Below are positions 1 through 64,000 of a stretch of 64,000 nt of DNA, one piece after another. The notes under the pieces were generated by a model. That model was given only the letters and a program-made list of their open reading frames with translations, ran no database searches and was not told the DNA's origin. The stretch covers positions 9,034,727 through 9,098,726 of the forward strand of contig CM073327.1 of the NCBI GenBank assembly GCA_037043015.1, written 5' to 3'. The position numbers and the translations under genes are program-made. This DNA comes from Bryum argenteum (Eukaryota; Streptophyta; Bryopsida; Bryales; Bryaceae). Numbering within the stretch: the stretch's first letter is position 1; the number at the start of each line of letters is the position of its first letter.

Positions 1-87
1 TAATAGATTATGTGGCTTCGGCAAACGATGTGATTCTTACGTGGTTGTGTACTCTTGTTTCTCTGCTAGATTTTTGGTAATAATTAA

Positions 88-667
88 CCCCTAAATTTCC
101 TTGGTGTTTTTTGGGAGCTTGAATACTCAAAACTGCGATTCTCCACCTCTAAGCACTCGTGGGGGTGTGGACCAATTTCTTCTCCTCTTTTAAGACTTCC
201 AACCGTAAGATCTTGTATCTAAGAATATGCTTGATTACTTTTCAAAAAATTGACCGTTGGATGTTTACCATTTGAGAGATTATAACATTCAAAGTTTGTC
301 TCCCAAGTTTTTTTGGGCATTGCGAAGATTGGTTTTGAAATTTTTGAAGGCTGCCCTTGTAAAATTGGTAAACTTTTTGACTTGAGTCACTTTGAAATCT
401 GAGTAGTGATTTAGTAAAGAACATGTTTCAAAAAAAAAAAAATTCAAAAAAGTTACTTATTTGAGCTGCCCCATCTCGGCTCGCAACCCAAGGATCGTCC
501 TAGAAGACTCAAAAATTGGAATTTGACATTGCAATTTTTGCCACACCTACTTTGCAATGTAACTCACACAATTCCAAAAAATATCTCAAAAATATTCATT
601 TTTACTAAGAAACTAAGGCTGCCCAAAACATCAAAAGACCGTTTCGGTTTTTAAGGAAAGTTAGGGG
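88..667. mobile_element. TTAA-flanked MITE, piggyBac-like (580 bp)
   Basis: TTAA lies on both sides (84-87 and 668-671). The left end reads CCCCTAAATTTCCTT, and the right end on the reverse strand reads CCCCTAACTTTCCTT, one mismatch in 15. No coding capacity is seen. A TTAA target duplication with ends starting CCC is what is known for piggyBac transposons. Assignment to that superfamily is inference, since no transposase is present. Confidence 0.7.
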
Positions 668-671
668 TTAA

Positions 672-2190
672 TATCTAAATCATAAGCATCAAATTCAAAT
701 TGAGAAGACATAATCTTATAGGCAATTTTGGGGGCCATTTCTAGACCAATCAATTTATTGCAAGAAGTAAAGGATGAAAATCTCCACAATCAACAATTTT
801 GAAGGGGAATTTCTCCATTTTTCCTTCTATCAACTTCTATAATTGCTATTCAATGCAATGTGTGCTAAAGTAGAATTTAAATAAAGGATCTCTCCAAGCA
901 ACCCTTTACTTCAAACTTGTGTGGATCAATAATCATTTTTTCCCTTTCCCATTACAAGCCTAATATATGCATTTATAAACCTCCAACACTTTGATGATGA
1001 ATAGAAGCAATATAGGCATAACATTTTTCAATTAGACCTCATTGTTCTCTTTGTATGAAGTTGTGAAACAAGCATTCAATTATTCTTTTTAGGCTTGCTC
1101 AAAATCAGCTACTTTGATTTTTAAATGCTTGTTTCTCATGACTAGAAACACAAAGTGTTACCCTTAAAAAATAGTTATTATTCAGAAATACAACTCAACA
1201 AACTACCATCCAAAATGAACATAAATAAAGAATGTATGGTTCTTCCGAGTTTTGGAATGTCATCTAAAATGATCACATTCAACATTTAGAGTATGTGACA
1301 TATAGACATCTCTACCCAAGCGCCTACCCACAGTCGCACCCCACGAAATCACTCATCAATATGCAAAAATACACATATTAATCATATTAATGTGCACACA
1401 AGAAATCTACTTCTCAAAACAATTCAACACAATATAATCATTGATTGGTACAAGTCACAAGCTAGACACAACCATGGAAGGAACCTAAGCACAAAAATAG
1501 GTGTTTAAGCTTATTAAACTTCGAAAATTTATTACTTATTCACATAGTATGAGAAAGTTATGATTTCACTAACTATTGAAATAGGCTGTAAAAAATCATT
1601 CTCAAATGTGCGGTAATAGGTCTTTCTTTCTTAAGTGGGGCTGCTGCTAATACCGTGGCCGACGACAGTTGCAGCGACAGCAGTCGTCGTAGAAACTTGT
1701 CGCGACGACAACAACAAACACCCACCTCCCTGTCGCCAAATTAGCCCAAGCTCCTGCACTTTGACGATGATTCATTATTCGCATTCTGACCTAAGCTCCC
1801 CGCCATAGCCACGTCCTACTATTTCCTCTTTTCACATACCAGCCCCCTTCGATTTTGAAATTTTTGCTCCCTTCTGTAATTTTACAAAAAGATAATCAAA
1901 AGATCATGCAGCATTGTCCCGCTTGTTTGATGCGGATGAAATGGCAGGGGCATGAAGTGGATCCAATGGAGAGAGAATTGGCAACTCGGTGATCGGTGAT
2001 CGGGAAATTGATTCGGCTATTATTGTGCTTCCATGCTTGTCGGTGACGAGGAGATGTTATGGCCTCGGATTTTAGGTTTTCGTTGCAAGCAGAGATGTGG
2101 TGTCCACAGAGGTTGCCAGTGAAAGACATGATTCTGAAGGTGCTGACAGAGATTCAATGGAAGGAGCTGTTTAGGAATTGGAGTTGAAGA
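672..2190. other. Intergenic and VPS50-A 5' leader, no gene seen
   Basis: AT-rich sequence with no supported coding region up to about 1650. From about 1661 the sequence is shared with the other arm (a GACGACAG-rich stretch at 1661-1712), so 1661-2190 probably contains the promoter and 5' leader of VPS50-A. The reading frames on the minus strand here have no support. Confidence 0.5.
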
Positions 2191-5100
2191 ATGGAGGATA
2201 TTTTTAGCTTAGGGGAAAAGTGGATACGATCAGTGGCATCCTCTCGTGTTCTTACGAGAACTGCATCGGGGCGTCCCGAGGTACTGTACCCTAATTGCAT
2301 GAGTTTGTACTTCCCCTGCACATTAGCTGGATGATAACCAGTGAAATAGTCGACAACGGATTGAGACGCAGCTTATACTTTTCGTATAATTGGCTTGAAT
2401 TGGCTGTCATGAAGTTTTGGCTCTCCGAGGAGTCTCTTTAGCGTAATGAGCGTACGTGGCTGTGCTACGTCTTTAGTTGCATGAAGTTTTTGATTCTCGT
2501 GTATTGAAATCATCTGATGGTGTTATTCTGTACTAGGTCGTAATGACACACATGTCCGTTTTCATCTCTTAGAAGAGGTACAGGCAGTACAGGCATTCAA
2601 ACAATCTAGCTGAATGGTAGTAGAAAGTTGAGTTGATCATGCCTCACCAACACTTTTCTGGATTGCTAGCATTGATTGATGTCTGATTGATGCCATTTTG
2701 AATGAAGAGAATGGAAGAGAATGGAAGAGAATGAATGAAAGTGGAAAGTCTCATGCTGAGAAAAACTGGTTCCTGTGCAGTGGCGGTTTTGCATGTTTTA
2801 ATTCGAGGTTCTCCGTTTGCCCTTGACTTGTTTCAGGTGCCAGCTCGGGCTGCGGCTGCTGCAGCGGTAGCGAGGAAAATCGCCACTCTTGCTCCTCAGG
2901 ATCGGTTATCGCTGCCTGATGGATCCGGGTCTATATTCGCAGCTCGACCTCGTGGAGAGACAGCAGAGGAGCTCGAAGAAGCGTTCTATGAAGATGTATG
3001 CTTACATGAAACATCTCATATACATGATTCTCGCTCTTAGTCTTATTTCAGCGTTTTCATGCTCTCAGAGTGATCTGTTACAGTGTAGTACCACCAATTT
3101 GGAAACTGAATAACCTGAAATTATGTGCGTGATCCTCTGAAGGCAGTGGATTGCTGCATTTTTATTCCTTCTCCGTGCTGTTGCCAAAGAGGAGCAGGTT
3201 TCACTAGGCAGTCCTGTCGTTCCTGGAGTGAACGCATTTCACTCTGGCAGTAGAGTTGGTAAGAGTCTTACATTAGGGTTGGTCCATTATATTCAAGTGT
3301 AGTTTACCCTGCTAGTTGAGGCTCTTCAATCCAGAAGCCTTTGCTATTGAGGTTTTTTTACATGTCATTTCCTATTTTTAGACATGACGGACTCACTAAA
3401 TCATTTTGTCATGCCTTCCTGCATGATGACGCCAACTGTAAATGAATTTGTGTATTGTGCAGAAATTTGATCCTGTAAGATATATGCTGGAGCACACTCC
3501 CTCTGAGAATGTAAATCCCGGCTATTTTGATGGCAAGGTAATCTTGAGTTGTATGTTTGAGTTTCTCTTGCCTTCTGCCCTTTCTTGTGAGGTGCGTATA
3601 ATTGCGATGGTCCTGGATTTGTAGAAGTAATTCATGAAACTTGGCTCGTGCTGTTGAGGACACACTGCTAAAACCTGAGAGTAAAATGGCAGAGTGCTCC
3701 TGCAATGGTGCATTTGCACATGTTAGATGGAATTCAATGTATTAGGGCATATTAGAGTGCAGGTTCATAAATTTTGACGCAAATAGATTCTCATCAGGTT
3801 TTTTTCTGTAGTTGAATGATCGTTATAATAAAATGCTTTCAAACCGAGACTACTTCTATCACATTATCAAATTTTCTGATGAATTAGCGTTGCTTATTCT
3901 TGTAGGTTGGGCAGAGATTGCTGCAGCTTGATGTTGTTAGTAAAAAACTATCTCAGCAAGTCATGGAACACCATGAAGAAATGGGTATGTTGTTGGGTTA
4001 ATTCGTCTGCATATCTGTTTATATATTCCTATATTCAGTTTTTGTTACTTAGATTGTTGCCTTCTATGTCGGACATCACGCTTTTCTAGGAACTGCTTTA
4101 GATATCCTTAAGTCGTGTGATTAGTGATAGCACTAAGTTGATCGTAATTTCACGGTCATTAGCTATTGAGAAGCCGAACCAGTTTGCATTCCTGGTAGAG
4201 TATTCGTCAGGGTACAAATCGTTGCACTCCGTTGCTTTGCTTAGTTACTGTAGACTGATATTCGAACCACGTTGATGACTGTAACATTAACGTGTCTGTA
4301 CTTAATTCCTTAATTATAATATTGCCCATTTTTGTTACAGTGAATGGAATGCGTCTTGTGACAGAGCTGGAGAGAGATCTGCAGATTGCGATTATCGTTG
4401 TCAAGGTTAATATGAGTTTTTGGATGCTTTGGAGGGAATATTTTTCCTAGTGGTGTTCAGTCTTGCTTGTGATGGATTGCGAGGTGTAAAGTTGGTCCAG
4501 TGCTCTGACCACTGCATAGTCATTCTAAATAATGTGTGGAGATCTCTTGCTATCTGTGCCAATTCCTGTCGCCCTTCTTTCATTTGAAGACTTAAAATCC
4601 TGAGTTGCTTCTTCTCCATTTGCAACTGTTAGAGGATTTTGGTACCAAGTGAAGTGTTTGGTGAACATTTCTTTCCAACACTCTCTTTTAATTTCAGTGT
4701 TAACTTTAAGGATCCATGGTGACAGAATGGGAGGCGATATCTATCAAAGGCTATGCATGAGGTTTCCAAGGATCTTGTGGTGGCTGCTAATGTGAAGAAG
4801 AAGCAGGTCTTACTGGTAAGAATCTAATTAGAGCAGCTCCAATGCTCCAAGAATCTAATTAGAGCATTGGCGGTGTATGGAACAGCTAGAATCTGTAGCT
4901 TTTTAGAATTCCATGGCTGTGGTGTGTTCCTGGTTTCGCCGGCTCCATTTTGTGACTCATGTGTGGTACTCTGTTGCAAGTTGTATTGACAAGTGCGTGT
5001 GTGGGACTATGAACATGCAGGATATAGTCCCAGTTTTGGATCGATTACACCAAGCTCTGGATATCAAATCTCGCCTTGACAGTGTGGTGGATGAAGGCGA

Positions 5101-8100
5101 TTTTTCAAAAGTAAGTTTGTAGAAGAAAGCTGAGACTTGTTCATTGGCGGTTTATAAGATTGTAGTACTCCTGGATTGACATTGACATTAGAGTTTCATA
5201 AGCTATGTTGCTAAAGGATTCAAGAGTCGTGTACAATAGTAAGATATTCTTTTCTAAGAACTTTACGTTTCGACACCTCAAATCACATGACCTCCTAACG
5301 AGCAGGCTGTGTTGATGATCTGAATGTACAGGCCCTGCGTATGTGTTCAGAGTGCCTGTTGCTGTTAGAGGAATGTCCGCATGTGACAGCTGTCCAAGAC
5401 ATGAATCAAAACATTGAGGTGAGAGTGATTTTGGTGGTGCTCTTCTTGCTCAATCCTTCCTTTGGTATATGGACGTGCAACTGATTTCTTTAATGTGGTT
5501 GACAATATACAGGAATGGTTGCAAAGAACCATACTGAAAGTGGACTCGCTGCTGATGGAAGTTTGTCGAAAATTCGAGGCAGAGAAGTACAAAGTTGTAA
5601 GTACAAGCCGTTTGCCTGCGTAAGCATGTTTTTTGTTGTCCTCCGGGAGCCGGATCAGCGGTGGCATTAACAGAGGTAGAGACGAGTATTAGGTCGAACT
5701 GTGTTAAGTAAAGGATATCGATCACTGATGATAACGATGAAGATATATGTCGAGGTGCGGTTTAGTCATCATCGTTTTGGTCCTTGCTGTGTACGTGGTC
5801 CAAGTGAGAACGCAGGCTGATCTTTTGGTGGATGTTTGCAGATTGTTAATGCTTATACTTTGTTGGACGACGTGAGTAGCCTTGCTGACAAGGTGCAAAG
5901 CTTCTTTGCACAGAGTGTTGTGACGGAGACACATGACGTGCTGAAGAACCTGGTGTTTGAGGTAAGCATGCTCTTATTTGGTCTCATTATTCCTCCTGCT
6001 AGACATACGGCACATATTGGACACATGTATACATGTTTTTGTAAGTATGTACTTTCAAGATGTAATAAGGCACAGTTGTGGATAAGTGGTTGGGAATGGG
6101 TCTGTCCACCTTCGTAATGCTGAGGTCAATCTCCTCGAACTACGTACATAATATACTTTCGTTATGTAGATTAGAACTTGCAGCAAGAAGTTTAGCTCAC
6201 AGCATATGAGACTGATGCTTGCAGGGAGAGGATGCGCAAACAGCACTAATGAAGAGCAGGTACGGAGCCCTCCTGAAGTTTGAATCATGAGGCAGTTTTG
6301 CGATGTATTCTGTCAGTAGTATCACGGTATCTTGTCATCTTGGATGTGACGTACACGCTCACTGGGTTCGAGCGCATGATTATTCCTTACATGCAAGGGC
6401 TTTCTTTGTTGATCCCGTAGGTCTGCATTTCCAGAGTTCAAGCTTTATTAAATGACTCGTGTTGGTGTTCGATAGATTTGGAAGTTCTTGGGCAGGGTGT
6501 CACTTGTCATAGAATTATTAGAGCTGTGAGCTGCTCAGCGAATGGCTGTTAACCTGCCTGTTGCTGCAGAATTCCGTATCGGGACTTATGTATGCAACTT
6601 CCTGAGGCCAAGTTCCAAAGATTTCTGTGCAAGACTCTGGAGGTCCTGTTCGACCTTATGTGCTCGTACTACACCATGATGACATGGCACCAAGTATCAG
6701 AGGTACGCCACATATGAGATAGGCTGTTATCGCTTTTACTTAGACCTTTGCATTCTATCAAGTCCGAGTCAACACCTTAAACTTAGCAGAGTTGAATGGC
6801 TTCTGAGGGTTTGAAACCATTGGATTCTTTGAGGATCTAGCTGTGCAGTAAACACCCATATCCAGGTAAATTTACATGGCTGTGTTTGTTGAAGGGCTTG
6901 AACTGTTTTTCTGTTCACCTTTTACAGCCTGCTGCGGTGAAAGATCCTCCTGAAGATCCTAAACGCGAGAATCGCTTGAGTGGAAAGCATCACCGTCGCT
7001 CAGGCAGTCATGGAGATTTGAGTCACGTCGTGATTACAGGCAGCAGGCATGTCCGAACAGGATCGCTGTCAGCGGAGCTTTTCGCCACACCTATGTCGTC
7101 ATTATCTATCCATCCAAACAGGCTGCTGCATCGGAGAAGAAGGTCTTCGAGTGATAACACAGAGGTGTACGAAAACGGGAGTGCAACGAGTGGGGAGGTG
7201 GACGTGGATTTTGTAGAGAATAGTGAAATCAGCGATGATCTTGGAAGGCGAGAGGAAGTGGTGACGGCGACTGTTGCTCGGGCATTAGAGCGTGGGCGGA
7301 AGACTGTGGCGGAGCTGGCTGCACGTCGAGTGGCAGCATTGCTGACAAACGATGCAATGTGCCAGGCAAGTCCTTACCAGTTTCTACAGAGCTTGGATTG
7401 GGTGAACAAGTTCATACTGGCAGGGGAGTCATTCTGCGGGGCGGAAGCGGTGTCATTACGAACGAAGATGACAAAGCTGAGCGAGCAGTACTTCGGGGCG
7501 TACCACTGTCAAAACCTTGAAGTAAGGAGCTCTGGGGTTGAGATGGTGGATGTTGTGTCGTGCTAGTCAAGGGTGGATGTGATGCTGATTTGTTGGTAAC
7601 TGCAGATTCTGAGGATGGTCGTGGAGAAGGAGTTGTGGCAGCCGCTGTCAACACTGGCGCTGAAGTCGGTGAACCTGGCAGGTCTGACAGGGCACGGTGC
7701 ATCTCTAGTTCGGGCTTCTGGATCAAGTGAGGGTGGTGGAGGAGGGAGCAGTGTGAACCCTGATGGTGGAAAGGCGGGGTTTGGGGAGTGGTTGGAGAGA
7801 GGAAACCCATTTGCGGAGAAAGCAGAGGCGGGCCCCGGTAATAGTAAGGTAGTGGAAGGAGACAGTGTGAAGGTGAATGATGCGGAGAAGGTAGGGGCTG
7901 TGGCGAACGGCGGGCCGAAGGCAGAAGAGGAGGAAGAAGAGGAGAACGAGGATCTGCTAGCTGACTTCATAGACGAGGACAGCCAGCTACCAGGTCGCCT
8001 GTACGATAGTTATGGTAAAAGTAGTAGCGTGATGGAAGCGAAGAGCACTCAAGGTTCTAGCGAAGATAAAGGTGTAGTAGTTACAAATTCATCGGTGAAC

Positions 8101-11100
8101 ATTCTTAGGTGAGATGGTTGATCCCTGCTTTGTTGAAGAGTCCATTGTTTGGAAGTATGTGGGTTTGAAGGTTTAAGACATCGATGATGAGGAAGTACCG
8201 TCAAGATGAGAATTTGAGGTCGGAGTGTTTTGATTGCAGATATATGGACAAGTATGCAAGATTGATGCGGATTATGCAGCCGATCGCCACAGATGTGTTC
8301 CAGGTACGCAATTGCATTCTTGTCCTTAAGCAGCTATGCTGTGTTTTAAAATTCTCATGTTGAGTTGTTAAATTTGCTCATGAAGAGCATATCTGTTCGT
8401 TTAGATTTTGGGCAGGATTTTCAAGCCGTATGTGATGTTTGATATAGGGTTTAGGGCAATTATTCGAGTTGTATTTTTTCTCTATATTTAAGACGTTCGG
8501 GCAGCGAGAAGCGTTTGGAGGAAGTCGGGGGCAGGAATCATACTGTAAGTATATGTAGTAGAAATATATTCTTATGAAGGAGTATCGACGATGCAATGGC
8601 TCATCCAGTATGCTGGTAGGTTGTTTGTAAGGTTGGGTTACAGATCTGACAGCTTGATATGCTTTGTTTGTGTGAATGACTCAGTGTTGACTCCTCGACT
8701 GCGAGCGACTCTGGTAAGGATATCACAAGGCTTGGAGGAGCAGCGTTTGAAGCAATCCACGATTTCGACGTCGACGACTGGACTGAGAGGGTCAAGTGGA
8801 TTGCAGTCGGATACGGCTCCAAGTCCTGTGTTTGGAGGTGCTGTCATCGTGATGTCTCCAACCAACTTGTATGCTTTGAAGGTAAAATGAGAAGTAATAT
8901 CAATTCTCCGTGTGGGGTGTGGTCTGTGTCATCAAATTCTTGCGGACCTAATTCGGAGACCCCATGTAAAGTCATATGCTTAAAGTAGTGCAGTCGTAGT
9001 TGTGCGAGGGTGCATACTTAAAGACGAGGTGATTGCCTCTCGCTTCTCAGTGGATAGGTCTTCTTTAGGCTTACGTGACATTTGATCAAGTTAAGAATAT
9101 GTGTAGTTTCCTCTACTTTGGCCTCTTAAGAGAGATGGCAGCCAAGAGCCATCTTATGCAATTGAGGATCATTGATTGTCTTGCGATCACGGATTAGTTA
9201 ATTGGTTATGTGTTGTCCATAGATTGCAGACAACCTGACTTTACCTCTTTGGCATTTACTGTAATGTCTTCTTCATGTGCAAGCAAGATTCGTTGTAAAT
9301 AATAAGCTATTTATCGGTTCGATGTTGTGCAGGAACGTACAGTGGCAACGGAGTCACTGGCGTCGCTTTCGGAGATGTTGAGAAGGTCGCGGCCATTGCT
9401 GCAGTCTATGCTGGGTCAAGAATCGTTGGCATCGGTTGAGTTCTTCTACAGTAGCACGGTAAGCCGAACTCTTTTGGGTTATGTTTGCTTGGTAGCCACT
9501 ATCTTCTAAGGTTGACGAAATTGCCGTTGGACTGCCAATGTCGGAATCGAGGGGTTTGAAGTGCCTGTACTGGTTGACATGCAGGTGGATGCAGTGCCAG
9601 ACTTGAGAGATCATGTTTACAAGGCAGTGGCACGGATGCTGGTGAACGTAGGATGGTAGGTTTCGGGGTTCCGACAAATCTTGAGTCGAAATCTATTTCA
9701 AAATTTCAATTCTTCTCTCCTAAAGTGTCATAGAACATTTCGAGTTGTTTTAATGCTATATACTTTTTAGGTCCGTATGACTTTCCCAATGTAGGCATGT
9801 TCTAAGGAAACCAAAATTTGTACTCAACTACTCGATTTATAGCGCTTGTTTTTCAGTAATGGGTGGGTGAATGTTCTAGGGTCCCATCTCGGTGTGGAAT
9901 TTTTACTTTCGTTTCTTGCTTATCATTAAAATCGACTAGTTGCGAGTAGTTATAACGGGAAGAGGATTGTTTGTTCTTTCCTGCAGTTATATTGAACGTA
10001 TAGCGAATGTAAGATGGGAGCTTAAAGACTTGGGAATGGAACACAACGGGTAAGTTGTCCATGTCTCTCTGTTTGACCCCGAGATTGTTTGTCAGTGTTC
10101 TTACCAGGTAATGCAGACTCATGGTCGATATTATTGAAGACACTAGACGTGTTATTGCAGGTATGTCGATTCTCTATTGGGTGCATACAAACAGTACTCA
10201 ACGAAGTTAGGATACGGTGGGCTAGATAAGGAGGTAAGACTTTGGCGTGATCGAATCTGTTGTGCTCTCAACTATGGATTCGTTGGTTTTTGTCTTCAAA
10301 GTATCTTGGTGGCTCGTTTGTAGGCTGAATGAGCTCTCTCATACTTCTTGCTCTCATTAATGTGCGTATGAATAAATGCTGTTGGAATGTAGTCTCCTGC
10401 GTTCAATGCGATTGTAGGCTTGCGCCGTGTATCAATGTTTATGTATTGAATATTTCAGTGTTGTGGGGTTTTAGATGCACGAGCTTTTGTTAGAGTATGG
10501 AGTGGACACGCTGGCTGAAACTATCGTGGAAGGATTTTCTCGTGTACGACGTTGCAATAACGAGGGCCGCGCTTTAATGTCGCTTGATCTCCAGGTATGT
10601 CAAGCGATGCTCTGTCTTGTCTGATTGCTCTGTCTCCAGGTATGTGATGCGATGTACTCTCGTATCATTATGCTTTATGGAATTGGATTTAGCTGGTTGG
10701 TTCGTTATCGTTGTTGGAGTGTTTTTTACTATCTGACAAGATGGCATGTGTGCAGGTGCTCATAAACGGCTTGCAGCATTTAGCGCCTCCAAGGCTTAGG
10801 TCGAACTTGCAAATTGTAGAAACGTACATTAAGGTAATTGAGATTGAGTAAATGTTGAGAGTGAGCGTTTGCAGCGAAACGGTGGGAGGGAGTGTTAGTA
10901 ACAAGTGGTTGTGGTTGTGTGTGCAGGCATTTTACTTGCCAGAGACAGAGTACTTGCACTGGGTGAGAGCACATCCGGTAAGTTGGCGGTGGTCGAGTTT
11001 TATTGCTGGATGTTGGAGTTTCTTGTGAAGTGTTGTTTTATTTGCTTCGTCGTAGTTGGTCTGATTGAAGAAATGTTGGAATGAGGTGCAGGAGTACACG

Positions 11101-11211
11101 AAGTCACAAGTAATAGGGCTGATCAACCTTGTGGCAACTACGAATAATTGGAAGAAGAAAACGAGGGTGGACATGATAGATAGAATAGAGGCTGGCGATT
11201 TATTATGCTGA
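2191..11211 (+). CDS. VPS50: Syndetin / VPS50, EARP complex subunit (copy A, 25 exons)
   Basis: Exons: 2191-2280, 2837-2995, 3463-3537, 3906-3984, 4341-4405, 4726-4815, 5021-5110, 5332-5418, 5513-5596, 5842-5961, 6225-6259, 6570-6702, 6928-7521, 7606-8108, 8240-8303, 8448-8544, 8685-8881, 9333-9458, 9585-9655, 9987-10049, 10161-10233, 10475-10594, 10756-10833, 10927-10977, 11092-11211. They sum to 3264 nt, 1087 residues, with every phase matching. Syndetin replaces VPS54 in the EARP tether (with VPS51, 52 and 53), which acts in endosomal recycling. Family signatures include VPARAAAAAAVAR after a short first exon, KFDPVRYMLE, QQVMEHHEEM, MRLVTELERDLQIA, NGRRYLSKAMHEVSKDL and VQSFFAQ. The N-terminal Vps54-like region is about residues 80-365. 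A low-complexity Ser/Arg then Gly/Glu-rich linker covers about 370-735, and the C-terminal DUF2451-type domain is about 855-1087. The start was chosen because exon 1 matches plant syndetins and is conserved in copy B. Confidence 0.93.
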
Positions 11212-11648
11212 AAATGGATTGATGAGAAGTAGGATGAGTAGAGGTACGAGGCATTCAATTACTTTGTGATACAAGAAATCATGAAGAAATGGCTTTTGGT
11301 CCAAAGAGGGCGTGCAGTGGTCCGAAGGCAGGCATTTGTGATTGATCCTTGTCCTCGTTCGATTAGGAGTATTTCTAGTCTGATTGCGGCAAGACATTTG
11401 TCCTTTCTAACGCGATGAATGCAGAATTACCTAAAACTCTGACGAAGTAATCAAGCCTGACAGCGACTTCTGTCCACAATTGGCACAACACGACCATGAT
11501 CAAAACGGTTAACCATTACTTTTTCATTTCATGTGCACTTATTTTCCTGATCCATCTAATTCTTGTCTGCAGCCATAATGATCCCAACCAGTGTCAGCTT
11601 AAATTATTGTGATCGAGGTTTAGACGCAGGTGCATTGTCCGAGCAAAA
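11212..11648. other. VPS50-A 3' region with a block shared between arms
   Basis: No gene is seen. About 80 bp at 11222-11310 is nearly identical to the equivalent region after VPS50-B, consistent with a shared 3' UTR. The segment 11295-11456 is the single-copy counterpart of the sequence duplicated in tandem at 19481-19803. Confidence 0.6.
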
Positions 11649-12200
11649 GGTGGTGGTACCCGTCAGAACGCCCTCCCCGTCCATCACCGCCTGCCGGAAG
11701 AGGCTGGCGGGACGTTCATCTAGCAGGCCACCCGCAAGCGGATGACCGCGGCAATTGCGCTCAGGACGGAGGACCCTGGATCATCGTCCGGAATGGGGTT
11801 CTTGTCTATGTAAGAATTCACAGATCAGATGTACGCACTACAGAACAGATCCTGTTCAAGTACAGTCGTACTAGGGGGTTGGCCACTTACCATCTTCATA
11901 CCGTGCTAAGCTAACTCTGGTAAAAGGAATGGGTCAATTTATATCATGATCTGCTTTGAGTTGCATGTGAAACAGGTGATAGCGTGTTTTACCACTTGCC
12001 AATGCCTGGGACTGTTGTCGATCCAGAGTTTGAACTGTAGTAGAATCAATCTATTACAGTCCCAAGAACTACAGGTATTAAAAGATGTACTCAGTGCCAA
12101 TTAGTGTATGCAACAAAAGTGAAAATGAGCACTTGTGAGTTGAAGCAGATATTGACATTGCTAATCAGTCACCACTCCTTATAAAGGACCAAGATTACAT
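11649..12200 (-). other. Conserved intergenic block downstream of C2-A (decayed copy)
   Basis: This pairs with 18770-19284 in the other arm and is about 90% identical by eye over its best ~300 bp, better conserved than most introns. On the minus strand a frame open from 11824 runs 34 codons and stops at 11720-11722. Relative to the other arm it has a one-base loss near 11733 and a two-base gain near 11680. It could be a relic exon of a third duplicated gene, a non-coding RNA, or simply a shared UTR. I do not recognise the encoded peptide. Confidence 0.45.
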
Positions 12201-12281
12201 GTGTATATTTGAAGATAGAGGGATAAATTCACATAACCTAGCATCTACCAAAAATTTAGAAAACCTGAAATTTGAAGAACT

Positions 12282-14146
12282 CTACAAACCCCTGCCCCAT
12301 TGATTGTGGTTGTAAGGGGCCTGTGGGTAGGGCATGGGGGGTGCCTGCGGGTAAGCAGGGGCAGCATGATAGGCAGGGGCAGCATGGTAGGCAGGCTGAG
12401 CAGGGGTCACATAGGCCACGGGCTGTGGGGGGTAAGCAATGGGTTGAGGAGGAGCTGCATAGACCGGGACGAAGGCTGGCGGTGCCACCACAGGAGGTGG
12501 GGGTGCACAATAGCCTTGTTGTGGGTATGGCTGCGGGGGGTAGCGGTGCGAGTGTGAGTGACTCGGAGCATGCCCGTATGCCGGTGCCGGGTGGCACGCT
12601 GGGGGTGGCGCCACCCCATATGGGTTCGCTTCTTGTTTGCTGGGTTTCTGCACATACGATCATAAACTTCCCAGATAAGTACAACTAGACTCACTAGATT
12701 CCATTTGAGTGCATTATTCCTTTGAGATGAAATCCTCACAAATACATGAATCAATAATAAGTGTTCAATAAGTTCGCTTTCACAACTTCAAGAGATTTTA
12801 TATTTCTATTTCGATACAATGAATTTTGTTAGAACGCTTGTTAAATGATGAGTCGAACTAGTTCTGTTAAGTAAGGTCCAAATTATGACGATACTTGATT
12901 ATTATCACCTTTGTTTGAATATGACTCGGCTGTTAATACACTTTATTTTACCTCCTAGAGAATCTTATTGTACTTCTCCCTAATTATGTTGCCTTGAGTG
13001 CACATTGTATTACACTTTGCTTCTCGAAAGACATTATAACCCCTGAATCATTGTTCGATAATAGCATTCCCTCCATTTCATTTCCCAAGTACGTGATGCT
13101 CCTGAATGTTTCATTTCAGATCCTATTTACTTTTATTTTTATTATAGTGAATATTCCCTGGTGAGGGAGGCTGCATAGTCAGTTGCTCCAAGTTTCCCCC
13201 GATAAAATTACACAAATTAGGTTACTACAGACTCGTACCACTGTGAACCTACCGACAGGTAAAAGTGCCGAAACACCCCCGACAACAAAAGACTCCTTTG
13301 AAATTACAAAGTGGCAGGGAGAGGGGAGGGGACGTGGGTCCTAAAACTTACAGTTTTGCTGGCAGCGTAATGCAAAATCAACTTGAGCACACCAGCAGTT
13401 TTTCCAGTGGAGGTGTTTGTCAATTGCCATGGCGAGTCATCGTAACCGCAATCTATCACTTTGTTTAGCAGAATCCTGCAAAAAAATTCCACAATAAAGA
13501 GATTTAGTTCTTAGTCTTTCAGTTTCAGAACGACCCCAAAAACAGCTGACCAAAAACATTGTACTAAGAAAAGAAGGAATAGAGCCTTACTTGGTGCTGC
13601 CAATGTAGTCATCACGCTCGATAGTGTTACTGTTCCACACACTAGCGTTCACTTCACGAAGGCCTTCAATCATGGTAATCTTGAAAGTCTCATTGAACGA
13701 CGGGTTCCTGCCTCCGTCTGTCGGTAGAGCCAAAACAACAAGTGAGACCCTTGTACATACGATTGTCGCATTCAGATTGAAGATGACCAAGTAAGAAACT
13801 AACCTGTGTCGGTACGAGTGCGAAATTTCTGGCCGGAGTATTCGAGAACAACGTAAGGATCTTGTCTACTAAACCACTCCTTGTTAGATAGGTTGGAACC
13901 CCCAACAACTGCACACACCACACATCACATATAAGCACAGAGCACACATCAAAACGAAAAAGGTGACCCAGCTTATAACACTAAAGCTCCGGACAACTGC
14001 ACACACCAAACATCACATATAGGCACAGAGCACACATCAAGCCGAAAAGGTGACCCAGCTTATAACACTAAAGCTCCGGAGCTCGTACCATTTATATCTA
14101 GAGTTTGGCCTTGCACACTCTGGGCCTTCTGTTGCGGGTACGCCAT
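12282..14146 (-). CDS. C2-domain protein with Pro/Tyr-rich tail (copy A, 5 exons)
   Basis: Exons, 5' to 3' on the minus strand: 14146-14089, 13908-13804, 13717-13591, 13475-13352, 12647-12282; 780 nt, 259 residues, phases consistent. A short leader beginning MAYPQQKAQ is followed by one C2 domain (about residues 15-135; DPYVVLEYSGQKFRT, GGRNPSFNETF, DDYIGSTK). A tail of about 120 residues is rich in YPPQP, PAY and HAAP repeats. The layout resembles the plant SRC2/BAP-like small C2 family with a proline-rich extension, which binds membranes. The loop-3 aspartates expected of calcium-binding C2 domains are replaced (VWNSNT), so calcium may not be needed. The tail carries a duplicated PAYHAA unit absent from copy B. 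It converges with VPS50-A. Confidence 0.9.
13907..14080. repeat. 88-bp tandem duplication in C2-A intron 1
   Basis: Units 13907-13994 and 13995-14080 differ at only a few bases. The first base pairs of each unit include the CAG that serves as the 3' splice site of intron 1, so the intron now carries two equivalent acceptors. Copy B has only one. Confidence 0.8.
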
Positions 14147-15287
14147 TCCGGAAAGAAAATGGGAAACCACCAAGTCTGTAAAGGTTCCGAGTGTACAAGA
14201 CTAGTCGTTGCGGAAGCTCTAAGCAGGCAAGATCGAGGTGAGAGTTCTGGTGCTGCAGAGAGTTGCGAATGCTATGCAGAATGGAGAGATCCAGAAGTTG
14301 CAAATGGAGCACGAGGCGGAGAAGACGGAGAAGGTGTGCGACTTGATACTGTTCACGACCAGCGGGTTCTAAATACTTTGACGAAGACGAAGATCACTAT
14401 TATAAGCACACACGGTAAAGTGCGTGTCCGCCGTCTGCACCGGAGACACGGTATCGATTCTACCCAGGGATTAACGACTCCGGTACTGGTTCTAACCAGG
14501 GGTTAAAATTCAAGTGCTGCAGCCTTAGTAGCTTTTCAGAGAAAGATGTTTGCAGAGCCTTCACGGATCCTTCAAAATGAACCTTACTTCCACTACAATA
14601 GTGGAAAGATGCAATGTTTCCACGAAGAATGTCTCATTTTACCAAACTTGGTAGCATGATATCATGATGTGTCAAGAAATAATGAGACAATCGTGGTAAC
14701 TCATTGTAGAAGAGTCCAAAAATGATGATCCCACTTGCTCTGATTTTGCACAGCAATCTGCTTGCACTGGTAATATCCCTGTAGATTTCACGTGCTGAAG
14801 ATCGAGCCATTATTGAGCGCCTTACCATTTACACGCAAGTCAGCGATGGGACCGTGTGGAAGAGCAGCCATTTGAAAGCAGCGTCTCAAGTCTCGTCCGC
14901 GTTGACTCCTGCCCCATTTGCCCAACTGCCCACTAAGCTCGGCAGAGGCGGACGCCTCGTCAGCCTGAATTGTCGGTACACGTTATATCAGAAATCGGTA
15001 AGAAATCGGTAAGCCAATCCCCGCCAAATCCGCGCACAGTTTCCCCTTCTTCGTCCCTTGGATGCTTTTTTTGATGTTAGTATAACATTTTCTCGTTTTG
15101 CTTGAACTGATCAACCCCTAAATTGGAGTGTGTACGTCATTCTTTGAATTCAAATTCCTTACCAATTGTTAGATCATGGTGCTCAAAGTTGGAAAAAGGG
15201 TAGGGCCAGAATATCATTTTTGGGAAGTAGATATGACTTCAGGCTCTTCGAATGATCTTTCTGAAGTGAAAAGTGGTTGCCATTTAA

Positions 15288-16197
15288 CCCTTAATCGTCT
15301 AAGGTGACCCGAGGGGTCCTTTTCCAACAGAATCTCCTCTGTAGCTCTCAATGTACTCAACTTTTCACTTATATTTTGATGTCAAACTGGTCACCTTCTC
15401 CTGATGCATTCAAAAAGTGAAATTTTAGAATTCAAATCACAATTTGTATGAGTGATTTTGTGCATTGAGAGGATTGTGGTAGGTAGGTTGGGGTTGTACA
15501 TAACCTTGTAGGAGGTTGCAAGCTCATCATTGATTGAATCATTCATGATGCCCAAGTTCAAAAAGTGCACTATTCATGATGCCCAAGTCCAAAAGATGCT
15601 GTGATCCAATACTGGGCTGCCCAAATCCATATAGCTAGACGTTTAACCCCTAAGAGCCCTAAGAGCCCATTTTATGGTCGATCCCGATTTTTGAGGAGCT
15701 GTACCTGGATAAAAAAAGATTTTTTTTTGGATTTTTTTTTAACATTCCAGAAGTTTGGTAAGTTGGGAACCACATCCAATTTACAAAACTCTGTTTGGAT
15801 TCATAGATTGTTCATAATAAGCCTTCAAACACAAACAGGGCAAAGTTTTGTTAGTGTAAGAAAACTTACTATTTTGGGAAACTAATAAGGTTCCTCATAG
15901 GTTACTTGTGGCCTCTCTTCATTTTATCATATAATATGAGATTTTAGCCAATCATAGCAATTTCCAATTTCTAATAATAGAAATTACATTTTATATTGAT
16001 TTTCAAAGTTTTACTCTCTTTATTTAATTATTAAGGAAATCTTACTTATTTTAGGAAATTTAACCGTATAGATCTAATTTAGGGTTTAAGGTCTTTATAC
16101 TATCTTTGGACCGCTACTTCATAAGGGTTACCGAATTCATATTTTATAACACATCTAAGTTTTTCTTCAAACCCCTCGGGCCTTTAGGGGTTAAGGG
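15288..16197. mobile_element. TTAA-flanked MITE, 362-bp family, split by a second element
   Basis: TTAA lies at 15284-15287 and 16198-16201. The left end is CCCTTAATCGTC; the right end, completed by the three bases 16195-16197 after the nested element, reads GACGTTTAAGGG. Removing the nested element and one TTAA leaves 362 bp, exactly the length of the related copy at 50582-50943, to which it aligns along the whole left ~320 bp. Confidence 0.85.
15647..16190. mobile_element. TTAA-flanked MITE nested inside the previous element (544 bp)
   Basis: It is inserted at the TTAA within the GTTTAAGGG terminus of the host element. TTAA copies sit at 15643-15646 and 16191-16194. The ends are CCCCTAAGAGCCC and, on the reverse strand, CCCCTAAAGGCCC. 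There is no coding capacity. Confidence 0.85.
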
Positions 16198-16948
16198 TTA
16201 ACTAAAGTGAGGTTGTCAGTCGACGAGTTCTTTTTGCCATATATCGAAAAGCAGACATCAACTATCAGAAGGTAAACTTGGCAAAACTGAGTTTGCGTTT
16301 AAGAAGCTAAAGCCACTTGTCCATTGGACGCAGACAAATCTGATGGAGTTCTAAGATATTATCTTGGAAACTTCACATTCTTTCGCAATCAAGGTCCCAG
16401 TCAGCATGTTGAGAGCATGGCCAGATTCAAATGATGCATGCGAGTGGCCATTGTGACTTGGAAGCGCAATGAAGCCAAGAGCAGAGGGGCACATTTTCTT
16501 TAACTAAATTTCACAAGAAGCTGATTGCCCAATTTAAAAATTCATCAAAAGTTGAATATTATAGCAGAAACTAGAAACACTGAATACGATCTTTACTGTG
16601 GTGAACCCCATATTGGTATGAACTCCAGTCTTTTCCTCCGTATGAAGGAGGGCACTCCTTCGACAAAAACACGGCTATGTCTGCCCTTTATGATGTCAGC
16701 GGACTTATACACTTAGAATAGTGATACTTCCATCTTATTTAAAGTATTTGAAACTTCTGGTAGCAAATCTCTCCGCCTCTTGTTTCAATATCGTTTCCTC
16801 TTCTTCTCTCCACCTGCAACTCTCGGATCCCACAGTACCTGCATTCCAACCTTCTCTGTAGCACAAGCAACTCTTCCTCCTGTTCCTTTCTTGCTCTGCT
16901 TAGATCTTCCGTACACTAGAATCTATACAGACTTGGTTGTTGCCCAAA

Positions 16949-18713
16949 ATGGCGTACCCGCAGCAGAAGTCCCAGAGTGTGCAAGGCCAAACTCTAGATA
17001 TGACTGGTATGAGCTTCGGAGCTTTGCATTGATGTTATAATCTGAGGTCTAGTTTTTTACGTTTTCATGTGTGCTCTGTGCTTATATGTTCAAGATGATT
17101 GAGTGCTTATTACATATTGAGTGGTGTGTGCAGTTGTGGGGTGTTCCAACTTGTCCGACAAGGAGTGGTTCAGTAGACAAGATCCTTATGTTGTTCTTGA
17201 ATACTCCAGCCAGAAATTTCGCACTCGTACCGACACAGGTTAGTTTCTTACTTGGTCATCTTCCATCTGTATGATACAATCGTATGTACAAGGGTCTCAC
17301 TTCGTTGTTTTGGCTCTTCCGACAGATGGAGGCAGGAACCCGTCGTTCAACGAGAGTTTTAAGATTGCTTTGATCGAAGGTCTTCGTGAAGTGAACGCGA
17401 GTGTGTGGAACAGTAACACTATCGAGCGTGATGACTACATTGGCAGCACCAAGTAAGACTCTTTTCCTTTTGTTTGAGAGAGGGTGATTCCTCTTTTTGT
17501 TGAGGTCTAAATCTCCCTCAGTTCTCTAGTACTTTGTTGACTTTGTTTTTCGAGAGGTCGTGCCTTATACATTGTTTTGTTGATTCGGGCGGTGATTGAT
17601 CTTTTCATTGTGGAAATTACTGCAGGATTTTGCTGAACAAAGTGATAGATTGCGGTTACGATGACTCGCAATGGCAGTTGACAAACACCTCCACTGGAAA
17701 ATCTTCTGGAGTGCTCAAGTTGGTATTGCACTATGGCGGCGGCAAAACTGTAAGTTTTGCTAAACCCCCTGCCTCCCGCTACGTGATAGCAGAAGAGTCT
17801 TTTGTTGTCGGTGGTGCTTCGGTACCTTTACTTGTCGGTAGTTTCACAGTGCTAACCTAATATGTGATAATACATCTGCCCAGCCTTTCGTTCCGAGGAG
17901 TGTTCACTTAGTGCTTTTAGAGTTCGAAATGAATCGTTCAGGAGCATCACATATTTTGGCAAAGAACAACGTTGGAGGGTAGCAACTCATCGAACTTGAA
18001 CAATGATTTAGGTCTCATAAAGCCCTTGAAAACTGGTGTAATATATGCAATTGAGAGATCCAAGGTAAACACATAGGAAAACAGGTATTAAGGTTCTGTA
18101 GTGTAATGACACTCGAAGTCAAAGTCAAGGATATTCAGACAAAATGTAAAACAATCATCATCACAAAGTCGACCTTTGTTCAACAAATTGATATATTCAG
18201 TGTACCTTCTTTTTATGGAAATATGCACTCTAACGTGTTTAATTTTCCCTACCCTCCTTCATTTTGCCTCATTTGGAGAAAAATTGAGAATGTTTTCATA
18301 TTTGCAAAGTCATTGTAGCAAGGACTAGTTGTACTTATCTGGGAAGTGTATGATTGTATGTGCAGAAACCTGGCAAACAAGAAGCGAACCCATATGCAGT
18401 GTCGGCACCCCCAGCGTGCTACCCGGCACCGGCAAACGGGGCAGCACCAAGTCACGCGCACTCGCACCACTACCCACCGCAGCCATACCCACAACAAGGC
18501 TATTGTGCACCTCCACCTCCTGTGGTGGCACCGCCAGCTTTCGTCCCAGTCTATGCAGCTCCTCCTCAACCCATTGCTTACCCCCCACAGCCCGTGGCCT
18601 ATGTCACCCCCGCTCAGCCTGCCTACCATGGTGCCCCTGCTTACCCGCAGGCACCTCCCATGCCCTACCCACAGGCCCCTTACAACAACAATCAATGGGG
18701 CAGGGGTCTATAG
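16949..18713 (+). CDS. C2-domain protein with Pro/Tyr-rich tail (copy B, 5 exons)
   Basis: Exons: 16949-17006, 17134-17238, 17326-17452, 17626-17749, 18366-18713; 762 nt, 253 residues, identical phases to copy A. The domain order is the same: MAYPQQKSQ leader, C2 domain (FSRQDPYVVLEYSSQKF, DDYIGSTK) and a tail of about 115 residues with YPPQPYPQQGY and PAYPQAPPMPYP motifs, ending QWGRGL. Calcium-loop substitutions (VWNSNT) are shared with copy A. The tail is six residues shorter than copy A because one HAAPAY unit is missing and a few indels differ. Role by family: a peripheral membrane or signalling adaptor; specific function unknown. The leader and 5' UTR still resemble copy A, so both promoters may be partly shared. 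Confidence 0.9.
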
Positions 18714-18769
18714 AGTGTTCTAAAGTTTTGGTAGATGGAAGGTTCTATATATTGTTTTCCTTCAATTTC

Positions 18770-19284
18770 AAAGTATAAAAAGATTTTTTGGTCCTTGAAT
18801 CAGTGGACAGACTGATCAGCGATGCAACAAGAGCTCAGATACACTTATGTTGCATACACTGACTAAGAAGGAGCACTGAGTAGAATCGAAGTGATAAATT
18901 GCTGCTACAAGCACTGACTGCGGTCCTACCCATGAGCAAGGATTATAAAACACTATCAGCTGTTTCACATGAAACTCAAAGCAGATCATGACATAAGTTG
19001 ACCCATACCTTTTACGAGAGTCAGCTCGGCACGGTATGAAGATGAGAAGTGGCTGGTCCTCTAGTACGACTATACTTGAACAGGATCTGTTCTATAGTGC
19101 GTACATCTGATCTGTGTACTCATGCATAGACAAGAACCCCAACCCGGACGATGAGCCAGGGTCCTCCGTCCTGAGCGCGATTACCGCGGTCATCCGCTTG
19201 TGGGGTGATCTGCTAGATGAACGTCCCGCCAGCCCATTCCGGCAGGCGGTGATGGACGGAGGGCGTTCTGACGGGTACAATTAG
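18770..19284 (+). other. Conserved intergenic block downstream of C2-B, frame open
   Basis: Counterpart of 11649-12200. On the plus strand 19111-19284 is open for 57 codons to a TAG and reads like real protein (for example LSAITAVIRLWGDLLDERPA), but it has no in-frame ATG near its start and no convincing splice acceptor. The other arm has frameshifts in the same stretch. Most differences between arms in the shared frame change amino acids, which argues against selection on a protein. I do not recognise a family. Confidence 0.45.
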
Positions 19285-19480
19285 CCTTTTTATGCTCCGT
19301 CAAATGACCAGGGTTCGAACATTGCTTCACTGTGAAATCTGTCACAGGTCAGGATCAGTTTCTCACCAGATAGAAATTAGATGGATCGGGACAACAATTG
19401 CTCTTGGACTGAAAGAGTAACAGGTAATCGATTCGATGATGGTCGCGTTCTTCCAATTGCAGAGAGGAACTGCTATCAGG

Positions 19481-19803
19481 CTTGATTGCTTTGTCAGAGC
19501 TTTGATATGTCTGCATCCATCGCGTAAGTATGGACAAACGACAAGCTGCAATCAATCAGACTACAACAATTCCAGTAAAACGAGGATGAGGATCAATCAC
19601 AAATGCCCGACTTTTATCCACTGCATGCCATCTACTGCTAAAATGCTTGATTACTTTGTCAGGGTTTTAGATAAGTCTGCATACATCGCATGAGTAAGGA
19701 CAACGACTTCACGCAATCAATCAGACTAGAAAAACTCCTCATCGAACGCGGAAAAGGATCATTCACAAATGCCTGGCACTCGATGAACTGCAAGCCATCT
19801 TTG
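19481..19803. repeat. Tandem duplication of a ~160-bp VPS50-B 3' flank segment
   Basis: Units about 19481-19638 and 19646-19803 begin with CTTGATTRCTTTGTCAG and share the ATCAATCAGACTA and CACAAATGCC motifs. The left arm has a single copy (11295-11456). The duplication therefore happened in this arm after the inverted duplication. Confidence 0.75.
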
Positions 19804-19896
19804 GACCAAAAGCCCTTTCTTCATGATTTCTTGTATCACAAAATAAATGAATGCCTCGTACCTCTACTCATCCTACTTCTCCTCAATCGATATTCA

Positions 19897-22800
19897 TCAT
19901 AAATCACCAGCCTCTATTCTATCTATCATGTCCACCCTCGTTTTCCTCTTCCAATTATTCGCGGTTGCCACAAGGGTGATCAGCCCTATCACTTGTGACT
20001 TCGTGTACTCCTGCACCCCATTCCAACATTTCTCCAGTCAGAGCAGCTTCAACTCTCAATCGAGCAATGCAACAGCGACAACAATTCTCTAAGTGAACGC
20101 AATGCAGCCGTATCTGAAGTACACATCCAACTTCGAGCTGACCACCACCAACTTACCGGGTGTTGTCTCGCCCAGTGCAAGTACTCTGTCTCTGGCAAGT
20201 AGAATGCCTGCAAACAACCACAACCACTTGTTATTAACACTTCCTCCCGCCGCCCCGCTGCGAACACTCACCCTCAACATCTACTCAATCTCAATTACCT
20301 TAATGTACGTTTCTACAATTTGCAAGTTTGACCTCAGCCTTGGAGGCGCTAAATGTTGCAAGCCGTTAATAAGCACCTGCACACATACCATTTCGTCACA
20401 CGAGGAAAAGAAGCAATTCTGCAACGATCATGAGGTAAACTTTAATGATTGGAATGCAACAGAATGACATGAGCAGGAGTGCATAACTTTGCTTGGCATA
20501 CCTGGAGATCAAGCGACATCAAAGCGCGACCCTCATTATTGCATCGTCGTACACGAGAGAATCCTTCCACGATAGTTTCAGCCAGCGTGTCCACTCCATA
20601 CTCTAACAAAAGCTCGTGCATCTAAAACACCACAAAACTGAAATTTGTCACTACATACACATAGGTATACGATAACATTGAACACTCAAAACTACTTTCT
20701 GATAGCATTTCATTCAATAGACCAAGATATGTGGCATAGATCATTCCGTCTCTGGAACGGACTGCCCCAGATACTTTGCTTCACACAGATCCACTGACAG
20801 CAAGCACCACAAGTTCCGATGCGCCATATCTTACCTCCTTATCCAGTCCACCGTATCCCAACTTCGTTGAGTACTGTTTATATGCACCCAGTAAAGAATC
20901 TACATAGCTGCAAAAACACATCCAGTCTCTTCAGATATAACAAACTAGTAACAACCCTTTAGCGAACACGAGCAAAGCACCACTTCTTAACGATGCAATG
21001 TGCCAGGAGTCACTATTAGCAACTGACATGCATCGACAAACAATGGTAAAAGGAAGCGACATGGTCAACTTACCCGTTGTGTTCCATTCCCAAATCCTTA
21101 AGCTCCCACCTCACATTGGCAATGCGGTCAATGTAACTGCAAAAGAGTAAATACTTTACATTCACCGAAAATTATAGAGCATCAAAGACAACTCAGTACT
21201 TGCATACCAACTGATGAAAAAGGAAGCAACTGGCCCCAACCATGACAGTGACCGATTGCCGAAAAATCTCCACTAGAAGATTGTTCTCAAATATAGTAAC
21301 ACGAGCAAGAAGAGTAGTGCAAAGCTGAATTTAAAGCAACGAGGATTATTATTGCTGTCGAAATTCCAAAACCTACCCTCCTACGTTCACCAGCATCCGT
21401 GCAACTGCCTTATACACATGATCTCTCAAGTCAGGCACTGCATCTATCTGCAAGTCCACCAGCCAAGTTTATAGTCAGAAGTCCCTGCGTTACCAACCAC
21501 AACTTATCAGGAAAACGACAGCTAAAAAGGAGAGCACAGACAAGGAATCTAACATACCGTACGAGTGTAAAAGAACTCAACCGATGCCAACGATTCTTGA
21601 CCCAGCATAGCCTGCAATAGTGACCGCGAACTCCTCAACATCTGCGAGAGCGACGCCAGTGACTCCGTTGCCACTGTACGTTCCTGTACAGCATTCAACC
21701 AATTATTGACCTACTCCAAATGACCTTAATATAATCCATGTATATGCAAATATTGCAAGTCAACATAGATGGAAACGAAGACACTCCAGTCAATGAGGTC
21801 AAGTCTTGGTTTTCTAAAATCTGCATACTCCTCGACTACATGAGAACCAGAGACTTATCCGTTGCATGATTCCTCCGCGATGAATCAGAATGCTATTCTA
21901 TCCTCTACACTTTTGTGGATATCCTATTTCTGATAGATGTCACTTCGATCTCAGCCGTTAATAATCAGACATTTGATGGCAAAGCCCACACATAAGCGCA
22001 CAATCCGTATCAGTTCATAAGCTGTCAGTTTACCTTCAAAGCATACAAGTTAGTCGGAGACATCACGATAGCAGCACCCCCAAACACAGGACTTGGGGCC
22101 GAATCCGACTGCAATCCAGTCGTCGACGTCGGAATGCCCATGCTTGTGGACTGCTTCAAACGTTGCTCCTCCAAGCCTTGCGATATCCTTACAAGAGTCG
22201 CTCGCAGTCGAGGAGTCAGCACTGAATCATTCACAGTCAAGCTTTCAGGTCCCAACAACATCACCGTCGTCCACGCAGAGAACCATTTTCAGCGTATTGG
22301 ATGAGCCATAAACAAATACGTCGCGCACATCGTCAATAGCTTCGGAAGAATGCACCTAAACTACACGACTTACAGTAGGATTCTTGCCCCCGACTTCCTC
22401 CAAACGCTTCTCGCTGCCCGAACGTCTTAAATATGGAGAAAAAATACAACTCGAATAATTGCCCCAAACCCTGCAGCAAACGACATACCTTTTATGAAAA
22501 ACAGATACGCTCTGCAAATATATTGAAAGACAATACCAGCTCTCAACAGCAACTCACTATTAGGGATTTAAAATAAAGCGCTGCTACTTGAGGACAACTA
22601 AATAATGTTTACCTTAAACACATCAGTCGCTATTGGCTGCATAATCTGCATCAATCTTGCATACTTGTCCATATATCTGCAATCGAAACACTCCCAACTC
22701 AGAATCTCCGTTCCTCAGTAATGACGGCTACTACACGTCTGAAACCATCTAACCCACATACTTTCAAACAATGGACTCTTCAACAAAGCAAGGGTCAACA

Positions 22801-25800
22801 ATCTCACCTAAGAATGTTCACCGATGAATTTGTAACTACTACACCTTTATCTTCGCTAGAACCTTGCGTGCTCTTCGCTTCCATCACGCTACTACTTTTA
22901 CCATAACTATCATACAGGCGACCTGGTAGCTGGCTGTCCTCATCTATGAAGTCAGCTAGCAGATCCTCGTTCTCCTCTTCCTCCTCCTCTTCTCCTTTCG
23001 GCCCGCCGTTCGCCACAGCCACTACCTTCTCCGCACCATTCGCCTTCACACTGTCTCTATCCACTCCCTTACTGTCTCTATCCACCCGCTTGTCGGGCCC
23101 CGCCTCTGCTCTCTCCGAAAATGGGTTTCCCCTCTCCAACCACTCCCCAAACCCCGCCTTTCCACCATCAGGGTTCACACTGCTCCCTCCTCCACCACCC
23201 TCACTTGATCCAGAAGCCCGGACTAGAGATGCACCGTGCCCTGTCAGACCTGCCAGGTTCACCGACTTCAGCGCCAGTGATGACAGCGGCTGCCACAACT
23301 CCTTCTCCACGACCATCCTCAAAATCTGCAGTTACCAACACATCAGGATCACACCCACCCTGGACTACCACGACAAACAACCACCATCTCAACCCCAGAG
23401 CTCCTTACTTCGAGATTTTGACAGTGGTACGCCCCGAAGTACTGCTCGCTCTGCTTTGTCAGCTTCGTTCGTAATGAAACCGCTTCCGCCCCGCAGAATG
23501 ACTCTCCTGCCAGTATGAACTTGTTCACCCAGTCCAGGCTCTGTAGAAACTGGTGGGGATTCGTCTGGCACATTGCATCATTTGACAGCAATGCTGCAAC
23601 TCGACGTGCAGCCAGCTCCCACACAGTCTTTCGACCACGCTCCAATGCCCGAGCAACAGTCGCCGTCACCACTTCCTCTCGCCTTCCAAGATCATCGCTG
23701 ATTCCACTATTCTCTACAAAATCTACGTCCAATTCCCCACTCCCGTTTTCGTATACCTCTGAGTTATCACTAGTTGACCTTCTCCTCGATCCACTTCTAT
23801 TCAGCAGCCTACTCGCATGAATAGATGATGGCGACATGGGTGTGGCGAAAAGCTCCGTTGACAATGATCCTGTTCGGGAATGCCTGCTCTCTCGGACCGA
23901 TATGTGGCTCAAATCTCCATGACTACCTGAGCGGCGGTGATGCTTTCCATTCGAACGAGCCTCGCATTTAGGGTCGACAGGCGGATCTTTAATTGCAGTA
24001 GGCTGTATACACAAACAAGAAAATAGTTCAAGCCCTTTGACAAGTACCCTCATTTATGCTATCCTGGAAATAGGCGTTCACTGCACGAATCCATCTCCAA
24101 AGTGCCTATTGGTTGAAAACTCTGAGAAGCCATTTATCTCTGATACGCTCGAGGCGCTAAGCAGGAATTTGCGGTATTCTCTACCTCACTTTTAAGTAGT
24201 CGTATCTATCAAAGATATGTAGCGTACCTCTGATACTCGATGCCATGTCATCATAGTGTGGTAAGAGCACATGAGGTCAAACAGAACCTCCAAAGTTTTG
24301 CACAGGAATTGTCTAAACTTGGCCTCAGGAAGTTGCATGCATAAGTCTCGATACGGAATCCTGTATTCAATAGTCAATTCCACAGCCGTTCGTAATGCTG
24401 CTCAAACAATTAAGGATTTTAAGACATACGAAACCCGTGCCTAAGTCATCACTTAGGAAGGATACTATAGAACCAAATCTACGGGATTGAAAAAGCATCA
24501 AATGAGACAAACATGCGCTCATACCCACAGAGTGTGTAACCGACAATCAAGATGACAGCATGCCGTGCTAATATCTACAGTAAATTTCTGATAACGTCCT
24601 TGTGTACCTAATCTGCAGAAGGTTCCGTACCTGCTCTTTACAAGTGCTGTTTGTGCATCCTCTCCCTGCAAGCATCAGTTCCATGTGCTGTAAGTTCACT
24701 GAGCAGCTTCATTTCTAAAAGACTTTTTTTGAAACAGTACAAGATTGCATACCGGAAAATCCCGACCAGCAGCCAGCTTTAGTAGGCTTTTGCCCGCCAG
24801 GCAGACCAATCATTACAAATCATTCACTCCAGTAGCATTCATTCGTACTGATTTCGATAATTATTGTCTTTTTAATGCATCATGAAACTTGTTCACCGTC
24901 CAATTTATCCCGTTTTTAGCAAGAGGTAATATGCAACCCAATAAGATCATGCTTACCTCAAACACCATGTTCTTCAGCACGTCATGCGTCTCCGTCACAA
25001 CGTTCTGTGCGAAGAAGCTTTGAACCTTGTCAGCAAGGCTAGTCACGTCATCAAGCAAAGTATAAGCATTAACGACCTGCAAACATTCACCAGAAGGTCA
25101 GCCTGCGAACTCAAAGCAAAGAAAGAACTTGACGATAATGACTACACCCCACCTCCACATGAATTCTTCATCCTTATCAATAGTGATCGATGTGCTCAAC
25201 ACAGCTCGACCTAGAAATTGTCTCAAGCAAATCACTAGCCCTGTTAACGCCACCACTAATCCTCTCACTCACTTCTATTCGCCTCCTAGAAGACAACAAG
25301 CACATGGCAACACAAGCAAACGAATTGGACTTACAACTTTGTACTTCTCTGCCTCGAATTTTCGACAAACTTCCATCAACAGCACGTCCACTTTCGCTAT
25401 GGTTCTTTGCAGCCATTCCTTTACATCATCAACCGAAGCAACGAAATTAGGTGCACGTCCATACACCAAAGGAAGGACTGAGCATGAAGAGCGTCACCAA
25501 CATCACTCTCACCTCAATGTTTTGATTCATATCTTGGACAGCTGTCACATCTGGACATTCCTCTAGCAGCAACAGGCACTCTGAACACATATGCAGGGCC
25601 TGTGCATTCAGATCATCAACACAACCTGCTTGTTAGAAGCTCATCTACTTGAAAGGGTGAAATGACAACAGTCTTGAGATAGATTGTTCCAGTTTTGCAC
25701 ATCACTCAAGCATTTATTAAACCCCTCTTGAATCCTCCGAAGACGTAGCTTAAAATATCTATGACTTTCATGCATATTCAAATGTACTACAATCACATAA

Positions 25801-28700
25801 ACGGCTGAACATAAGCTGAAATTCCTTATACGAACTTACCTTCGAAAAGTTGCCTTCATCCACCACGTTGTCGAGGCGAGATTTGATATCCAGAGCTTGG
25901 TGTATTCGATCCAAAACTGGGACTATATCCTACATATAGTCCAACATTCGCACTTGTCATCACAACTTGAAACCACATACCACACGAGTGCCAAAAAATG
26001 GAGTCGGCGTTGCCAGGAACACATCAAACCAAGAACTACTGTAAAGCTATAACGCTTCTCCGTAAATCAACAAATTGCTCTATTTCGATCTTACCAATAA
26101 AACCTGCTTCTTCTTCACATTGGCAGCCACCACAAGATCCTTGGAAACCTCATTCATAGCCCTTGAAAGGTAGCGCCTTCCATTCTGTCACCATGGGTCC
26201 TAAAAGTTAACGCTGAATCTGAAGGAGAGTCTTGCAACGATCTGACTACCTGAGAATCTTCACTACAAATTAAGAAGCTACTCAAAAAATGTATAATGCA
26301 TTCTTAGATACATGCAGAAGAAGACATATAAGGTTGACGACTCAAACGGTCATAGATACAGAGGAAATTAGGATAAATAGATTGCCAACAAAGTACATAG
26401 AGTACCAACTTTACACCTAACAATTAATCACTGACAAAATCTGGAGGTTAATATTAACCTTGACAATGATACTAGCAATCTGCAAATCTCTCTCCAGCTC
26501 TGTCACAAGCCGCATCCCCTTCACTGCAAAAAAATGTCAACCGCTGATATGATATGAGAAATTTTGAAACTTTGATGCAAATGTTTGATATTATCATATG
26601 TTCTTGAAAATTATGATCCCCGTCAAAGCCACGTGTGTCAAGTATATTCTTCACAATCTTGCCTAAAAGCAGTAGAGTGCAAGTACATTCAGCAAGAAAA
26701 CCTGCCTGACTATCCTGCTTTGCTACAGCGCATGAGTCAAGTTGTCCAAAGAGTTGCGACGCACAGTCTTTTTAACTTTGCTCTCCCAGCGGAGTGAATG
26801 TATTAGTTGTCTACGTGTGCCAATTCATAGAATGTCATACAGTAACTACATTAAGCACGACAAAGAAGGATAACGGGCTGACACCTTACTGATACTCTAC
26901 CAGACAATCTGTCATTTTGACATTCTTATTTACTCGAGCTGACGATGGAAATATTACATATGACTTTATTCGAAGAGGTTGAGGCGTTTCTACAAGTGGG
27001 CCAAAACATGCAGAAGATCCTTCAGCGTTTGGCAACAACCTCAGAAGTTGAAATGTCTAAAAAGAAATGAATACGAAGATGCAATATTTACCCATCTCTT
27101 CGTGGTGTTCCATTACTTGTTTAGACAGGCTTTCGGTGATGATATCAAGCTGCAACAACCTCTGACCGACCTGCAAAAAATGCGGGAGGCTAGATCATAA
27201 GAAATATACATCGAGAAATAACATCGTGTTTGATCATGATACAAATTCGTTGATATACCCTCAGAACAATAGCACCTGGTAAATGCATAGAGGATTGATC
27301 GCATTAGGTATGAATAGGCCTCCATATACGTGAACACAAGAGTGCATATTGATTCACCTCTAACACTCTTCTAACATCCCTCCTACCAAGTGCGAATGCA
27401 CCTCGGAAAGTCACTATCTAAGCCGGTAAATCACAGTCATGATTCTGTAGCTCAAATTGCTATAGACAGAAAGGAATGTGAGACACTGATAAGTATGATT
27501 TCTGAAATGAATCCGATTGACCATGTGCTCGGATTTAGGGAAACCTAAATTGCGAGGCCACTGGATGTACAATGGGCAAGTCCAGAAACTAAGAATACCT
27601 TGCCATCGAAGTAGGCCTGATTTGCATTTTCAGGTGGAATGTGCTCCAGTAAATGTCTCACGGGATCAAATTTCTGCACAGTAAACAAAAAAACTTAACT
27701 AGCTATTCATGCAGTGGAACCGGTAAAAACACCCTATTGTAGTCCAGTGAATCCATTATTTGCAATAAGAGGGTCGAGCTTTAGAGATAGGCTCACTCCC
27801 TATTGAAGGCCTCAACTAGCAGGGTAAGCTACAATTAAATTCAGTGATTCAAACCTAATGTAATACTCTTGCCGACAACTCTGCGTACACGCCAAGATCT
27901 ACAGAAAGACCTAATGAACCAGCTCCACTTCTGTTCAATAAAGGATAGAACAAGCAACAACTCACTGTCTTCATGCCCATAGTAACAGATAATGAGAGTG
28001 TGAAGTAAGCGTACATCTTCATAGAACACTTCTTCAAGCTCTTCCGGTGCCTCTCCACGAGGTCGAGCTGCATATATGGCCGTTGAACCTTCAGTAACGG
28101 ATAGTAACACACGTTCATGTGGAGGAAGAGTGGCAATTTTCCTGGCTACTGCAGCAGCAGCCGCGGCCCGAGCTGGCACCTGATGAAGAAAACGGAGCAT
28201 AAATGAGACCACTGAGCATAATGCATCCCACGGGCTTGATTTCCCAATAGGTCACAGCTTCCTCAAAAAAAAAATAAGCTTGAGATTGAGCATTGTCCCT
28301 TCGAATTCCACAAGCAGACTGATCAATCCCATCGACTGCACTATAATACAATCTTCGTAAGACATAAATACTTACAAATAGGTCATTGAACTGACTATAT
28401 CAATCTTATTACGGCCCGAATACACGAAGAATTGCAGTAACCTTCTAAAACCTACTCCCGATCAACTAATCGAACAAACCTCAGTCGACTTAGTGCACAA
28501 TTGACGAGTTTCATTCCCTGCTTGCAGCAACACCTTGGACTATGACTCTAGTGATTTTGATTTTCTAAGGACTGATGCGGATCAGAAACTGAAGGGGAAC
28601 GATACGATACCTCAGGACGCCCCGATGCAGTCCTAGTAAGAAGACTGGAGGATGCCACTGATCTTATCCACTTTTCACCTACGCTAAAAATATCCTCCAT
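19897..28700 (-). CDS. VPS50: Syndetin / VPS50, EARP complex subunit (copy B, 25 exons)
   Basis: Exon starts and ends on the minus strand: 28700-28611, 28179-28015, 27673-27599, 27170-27092, 26523-26459, 26184-26095, 25929-25840, 25599-25513, 25418-25335, 25076-24957, 24665-24631, 24360-24228, 24002-23409, 23325-22808, 22676-22613, 22470-22374, 22221-22034, 21683-21558, 21447-21377, 21136-21074, 20907-20835, 20621-20502, 20376-20299, 20207-20157, 20010-19897. The total is 3270 nt, 1089 residues, with no frameshift or stop. Every exon phase equals copy A. Signature motifs are retained (FDPVRHLLEH, KQVMEHHEEM, VTELERDLQIA, YLPETEYLHW). It ends two codons earlier than copy A. The intron before exon 9 uses an AAAG acceptor in place of the pyrimidine-CAG seen in copy A. 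As both copies are intact, both are probably functional EARP tether subunits. Confidence 0.92.
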
Positions 28701-29206
28701 TTTTCAATTCCAACCCCTAGAGAAGAGATTCCCGATGGCATTGATTCCCTTCATTCATGTCTGCAGAGCCACCACATTTCTCCAATTGCAGGGCTGAAAA
28801 CCTAAAACTGCCAAACTCCTCGTCTCGCAGCAAAGAATAATAATAGCTGTGAATCGGTAAGCTCAATTTCCATTGCCGATCAATTTCCAATCCTCCAAGC
28901 ATCGGATCCGCTCTGCGCAATCAATCACTCGTTTCGCCTCGCCCTAAACCCGATCTAAGAAAGGGCGAGCCCGCCATTATGATCCATCAAAACCAGTAAT
29001 GGTAGAGGGCGAGACGAGGGAAAGTAGAGTAGAGGAGAGAAGTTAGGTTATGGGTAATGTGAAGAGAGAGAGAGAGAATCGGAGCAATGGGTTTGAAGCC
29101 AAAAAGCTTGGCTGGTTCCGGTGAATGCTCCGGTGGTGAAGTTAGGAAGAAGGAGGGGATGCGACAGAGTTCCACGACGACTGTCCCGTCGCTGTAACTG
29201 TCGTCC

Positions 29207-29830
29207 CTGACAAGGCTCTATTATGCACTGGGCCTGTTCCCAAGTGGAACTGTCGTCAGGGCTACTTCGTGCCGCCTTCCTTCCTACCTTCCTTCACTGT
29301 TGTTGTTGTACTCATCCGTTCCTTGTGATCAACTACCCTTTATTTGTTTTGAACTTTTTTTTACTTGTTACCTACTCTCTCTTTTTAGATGTCTTCTTAC
29401 GGAATTTAATAGTTCTTTTTTTTTTGTTCATTAATTTATTTATTTTTTAAATTCGGTATGGAGTAAGGCAATTACACATTCTTGATTTGTAATCTCGATT
29501 TGTTTCCATTACTTTGTAACAATTTTGTGAAATTTAAATTTGAAAATAATAAATTATTTGGAAAATTATTGACGTGGTTGTTGTGATCTTGAGATTTTGA
29601 ATTTTAAAAAAATATTGGAGGACTCGATAAAGTGATTAAAGTCAATAATCCAATAAAAATATATCTAAACAATAATGAGGATTTTAGACATAGATATGAA
29701 AAATAATGAGTCGATATAAATGGCAATTCACACTCTTCTCTCCACCCTTTCTCTTTTGGTTGGCTTATTCCCTTGTAAGTACCCTCAACTTTCACGCCAC
29801 CTTAGCCCTACAACACGTTACTTAGGGATT
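29207..29830. other. AT-rich intergenic sequence, no gene seen
   Basis: Upstream flank of VPS50-B beyond the duplicated arm. T-rich and AT-rich sequence with no supported reading frame. Confidence 0.5.
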
Positions 29831-29831
29831 A

Positions 29832-31625
29832 AGCCTGGCGGCTACAACTCACATTCTTAAAGCCTAAAAGCCAAAATATCAAAATCACTGATCCATTCCC
29901 CAGAATCGAAATCCTACTCACTGGATTCAACGATGGGAGTTGGGGCAGATTGGCGGCTACAAATCACAACCTTAAATATCATAATCACTAATCCAAATCT
30001 CAGAATCTAAATCCTACTCAGTGGATTCAACAATGGGAGTTGGGGGCAGGTTGGCGGCTACAAGTCACATCTTTAAGGATTGAAATCACTGATCCAGTTC
30101 CTTGAATCTAAATCCTACTCAATAGATTCGACGATCAGAGTTGGAGCAGGTTGGCGGCTATAACTCACATCTTTAAGTATTGAAATCACTGATCCAATTC
30201 CCTGAATCTAAATCCTACTCAGTGTATTCAATAATGAGAGTTGGACAAGGTTTGCGGCTACAACCCACATCCTTAAATATCAAAAGCATTGATCCAATTC
30301 CCAAAATCTAAATTGTACTCAGTAGATTCAAGGATGGGAGTTGGGGCAGGTTGGCCCTCACATCCTTAAATATCAAAAAGCATTGATTCAATTCCCAGAA
30401 TCTAAATCCTACTCAGTGGATTTTAAGATGGGAGTTCGTGCCGGTTGGCGGCTACAACTGACATCCTTGATACCAAAAAGTCAAAAAGTCAAAATATCAA
30501 AATCATTTATCCAAATCTCAAAATCAAAATCCTACTCAGTAGATTCAACGACGGGAGTTGGGGAAGGTTGGCGGCTACAACTCACATCCTTAAATATCAA
30601 AATCACTGATCCAATTCTCCGAATCTGAATCCTACTCGGTGGATTCGACGATGGGAGATGGGGTAGGTTGGCATCTACAACTCACATCCTTAAATATCAA
30701 AAGCAATGATCTAATTCCCAAAATCTAAATTGTACTAGTGGATTCAAGAATGGGAGTTGGGGCAGGTTGGCCCTCACATCCTTAAAACCTAGAAGTAAAA
30801 ATATCAAAATCATTGATCGAATTCTCAGAATCTAAATCCTACTCAGGAGATTCAACGATGGGTGTAACGGTACGATGGCGGCTACAACTCACATACTTAA
30901 ATACCCAAAGTATAAATCCAATTTCCAAAATCTAAATCGTACTCAGTGGATTAAAGGATGGGAGTTGGGGCCGGTTGGCGGCTACAACTCACATCCTTAA
31001 TACCAAAAAGTCAAAATATCAAAGTCACATCTTATATATCAAAATCATCGATCGAATTCCCAGAATCTAAATCCTACCAAGTGGATTTAAGAATGGAAGT
31101 TGGGGCAAGTTGGCGGCTACAACACACATTTTAAAATATCAAAATCACCGATCGAATTCCAATAATCTAAATCCTACTCAATGGATTCGCTGATGGGTGT
31201 TGGGGTGGGTTGGCGGCTTTAATTCACATCCTTAAATATCAAAAGTACATATCCAATTCCCAAAATCTAAATCCTACTGAGTGGATTCAAGGATGGGAGT
31301 TTGGGAGGTTGGAGGCTACAACTCACATCCTTAAATATCAAAATCAGCGATCGAATTCCGAGAATCTAAATTGTACTAAGTGGATTCAAGGATGAGAGTT
31401 GGAGCATGTTGGCTGCTACAACTTACATCCTTATATGTCAAAATCAGTGATCTAATTCCGAGAATCTTAATTCTACTCAATGTAATCAAGGATGAGAATT
31501 CGGGCAGGTTGGTGGCTACAACTCACATCCAGAAATATCATTATCATTGATTCAATTTTGTGAATCTTAGATTTTACTCAGTGGATTTGACGATGGCAGT
31601 TGGGGCAGGTTGGCGGCTACAAGTC
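29832..31625. repeat. ~100-bp minisatellite, array I (about 18 units)
   Basis: Units are about 100 bp (roughly 95-135), degenerate, and contain GGCGGCTACAACTCACATCC, TTAAATATCAAAATCA, AATCTAAATCCTACTCAG and GATGGGAGTTGGGGCAGG. A related array lies at 56525-57495. Both arrays abut the 3' side of the same decayed gene, so array and gene appear to be one composite repeated unit. Confidence 0.9.
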
Positions 31626-34335
31626 ACGTCTTTTGCTCTTTCACACGCCGACTAAGACTGAAAACCTTCTTCTGCTCTTTCTTCTCCTTGGGTCTGGGTG
31701 TAGAAGTCACCTCCTATGCCTCGTTCCTCGCTTTGATTTTGACCTTAGCTAGAGGCACTCTTTACCCAGTTTGCTCTTTTTTCCTCTTCTTTTGATGCTC
31801 CTTCTTGTTTTCTCCCTTATTCTCACCATGCTGCAGCTCCTATCTTCTCTTCTATGACTCTGCTTCCTTCATGTATTGTTGTTGGTGTTGCTTCCCGTCC
31901 TTTTGCCCTTCCTCTCTCATACTCTCGTTGCTTCCCCACTTCAGGTACAAAGGTGTAGTAAGCACCAATAATATCATGCCTATAATAATGGAAATTGATT
32001 AATTTTTTTTTTCCTTCTCTGCGTATTCTAGGGCAATCTTTTGGACTTTTATGGCAAAAAGATCTGGTTGAGGACATCCAAATTCCTTAACCTTCAGTTG
32101 CGCTTCTCCATCCGTCTTAAAAAACTTCTTAATGATATTGAAGTTCTCCTTGGTTATCTTCGCGAGAGACAAGATTAAAGCTTCGTGCTCTTTGAACTAC
32201 CGTTCCCAAGTCAAGAGGTTGATGGCGAATTTGGCAAGCTGGCACTACAACAAATCCAACTCAATGTGACTAAATGTAAACCGGCCTATGTGACTGCGTA
32301 GTCACATCACTCATCAGTTTAGTCAAAAATCAGTCATAAGACGGTCTAGTCACAGACTAGTCATAAACGTAGTCAATTTTTTGAGGACGTGGATGGAAAC
32401 GTCTACGGGAACAAGACATATGTTTCCCTGCGCAGTTCCCATAGTCATGCTTTGATTGCTTACTATATGCAGTCATATCTAACATAGTTGTATGGTATTG
32501 GTATTTGGTTTATGTATGGCTTAGTGTTGTCATAGAGTTGGTTTGGGTGACTACATGTAGTCATGTAGTCCTTAACGTGACTAATAGTAGTCATATATTT
32601 CAATTTGATGACTCTACAAAGTCATAAACCCCTAAAAGACTCAGTAAAAAAATGACACGTGGCGAAGGTGGACCTTGCCTCCATTTTTGTTTAGGGTTAG
32701 GGTTAGGGTTGAGAATATTAAGAGCAACCAGCCTCCAGCCCCTCATTTTTTGAGCTTTCTTTCTTTCTTTCTTTCTTTCTCTCTCTCTTAGAAGATTGTT
32801 GAAGGTAAGAGGTGTTGAGGAGTACTTTGAGGTAGGAGTCTTGAGTAGTACTTAGAGGTAGGAGTATAGATGAATACTTAGAGGGTCACATTTGATAGAG
32901 GAGAAGTGATTTTACATGTTCTTTTTTTTTGGCACTTTCTATTGATTGGCAATGAAGCAACAACTCAATTGTCCACCCAAAAGCTATATGAACTTCTTTG
33001 AGGTATTGTGTTTCATGCATGATCCTCTCTCATCTTTAATCAAGTTTACAATCTAGAGAGTAAGTACACTTGAACATTGTTGCAATTTCTTGAACCTTGT
33101 ATGTATCTTCCATTGAATCCCACATACATGTCTCCATTGTATGATTTTGGTACTGATGTGGAATGTGAATTTCAGTCAAAGAAATCATCACTCTACACAG
33201 TCATAGGGCCACATACACCATAGGGCCACATACACGGTAAGAATTTTATCACTACCACGAGTCACTCTTTCCAATACTGTGACTGAAACCAGTCATCTAC
33301 CCTTTACTGAAACCAGTCATCTATACTACAACGGTGCACAATCATAATCCACGGCAGCTAAAAACATAACTAACATTAATATTCCATGTCAACAACATAA
33401 AATATGACTCCATAGAGTCACATTCCACGTTGACGACATTAACTATGACTCCACATAGTCACATTCGACGTCAGCGAAAAATATGACTCAATGCAGTCAC
33501 CATTACATTACTATGCATGGTGAAAAAACCATATATGTGTTGACTGATACCTCACTACAATTAGTCGCTATCTTCATATTGATGACTATATGTAGTCACA
33601 CATATGTGACTCTACATAGTCACTATTTTCAAATTGATGACTTTATGTAGTTACACATATGTGACTCTACACAGTCATATTTTCCCAAGTCCCAGTGCAC
33701 ATCCCTATTTGAGGTCCCAAAACAGTGTGGGAACGTAGTATTGGGAACAAAAAATGTCCGATATGACTGCTAGTCAGATTGTCCAAAGCGACTAAGTCCA
33801 AATGACTACAGATGGTGCTAGTCACATTTTGATTTATGCCCGATTTTAGTCATAAAATCTAGTCACATTGGGCTGAATTTGTTGTATTGTGGCTCTCCAT
33901 CTTTAGGTTATCCTTGCCGAATTTCTTAACCATCTTCAGAAACTTGGTGACATGTCGGATATGGAAGGACACGCCTCTCTTCTTGACGGCGGCGAAGATG
34001 AGCTCCATCGCCTTCACATCTTTGCCATTAATGTCCGGATCTCGTCCCTTATGACGCCCTTCGTGTGCACGAAGCGTTCTTCCGATATGACAGTCTCCAA
34101 TTATCGGAAGAACGCTTGGGCTAGAAAGGGCTCTCTCTCTTCTGCTAAGTCTCTAATTAGGAAGAAGACTCGAGTTGGATTTGCTACCCTTTTCCCTATC
34201 TAATTCTTTCTCTGCTTTGGCTCCACATCCTCTACTTCTACTGCGTGGATATCTTCTGAGGATGATATTCCCTCTTCAGTTATCCGCTTTTCTCCTATTC
34301 CGGTTGATGCAAAGCTTCCTCCCTGTAGAAGTGCA
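31626..34335 (-). pseudogene. Decayed gene of unknown family, 3' part (split by CACTA element 1)
   Basis: On the minus strand this matches 57500-58395. A conserved exon encodes a helical, lysine-rich stretch (KKRGVSFHIRHVTK, LAKFAINLLT, EFGCGQPDP in the better copy), then a basic or acidic low-complexity region. Here the frame is broken: a stop after LLTWER, further stops near 34200, and a 1647-bp CACTA insertion at 32243-33889. Upstream sequence still reads as protein between stops (for example FLIRDLAEEREPFLAQAFF). I recognise no domain. It may be a host gene family or cargo of a larger transposon. Confidence 0.6.
32243..33889. mobile_element. CACTA-type non-autonomous transposon 1 (1647 bp)
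   Basis: The left end is CACTACAACAAAT; the right end on the reverse strand is CAATACAACAAAT. The 3-bp target duplication TGG lies at 32240-32242 and 33890-33892. The homologous uninterrupted site near 58211 confirms the insertion. The interior is dense in imperfect palindromes of the form TGACT-N(5-9)-AGTCA, typical of the subterminal transposase-binding repeats of CACTA/Spm elements. It also holds a short TTTAGGG/TTAGGG run at 32695-32715 and a CTTT microsatellite. No transposase is present. Confidence 0.85.
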
Positions 34336-36056
34336 CACTATAAGAAAACCCTGTTTTTTGTGATGTCTTGTGTAATGTCTAATGTATTTTGTGATGTCTT
34401 ACTGTCTTAAAAGATGTCTTCGAAGACGGGAGGATGTCTGTACGTCTAACGGGCACATTTTGGGCTGGAGGGGCATGAAGACATCACCAAACAAAAAGAT
34501 GTTGGTGAAGACATGGATGTCTTTGAAGACATTTTGATAGACATCAATCTGCCACGTTGGCAAGGGATTTTGGACCAGCATGGTAAAATCGACCAAAATT
34601 TACTGGTGGACAGGGTAAAAAGCATTTCTAATGTTAAAGAGTAGGTGAATGGGCAACGGTTTTCAAAAGTAGAAAAAAAACATCACACTTTAGGGTTTTT
34701 TTTTTTAAAATTTTTTAAATTTTTATTTTTATAAATGCTAAATCATTATGTGACGTGGCAATACTGAAAATACTAATTTCAGGCTATTCTCACTATTTTT
34801 TCATTGGTCTATTTTTTTTTTTAAATATTAAAATATATAATTATATTTCAATAAAAAATATATTTTGTAAATTTTTATTATATTCAAATAAATTAGAATA
34901 TTATAATTCTGTAATTTTTTATGATTAAAAAATATTTAAATATTAAAAAATATTATATATAAAATATTATTATTTATTATATCTATAAGATAAAAATGGT
35001 GCAAAAAAAAGAGTAAAAGTAATTTCGTGGATATCTAATCCTCAAAAAACATGTGGACATAGTTTAATAAAGTTATTTACAGCGCTTTATCTACATGGCA
35101 ACAAAAACTCCACGTCAGACCAGTTGACAAGTCATTCAACATCTAGTCGGATGTTTAACACGATGTCCAACTTACCATAACTACAGTCAGGCATGAATGT
35201 CCGCGTAGACATCTACTCGGATGTCTATGAAGATGTTTTGCACGACATCCTCCTAGATGTCATTTACTAAAAAGCGGCAGTACTTAAGGGTCTTTTTAGA
35301 ATAATATCAACTTTTTCTCTTAGTGCTTGCCCTCCATTGGCGCAGGTCTCTCATTGAGGGTAATCCTCAAATACTTAAAGAAAATATAAAAAGAAAATAA
35401 AAACAATAAACAATGTTTTTTGGCTTACTTCAAGAAGGAATTAAATATTATTTATTACTTATTGATTAGATTATTATAGTCTAATGGCAAGACTATACAT
35501 TACTCTATCATCAACGACCAATATTATACAAATTAAAGCAAATTTATAAGATATATGAATTTATAAAACTAGCTGTTTAATACAGTTTAGGAGACAATTC
35601 TATAATAGAATTAGTATTAAGAAAGTTAGTTGGAAAGTTAGTTAGGGTAGAAATAAAAGGTAGTTGAGAGTTTAAAAGAGAGCCTATTACCATGGAAGAC
35701 TATAAATAGTCTCATGATTGTAATTCCACACTTTTTCTATCAATAAAGATTATTTGATTTGCTGTGGAAGAAACTCTAAGACTTACAATATGTGCTTTGT
35801 TGTGGAAAGAACTTTAAAGCATCTCGTATTTGATTTGTTGTGAGGGAAAACAAAAAACCTTTTATAGTTAATATGTTGTGATTGAAACCCTGAAGATGTC
35901 ATCAGATGTTTATGATAATGTCTGCAGGGATGTCTAAGATGACTTTCATGAAAATGTCTAACATGATGTCTATGAAGATGTCAAAGATGACATCCACGAC
36001 AGCATCCAGAACCATCTACATGGATGATTTTCATTGACTTCAATGGATGAACAGAG

Positions 36057-36310
36057 GCGGCTAGGGTTTGCTGCCGCCGCCATAGTTAGGTCATGAGACC
36101 TATAAGTAGAATTAGAGGCCGCACGAAGCTCATTTTTGCCTTAATTTTTTCAAAGAGTTAGTGTTTGGAGTGTAGAGGCTAAGGTTTGCTTCATCATGTG
36201 GCTAGGGTTTGTTGCCGTCGCCATAGTTAGGTCATGAGATCTTCAAATGGAATTACAAAGCTCATTTTTGCCTTAGTTTTTCCAAAGAGTTTGTGTTTAA
36301 AGTATAGAGG
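36057..36310. repeat. Direct duplication of ~115 bp inside CACTA element 2
   Basis: About 36057-36170 and 36198-36310 share GGCTAGGGTTTG, CCATAGTTAGGTCATGAGA and AAGCTCATTTTTGCCTTA with scattered mismatches. Confidence 0.7.
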
Positions 36311-36904
36311 ATTTTGAAATTGTTTCCATTCAGTTTCAGAATGATTGTTAACTACAATAAGAGAATAGTATTTGTAAAAATTCAGTAGCTCTCAAGAGTA
36401 GGTTTCCTTCTTCATGTGGCTAAGATTTGCTACTTAAGAGGTACTGGATTTCAAAAGCATCTTGTACAAGAAACCCTAAGACTTGAAGTATTTGATTTGC
36501 TGTGAAAAAAACCCTAGTACTTGTAGTATTTGATTTGTTGTAAAAGATGTCTATGATGATGTCTGCAAGATGTCTTAGAGCATGTCTATGAAGATGTCTA
36601 AATGTGTTGATGGAATTCTGTTTTGGAAGGTGGGACATAAGGGGTCGGGGCAGCAAACACGATCTGAGGCCGCGAAGCGACATGCGTGCTTGTAGGTGAG
36701 TGGAACAAATGTATGCATAGATGTCCCTAACATTGTTTTTAATGATGTCTAGAAGGATGTTTGAAGAAATGTCTAAGCAGACGTTTGCAAGAATGTCTAA
36801 CTGTGTCGATATCTTGAGGTTAGGAAGTAAACCATCTCAACCTAGGTAGTGCAATTAAATGGAATTAAATCAGAATTCTTTTATCTTTACAAACCCTTCT
36901 TTAA

Positions 36905-37878
36905 CCCCTAAACGCCCGAGCCTATTTTTACCAAAAAAGCACATTTCCATAGAAATCGTTATAGATGAAAATCAAGAGAAGCTATTAAGATCTCAACCGT
37001 ACAAACTTGTAATAGACTTATCCAAGATCATGTGGACCAAAATTTGAGTCATGAGGCCTTATAGATCGGGAGATCGTAACATATTAATATCAAAAACAAA
37101 CTACAAAATTTCATCATTTTCACTTTGAGGTGGAAATGCTACCAATATACCTATTGCAATGAAAAAATCACCAACGAGAAAGATGTTCACCTTCATCTTA
37201 ATAAGTCCTTTACCCAACAAAAATTCATCAAAAAAATATCTTGGCTCAAATAAACGCCATGCAATGGTAAAAACTACCAAACATTTTACAAAGGAATAAT
37301 GGTCCAAAACTAGACCCTTTGCATTCAATTTCATGCCTTATCTTCAAAACATCTTCGATCTTGTTAAGGTTTCTACCACTTAGACTAGACTCTAATTGGA
37401 GGCCATTCCAAAAAATTAAGTTGAAATCCAACGGTGGATGAGGGAGATATAGCTCCTCAAATATCATCCATTTTCTCACTTTTTTTGTTGACAAAACATC
37501 ATTGCAAATCCAATAGCAAAATCATTTGGATCAAAAAACTTCTCACTACAAAGTTGTTAAGAATCACCTTAAGATCATGACCATGAAAAAAAATATCATG
37601 AAAAACTATTTTTAATTTCACATAATTGGCTTGCAATGGTAATACATGCCCCATGCTTGGAAACCCAAAAACAAGAGCTGTCTTCACTAAAGTGCATTTC
37701 ATTAATTCATAATTTGTTGTATGGGCTTGCAAATTCTACAACACAAACTAGACTTGATTTGGAACCTAACCCAAGTGATTTCATCCAAAACGGACCTCGG
37801 ATGAAGAAGATACGGCTCTTCAAAGTTTCTGGATGTACATCCAAAATGTCGTTTTTCGACATCGTGGGCGTTTAAGGG
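36905..37878. mobile_element. TTAA-flanked MITE, piggyBac-like (974 bp)
   Basis: TTAA at 36901-36904 and 37879-37882. The ends are CCCCTAAACGCCC and, on the reverse strand, CCCTTAAACGCCC. It is inserted in CACTA element 2. The interior is unlike the 362-bp family. The reading frames inside are short and unrecognised. Confidence 0.8.
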
Positions 37879-38952
37879 TTAAATGCAGTTGATATTGGCT
37901 TATTGAATATGTGTAGCGGCGGGACATGCACATGACCATACGGGTATCAACACCAAGCGATGGTAGTTGAGGGACTTACAGAGTTCAGATTGTGGGTGCG
38001 TAGTATGTCGTAGTTGTTGACAGGCGTATAAGTAAATACTCTAGTTTTGTGTTATCTGAGGTTTTAATGACCTAAGCAGTATATGTTTGACTCATACTTT
38101 TTGATGTGACAGTGTTTACGATTGATGTTATGTGAGACGTCTGTGTATTATAGATCTGATGACTATATAAACATCTAAAAATGTCATCCTAGATGTCCTT
38201 TCATGTGCCCAAAAAACATCAATAGTAACATTGTTGCAAACATCATGTTTAACACAAAACGTTCACATCAATGTCCTACGGGATGTCGCTACAAACATCC
38301 GAGCAAACATCACAAATTTGATAAGGACATCAACCTAAACATCATTCTACGCACTAGAAACATCTTATAAGACATAAAAATTGTCTTCTAATATATTTTG
38401 AAAGACATTGCATACGTCTTGCAAGACATCTTGTATAACATCTAAGATGTCTTGCAAGACATTTAAGTCGTCTTACGTCATGTCTAATACTATCATGAGA
38501 GGAGCATGAAACCCCCCGAAATATGCTGACGTGGCATGCCACGTCATTTTCCCGGGTCCACGTCAACTTTTCCCGCATGCCACGTGGGATTTTCCCGCGT
38601 GCCACTTTGGATTTTCAAAGGGTCCACGTAGGATTCTGGCGCCGCCATGTCATCTTTCGTGGGACCACGTAAAATTCCACATCATGATGAATTTCATCCC
38701 CATGTGGCACTGCCCGTTGAATTCAAGCTGATGTGTCATCTACGTGGCACCTACGTGGCACACTTTTTACCCTTCCAAAATTACCTTAAGACATCTTCAA
38801 TCTTAAGACATTTTCCTGTCTTTTTAGACGTCTGCTTAGACATCTGTCATGTCTAGGATGTCTTATCGTCTATAAGACATCCGAATTAATGTTTATGATG
38901 TCTTTTTAGACATCATTTACAACATCACTAAAAACGCAGGTTTCTTATAGTG

Positions 38953-40140
38953 GCAACTCGGCATGTCTCCTTGGGTTTTAGGTCGCTTGGAAGGTTCAAT
39001 ATCAAGATGACTCTTCTTCGCATATCCTCCTCCATTGGCTCGGCGAAGTCATAATCCAGTTCAAGCTTAAAGTCTTCCAAGCTTCCGGCTTCAATCCGAG
39101 CACGTTTGGTCAGACTTTCACTGGAATTTCCTAAGTGGCCACTTTCGGGAAGGAACTCAATCCTTTCCCTTCTTCTTAACGGCCTCTACGACAAACTGAA
39201 GCTCTCCAATATGCTCCTTTTGCTTCTTCAATCTTCACTAGGGTGAACTTCCGTCTTTTTGTTCCATGGGTAGTAAATCCCTCATGGACATCAACCGCCT
39301 CTCTTTTGCTCGACTCGTCTTCTTGTTGGCTTCCTCCATACCCGATTGTAGCCCGTGCAACTTCTCTTGTTGGAATGCTTGCCTCGCCATTCTCTTTAGT
39401 TCTTCCCAGTTAGAGAGTTCTTCCATCTTCAACGTTCTCAACTTCTCTGGAAATTTAATTCTCTCCGTTGTCCAAGTATGTTGCGAGACCCTTTCTTACC
39501 TCGTTAACCCTTAAACGTCAAGCCCCTCTGAAAATACACTCGAAACCAAGCCCGAGGGGCGTGCTTGGACGTTTCAGGGTTAAGCTTGATCTCCAAGTCA
39601 TCTTCCTACGTTCGTTAACCACTCTCATTTGACATACAAATGGAACAAGAAAGGAGTCAAGGGTGTCGGTTTAATACTACTCAAATTACCTACTTCCTAG
39701 GTAGAGATTTTGTCGAGAATGACAATGTTCTCCAACCGCACTCTACTTTCCTAGATAAAGATTCGAGGATCGCTTGAGTGAGCTTCAATGGTCAGCTTGT
39801 CCGGACTAAAAATAGGCACCATGAACGGCAACAAATGCCTCTCTCTATGATTGACACGAGTGTCAACTCGGAAACCGTCGTAGGCACGTAGTTGTACAAA
39901 GAACTTCCGCCTCAAGTCTTTATTTCCCTGTATCAATTCAAACTTTTGCGGGTTCTCCAAGAAGTCGTAAACATGCATCCATATCATCGGCCCCACTCCG
40001 CATACTTCCCCGGATGGCGTGCTTGGAGAATTCCGGGTTATCCACCTTTTGCACCACGTTCAGCACCAATTGCTTGCTCGTTGTATCCTTCAATGTGAAC
40101 CGTAAAATCACCATGTACGTGGCAATTGGTTACAAGGGGT
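38953..40140 (-). pseudogene. Decayed gene of unknown family, central part
   Basis: This continues, across CACTA element 2, the minus-strand gene at 31626-34335. Open stretches read as plausible protein: about 39996-39751 (FLENPQKFELIQ, KLTIEAHSSDPRIF, with one frameshift just upstream joining TLKDTTSKQLVLNVVQK) and about 39514-39238 (MEELSNWEELKRMARQAF, KTSRAKERRLMS). Another runs up to the CACTA junction (LELDYDFAEPMEEDM). Frameshifts, a 72-bp hairpin insertion and the two CACTA elements show it is dead. No family is recognised. Confidence 0.5.
39508..39579. mobile_element. Miniature 72-bp TTAA-flanked foldback element
   Basis: TTAA at 39504-39507 and 39580-39583. The ends CCCTTAAACGTC and CCCTGAAACGTC (reverse strand) are followed by further pairing arms, so nearly the whole element folds into a hairpin. 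It is the smallest member of the TTAA family here and lies inside the decayed gene. Confidence 0.75.
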
Positions 40141-40739
40141 TGACTCAAGAAATCACATGAAGAGAAGAATAATTAAGGAAGAGGAGAAAACAAGAAGAGG
40201 ATGAAAAAAAACAAGAAGAATAAGGAAGAGAAGAAAGCTCCCTCGCCGGATCACCTTGAAAATGACCCGTAATCTTTTGCTTGCCCTTTCTTTGTCCTAG
40301 TTCCGTTTAATGCGTGATATAGCTCTTTGGAAGCTAAGCCTATTGTGCAACTTACCTCAAAATCTTAGAAGCATAAGATTAGAAATCTAGTACTAATTGC
40401 TAAAAGACGGAGGGCTATTTTTCTACTGCATGCAGAGGAAACTCGTCATCACCTCTAACTTCAAAGACTCATTTCTCCCTCTATATAATCGGAACTGGAT
40501 GTGTCATATACCAATGGAAAGCTCTTCTTACAAGCTACACACTTACAAATCTTAGCTAACTTGCAAATGAATGCAGTAACTGATAGGAAAAAACCAAGAT
40601 ACACAAAGAAAGGAAACTACCCATACATGAGCGTTCAAGTAATCATTATCAACATAGAATATTAGATCAATAGCGGGGAAAAGAAGACCGTAGGCCTTCT
40701 TTCTCCTAACAAATAAGCACGACAAGGAAGAAAAGAAAA

Positions 40740-41058
40740 ATAGAGACAAGATTGATAGGAGATTGACTCGCTTACTCCAGTAAGTCATTCATCAACCAAT
40801 TACCCTTACGATGCGACTACATTACTATAACTATACATAACAAGCATTGAGAGCGTGACTCGGAGAAATGGGCAAGAAAACATATGTCCCGTTTCCGTAG
40901 CCGTTCTCACCCAGGTCCTCAAAACTATGACTATATATATGACTAGTGCATGACTTGACCCTCTTAGGACTGCTCTTAGGCTAAACAAATGACTCGGTTG
41001 ACTACAGTCATACGTGCTTAGTCACATCTAGTCACATTGGGCTGAATTTGTTGTAGTG
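40740..41058. mobile_element. Truncated relative of CACTA element 1
   Basis: Read on the reverse strand from 41058, it starts CACTACAACAAATTCAGCCC and follows the first ~200 bp of element 1 with mismatches, including ACATATGTTT and several AGTCAT motifs. No opposite end was found. The left limit is approximate. Confidence 0.7.
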
Positions 41059-41699
41059 CACAAAAAAAACACAACATTGAATTCCTCTTCAAAGAAGCCT
41101 AGAAACAAGCTCTTAAGTACATAGTAAGGAGCTGCAAAAGAGGCGGCTTACACTAATACTAACTAAGGCTTAAGGCTATCACTAAGGCCTTCATGGATGA
41201 AAGTACCACTATTTTACGGCGCTCCGTCCTTGATTTATTCATCAACGGCTCTACCAATCATATGACTTACACATGCCACCACAAAGTTAAATGAACAAAA
41301 CCAAAACAATTACTTATAAACGGAAACATGAACATCAAAACTTAGATGTGCATGAGCGATGGTAAAATGTCCGACTCTTATTTAAGCAATTAGCCTATTC
41401 CAACTTTTAGGTTTCACTAAGGAGACTACTTTTAGGCTCTAGTCTTTGTCCATTATTCATTAGTTTCACTAAGGGAGATCTTCCTTCCTCTAATCTTTCT
41501 CCACTGAATCTAATCTTAAGCTTAATTTTGCGCCGAACATTCTAGCCAAGGCCGTTTATAAACTAATTACTAACATGCATATTGCATTTGTAACTAGATT
41601 ATTGTGCAATTTAGCCGAAATACCTCAAGATGATATTGTTTGCTAACTCTTTATTACTAAAACCCAAAATATACAACAATTCAACAAGAGAGAGCTTAC
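41059..41699. other. AT-rich sequence without a recognisable gene
   Basis: No coding region, RNA gene or repeat could be supported here. Confidence 0.5.
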
Positions 41700-42550
41700 G
41701 CGCTCTAGCATAGCGTACTTGGCAAAGTCAGTGACATCCGATGGGGCCTAAATCCTCTTCGAGTTTGTCCCGCACATTCAAATATGCGTGAACCTCTGGT
41801 ATGTGCATTTGTATCACATCGGGGTCCCTTCGTCCATTCCGGATGTTTCCGGGCTTGAATTGCAGCCACCCGAGTTGGCACTCTTCGTGTCATTATTTGA
41901 CGCTCGGAAAAAACTTCGCACTCTTCTCCCTCTCACTCAAAAAGCTCAAAAATTGCTCTCGCTACTAGTTAGGCATTGCTAACTGCAGTTGGAGAGAATG
42001 ATCAATGCGCCACCCATTGACTGCAGCACACCTCCGAGTGCGCAATCCAACCACGTCCAAACTCGATTGCCCTTCCTATCAAGAATTTTGTTACAGTTTG
42101 CCAATTCAAGAACTTTAACAAAACCTAGATTTTTGCTTGCTCTCTCTCTGTCTCCAAACTCTAACTCTGCAATGAGTCAATTTTGCGACTTACTTTTATT
42201 TATCATGCTTAACATTATTCTAACACAACTCTAAATACTAACAGACTTACCATTTTCAGGAGACTGAGGTTCGATAGGTGGTACGGGGCGACCTTCTACA
42301 AATGTCCAAGCTTCCAAGGGTGGCACTACTCACCTCCAAAGCCAACCGCCCTTACATGTTGTCCAACTCTCTAATAGTCCCCTTCCACTCATGTCTCTCA
42401 CTTCATTCGGAACATTACCGAAAACGACTCTACTTTTCACGGGGACTAGTTTGGAGCGGGACAACTTTTCCAACCCAATATTCTGCAATGCACACAAGTA
42501 TCCCATAATGCCCAAGGTGTGAGAGTGAAGCTCCATCCCAAGCCTCACCC
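41700..42550 (-). pseudogene. Possible 5' remnants of the decayed minus-strand gene
   Basis: Two stretches look protein-like on the minus strand. One is about 41850-41700 (DVIQMHIPEVHAYLNVRDKL, then after a frameshift DVTDFAKYAMLER next to a GTAAGC donor). The other is about 42330-42252 (VPPLEAWTFVEGRPVPP, next to a GTAAGT donor). They lie upstream of the decayed gene on the same strand and may be its earlier exons, or belong to something unrelated. Confidence 0.3.
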
Positions 42551-43199
42551 CTTAGAGCTACTAAGGCTCTTTCAGGCACCATGAGGAAGAGAGGAGGGAG
42601 ACCATGAACTCCTCCTTATGGTACCTTCTCCGTTCTTTGGTAGGCCACTTCCCCTCTTGTGTTAAGGGACCTTCTGTAATACACTTTATTTTGGAAGACC
42701 ACCCGTTTTTGCCCTTGTTCCAAAAACTTCCCCTCATGCTAGGTCCTAGCTCAGTTATTCTAATGGATCGTGCAAGTTCGTTTTCAACATCTACTCTTTA
42801 ATTGGATATGAATGGACCAATCCGAGTTCTGAAATCCCGACCACTTTGAAGAGCCATATCTCGTAGATCATTCTTTTGCTCACCATGAGCCTAGGCATTT
42901 TGGAAAGCTCTTGTTCATAACTTTCTAATAACATGCAACATGCTCCATTTAATGGTTATTTGGAGTCATGATGTCACCATCTCCCTCTCTTGAAGTGTCT
43001 GAGGAATGTGCTCTACCTTAGGGAGCCATATCTCATACTTGACAAGTCAAAGTCACCTATTCATTGATCCTTGGTTCTGTGCTCAAGCAAGGTTCCGAAT
43101 AATGTAAGATACATCTACCAAGTTTGTCCCGAGTATTACGCCATTGAGTGTTGATGTTTGCTTGTGACTCTTCTTCGTCACCTCACCTTTTCTCTTGCC

Positions 43200-43410
43200 A
43201 AGCCCGTGATGTTAACCCCCGGGGTTCTCTTAGCACACCACGGTGTGCGGAAATCCTTTGGAAAGGAATGCGACAGACGTAGCTTATTGCCACTACAATG
43301 GAGACGTGCTCATAATATTGAAAAGTTGGTTTGGCCTGCCAATTCACCATACTTGAATTCAATGGAGAAAGTTTGGAACTTGGATGTAAATATATGCTCA
43401 AACATTGTAG
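43200..43410 (+). pseudogene. Tc1/mariner transposase relic
   Basis: The frame around 43310-43385 encodes WPANSPYLNSMEKVW. This matches the well-known WPxxSPDLNPIENxW signature around the second catalytic aspartate of Tc1/mariner DDE transposases, with that aspartate (SPDLNP) replaced by Tyr. Upstream residues are not alignable by eye, so this is a fragment without function. Confidence 0.6.
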
Positions 43411-44752
43411 TAGACCTAATAGTAAGCTAGAAAAACAGAAAAAAAATCAAACTGCCTATCAATAGAGTGGCTTTGTACATTGATTTCCAATATGCCTCAT
43501 AGAATGCAAGCAGTGATTGCAGCTACGGGTGGTAGTACTAGATGGTAGTATGCGCCAAAAAGCTCTCTTGATGTACATTTTCACAACTTCATAAAGCAAA
43601 CTTGTTACATCATGAAACTAGATTCTACTATCTTTGCAATACACTTTACGGCTCAAACATCTGTTCATTTTTGAAACCGCTAGAGCTTTTTGAAGCTCAG
43701 TGATTCCCAACATTGATTCAGTTTGAAAAAAATAATCAAATTATTTCTATATCCAACTGTACAGTACCCAAAAAATTATTTACCTTTATTTCTTGAATCG
43801 TCGCAACAAGTTTCTTGTAGTAGGGTAACTCAAAATGAGATTCTGACAAGAATTTCAAACACTTAGCTACGAGGTTTAGTGGACAAATGAAAGCCATAGT
43901 TGTGACTCACGAGCTTGATATGGGTACCACTAAGACGCGTCTCATTATGTGTGACCTATGTGTAATTCATTATATATGTGCCAGAAATTCCTTTTTTAAC
44001 TACATGTATACAAGTATAGCCATGTCACCTATAATACCATCTGGTTAGAATAATTTTTCAATATCAAAAAAGTAGTTTAAAAATAATCACACTATTTTGG
44101 AGGGGTACCCATATCAGACCCTTTCCCAACTGCTAAACTTGGGATGTTCCAAAATGTCAACGGCCACAAATTTGAGATTTTTGAGAGACGGCCTAAACTT
44201 GCAGTATGGTAAGGTGTCCTATAATGGCGCAATTCTCAGCACAGAAAATCTACTGGAATGTTGCCAGTGCACGCAATTTTGGTGCATGGGGAAAATTAGT
44301 AGAAAACTAGAGCAAGTGGAATCATCATTTTTCGACTCTTCTACAGTGAGTAATGAATTTTTAAAGATGGAAATATAGGTGTTCCTAAAATGGTGCCCTA
44401 AAGTGACGCCCTATAATCTTTGCAGAGTGTACATGGTACTATTGTAAGGAGAAGCTATTATGTACGTGACAGTGAAGATTACTAGGGCTCCATTTTCGGC
44501 ACTGCGCCATTTTTGGCTGCTCTACCATAAGTACAACAGAAATGTTTGCACCAACATCAACTCCAAACATGCCACCATAACAAAGACTTTTTCTGACTTG
44601 CAATTATAAAATGGATCCTTGGGATCTAAGAATCATATTGGATTGAGTGCTGGAGTGTTTGTCCTAGATTTGAGTGTCGATGGGGGTCAAAAATTTTGGG
44701 CATATGGTTTGTGCGCATTGTCTGTGCATGTCTATGTACGTTGTACAGTGAG
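43411..44752. other. AT-rich sequence without a recognisable gene
   Basis: A 93-codon frame at 44097-44378 has no recognisable motif and no context. Nothing else is supported. Confidence 0.4.
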
Positions 44753-45382
44753 GTCCAACATGGAATGGCGTTTTTGGTTTTGCAGTGGGAAAAAAATCAA
44801 GTCAGCCTACTTTGGAAGCCTCTAGAGAGCTCAAAAATTGGTATTTTACCTTGAAAATTTTACCATAGGCTTGAAATCAAGTTGTTAGTATGCCTACCAA
44901 GTTTCAAAGTTTCATGGCAAATGGGCCATTTTTAGCCATTGGGAGGGTGTCAAAGTTGGTTGGAGTGGAGTTGATTTCTACAAGCATACCGCAAAATAAC
45001 ACATGTTGGTAGATTGGGAATATCTTTTTTTTTCACTAATATTTTGGACTTCAGATTTTTACCATGTATCAATAACACAAATTGTGTTCTACCACAAAAA
45101 AATCAAAGCAAGGAAAAATGATCTCAATTCTTGGGAGGCTGTCAAAGGTTGGCAGGAGTGAAAAATAATTTACAACTACCTATCTTGGTAGATTTCAAAT
45201 AACTTTTTTCTGTTGAATTGTTTGGCTTTGAAACTTGGTAGGCATACTAACAACTTGATTTCAAGCCTATGGTAAAATTTTCAAGGTAAAATACCAATTT
45301 TTGAGCTCTCTAGAGGCTTCCAAAGTAGGCTGACTTGATTTTTTTCCCACTGCAAAACCAAAAACGCCATTCCATGTTGGAC
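44753..45382. repeat. Perfect 157-bp inverted repeat with 316-bp loop
   Basis: 44753-44909 and 45226-45382 are exact reverse complements over 157 bp as read base by base; weaker pairing extends a few bases outward. A transcript would form a long perfect hairpin. It could be the long terminal inverted repeats of a foldback or Mutator-like element, or a hairpin small-RNA locus. No transposase or target duplication is evident. Confidence 0.85.
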
Positions 45383-45548
45383 CCTACTGTACATATTTTT
45401 TTGGTTTTTGCATGTTTGTTGTGCACTTGATAGAAATGGCGACAAGGACTTCGAGCACTTAAAAAAGAGGAGTCATTGTGGGGGATGCGGAGTGGTGAAA
45501 TGTCAACTTATTGTATTGCAAAGTTGGAAATGAGTTGGTCAATTGTCT

Positions 45549-45663
45549 TCATGGTTTGGAAGAACTATTGTGAGAGTGATACAGTGGTAGTGCAGATCCG
45601 TACTTTTCATGGTCTGAAAGAACAATTGTCAGAGTAATACAATGGTAGTGCAGAATCGTAGTG
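45549..45663. repeat. Two ~58-bp direct repeats
   Basis: 45549-45605 and 45608-45663 share CATGGT, GAACWATTGT and ACARTGGTAGTGCAGA with a few differences. Confidence 0.65.
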
Positions 45664-47687
45664 GAAGGGCTCAAAAGCTTTGTATTTGTGATGATAGGGA
45701 CCTTGTATGCATTCATACACAAAATTGTCACCTATCTCTTGGAGGAATCATTGAGCAAATGAGGGTCAAGGTTTGCAAGTGCACAACCTCAACATATATC
45801 AATATCTCGATTATCAATGAGTATTTGGTAATCGAGTTGGAGGCTTGGAGCAGATAAGCCATTTTCAGTCAAAGACACAACACAGATAGGCTAGCAAGGC
45901 ACATAAGAATTGGACCCTATTAGATTGGCGCAGTGTTATGTGGACAAATGAGTCCTTGTTTGAAATTGGAAAGAGGTCCTAATAAGTAAAGGTTTGGCGT
46001 CAAGCATATATACGCTACTCATTGGATTGCGTAGCTCTTACATTCAAGTCAAGTTGGACTTCTGTCATGATAAGGCTGGGGTGCCTTCATTGGCTTTGAG
46101 AAGTACCCTTTTATTGTATTCATACTTTACAAGCGCACAAGTAATGATTTTGTGAATATTGTGTATAAAGTTTCCTTAAGTCGTTTGTTTCCTTAACCTA
46201 CGAAAGACTGTTAGGGACTCTGTACAAAATAGGCCAATATCACAAAGCCAAGAAAAATTGATCAAAATCAATCCATTGAACAAGCATGGAAGCCATCTCT
46301 GAGAAAATAATTGGGATCCTCATTTCTAGCATGCCTTAATGTATAAGCGTTGTAATTGATGCTTACGCTGGTAGGTTGTGTATCCTAAGATACATACTAT
46401 ATTGTTGTCTGATTTTCCAAGTTTGTTGTAAATTTTTCTTTCTACATGATCAAAGTACACTGCATTACCATTTTATTGCAATTTTTTATCCATGATTTGA
46501 CCATAAATAGAAGTTGTAATGTCAATTACATCTCCAAGTTACTTTCATGCCTCTATGATACGATAAATGTGGCTCATTTGTAGGGTACCGTACAGTACCA
46601 TCTAGATGATTTACAAATTTAGCTGTGAGGGCAATTTTCCAATCAACTTCAAATATTGCCTGTGCACTCAAAATTGATCTGATTTCAAATCGTAAAGTGC
46701 ATTACAATTACCAAGAAGTCTACTACATCTTCGACACAAGTTTACACATTTATCAATGAATGTAATATAAAATACTACAAATACTTCAATCATACACTGT
46801 TCATAAATAAGTGCTACTATTCTTTCTAAATTTGAATTTGTTCATTCTAGCACATGTGCAAATTTGAAATGAGCTCACAAATGTGTTCTTTAGATACTAG
46901 AGCTCACTCCTAATGTGTTCTTGTGTTGTTTTGCGAAGAAATTTTAAAAAAAATTTATTGCATAGCATTTACAGTGGATTGATACGTCATCCCTCAAAAT
47001 GAGCAGAGTAATCAAATTTGAGCTTAGTAACTGGTGCATGAGAGATATCACTTGATTTGTCATGCACCACCCTTCAATTTCTAGTGCAGCTTTGTGAAGC
47101 TCTAGGTGGGAGCCCTTTTACAAGCTTTTATGAAAATATCACGACCTAGTCAAAACTTGCTTTTCAGATCGTAGCATGAAGTGGAGGTGATACAATTATG
47201 CATGTAGAAGAAGCTCTCTTATCTGAAGAACAGAATTTGGAAACTCATTCAAATTTGCATGCTAGAATGAACATTCGCACTAAAACAAGAAATGGTAACA
47301 ACTATTGTTAGGTAGTGTATGAAGTATTTGTAATCTTATACACTATTTTCTTTAATTAATGTGTAAACTTCTGTCGCAGATGCAATAGTCTCCCGGACTC
47401 ATTGGAAACAATCACATGTAAGGAACTCGGATCAATTTTGAGTGCACAATGTTAAAAAGTTGATTGAATTCGTAAAGGGTACTGTACAGTGCAGCACATT
47501 CAACCTCATTTTCATTATGAATCGAATAGATCAGGACCAGAAACGGTCTCTGTTCACTGCAATCTACTCTGGTCAACTTGAAACTGCAATTTAGTTCTAC
47601 ACTTTTCAATCTGAACGTATACTACGCAATTGATATAAACTTCACAGAACTTTCTAGTCTTCTACTAACACGACTCTAGATCTGTAG
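45664..47687. other. Intergenic sequence and LecRLK 3' flank, no gene seen
   Basis: AT-rich, without a supported coding region. GTAC-rich motifs such as GGTACCGTACAGTACC (46584-46600) recur at 47476 and 50522. Confidence 0.45.
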
Positions 47688-49838
47688 CTACTCATGAGCA
47701 ACTTTGTCACTCGCCCAAGTGAAGTCCGATGATGATGTTCCACCTTGCGACGGCGGAGGCAGGGGGTATTGTGCAACAGGACCAGGCCTAGTGACGGGCA
47801 ATTGAGGCAAATTCACCAATGCCCCAGCCTCCCATGCCTGGAACCACTGGTTCACCACTCTCATGGAAGGCCGCTCACTTGGATTGGGAAGGCAACACAG
47901 CAACCCCATCTGCAAGACGCGTCCCACCGTTGACATCCACTGGTAGACATCCGACAGCTGAATGTTCAGCTTAGGATCCACCACTGTGCTGATATTTCCA
48001 GCTTCATGCGCCCGCCACACCCTGTCTAGCAACACGTAATCCTCAGGATCCACACCCGGCCGCACTTGCAATGGTCGTCTCCCGGACACCGTTTCCAGCA
48101 CAAGGATCCCGAAGGCGTACACGTCAGTCTCCTTCGACGCTCTTCCTGAGTAATGCAACTCCGGCGCCATGTAGCCCAACGTCCCCGCCATCAAGGTGGT
48201 CTTCTGCACCTTCTCATGATCCACCAAACGGGCAAGTCCGAAGTCGCCCAAGTGGGCGTTGAAATCCCCGTCGAGCAGCACATTGCTGGACTTGATGTCA
48301 CGGTGCAGAACGCATTGGACCAGATCTTCGTGGAGGTATGTCAGGCCAGCGGCCACCCCGGCCAAGATGTGATGTCGCACGTTCCAGGATAGGCCGGAGT
48401 CAAAGACGGCCTCAGTGCCGTCCCGGTGCAGCCATTTGTCCAAGCTTAAGTTGGTCATGTAGTCGTAGACAAGGAAAAGGCCTTGTTTAGACTGGCACCA
48501 TCCCCTCAGATGTAGTAAATTCCTGTGGCGAATCTGGCGCAAGCTGTTTGCTTCTGCTTGGAAGCTCTGGATAGCGTGACCGTTCTGTTGCTTGATGCGC
48601 TTCACCGCCACTAGGGTGCCGGATGGTGGGGTGCCTTTGAAGACGTCACCGAATGCACCGGAGGAGAGGAGCTCGCTGCTGGCGAAACTGTCAGTCATAG
48701 CTGCGAGCTCGTCGAAGCTGTAAGGACGAGAAGATGGATCTTTGAGATCAACGGACGTTCCTTCCTGGCGATTCTCCGAGGTATCCTTGTTCCGATGCGT
48801 GCGATATACAAACATGTAACAGCAGAACCCCAGGACACCGCAAATGGCTAAAACAACCGCAGTAGAAACCCCAATGACTAGTCCAAGTTGAGAATCTGGT
48901 CCTGGATCCCGCGAGACACGGAGAGGCGGCTCAGGTGAGGGATTTGGAGCTCCAGCAGGGGTGGGATCACTACTGTTGAAGTTCCAGGCATACACTTTGT
49001 GAGTCTCAGGGTTGATGGATAACCAGTATGTTTTGCCTGTTAATGCAACGTACATCTCATCATCCAACACACCACCCAATGAAAGATTGGGAACTGTAAT
49101 GACTGGAGTAAAAGGTTTTCCACCGGTGTCCAGTGTCCCACTCCGGAAAAAAACCTCTAAGGTTTTTGTTCTACCATCGTAATCAATCCAGGCTGAATAC
49201 GTCCCCACGGTTCCGCAAAAGTAAACACACTCGTCAGTATAGAGAGAGCTAGCACATAGATTGTGCTGTGGAATAGTCAACAGTTTCCCATTGTCGGTGA
49301 CCATCACACCGATGGTGCTGTCACTGGGATCCGCCATATTGGTTGAAGTGCTATACATGAGCATGCTGCCAAACTTCACTACAAAATATCGATCTGTATA
49401 ATGCGGAGCATAGTCATAAGAACACATTGTACGTCTGCCCTCTACACTTGATAAACTTAGAGCGCCTACAAAGCTGAATGTCATACCCTCCCCACAGCCG
49501 TCGCTTTTATTCTTATAAGATCTGAATGCGAACGTGAAGGAAGCGCTAAACGAAGCGACTGTACCAGTTACTTTGTCTTTCAACTGCACTTTGTCTGAGT
49601 GGACAATTCTCGCACAGTGTTCCATAAAATCAAAGTTCAGATCGTACGAAGAAGAATAAGAGTTGTAATACACATCATCTATCGTCACTATCTTCGGGTC
49701 TGCACTTGGAAACGACCGAAAGGCGAAACTGCTGTTCGTGATTCGACCTGCAACTGTAAGAGCGTCATCACACCAAATAACAAGCACCAGTAGCACGACA
49801 TTGACAGTCACGGTTGGGAGCCACATCATTGTACTCAC
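47688..49838 (-). CDS. L-type lectin receptor-like kinase, single exon (716 aa)
   Basis: A membrane receptor kinase. The signal peptide is about residues 1-30. The legume-lectin ectodomain spans about 33-290 and ends in the typical hydrophobic-Tyr-x-Trp motif (KVYAWNFN). A proline-rich juxtamembrane stretch is followed by a transmembrane helix at about 318-345, a kinase domain at about 385-670 and a short Pro/Ser tail. Kinase landmarks: glycine loop SGAFGDVF (first Gly of the motif is Ser), catalytic Lys413 in VAVKR, HRDIKSSNVLL with Asp514, DFG at 532-534, and AGTLGYMAPE. This is an RD kinase with all catalytic residues, so it is likely active. Length and lack of introns are normal for the family. 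The ligand is unknown; the lectin domain need not bind sugar. The start is the first ATG of the frame and precedes a good signal peptide. Confidence 0.95.
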   Translation of the reverse strand: MSTMMWLPTVTVNVVLLVLVIWCDDALTVAGRITNSSFAFRSFPSADPKIVTIDDVYYNSYSSSYDLNFDFMEHCARIVHSDKVQLKDKVTGTVASFSASFTFAFRSYKNKSDGCGEGMTFSFVGALSLSSVEGRRTMCSYDYAPHYTDRYFVVKFGSMLMYSTSTNMADPSDSTIGVMVTDNGKLLTIPQHNLCASSLYTDECVYFCGTVGTYSAWIDYDGRTKTLEVFFRSGTLDTGGKPFTPVITVPNLSLGGVLDDEMYVALTGKTYWLSINPETHKVYAWNFNSSDPTPAGAPNPSPEPPLRVSRDPGPDSQLGLVIGVSTAVVLAICGVLGFCCYMFVYRTHRNKDTSENRQEGTSVDLKDPSSRPYSFDELAAMTDSFASSELLSSGAFGDVFKGTPPSGTLVAVKRIKQQNGHAIQSFQAEANSLRQIRHRNLLHLRGWCQSKQGLFLVYDYMTNLSLDKWLHRDGTEAVFDSGLSWNVRHHILAGVAAGLTYLHEDLVQCVLHRDIKSSNVLLDGDFNAHLGDFGLARLVDHEKVQKTTLMAGTLGYMAPELHYSGRASKETDVYAFGILVLETVSGRRPLQVRPGVDPEDYVLLDRVWRAHEAGNISTVVDPKLNIQLSDVYQWMSTVGRVLQMGLLCCLPNPSERPSMRVVNQWFQAWEAGALVNLPQLPVTRPGPVAQYPLPPPSQGGTSSSDFTWASDKVAHE

Positions 49839-50581
49839 TGAAATATCGCCGAGCGCAATGCGAACTTCTAGACGATAGCTAGACTAGTGTTACTTCGAAG
49901 GCAACCATGCAATGTCTTGAAGGCTCTAAAGTTCTATCAACAACACATTCAACCAGAGAGCAGAGGTCTCCTGCAACCTACACAACATCGCACTCAGTTC
50001 AAGCAGTCACCCGTTTTGAAGTCTAAGTCTACCACCAGAACAATTTTTCCAGAGTTGATCAAGTAACATGTGGTTTACATGGAATAATTAGTATTAACTC
50101 CTGTGAAAATCTTTTTAGATCAACATGGTTCAGCTGTAGGATAGGAATCGGTAGCAATTCTCGGGGTACAGAACGATGATTCGATCACTTGTAGTAGGTA
50201 GCGAGCTCCGAACTAAAATTGTATGTGGAGTAGATTCGGCAGCCAACTTGAGTTTGTCCTTTTATGTACTCTCTACCATTTAAATTATTAATAGGATGGC
50301 CGACACAGTGAAAGAGCTCAAAGCTGGGTTGACTTTCATGATTGTATCTCCTTCGATTGATAGATACTAACATTGATTGGTTAAAATATTAAATAGAAAA
50401 TATAAGCTGGTTTTCATTCGATGGTTTGTAAATTAGGATAATCAGGAACCACACTAAAACAGCTGGCGGTATCAAAACTACTGTGTGTCTGCAGACTTTG
50501 TGCATTTCGGCGGTAGGTAGGTACGGTACAGTACAGTCCATGCATACCCTCCGTACACTTAGATGGTTTATTTCTGGTTGA
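49839..50581. other. LecRLK 5' flank
   Basis: Upstream region of the receptor kinase, expected to hold its promoter; no element could be assigned. A GTACGGTACAGTACAG run occurs at 50521-50536. Confidence 0.4.
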
Positions 50582-50943
50582 CCCTTAAACGCCTAAGGTG
50601 ACCTGAGGGGTCCTTTTCCAAAAGAATCTCCTGTGTAGCTCTCAATGTACTCAACTTTTCACTTATATTTTGATGTCAAAGTGGTCACCTTCTTCTGATG
50701 CACTCAAAAAGTGAAATTTTAGAATTCAAATCACAATTTGTATGAGTGATTCTGTGCATTGAAAGGATTGTGGTAGGTAGGTCGGGGTTGTACATAACCT
50801 TGTAGGAGGTTGCAAGCTCATCATTGATTGGTGCATTCATGATGCCCTTGTTCAAAAAGTGCACTATTCATGATGCCCAAGTCCAAAAGATGCTATGATC
50901 CAATTTTGGGCTGTCCGTTTCACACCCCATGGGCGTTTAAGGG
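50582..50943. mobile_element. TTAA-flanked MITE, 362-bp family, second copy
   Basis: The left flank is TTGA (a mutated TTAA, 50578-50581) and the right flank TTAA (50944-50947). The ends are CCCTTAAACGCC and, on the reverse strand, CCCTTAAACGCCC. It aligns to the element at 15288-16197 along its length and has the same size once that copy's nested insertion is removed. Confidence 0.85.
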
Positions 50944-52315
50944 TTAACTCCTTACTAAGAGCCAACGGGGTTTGAAGACATGAATACGTACTATTAAAGT
51001 ATGATGAATTTTGAAAAGTGAAATGACTTTTTCGAAAAGCTATGAAAAACTCTACAATCTGTGAAAAGTTTCAACATCATAGGATCCATATTTATTAACC
51101 AAGAGCCTCACGATTTGGTGACAATTTGGCTCTTTTCAACTGTAGAAGTTAAAAGATGTAAACCTAATGCTCATGTAAGAACCAACCAAAGGGGAAACAA
51201 GAATGATATCGTATAGCTCGGGAATACACCCGTGTTACTAACACATGTAAAGACTTAAGATGCTCTACAAGCAATTTTGGCCAACAATGGAGAATGGAAG
51301 AGAGGATCATTGCAAACAAAACTAGAATTAAAATGCGCATAACAATCCATTATGTACCCCGTTTTATTGCACAATATGATGTAATTGATTGAGCCAACAA
51401 TAAAAGACATTGCATGAAAGGCACCACACCAATGATGTGATGGTGTAATCAAATGCTCCGGAGCTTTAAATGAGCAGCCTACCATAGCCTTTAATTTGAG
51501 GAATTGAAGACGTAAAGCGAGTCGCTAGCCCCCTCCACACCCAAAGCCTCTCTTGCTAACTCTAAAGTTTCAGAATTGAAGTTTACTGGCACCCATCTTT
51601 TTTGCATAATTAGGTTATTGCAAATGAGCAAAATTCATACTTAGGCAACATAAACTAGCTTCACAAGTATTCTCTAAAGGATAGTTAAGTGACAATGTGT
51701 ATGTATGTTAGGGTCTGAATCCAGCAATTTTTCACAAGGTATTGAGCATTTCCAAACCTTGCACAATGTAAATCAAGTTGAGCGTTACTTGAGAATGCAA
51801 CTTGTCCCCCAACACTGTAAACCCCATCATGGCTATGCTTAGCAACGTTTTGGAGCTTGCTTAAGCAACGTTCCTCAGAAAACAAGCAACGTTATTCATT
51901 ATCGAGCTGAAAATGTTGCTCAAATTCTTGAAAACGTTGCTCAAGCAAGTTCCAAAACGTTGCTAAACCTGAGCAACGTTTACACAAAAACAACGATTGT
52001 AACATTGCAAACCCACCCCCCCCCCTCTTTTGTTTTGTAGTAGTGATGATCGTACACGAGATGAAACAATTCACCAACACCCGCATCCCATTCCATTACT
52101 GAAGATTCAGTTATTATTCTCCATAGAGTGAAAGAGGGTGATTACTTACTCGTCTTTCCAGTACAAGCTCTTCAGGAGCCAACTTCCTTGCATCAATAAA
52201 TCTCTTTCGTAAAGTCTTTCGAGGATCTTCAAATCTGAAATCAGTAACAATCCCGTTGAATTCCTTTCATAGACTATGATTCTTCCTTACCAGAAAGGGA
52301 AAAAGCATTCATCTA
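50944..52315. other. Intergenic; includes a CACTA-like terminus near 52045
   Basis: No gene is supported. Read on the reverse strand, 52045 begins CACTACTACAAAACAAAAG. The adjacent 51840-52000 carries at least seven copies of AGCAACGTT or its complement in both orientations, the arrangement of a CACTA end with subterminal repeats. The opposite end was not found. Confidence 0.45.
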
Positions 52316-52800
52316 AGGTGGAGGTACCCATACCGGAGAGGCCCCCCATGCTGAGCATATAGGCTTCCCAGATGTTGCACATGTCATACCCCAATGTGGA
52401 CAATTTTTTTTAATATTGGTAAACTAACTGACAGCGCAGGCTGTGAGCCACTCCTTGCTCACATGAAGGTTACTGCTTAGTTCCCTTTTTTCCAGTTACC
52501 ACGGAGTAATGTTAGTTGAAATTAATGATCTCCTATCACGGGTATTAGTAGACTGTGTTTGAGAATTGCTCTTCATGTTATCGGTTATTGGTGAAGCCAT
52601 ATGTTGGTTACCCATTTGGATCAACTTTTCACCTTAAAAATTTGTAGTAATTTCAATTTTGCAAAAAAAAATAAAAAAATCCAAAAATACTCATTCTTCA
52701 TGAACCTTATTTCCCTTACTTCAAAAAATTTCTCCCAGCTTGTAATCTTACTGGTACTGTGCCAATCGCCTTAACTTGTTGGGTATGGGTACCTCCACCT
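52316..52800. mobile_element. MITE with 19-bp perfect TIRs and TA flanks (485 bp)
   Basis: Both ends read AGGTGGAGGTACCCATACC (the right one on the reverse strand) and are flanked by TA (52314-52315 and 52801-52802). TA duplication is the mark of Tc1/mariner elements, and a relic of such a transposase lies at 43.3 kb, though no link between them is shown. There is no coding capacity. Confidence 0.75.
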
Positions 52801-52802
52801 TA

Positions 52803-53677
52803 TTCTAAAAATGCTTCAGCCCGTTCAGGTTTGAAATGCGCCATTGCTCAATCAGCTCCAATATTCAACCCTTCGGTCTCCATGAGCTCCGAATTGGTCT
52901 TGTAATACGTTGCCTTGGTGATATTGAGATTGTATGGAGGGTTGGGTCATATTTCTCACCTTTAGCTCTCAAATTTGTCACACTAACCAATCAAATGAGA
53001 ATTTCTTACTCCAAGGTAGAATTTTCGTTTTTGCATGCATAACATTATGCATTTGTTGGAAATATTTTATTTATTTTTACTTTTAGAGCTTGCAAGAAAC
53101 TCAAGTTCATGAATTTCCCCTGTCTTCTAAGTATTCACCCTATCAATTGGCTCTTTGCCCACTTGCATCACTTACGAAATCCTTAAAGTTGACAATCACA
53201 CACAATGTAAAAAATTAGATATAAAGTAAATCCAAAATCCACAAACAAAATTCAACAGATACACAATTCATTTTCTGCTCAAATTATGCATAGATGAGAC
53301 CACCTACATGTCATTAGTATAAGTGAACCGCAATCATCATAACTTCAAGAACAAAACTAACTCAATTTTCAACATCTCAAATCTACAATTTTGGTACATC
53401 CAACTTACTTGCCCTTTCACCCAACATTCCTTATCACTCACTTACCCTTACCAAGAATTTCCACATTGTAGAGTAGAACCTCCTATTTTCAAGAGCTCTA
53501 GAATGGTACCTACTGTTTTCATATTGAGGCCACTGTACATGCAAAATGGAATAGTCTCCATGACTGAAACAAAAAGTCACTTATACCCACGAGAGGCTTT
53601 TCATTATGTGCAGTGAAGAACAAAAACCGGATTATGAACAGCATTTGCTAGCAACGGAGCTAGCAAGGTTCTTCTTC
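52803..53677. other. Intergenic sequence, ENOD93 3' flank
   Basis: No gene is supported. The short frames at 52836-53042 and 53323-53616 lack motifs. Confidence 0.4.
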
Positions 53678-54794
53678 TTATGATACAGCAGAACGTGTCT
53701 TCTCAAGAGCATCGTAAGAACCTCTCCGGGAACATTCATGAATGGTCTGCTCTGTCACGATGAAGTAAGTCCCTATAGTGGCTGCATAAACCACAAAGAA
53801 ATGTCAAAAGTGCACAGCATTCATGTAGAATAGATTCATTCATTTGCTTGATAGAGAATGACTCGCTACACATCGATTTGTGGAAAAAGAGTGATGGAGC
53901 TCATCATTGCCTACCTGCTGAGATGATGAGGGCTTGCCCTGTGTAGTTGATATTCGTTCTGAACCATGGAAGTGTTCGAACTGCTGTCAACTGCTTGAAA
54001 GAGACGATATTAGTGACGTTTTAATAGCTTGAATGGAAGTGATTGAAAGAAGGGAGGTTAGAGGTGATCTTACAGTCGGAATGGCACTTGCAACGCATGC
54101 AATGCTGGCAGCCTTAAATCCAGCTTTCACGCCCTCTACAATAAAATGAAAAGCAAGGAGGTTACAAATATCACCAGTATGCTGATGTATGAAACAGCTC
54201 CCTCATCAAATACAGTTGTTGTCCGATCCATACTTGGATGTTTATATATAAAACATACCGATGGTTTAGGGACTCTCAAGGTGCTATGATGCCATTTCAA
54301 TTAAGAGTACAATGAGCGCCACTATACTTGAAAGCACAAACACCTACTGAGATACTCTAAATCTTAACACGACAGCTATACGTTCTTCCTCAGATTGAAA
54401 GCTCACTACTCATTCATACGACATTCTATTTGCTTCAACACAATCACAGCAACACTTGAATAATACCAACTCAAAATGGCTGAGTGATGCGTGAAGATCA
54501 ATGGTTACTGAAAGTCCTCAGAAAAATCTCTCCAAAGGGAAACCCTACTTGGCAGTAGCTGACACAAATTGGACCTACAATTCGGGGACTCCAATTTGAC
54601 TACACATGCACTGACTGATGCTCATTTTAATCCGAGAAACACGCAATTGCATCATATATGGCTCAATGGGAGGCTTTACCATTAGTACAATGCTTGGCCC
54701 TAGCAGCCCTTTCGCTAACGACCTCAGGCGAATCACCACGCCCTTCCACTGGAGACGCAATAAACGCAACCTTCTCTCTCCACCATCCTGCCAT
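53678..54794 (-). CDS. ENOD93: Early nodulin 93-like small membrane protein (4 exons, 118 aa)
   Basis: Exons on the minus strand: 54794-54680, 54135-54074, 53990-53915, 53781-53678, with matching phases (1, 0, 1) and canonical GT-AG borders, giving 118 residues. The family core is clear: CTNEGVKAGFKAASIAC, VASAIPTLTAVRTLPW, NINYTGQALIISAA and TYFIVTEQTIHECSR. Two hydrophobic segments (about 41-60 and 76-94) predict a small membrane protein. ENOD93 was named from legume nodules but occurs throughout land plants, so nodulation is not implied; cereal members have been linked to mitochondria. The length is normal. The first exon is too short and too far away (545-bp intron) to be found as a reading frame, but it supplies the conserved KHCTNEG junction. 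Confidence 0.92.
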
Positions 54795-55424
54795 CTTCAC
54801 ACAAACCAGCCAAGCTCAAGCCCCTAATCCTCAAAACACAGCAATTACATTCCCTTCTTGAGCTACAGAATATGCACGCCAGAAAGAATGACTTAGAAGT
54901 TGCGAGAAAGGGCATTGTGTGTACTTGTCTGTCGATTGAGAATTGAATTGATGCAGCTGAGTAACCTCGATTGGAAGCTCGAATTGCTGGAAAAGAAGGG
55001 AGCGAGATTGATTCAGTGGTGAGGGAATTAGGGTTTAGAGTGGGGGAGCTGGTCTATGGACAAGTAAGCTTGGTGTCATGCAGCATCTTGTTTGTGGCTT
55101 TGACAAGTGGTTGCTCGGTATCAATCATGCATAGGACTAGGGCCTCATGTATGGTAGGAGCACCTATTTCCGTGCATTTAAGGAGGTATGCCTATTTCCA
55201 ATGGGATTTAGATTCTGATTTTTTTTTGTGACTTATTAAGATTCTTCAAAAAGGTGAACCTAAGTGGATATAGATTCTTCTCATTCTATATGAATGTGGT
55301 ATGAATTTTCAAAGTTTTGTATGCCTAAACACCTTCGTATGCGCATATACTCCTCGTAAAAGCATGCACAAGGACAATTAGTGGCTTGTGCTAATCACTG
55401 AATGCATTTTGTTGAATTTGTTCT
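54795..55424. other. ENOD93 5' flank, no other gene
   Basis: Expected promoter and 5' leader of the ENOD93-like gene. An 86-codon plus-strand frame (54971-55231) shows no recognisable motif. Confidence 0.4.
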
Positions 55425-56490
55425 GAGAAGAGAATCGTGAGTGCACATGAATAGGTGTGAAATTGCTTGGAAATGCATGGATTTATAGGGGATGGTCTTG
55501 AGGGGTGGGATTCGCTCACATAAGGTGTCAAACTAGGGTCTTAGGTTTTGAAATTAATAACACCAAAAGATGGCCTTTGGGTATAAATTGAAATTTACAA
55601 GATCCACAAAAAAAAATAAAAATAAAAATAAATCCATTGGTTGGTGGAGCTCCGGGAAAGGCTTGTAGGGGTTGGGAATACAACGATCTAGGTTCTTATC
55701 ACATCCATGTAAATGGAGTTGAGTTAAATACGGTAGTTTTGGAGTTCAGGTTTTACAATGTAGTTTCTAGGTTTTAGGTTTGAGATTGCAAGTACCTACA
55801 GTCTTTAATGCCAATTTTAAAAGTCAATACTTGAAATCAAAAATAGATTGCTTTCCCAAAGAAGCACATCTGATTGTCACTTCTTTTCTACTTGGATGCA
55901 ATGAGGCTTTTCTTACTATGTAGATGTGACGAGGCCCCTCCTTTCTATTTGGATGTGACAAGCTCCTCCCTTTCTACCTAAAGAGCCCCTTTCTTTTCTA
56001 CCTAGATGCGACGAGCTTCTTTCTTTCTACATGGATGTGATGAGCCTCTTCCTTTCCTACCTGGATGCGACGAGACCCCTTCTTTTTACTTGGGTGTGTA
56101 CGGTTTGCAAATACCAAAGTCTCTCATATCAATTCTAAATTTCAATAATTAAATTTAAAAAATAGTTTGCCCTCCCATACAAGCACACTTGATTGTCACT
56201 TCTTTTCTAAATAGATGCAACGTGGTCTTCTTGTCTACGTGGATGTGACAAGGCCCCTCCTTTCTACCTGGATGCAACGAGGCCTTCCTGTTTACGTCGA
56301 GGCTTCTTATTTCTACCTGGATGTGACAAGACCCTACTTTACTACCTACTAGGGCCTCCCTTTCTACTTGGGTGCGAGAAGACCCTAGCCCAATGTGACA
56401 TGGGTAAAGGTCTCATTGCATTTATATTAAAACAAAAAGTGAAAACAATGTGTTTATTTAGGAGGATTGATAATTTGAGAATTGATAATT
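55425..56490. repeat. Direct repeat R, left copy, with internal ~40-bp degenerate tandem units
   Basis: It aligns in the same orientation with 58395-58930 (shared AATAGGTGTGAAATTGCTTG, GGGAATACAACGAT, GGAGTTGAGTTAAATACGG, GTGAAAACAA and ATTTAGGAGGATT). Between 55870 and 56400 it is expanded by degenerate units of the type CTACYTGGATGYGACGAG. The pair flanks the minisatellite plus decayed gene. LTR-like ends (TG...CA) are not evident. Confidence 0.7.
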
Positions 56491-56524
56491 AGGATTGATA
56501 ACTGATAATTTGAGACTGATAATT

Positions 56525-57495
56525 AGGAGGAGTTGGGGCAGCTTGGCGGCTACAACTCACATCCTTAAATATCAAAATCAGTAATCCAAATTTTCCCTTA
56601 AATTAAATCCTACTGAGTGGATTATACGATAAGAGTTAGGGCAGGTTGACGGCTACAACTCACATCCTTAAATATCAAAATCATTAATTCAATTTGCTCA
56701 ATCTAAATCCTAAAATCCTACTAAGTGGATTCAAAGATGGGAGTTAGGGCAGGTTCACGGCTACAAATCACATCCTTGAATATCAAAAGCATTGATCCAA
56801 ATCTCATAATCTAAATCCTACTCAATGGATTCAAGGACGGGAGCTGGGGGAGGTTGGCGTTTACAACTCACATCCTTAAATATCAAAATCACTGATCTTA
56901 TTCCCCGAATCTAAATCCTACTCAGTGGATACGACGACGGGAGTTGCGGCAGGTTGGCGGCTACAACTCACATCCTTAAATATCAAAATCAGTGATCCAA
57001 TTCTCTGAATCTAAATCCTATTCAATGGATTCGACGATGGGAGTTGGGGCAGGTTGGCAGCTACAACTCACATTTTTAAAAATCCAAATCAATGATCGAA
57101 TTCCAAGAATCTAAATCCTACTCTATGAATTGAAGAATGAGAGTTGGAGAAGGTTGGTGGCTACAATTCACATCCTTAAATATTAAAAGTAGAGGATTAA
57201 ATTCCCAAAATCTAAATTGTACTCGGTAGATTGAAGGATGAGAGTTGGGTCGAGTTGGCGGCTACAATTGACATCCATATATATCAAAATCACATATTCA
57301 ATTCTTAGAATCTAAATGGTACTCACTATATTTAAGTATGGGAGTTGGGGCACGTTGGCAGCTACAACTTACATCCTGAAAATGGTAGCCTCACATCCTG
57401 AAATATCATTATCATTGAATCAATTCTCTGAATCTTTGATTTTACTCAGTGGATTCGACGATGGCAGTTGGGGCAGGTTGGCGGCTACAAGTCAC
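56525..57495. repeat. ~100-bp minisatellite, array II (about 10 units)
   Basis: Same unit family as 29832-31625 and the same orientation relative to the decayed gene that follows. Confidence 0.88.
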
Positions 57496-57499
57496 ATCC

Positions 57500-58395
57500 T
57501 TAAAACCTAAAACCTTCTTTTGCTCCTTCTTCTCCTTCGGTCTAGGTACAGAAGTCACCTCCTATGCCTCCTTCCTGGCTTTGATCTTGACCTTAGCTAG
57601 AGCCACTTTTTACCCGGTTTACTCTTCTTTCCTCTTCTTTTCATGTTCCTTCTTGTTTTCTCCCTTATCCTCACCATGCTGCACCTCCTATCTCCTCTTC
57701 TCCAGCTCTGCTTCCTCCTATCTCCTCTTCTCCAGCTCTGCTTCCTCCTATCTCCTCTTCTCCAGCTCTGCTTCCTCCTATCTCCTCTTCTCCAGCTCTG
57801 CTTCCTCCTATCTCCTCTTCTCCAGCTCTGCTTCCTCCATGTCTTGTTATTGGTGTTGCTTCCTGTCCTTTTGTCCTTCCTCCCTCAAACTCTGGTTGCT
57901 TCTCTGCTTTAGGTACGAAGGTGTAGTAAATAAGCACCAATAATATCATGCCTATAATGATAGAAATTGATTAAAAATGGTTTACCTTCGCTGCGTATTC
58001 TAGGGCAATCTTTTGGACTTCTGTAGCAAGAGGATCTGGTTGACCACATCCAAATTCCATAACCTTCAGTTGCACTTCTCCATCCGTCTTATACAACTTC
58101 TTGATCATAGTGAAGTTCTCCTTGGTTATCTTCACAAGAGACAAGATTAAAGCTTCTTGCTCTTTGAACTCCCGTTCCGATGTCAAGAGGTTGATGGCGA
58201 ATTTGGCAAGCTGACTCCCCATCTTCAAATTATCCTCTCCGAATTTCTTAACCATCTTCAGAGCCTTGGTGACATGTCGGATATGGAAGGACACGCCTCT
58301 CTTCTTGACGGCCGCAAAGATGAGCTCCATCGCCTTCATCCTTTGCCATTGATGTCCGGATCTTGTCCCTTATGTCAATCGTACCTCGTTTTGAA
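57500..58395 (-). pseudogene. Second, better preserved copy of the unknown decayed gene (3' part)
   Basis: On the minus strand 58339-57986 is open for 118 codons to a GTAAAC donor (AVKKRGVSFHIRHVTKALKM, LAKFAINLLTSEREFKEQ, VQKIALEYAAK). A further frame follows, about 57935-57671, rich in Gly/Glu because of a 30-bp tandem repeat. The 5' end is cut off at the direct repeat near 58395. No family is recognised. This locus lacks the CACTA insertion present in the 32-kb copy and so serves as the empty site. Confidence 0.5.
57691..57840. repeat. Five 30-bp tandem repeats, practically identical
   Basis: Units start at 57691, 57721, 57751, 57781 and 57811 and differ only in the very last base. On the minus strand one frame gives repeats of GGSRAGEEEI without stops; the frame giving EEAELEKRR, which looks more like natural coiled-coil, has a TAG in each unit. 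The copy near 31.9 kb has no such expansion, so it is recent. Confidence 0.9.
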
Positions 58396-58930
58396 AATAG
58401 AATCTTGAGTGTACAAGAATAGGTGTGAAATTGCTTGGGAATGCATACATTTATAAGACATGGTTTTGAAGGGGGGGTGGCACGCTCGCATAAAGGTGTC
58501 AAACTAGGGCCGTAGGCTTTATTTTTAAAATTAAACACTAAAGATGACCAAATTGAAATGTACAAAATTCACAAAAAAAATCCCATCATGGAGTTCGGGA
58601 AAGGCTTGTAGGTGTCGGGAATACAACGATTCAGATTCCCATCATATCAATTATCGAGGTAAATGGAGTTGAGTTAAATACGGTAGTTTTGGGTTTGCAA
58701 GTACCTAGAGTCTCTGATGTCAACTCTAAATGTCAATACTTGAAATCAAAAATAGATTCCAAACAAGCACACCTGATTGTCACTTCTTTTCTACCTGGAT
58801 GCAACGAGACCCTTTCTTTCTATGTGGATGTGTCTGGTTTGCAAATACGAGAGTCTCTGATACCAATCCTAAATGTAATGACAAAAAGTGAAAACAAAGT
58901 GCTCATTTAGGAGGATTAATAATTTTCCTT
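58395..58930. repeat. Direct repeat R, right copy
   Basis: Shorter partner of 55425-56490 in the same orientation, lacking most of the ~40-bp units. Confidence 0.7.
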
Positions 58931-59912
58931 TAATTTCCTAACTCTTAAATGAGACTGGAGACCCCAAATTACTACATCCCAAAACTTTTAACCTGTAAAC
59001 TAAACTCCAAAACCAAACCCCTATGTCCCTTTTTTTTCAATTGGCCTAATCTATTTGGATGCTGTACCCAAATAGCAGTGGAAGATGTACAAATAAATTG
59101 AACCCAAACACTTCATCGTGAAAATATTTCAGAATGTGGCTGCCACACTGTGTTGTAAGGTATTATACTCAAAAACCACAAGAGATAGAATACCGGGGGC
59201 ATACTTTCATATTTCAATGTACCCATGGTGTACATTTAAGGTACACCACTGTGGTTCCAGTTGCAAATCTCATTGAGATAAATTCAAAATTAATGATTTT
59301 ATATTGGACCATGTGTAACCCAAAGCTCCTTCCATGCGTTACGATAATATCTTACATAACGATTGGTCCTTTGTCACACCCATGACAATCCATCTGCATG
59401 ATAAAATTACATGAGGGCAATGTTCTGCATTGATTGCTGATAGGAATGACCACTAGAATCCTAAAAGATCAAACTTAGTGCAAGGGAATATGAATCGTCT
59501 TCATATTCGTATGCGGATGCTAACTAGTGAAAAGCTATATTCATGGAATGCATAATACGCTTACTTCCCTCATACACAATTTACACTGGAAGAGCGAAAC
59601 TCTTCAGCTTTTATCGAAGTGCAATACCCTGCATATACCAAGTTTGATGAGAAGATACGTGGTAATAGTCGACGTGAAGACCATTATGCTTCTGAAGCAT
59701 GACTTCGCTATCATGCACATAATGACACTGCCTGACTGAAACGAATATTGAACATGTACACAAGCTACTGGATGTATACATAAGGTGACTTGAGGTCTTA
59801 AAAAGCTAGACCAACAAGAGCTGCCCCTTCAATAACAAGTATAATAGGAGCTTCTCCACGTAAAGATAGGTTCCAAGCTCCTGCTTACTTCTGGAATAGT
59901 TTCACCTGGTTC
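58931..59912. other. Intergenic, probable 3' UTR of the SMARCAL1-type gene
   Basis: No coding region is supported. The part nearest 59912 should contain the 3' UTR and polyadenylation site. Confidence 0.45.
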
Positions 59913-62900
59913 TCAAAAAAGCCGCTTTCGCTTGCTGTCACTTCCATTATCTGCCTGGTCGAAATGGCTGTCGTCGGAGGGGGGTTGATAATACGCCTGA
60001 CCATCAAGGGCGGGATCCAACAGAGGCTCAGAAGCACTAGCAGACGAAGGCTCAGGAGCTGACTTCAAGAAAGAGTCTAGAGTCGCTTGATTCCGTGGTA
60101 CATGAGAATATGTCTTTGGGGGCGCCGCCACTTGCAAACTATTTTCCTGCCCATCTAGCACCTGTCAACAAACATCGCCAGATCCTTATAAGTTGAATCT
60201 GGATTGGACAGCCTGAAGACGGAAGCAACAATACGAAATGCAGTAGACTGGAGATTGTCGAAGTCGGTATTTCCATGGGAGTAAGAGGTTTCCCACCTGA
60301 CCAAGATTTTCCAATTTGTTCTGGACAGTATCCCTGCAGACACCACCCAAAGAACGACGCTTATAGAGCGATATTATTGTATGATATGAGAAACTAAACT
60401 CGGTCTGATTCGGTGCACATGTTCAACAGGAGGAGCTTTAGGACATAGTTTTGGAGACGCATACCAGATAATGTCATCAATGGTGTCATGTGCATGGAGG
60501 TAGTAGACATTGACAGAAGATGCCTGTTTCCATCGAACATGCAGGTTTAGTGTGGAGAACTTGAGTGAAACTCTGAACTTCGTGTGAAGTTTATAGTGTA
60601 CAAATTGACATTCGATCGAGCTTCCCCAACAAGGCCCAATATCCTGTATGAAAGCTTCACCCCTACTCCATGTTTGAATATGGCAGTCCGCATCAAATGA
60701 CCAACGAACGCAGATATGCTATCAGATTTAGTCTGCACTGACATGGGCGCGAAGAAAGTCACAGACCTGGCCAATGCGATGAGCCCTATCTTCAGCTTGA
60801 ACAAGGTCACCGGGCGTCCACGACATTTCCGCAAAGATGACGGTACTAGCTGCAGTGAGCGTCAATCCAACACCTGCTGCACGTATTCCAAGCTGCAACA
60901 ATCACATTCATAACATGGTGAGGCGCATCGAGGAAAGGCTGCATGTGGGAAGGGGACATGTTCAGATTCATGCTCGACTGCAATGGTTAACAACACTTAC
61001 CACTGCTGCACAGACGTTATCATTTTCCTGAAATCGAGTAACTAGTGCTTGCCGGGCTGACTGCGGCGTTCCCCCATCTATCCGTATATGACCGACTTTT
61101 TTCTTCTGCAGTCTCAATAACAGGACTGTTCAGCTGCCCCATTTTGAAGATCTAACCAAAGTGGGTATGCTTAGAAGTCCCATACTTGTCCCTCGTGAAA
61201 TACGGACCAAGCTGGTATACGTGAGTTCAACTGCAATCTGATTCTAAAGAGAATTCCTTGTCATTCCTCGCAAACAATTGCTATGGAAAATGTTGCAACC
61301 ATCCAGAGTTGTTCATACCATGAGGAGTTGCTCAATGCCATCCAACATACTTTGATGATGCGCAAACACCAAAAATTTACACTCTGCCTGCATCAGCATC
61401 AGAACCCGAGTAAGGAGTTTAGTTCATACGAATTATGAACGACTCAGTAATCTTCGTATATCGTCCCTTAATCTACTATCGAGGACATAATTGAAAGAAG
61501 CGGCAACTTTCAACCGGAATGTGGACGGCCAAAATTGCCACTTTTGAAGAAGGGATTTGATGGTTCACGCACATCTATCATTGTTGTTAGATACTCCTCC
61601 ACAGCTGGGAGTTTCACGACAGCTGATTCTGTATAAATCTGCGAAGCATGCACGCAAATAAAGAATCAAGAATCGAAAAAACTTACAACGAGCATAAACT
61701 GAAATCATGAGGTTCATCATAGCGCAAGAACCATCATGCACTTCGGAGATGACTATGCGGTGACTGTACAAGATATAAAGGATCAAATCTGAAGAACAAA
61801 GCAGAACCGGATACAAACATACCTTCGTAAGGAGTTGCTTCTCAGCATACTTAGTCTTTTCAAAGTTGTCCTCCGTGCAATTCTTGAGAGAATTCTTGAT
61901 TCCCTCCAGCTGATCCATCATTTAAACTACCGTGAGTTCAACCGCTAACAACAGTAATCTCGCGAATCTTGTTTGATATACTTTTGACAAGATACATTAG
62001 ACAGGGAAAGGTTCAAGATTCTGCCTTAATTGAAACGTTGCTAGCTAAAGACCAGAGTTAGATGTAAGATTCATGCCTGCTTGAAAAGAGCTCGCATGAG
62101 TCTGATGCCTTTGTCTTCTAATGAAACAATGACCTGCAATTTCAGCGACCTTGGTTACTAAATTCAACTATGAGAGCATGAAAGCCAATTGCATAGGAGC
62201 ATGACGAGAAATGCCATCCACAAAACGACGCAGCTCTAAGACTCCCAATAAAGCAGGATAAGTTCCTGACTTAAACATCCAAGCGAAATGCAGTTTAGCC
62301 ATCAAAATTATGGCATATTTCATAACAGAAAAGAATCACTTAAAATGGTAGTCATGCTGAACACCTGTTGACGTCGTTTCTGAGGTAGTTCAGATAAGAC
62401 ATCCTTCTTCAGTCTTCGAATCATCACTGTTGACTTTACAAGACCATGGAGTTCCTGAAGGTTACTTGACCCTTGATACATTCCGAAGTGTCCCTGCATG
62501 AATCGAATGTTCAGAGTGGAACTTTACTCACAGATAAAACATATCGAAACTCGTAGCACTGTATGTAAAAAAATAAAAGGTACTCACCCCGAGGCAATAA
62601 CGATTGCCATATTCATGTATATTCTTGTATGCTGTTGGTTGCAATGCTTCCAGCTGAAGACAAACAACAAAACTGAATCGCAAAACAACATAAAAATCTG
62701 CTCAAAATAATGACGGAACTATTGCACTTTTCGTTGCACGTGGTGCGCAGCGAAGAAAAAGAAGCTAAAATGAGTTGTGCAAGTTTATGGTTGACCTGCT
62801 TGTAGAGTTCTATGGGACGAGAGAGTGCTGGAGTTCCAGTAAGAAGCACAGCATACTTGGCTTTCTGCACAATCGAATTACGAACGTTATTACAGCACAT

Positions 62901-64000
62901 TCCAATAATATCAAAAACCTATCAGATGCTCATTGAATACCTGCATTTCATACCCAAAAGTGAGAACGGATCGTACCTGAAGTATGGGTACACAGGCATT
63001 TGTTCGTTTCGCTTGTGCATTCTTTAGATAATGCGCCTCATCTGCAATAATAACCTGCAAGTAACTAAGTCAGCGCTGCATAATTGAGGCGCCCACACTA
63101 GTCCATTTCCTAAACATGACTATCTTGCATATTAGCTAAAAATGACATGGCTGTTGAGCCCGCAAGCAGAAGTAACGATTGGTCGAAATGCAGCTCATTC
63201 CGCACAACGAAAGCTTTCAGGCGTTTAAGTCAAGTCTTTTAGGAGTATGTGCAGACCGTTGTGAACACGGGACTGAAAACGTAACTAAAGTCCTAACAAT
63301 CAAGGATAACTATTGGGATTCGGAATAGGCTAACTGACCTTAAATTTAGCTTCACTGATAGCATCATTAAATTTTGTTACGAGATCATAGGACACGATGT
63401 TGAATAAGCCATCCAGTCTTACAGAACCCTTGCCAGCTGAATGCACAATATTGAAACCCTCTCTGTTTGAGATCGAACAATGTGACATGACAACCTGCAC
63501 AACGTAAAACGAGTGCCAAATAAGTGCATAAGCATTGGATGACAGATAAGGAACAGAACCAGACTTGATTGGTAGAATCCGGACGGATATGAAACCACAA
63601 AGAATTAGCATATAGCATTTTGACTCGCACCGTAATGTCAGCGGGACGAATATCCAGCCATTGATGAAGAGCCTGATAACACCGCCGAGAACTTGTCAGT
63701 TCATGCAGCAACCGTATTGCGACTTCCATAGACAACCAGCCAAAGTCAGAAGTACCGCGCTAGCACCTTACCAAAAGATGACTGGGGTAGCAATATCCTT
63801 ACCAGTGCCCATTGTAACCGCAACGATGAAGGGACTACAATCAGAACTGGCCATTCTTCTTCTAAGCATGACGCCACTGCAATTGCCTGCAAATACATGC
63901 CTTAGTACTCCGGATGATACCGCAGCTACTTCTGCTTTGCAACACACAAGGAGATGGAAAACAAATAGTACCAACCACGGACATGTATACAAATATCTAT
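59913..64000 (-). CDS. SMARCAL1: SMARCAL1/CHR18-type SNF2 annealing helicase, 3' part (16 exons; 5' end outside window)
   Basis: Exons, 5' to 3' on the minus strand: 63886-63803, 63672-63631, 63494-63339, 63054-62977, 62864-62796, 62653-62588, 62493-62365, 62133-62077, 61909-61823, 61638-61573, 61387-61319, 61105-61001, 60892-60767, 60523-60465, 60333-60297, 60161-59913; 492 residues, all in phase. SMARCAL1-type enzymes reanneal and remodel DNA at stalled replication forks in the nucleus. Visible SNF2 motifs in order: Ia ([10 protein letters not shown]), II ([11 protein letters not shown]), III ([11 protein letters not shown]), then [37 protein letters not shown] ([13 protein letters not shown]) and VI ([11 protein letters not shown]). 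The Walker A exon (MGLGKT) must lie beyond 64000. The C-terminus carries a PCNA-box-like QATLDSFL and a basic KRKRLF end. One intron (62076-61910) seems to use a GC donor. Closest known plant relative by motif: Arabidopsis CHR18. Confidence 0.93.

Follow-up and report, generated by a model that had tools for sequence, protein, structure and literature searches.

TTAA-flanked miniature elements in a Bryum argenteum genomic window are very probably non-autonomous piggyBac transposons

The six TTAA-flanked elements found in a 64,000-nucleotide window of the moss Bryum argenteum (by "window" we mean the whole stretch of DNA analysed, C7:9034727-9098726) are, with a probability of roughly 0.96, non-autonomous piggyBac transposons (MITEs) that are moved in trans by piggyBac transposases of the same genome. 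The piggyBac reading had first been proposed from their flanks and CCC ends, and it is now supported by genome-wide end counts, by empty sites with a single TTAA, and by transposases. According to the mechanism that we propose, transposases from 4.5-5.7 kb elements elsewhere in the genome would recognise the MITE ends in trans and cleave at their CCC termini, after which the element would integrate at TTAA, duplicating it. If the biochemistry of Trichoplusia ni (T. ni) piggyBac, as given in the available part of PMC7351741, carries over to the moss, then movement would be cut-and-paste, with a hairpin intermediate and seamless (footprint-free) excision.

Elements, ends and target sites

When coordinates, ends and flanks were read again, all six elements had the inverted CCCYTAA-type ends and TTAA flanks attributed to them in the preliminary description (Table 1). 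The flanking tetranucleotide is TTAA in 11 of 12 cases and TTGA in the remaining one (50578-50581), and the ends read CCCCTAA or CCCTTAA with one exception, CCCTGAA on the right of 39508-39579. In the window there are 12 matches to TTAACCCYTAAACG at no more than two mismatches, whereas 100 shuffled sequences had 0.56 on average and never more than 3. End pairs facing each other at a spacing of 40-1500 bp form seven combinations in the window versus 0 in 300 dinucleotide shuffles; element 39508-39579 lies outside this strict pattern, its right end being CCCTGAAACG. The TTGA flank need not trap its element, because the available part of the T. ni work describes TTAA hairpins and an excision for which no specific flank is required (PMC7351741); a later mutation explains this flank as well.

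Table 1. MITEs of the window (positions within the window) and complete piggyBac elements elsewhere in the assembly (by contig)
Feature	Location	Strand	Remarks
580-bp MITE (88-667) with both TTAA flanks	84..671	.	ends CCCCTAAATTT / CCCCTAACTTT
Outer 362-bp MITE, main part up to the hit TTAA, with left TTAA flank	15284..15646	.	alignable with 50582-50943 after removal of the inner element
Inner 544-bp MITE at TTAA within the outer right end	15647..16190	.	TTAA on both sides
Duplicated TTAA, last 3 bp of outer 362-bp MITE and right TTAA flank	16191..16201	.	
974-bp MITE (36905-37878) with both TTAA flanks	36901..37882	.	similarity copies; empty site in L042
72-bp MITE (39508-39579) with both TTAA flanks	39504..39583	.	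full-length copies elsewhere in the genome
362-bp MITE (50582-50943)	50578..50947	.	flanks: left TTGA, right TTAA
E10	C1		5,195 bp with one TTAA; complete; frame of 897 codons stop to stop (L010)
E09	C4		4,946 bp; complete; frame broken into two
E24	C2		4,465 bp; complete; frame of 915 codons stop to stop (L024)
E38	C7		5,708 bp; complete; frame of 941 codons stop to stop (L038)

The six insertions fall into five size classes: 580, 362 (twice), 544, 974 and 72 bp. The stretch 15288-16197, described earlier as one element, is not a 910-bp element but a 362-bp element interrupted by a 544-bp element. The outer element, 15288-15646 plus 16195-16197, aligns over its full length with the second 362-bp copy (332 of 361 aligned bases identical). 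The inner element landed on the TTAA within the outer right end (TTAACCC-TTAA-ACG), and removing it together with one TTAA restores the outer end TTAACCCTTAAACGTCT; the nested pair documents the duplication of TTAA directly. Because the end CCCTTAA itself contains TTAA, elements can insert into one another's ends, as seen here at 15647-16190. Across the genome, the corresponding junction TTAACCCTTAACCCYTAA occurs 210 + 221 times, against 0 + 32 for the reversed control. Seven nested junctions were examined: in three (the window, L043 and L063) an outer end like that of the 362-bp element reappears when the inner element is removed, in L057 no such end does, and in three others the inner end was not found. 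The inner 544-bp MITE has a relative in L058, with 92.6% identity over 544 columns.

One could take TTAACCCCTAAACG for interstitial telomeric DNA, since the 7-mer CCCTAAA, the plant telomere unit, is contained in CCCCTAAACG. The ends, however, face each other, bound families of fixed length (974, 362 and 72 bp) and are flanked by TTAA, which leaves a telomeric origin of these ends exceedingly improbable. A few of the 431 junctions may nevertheless be short heptamer arrays, as for two overlapping TTAACCCTTAACCCYTAA hits at C2:17616647 and 17616654.

In the whole assembly (258.8 Mb in 25 contigs), exact TTAACCCYTAAACG was found at 9,205 sites (4,588 + 4,617), compared with 7 (3 + 4) for the reversed control, while CCCYTAAACGYCC was found at 6,293 sites (reversed control, 515), 5,636 of which (89.6%) have an exact TTAA directly before them (reversed control, 0). 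The 974-bp family yielded 5,956 first-look candidates, which are unconfirmed; the best 40 of them, the window copy included, match at 96-100% with the query covered wholly or minus one base, and two more scored rows are partial. Twelve copies, again including that of the window, were fetched by similarity and thus independently of the end pattern, and all 12 have TTAA on both sides. For the 72-bp element, the best 40 of 448 candidates, window copy included, all cover the whole 80-bp query at 94-100%. The 300-bp flanks of the 12 974-bp copies and of six 72-bp copies showed no similarity between copies, the sole matches lying within a tandem repeat at L050.

Empty sites were sought with 30 end pairs, some of which represent one element in two loci, by joining their flanks and comparing the result with the window and the fetched loci. 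For 36905-37878, L042 contains a paralogous site without the element, spanning 124 columns at 96% identity and carrying a single TTAA. The 974-bp copy in L050 lies inside a tandem repeat with a 63-bp unit, the other units of which carry a single TTAA, and the L053 copy sits in its own relative, paralogs of which (at about 77-84%) likewise have one TTAA. The L043 match proved to be the end of a 362-bp element, a candidate in L054 (77% identity) has CTAA rather than TTAA at the site, the matches of L032 and L051 were uninformative, and the remaining pairs gave no match spanning the join. Non-TTAA duplications at empty sites would have spoken against piggyBac; where an empty site is clear, it has just one TTAA. 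Together with the fetched copies and the genome-wide ends, these sites establish one piggyBac feature, the TTAA target-site duplication, and terminal inverted repeats starting CC(C/T), a second such feature, are present as well. Sequence alone cannot separate insertion at TTAA from a TA duplication that needs a T before and an A after it; between these two readings, the identity of the transposase decides.

Transposases and the MITEs with matching ends

A genome search with PF13843 (piggyBac; DDE_Tnp_1_7) gave 116 scored places among 776 candidates, with a best E value of 7e-82, and found none in 14 control genomes. In 30 of these loci (L009-L038), the three catalytic aspartates of the DDD triad are present in 30/30, 29/30 and 30/30 domains, the exception being L015, which also carries a stop. 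Average-linkage clustering of the same 30 domains at a 45% identity cut-off gives six groups. Seven transposase loci were read further, and in four of them (E10, E09, E24 and E38) both CCCYTAA ends and TTAA flanks surround the PF13843 frame, so that the longer member with a DDE_Tnp_1_7 transposase between similar ends, which the preliminary description proposed to look for, does occur. E13 and E33 have one exact end each, and no ends were found at the locus of E29.

The frames are about 900 codons long from stop to stop, and with putative starts up to about 425-447 residues precede the catalytic domain without a Pfam match. A Pfam scan of four frames (L010/E10, L024/E24, L029 and L038) detected PF13843 in all, accompanied in L029 by a sub-threshold DDE_Tnp_1, and no Harbinger domain in any. 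A C-terminal tail rich in cysteine and histidine is present in L038, E10 and E24; that of L038 aligns with the piggyBat tail below significance, and no Pfam zinc-ribbon match was found. Against PDB, the L038 protein matched piggyBat (9c0f, 1e-25) and T. ni piggyBac (6x67, 2e-23), with the aspartates aligned. As a separate observation, the transposase frames of E10 (C1), E24 (C2) and E33 (C4) are each preceded by a small frame that is conserved among the three loci (around NFRFLFRRQVA...WWPDE) and may encode a second protein or form a first exon.

These proteins bear directly on the alternative that the elements are PIF/Harbinger (Tourist-like) MITEs. Such MITEs are abundant in plants and make a 3-bp TTA/TAA duplication, and both trinucleotides lie within TTAA. 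Yet only the 4-bp TTAA (or its inner TA) is directly repeated on the two sides of the elements, never TTA or TAA, so that the 3-bp TWA duplication is not seen. Moreover, the transposases between these ends belong to PF13843, and the autonomous Harbinger relative that would have contradicted piggyBac is absent from the four scanned frames. We therefore regard a PIF/Harbinger origin as very unlikely and retain the piggyBac reading.

Next, we asked which transposases share end sequences with the MITEs. Over subterminal positions 13-36, 12 MITE ends were each set against eight ends of complete elements (96 comparisons, 2,000 shuffles each, uncorrected). In these uncorrected comparisons, 17 of 24 positions agree both between the 580-bp right end and the E38 5' end and between the 362-bp left end and the E24 5' end, and 16 of 24 between the 362-bp right end and the E10/E09 3' end. 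The 72-bp right end agrees with the E10/E09 5' end at 15-16 of 24 positions and with the E38 5' end at 13, the 974-bp ends match E38 more weakly (14 and 12), and the 544-bp ends match none of the eight. The motif GGGCAGC lies within 60 bp in 14 of 92 distinct ends, related ends being counted separately (shuffle maximum, 2). BLAST aligned the 580-bp MITE with E38 both in its interior (window 195-323, 133 columns, 77%, E 9e-21) and at its right end (56 bp at 82%, E 2e-9). Against the four complete elements, the 362-bp family matched over 36 bp at one end only, and the 974- and 544-bp families gave no match. Judged by this subterminal and BLAST end similarity, MITEs with matching ends exist for two transposase clades, and the same likenesses suggest which transposase would move which MITE.

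Recent movement and relation to known piggyBac systems

The elements might be piggyBac-derived fossils of a family that no longer moves, a possibility to which we give somewhat less than even odds. The 12 fetched 974-bp copies have a mean mutual identity of 97.25% over 66 pairs, i.e., they differ by 2.75% on average, and the family overall may be more diverse because these copies are the nearest to that of the window. The window's 72-bp copy differs from the form found in L063 at 3 of 80 positions, and the transposase frame of E09 is broken. On the other hand, a pattern count found 126 places within three mismatches of the L063 form (control, 0). The form itself recurs with zero mismatches at 10 places among the matches listed (100 of 126), and a second form, differing from it at two positions, is identical over all 80 bp, TTAAs included, at 28 places. 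E10 and E09 share 97.75% identity across 4,534 columns, and 93 of the 116 scored PF13843 domains are free of stops. These near-identical sequences suggest that some MITEs moved recently or still move, and the two groups of identical copies point to recent movement of even the very short 72-bp transposon.

It is tempting to go further and to propose that the piggyBac population of this moss is large, diverse and still moving, and that one of its transposases carries the 72-bp element to more than 100 places. We consider this about as probable as its opposite; the diversity in question is that of the six transposase groups defined by the 45% cut-off on only 30 sampled domains. If true, the moss would provide a natural plant piggyBac system together with an extreme of short cargo, on a par with the short segments that piggyBac excises in ciliates. 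At 72 bp, the element is below the length over which DNA bends easily, and its family caps at this value the minimum length that a piggyBac-type element needs in order to spread. Genome engineering in animals relies heavily on piggyBac; natural plant members that may be active would offer candidate tools for plants and material for comparing how ends are recognised. In addition, the ends, which number in the thousands, are ready insertion markers.

Among better-known relatives, T. ni piggyBac has ends that start with CC, piggyBat is a bat element, and insect piggyBac MITEs are short, non-autonomous and associated with a TTAA duplication. The moss elements share with T. ni piggyBac (6x67/6x68; PMC7351741) the TTAA duplication and the DDD catalytic domain PF13843, and its cysteine-rich C-terminal tail may have a counterpart in the tails described above. 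They differ from it in the length of their frames and the long putative N-terminal part, in ends that read CCCYTAA, and in that several clades occur together in one plant genome. PiggyBat is the best PDB match by sequence, yet a distant one, and its C-terminal cysteine-rich stretch aligns with L038 without significance. Compared with the insect MITEs, the host here is a plant, and one family measures only 72 bp.

Contrary to the preliminary description, which knew the superfamily mainly from animals and fungi, piggyBac is not absent from land plants. In the accessible parts of the respective papers, it appears among the superfamilies present in all groups studied, land plants included (PMC4438587, Table 2), with 1,230 copies in C-fern (PMC6890710), and by name among plant DNA-transposon superfamilies (PMC10794571). 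As far as those parts go, the C-fern and survey records share superfamily and plant host with our elements but are catalogue entries, whereas here there are complete elements, empty sites and links from MITEs to transposons. A literature search on piggyBac with mosses, bryophytes or plants returned no moss piggyBac title among the matches listed, which is a weak guide to priority. The elements are notable for their abundance, for the indications that they moved recently and for the 72-bp family, and the finding bears on the patchy occurrence of piggyBac across land plants.

Other features of the window and the assembly

The ends are about seven times rarer on contig C1, the largest (44.1 Mb), with 100 sites up to 34.15 Mb against 744 predicted from the genome mean. 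On the same contig lie 5 of the 116 best-scored PF13843 domains, 0 of 90 LHC matches and 0 of 14 dynein heavy-chain matches, and it may be a sex chromosome or an otherwise gene-poor one. Genome-wide, the plant U3 snoRNAs, the chlorophyll a/b proteins and the dynein heavy chains, which flowering plants are not known to have, fit a plant whose sperm swim. After a 620-residue chain (9vfj), an LHC protein has its best PDB matches in 7xqp and 8htu, structures from Physcomitrium patens. The long contigs extend to C11, and 11 chromosomes are reported in three moss genome notes.

Within the window, an inverted segmental duplication (2172-14272 / 16841-28719) consists of segments that are about 73-90% identical, and each of its arms carries a Plant_U3 snoRNA (11657-11869, minus strand; 19066-19277, plus strand). 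The MITEs lie outside its arms or, as for the nested pair, in its spacer, so that the arms offer no comparison of presence and absence. The inverted repeat at 44742-45393, with 168-bp arms that are 99% complementary and 316 bp apart, has no obvious target duplication; it was considered as a further family member and rejected, having neither a TTAA flank nor CCC ends. Two related arrays (29832-31633 and 56525-57512) show self and mutual matches at many offsets of ~100 bp, and a 731-codon open frame at 47688-49883 (minus strand), read by eye, resembles a lectin-type receptor kinase. Finally, a 1,647-bp element at 32243-33889, bounded by CACTACAACAAAT / CAATACAACAAAT and flanked by TGG on either side, would by its ends be a CACTA-type transposon; its empty site lies in the window itself, where its flanks 31837-32241 and 33890-34053 match the contiguous stretch 57805-58374 with the junction CTGACTC.
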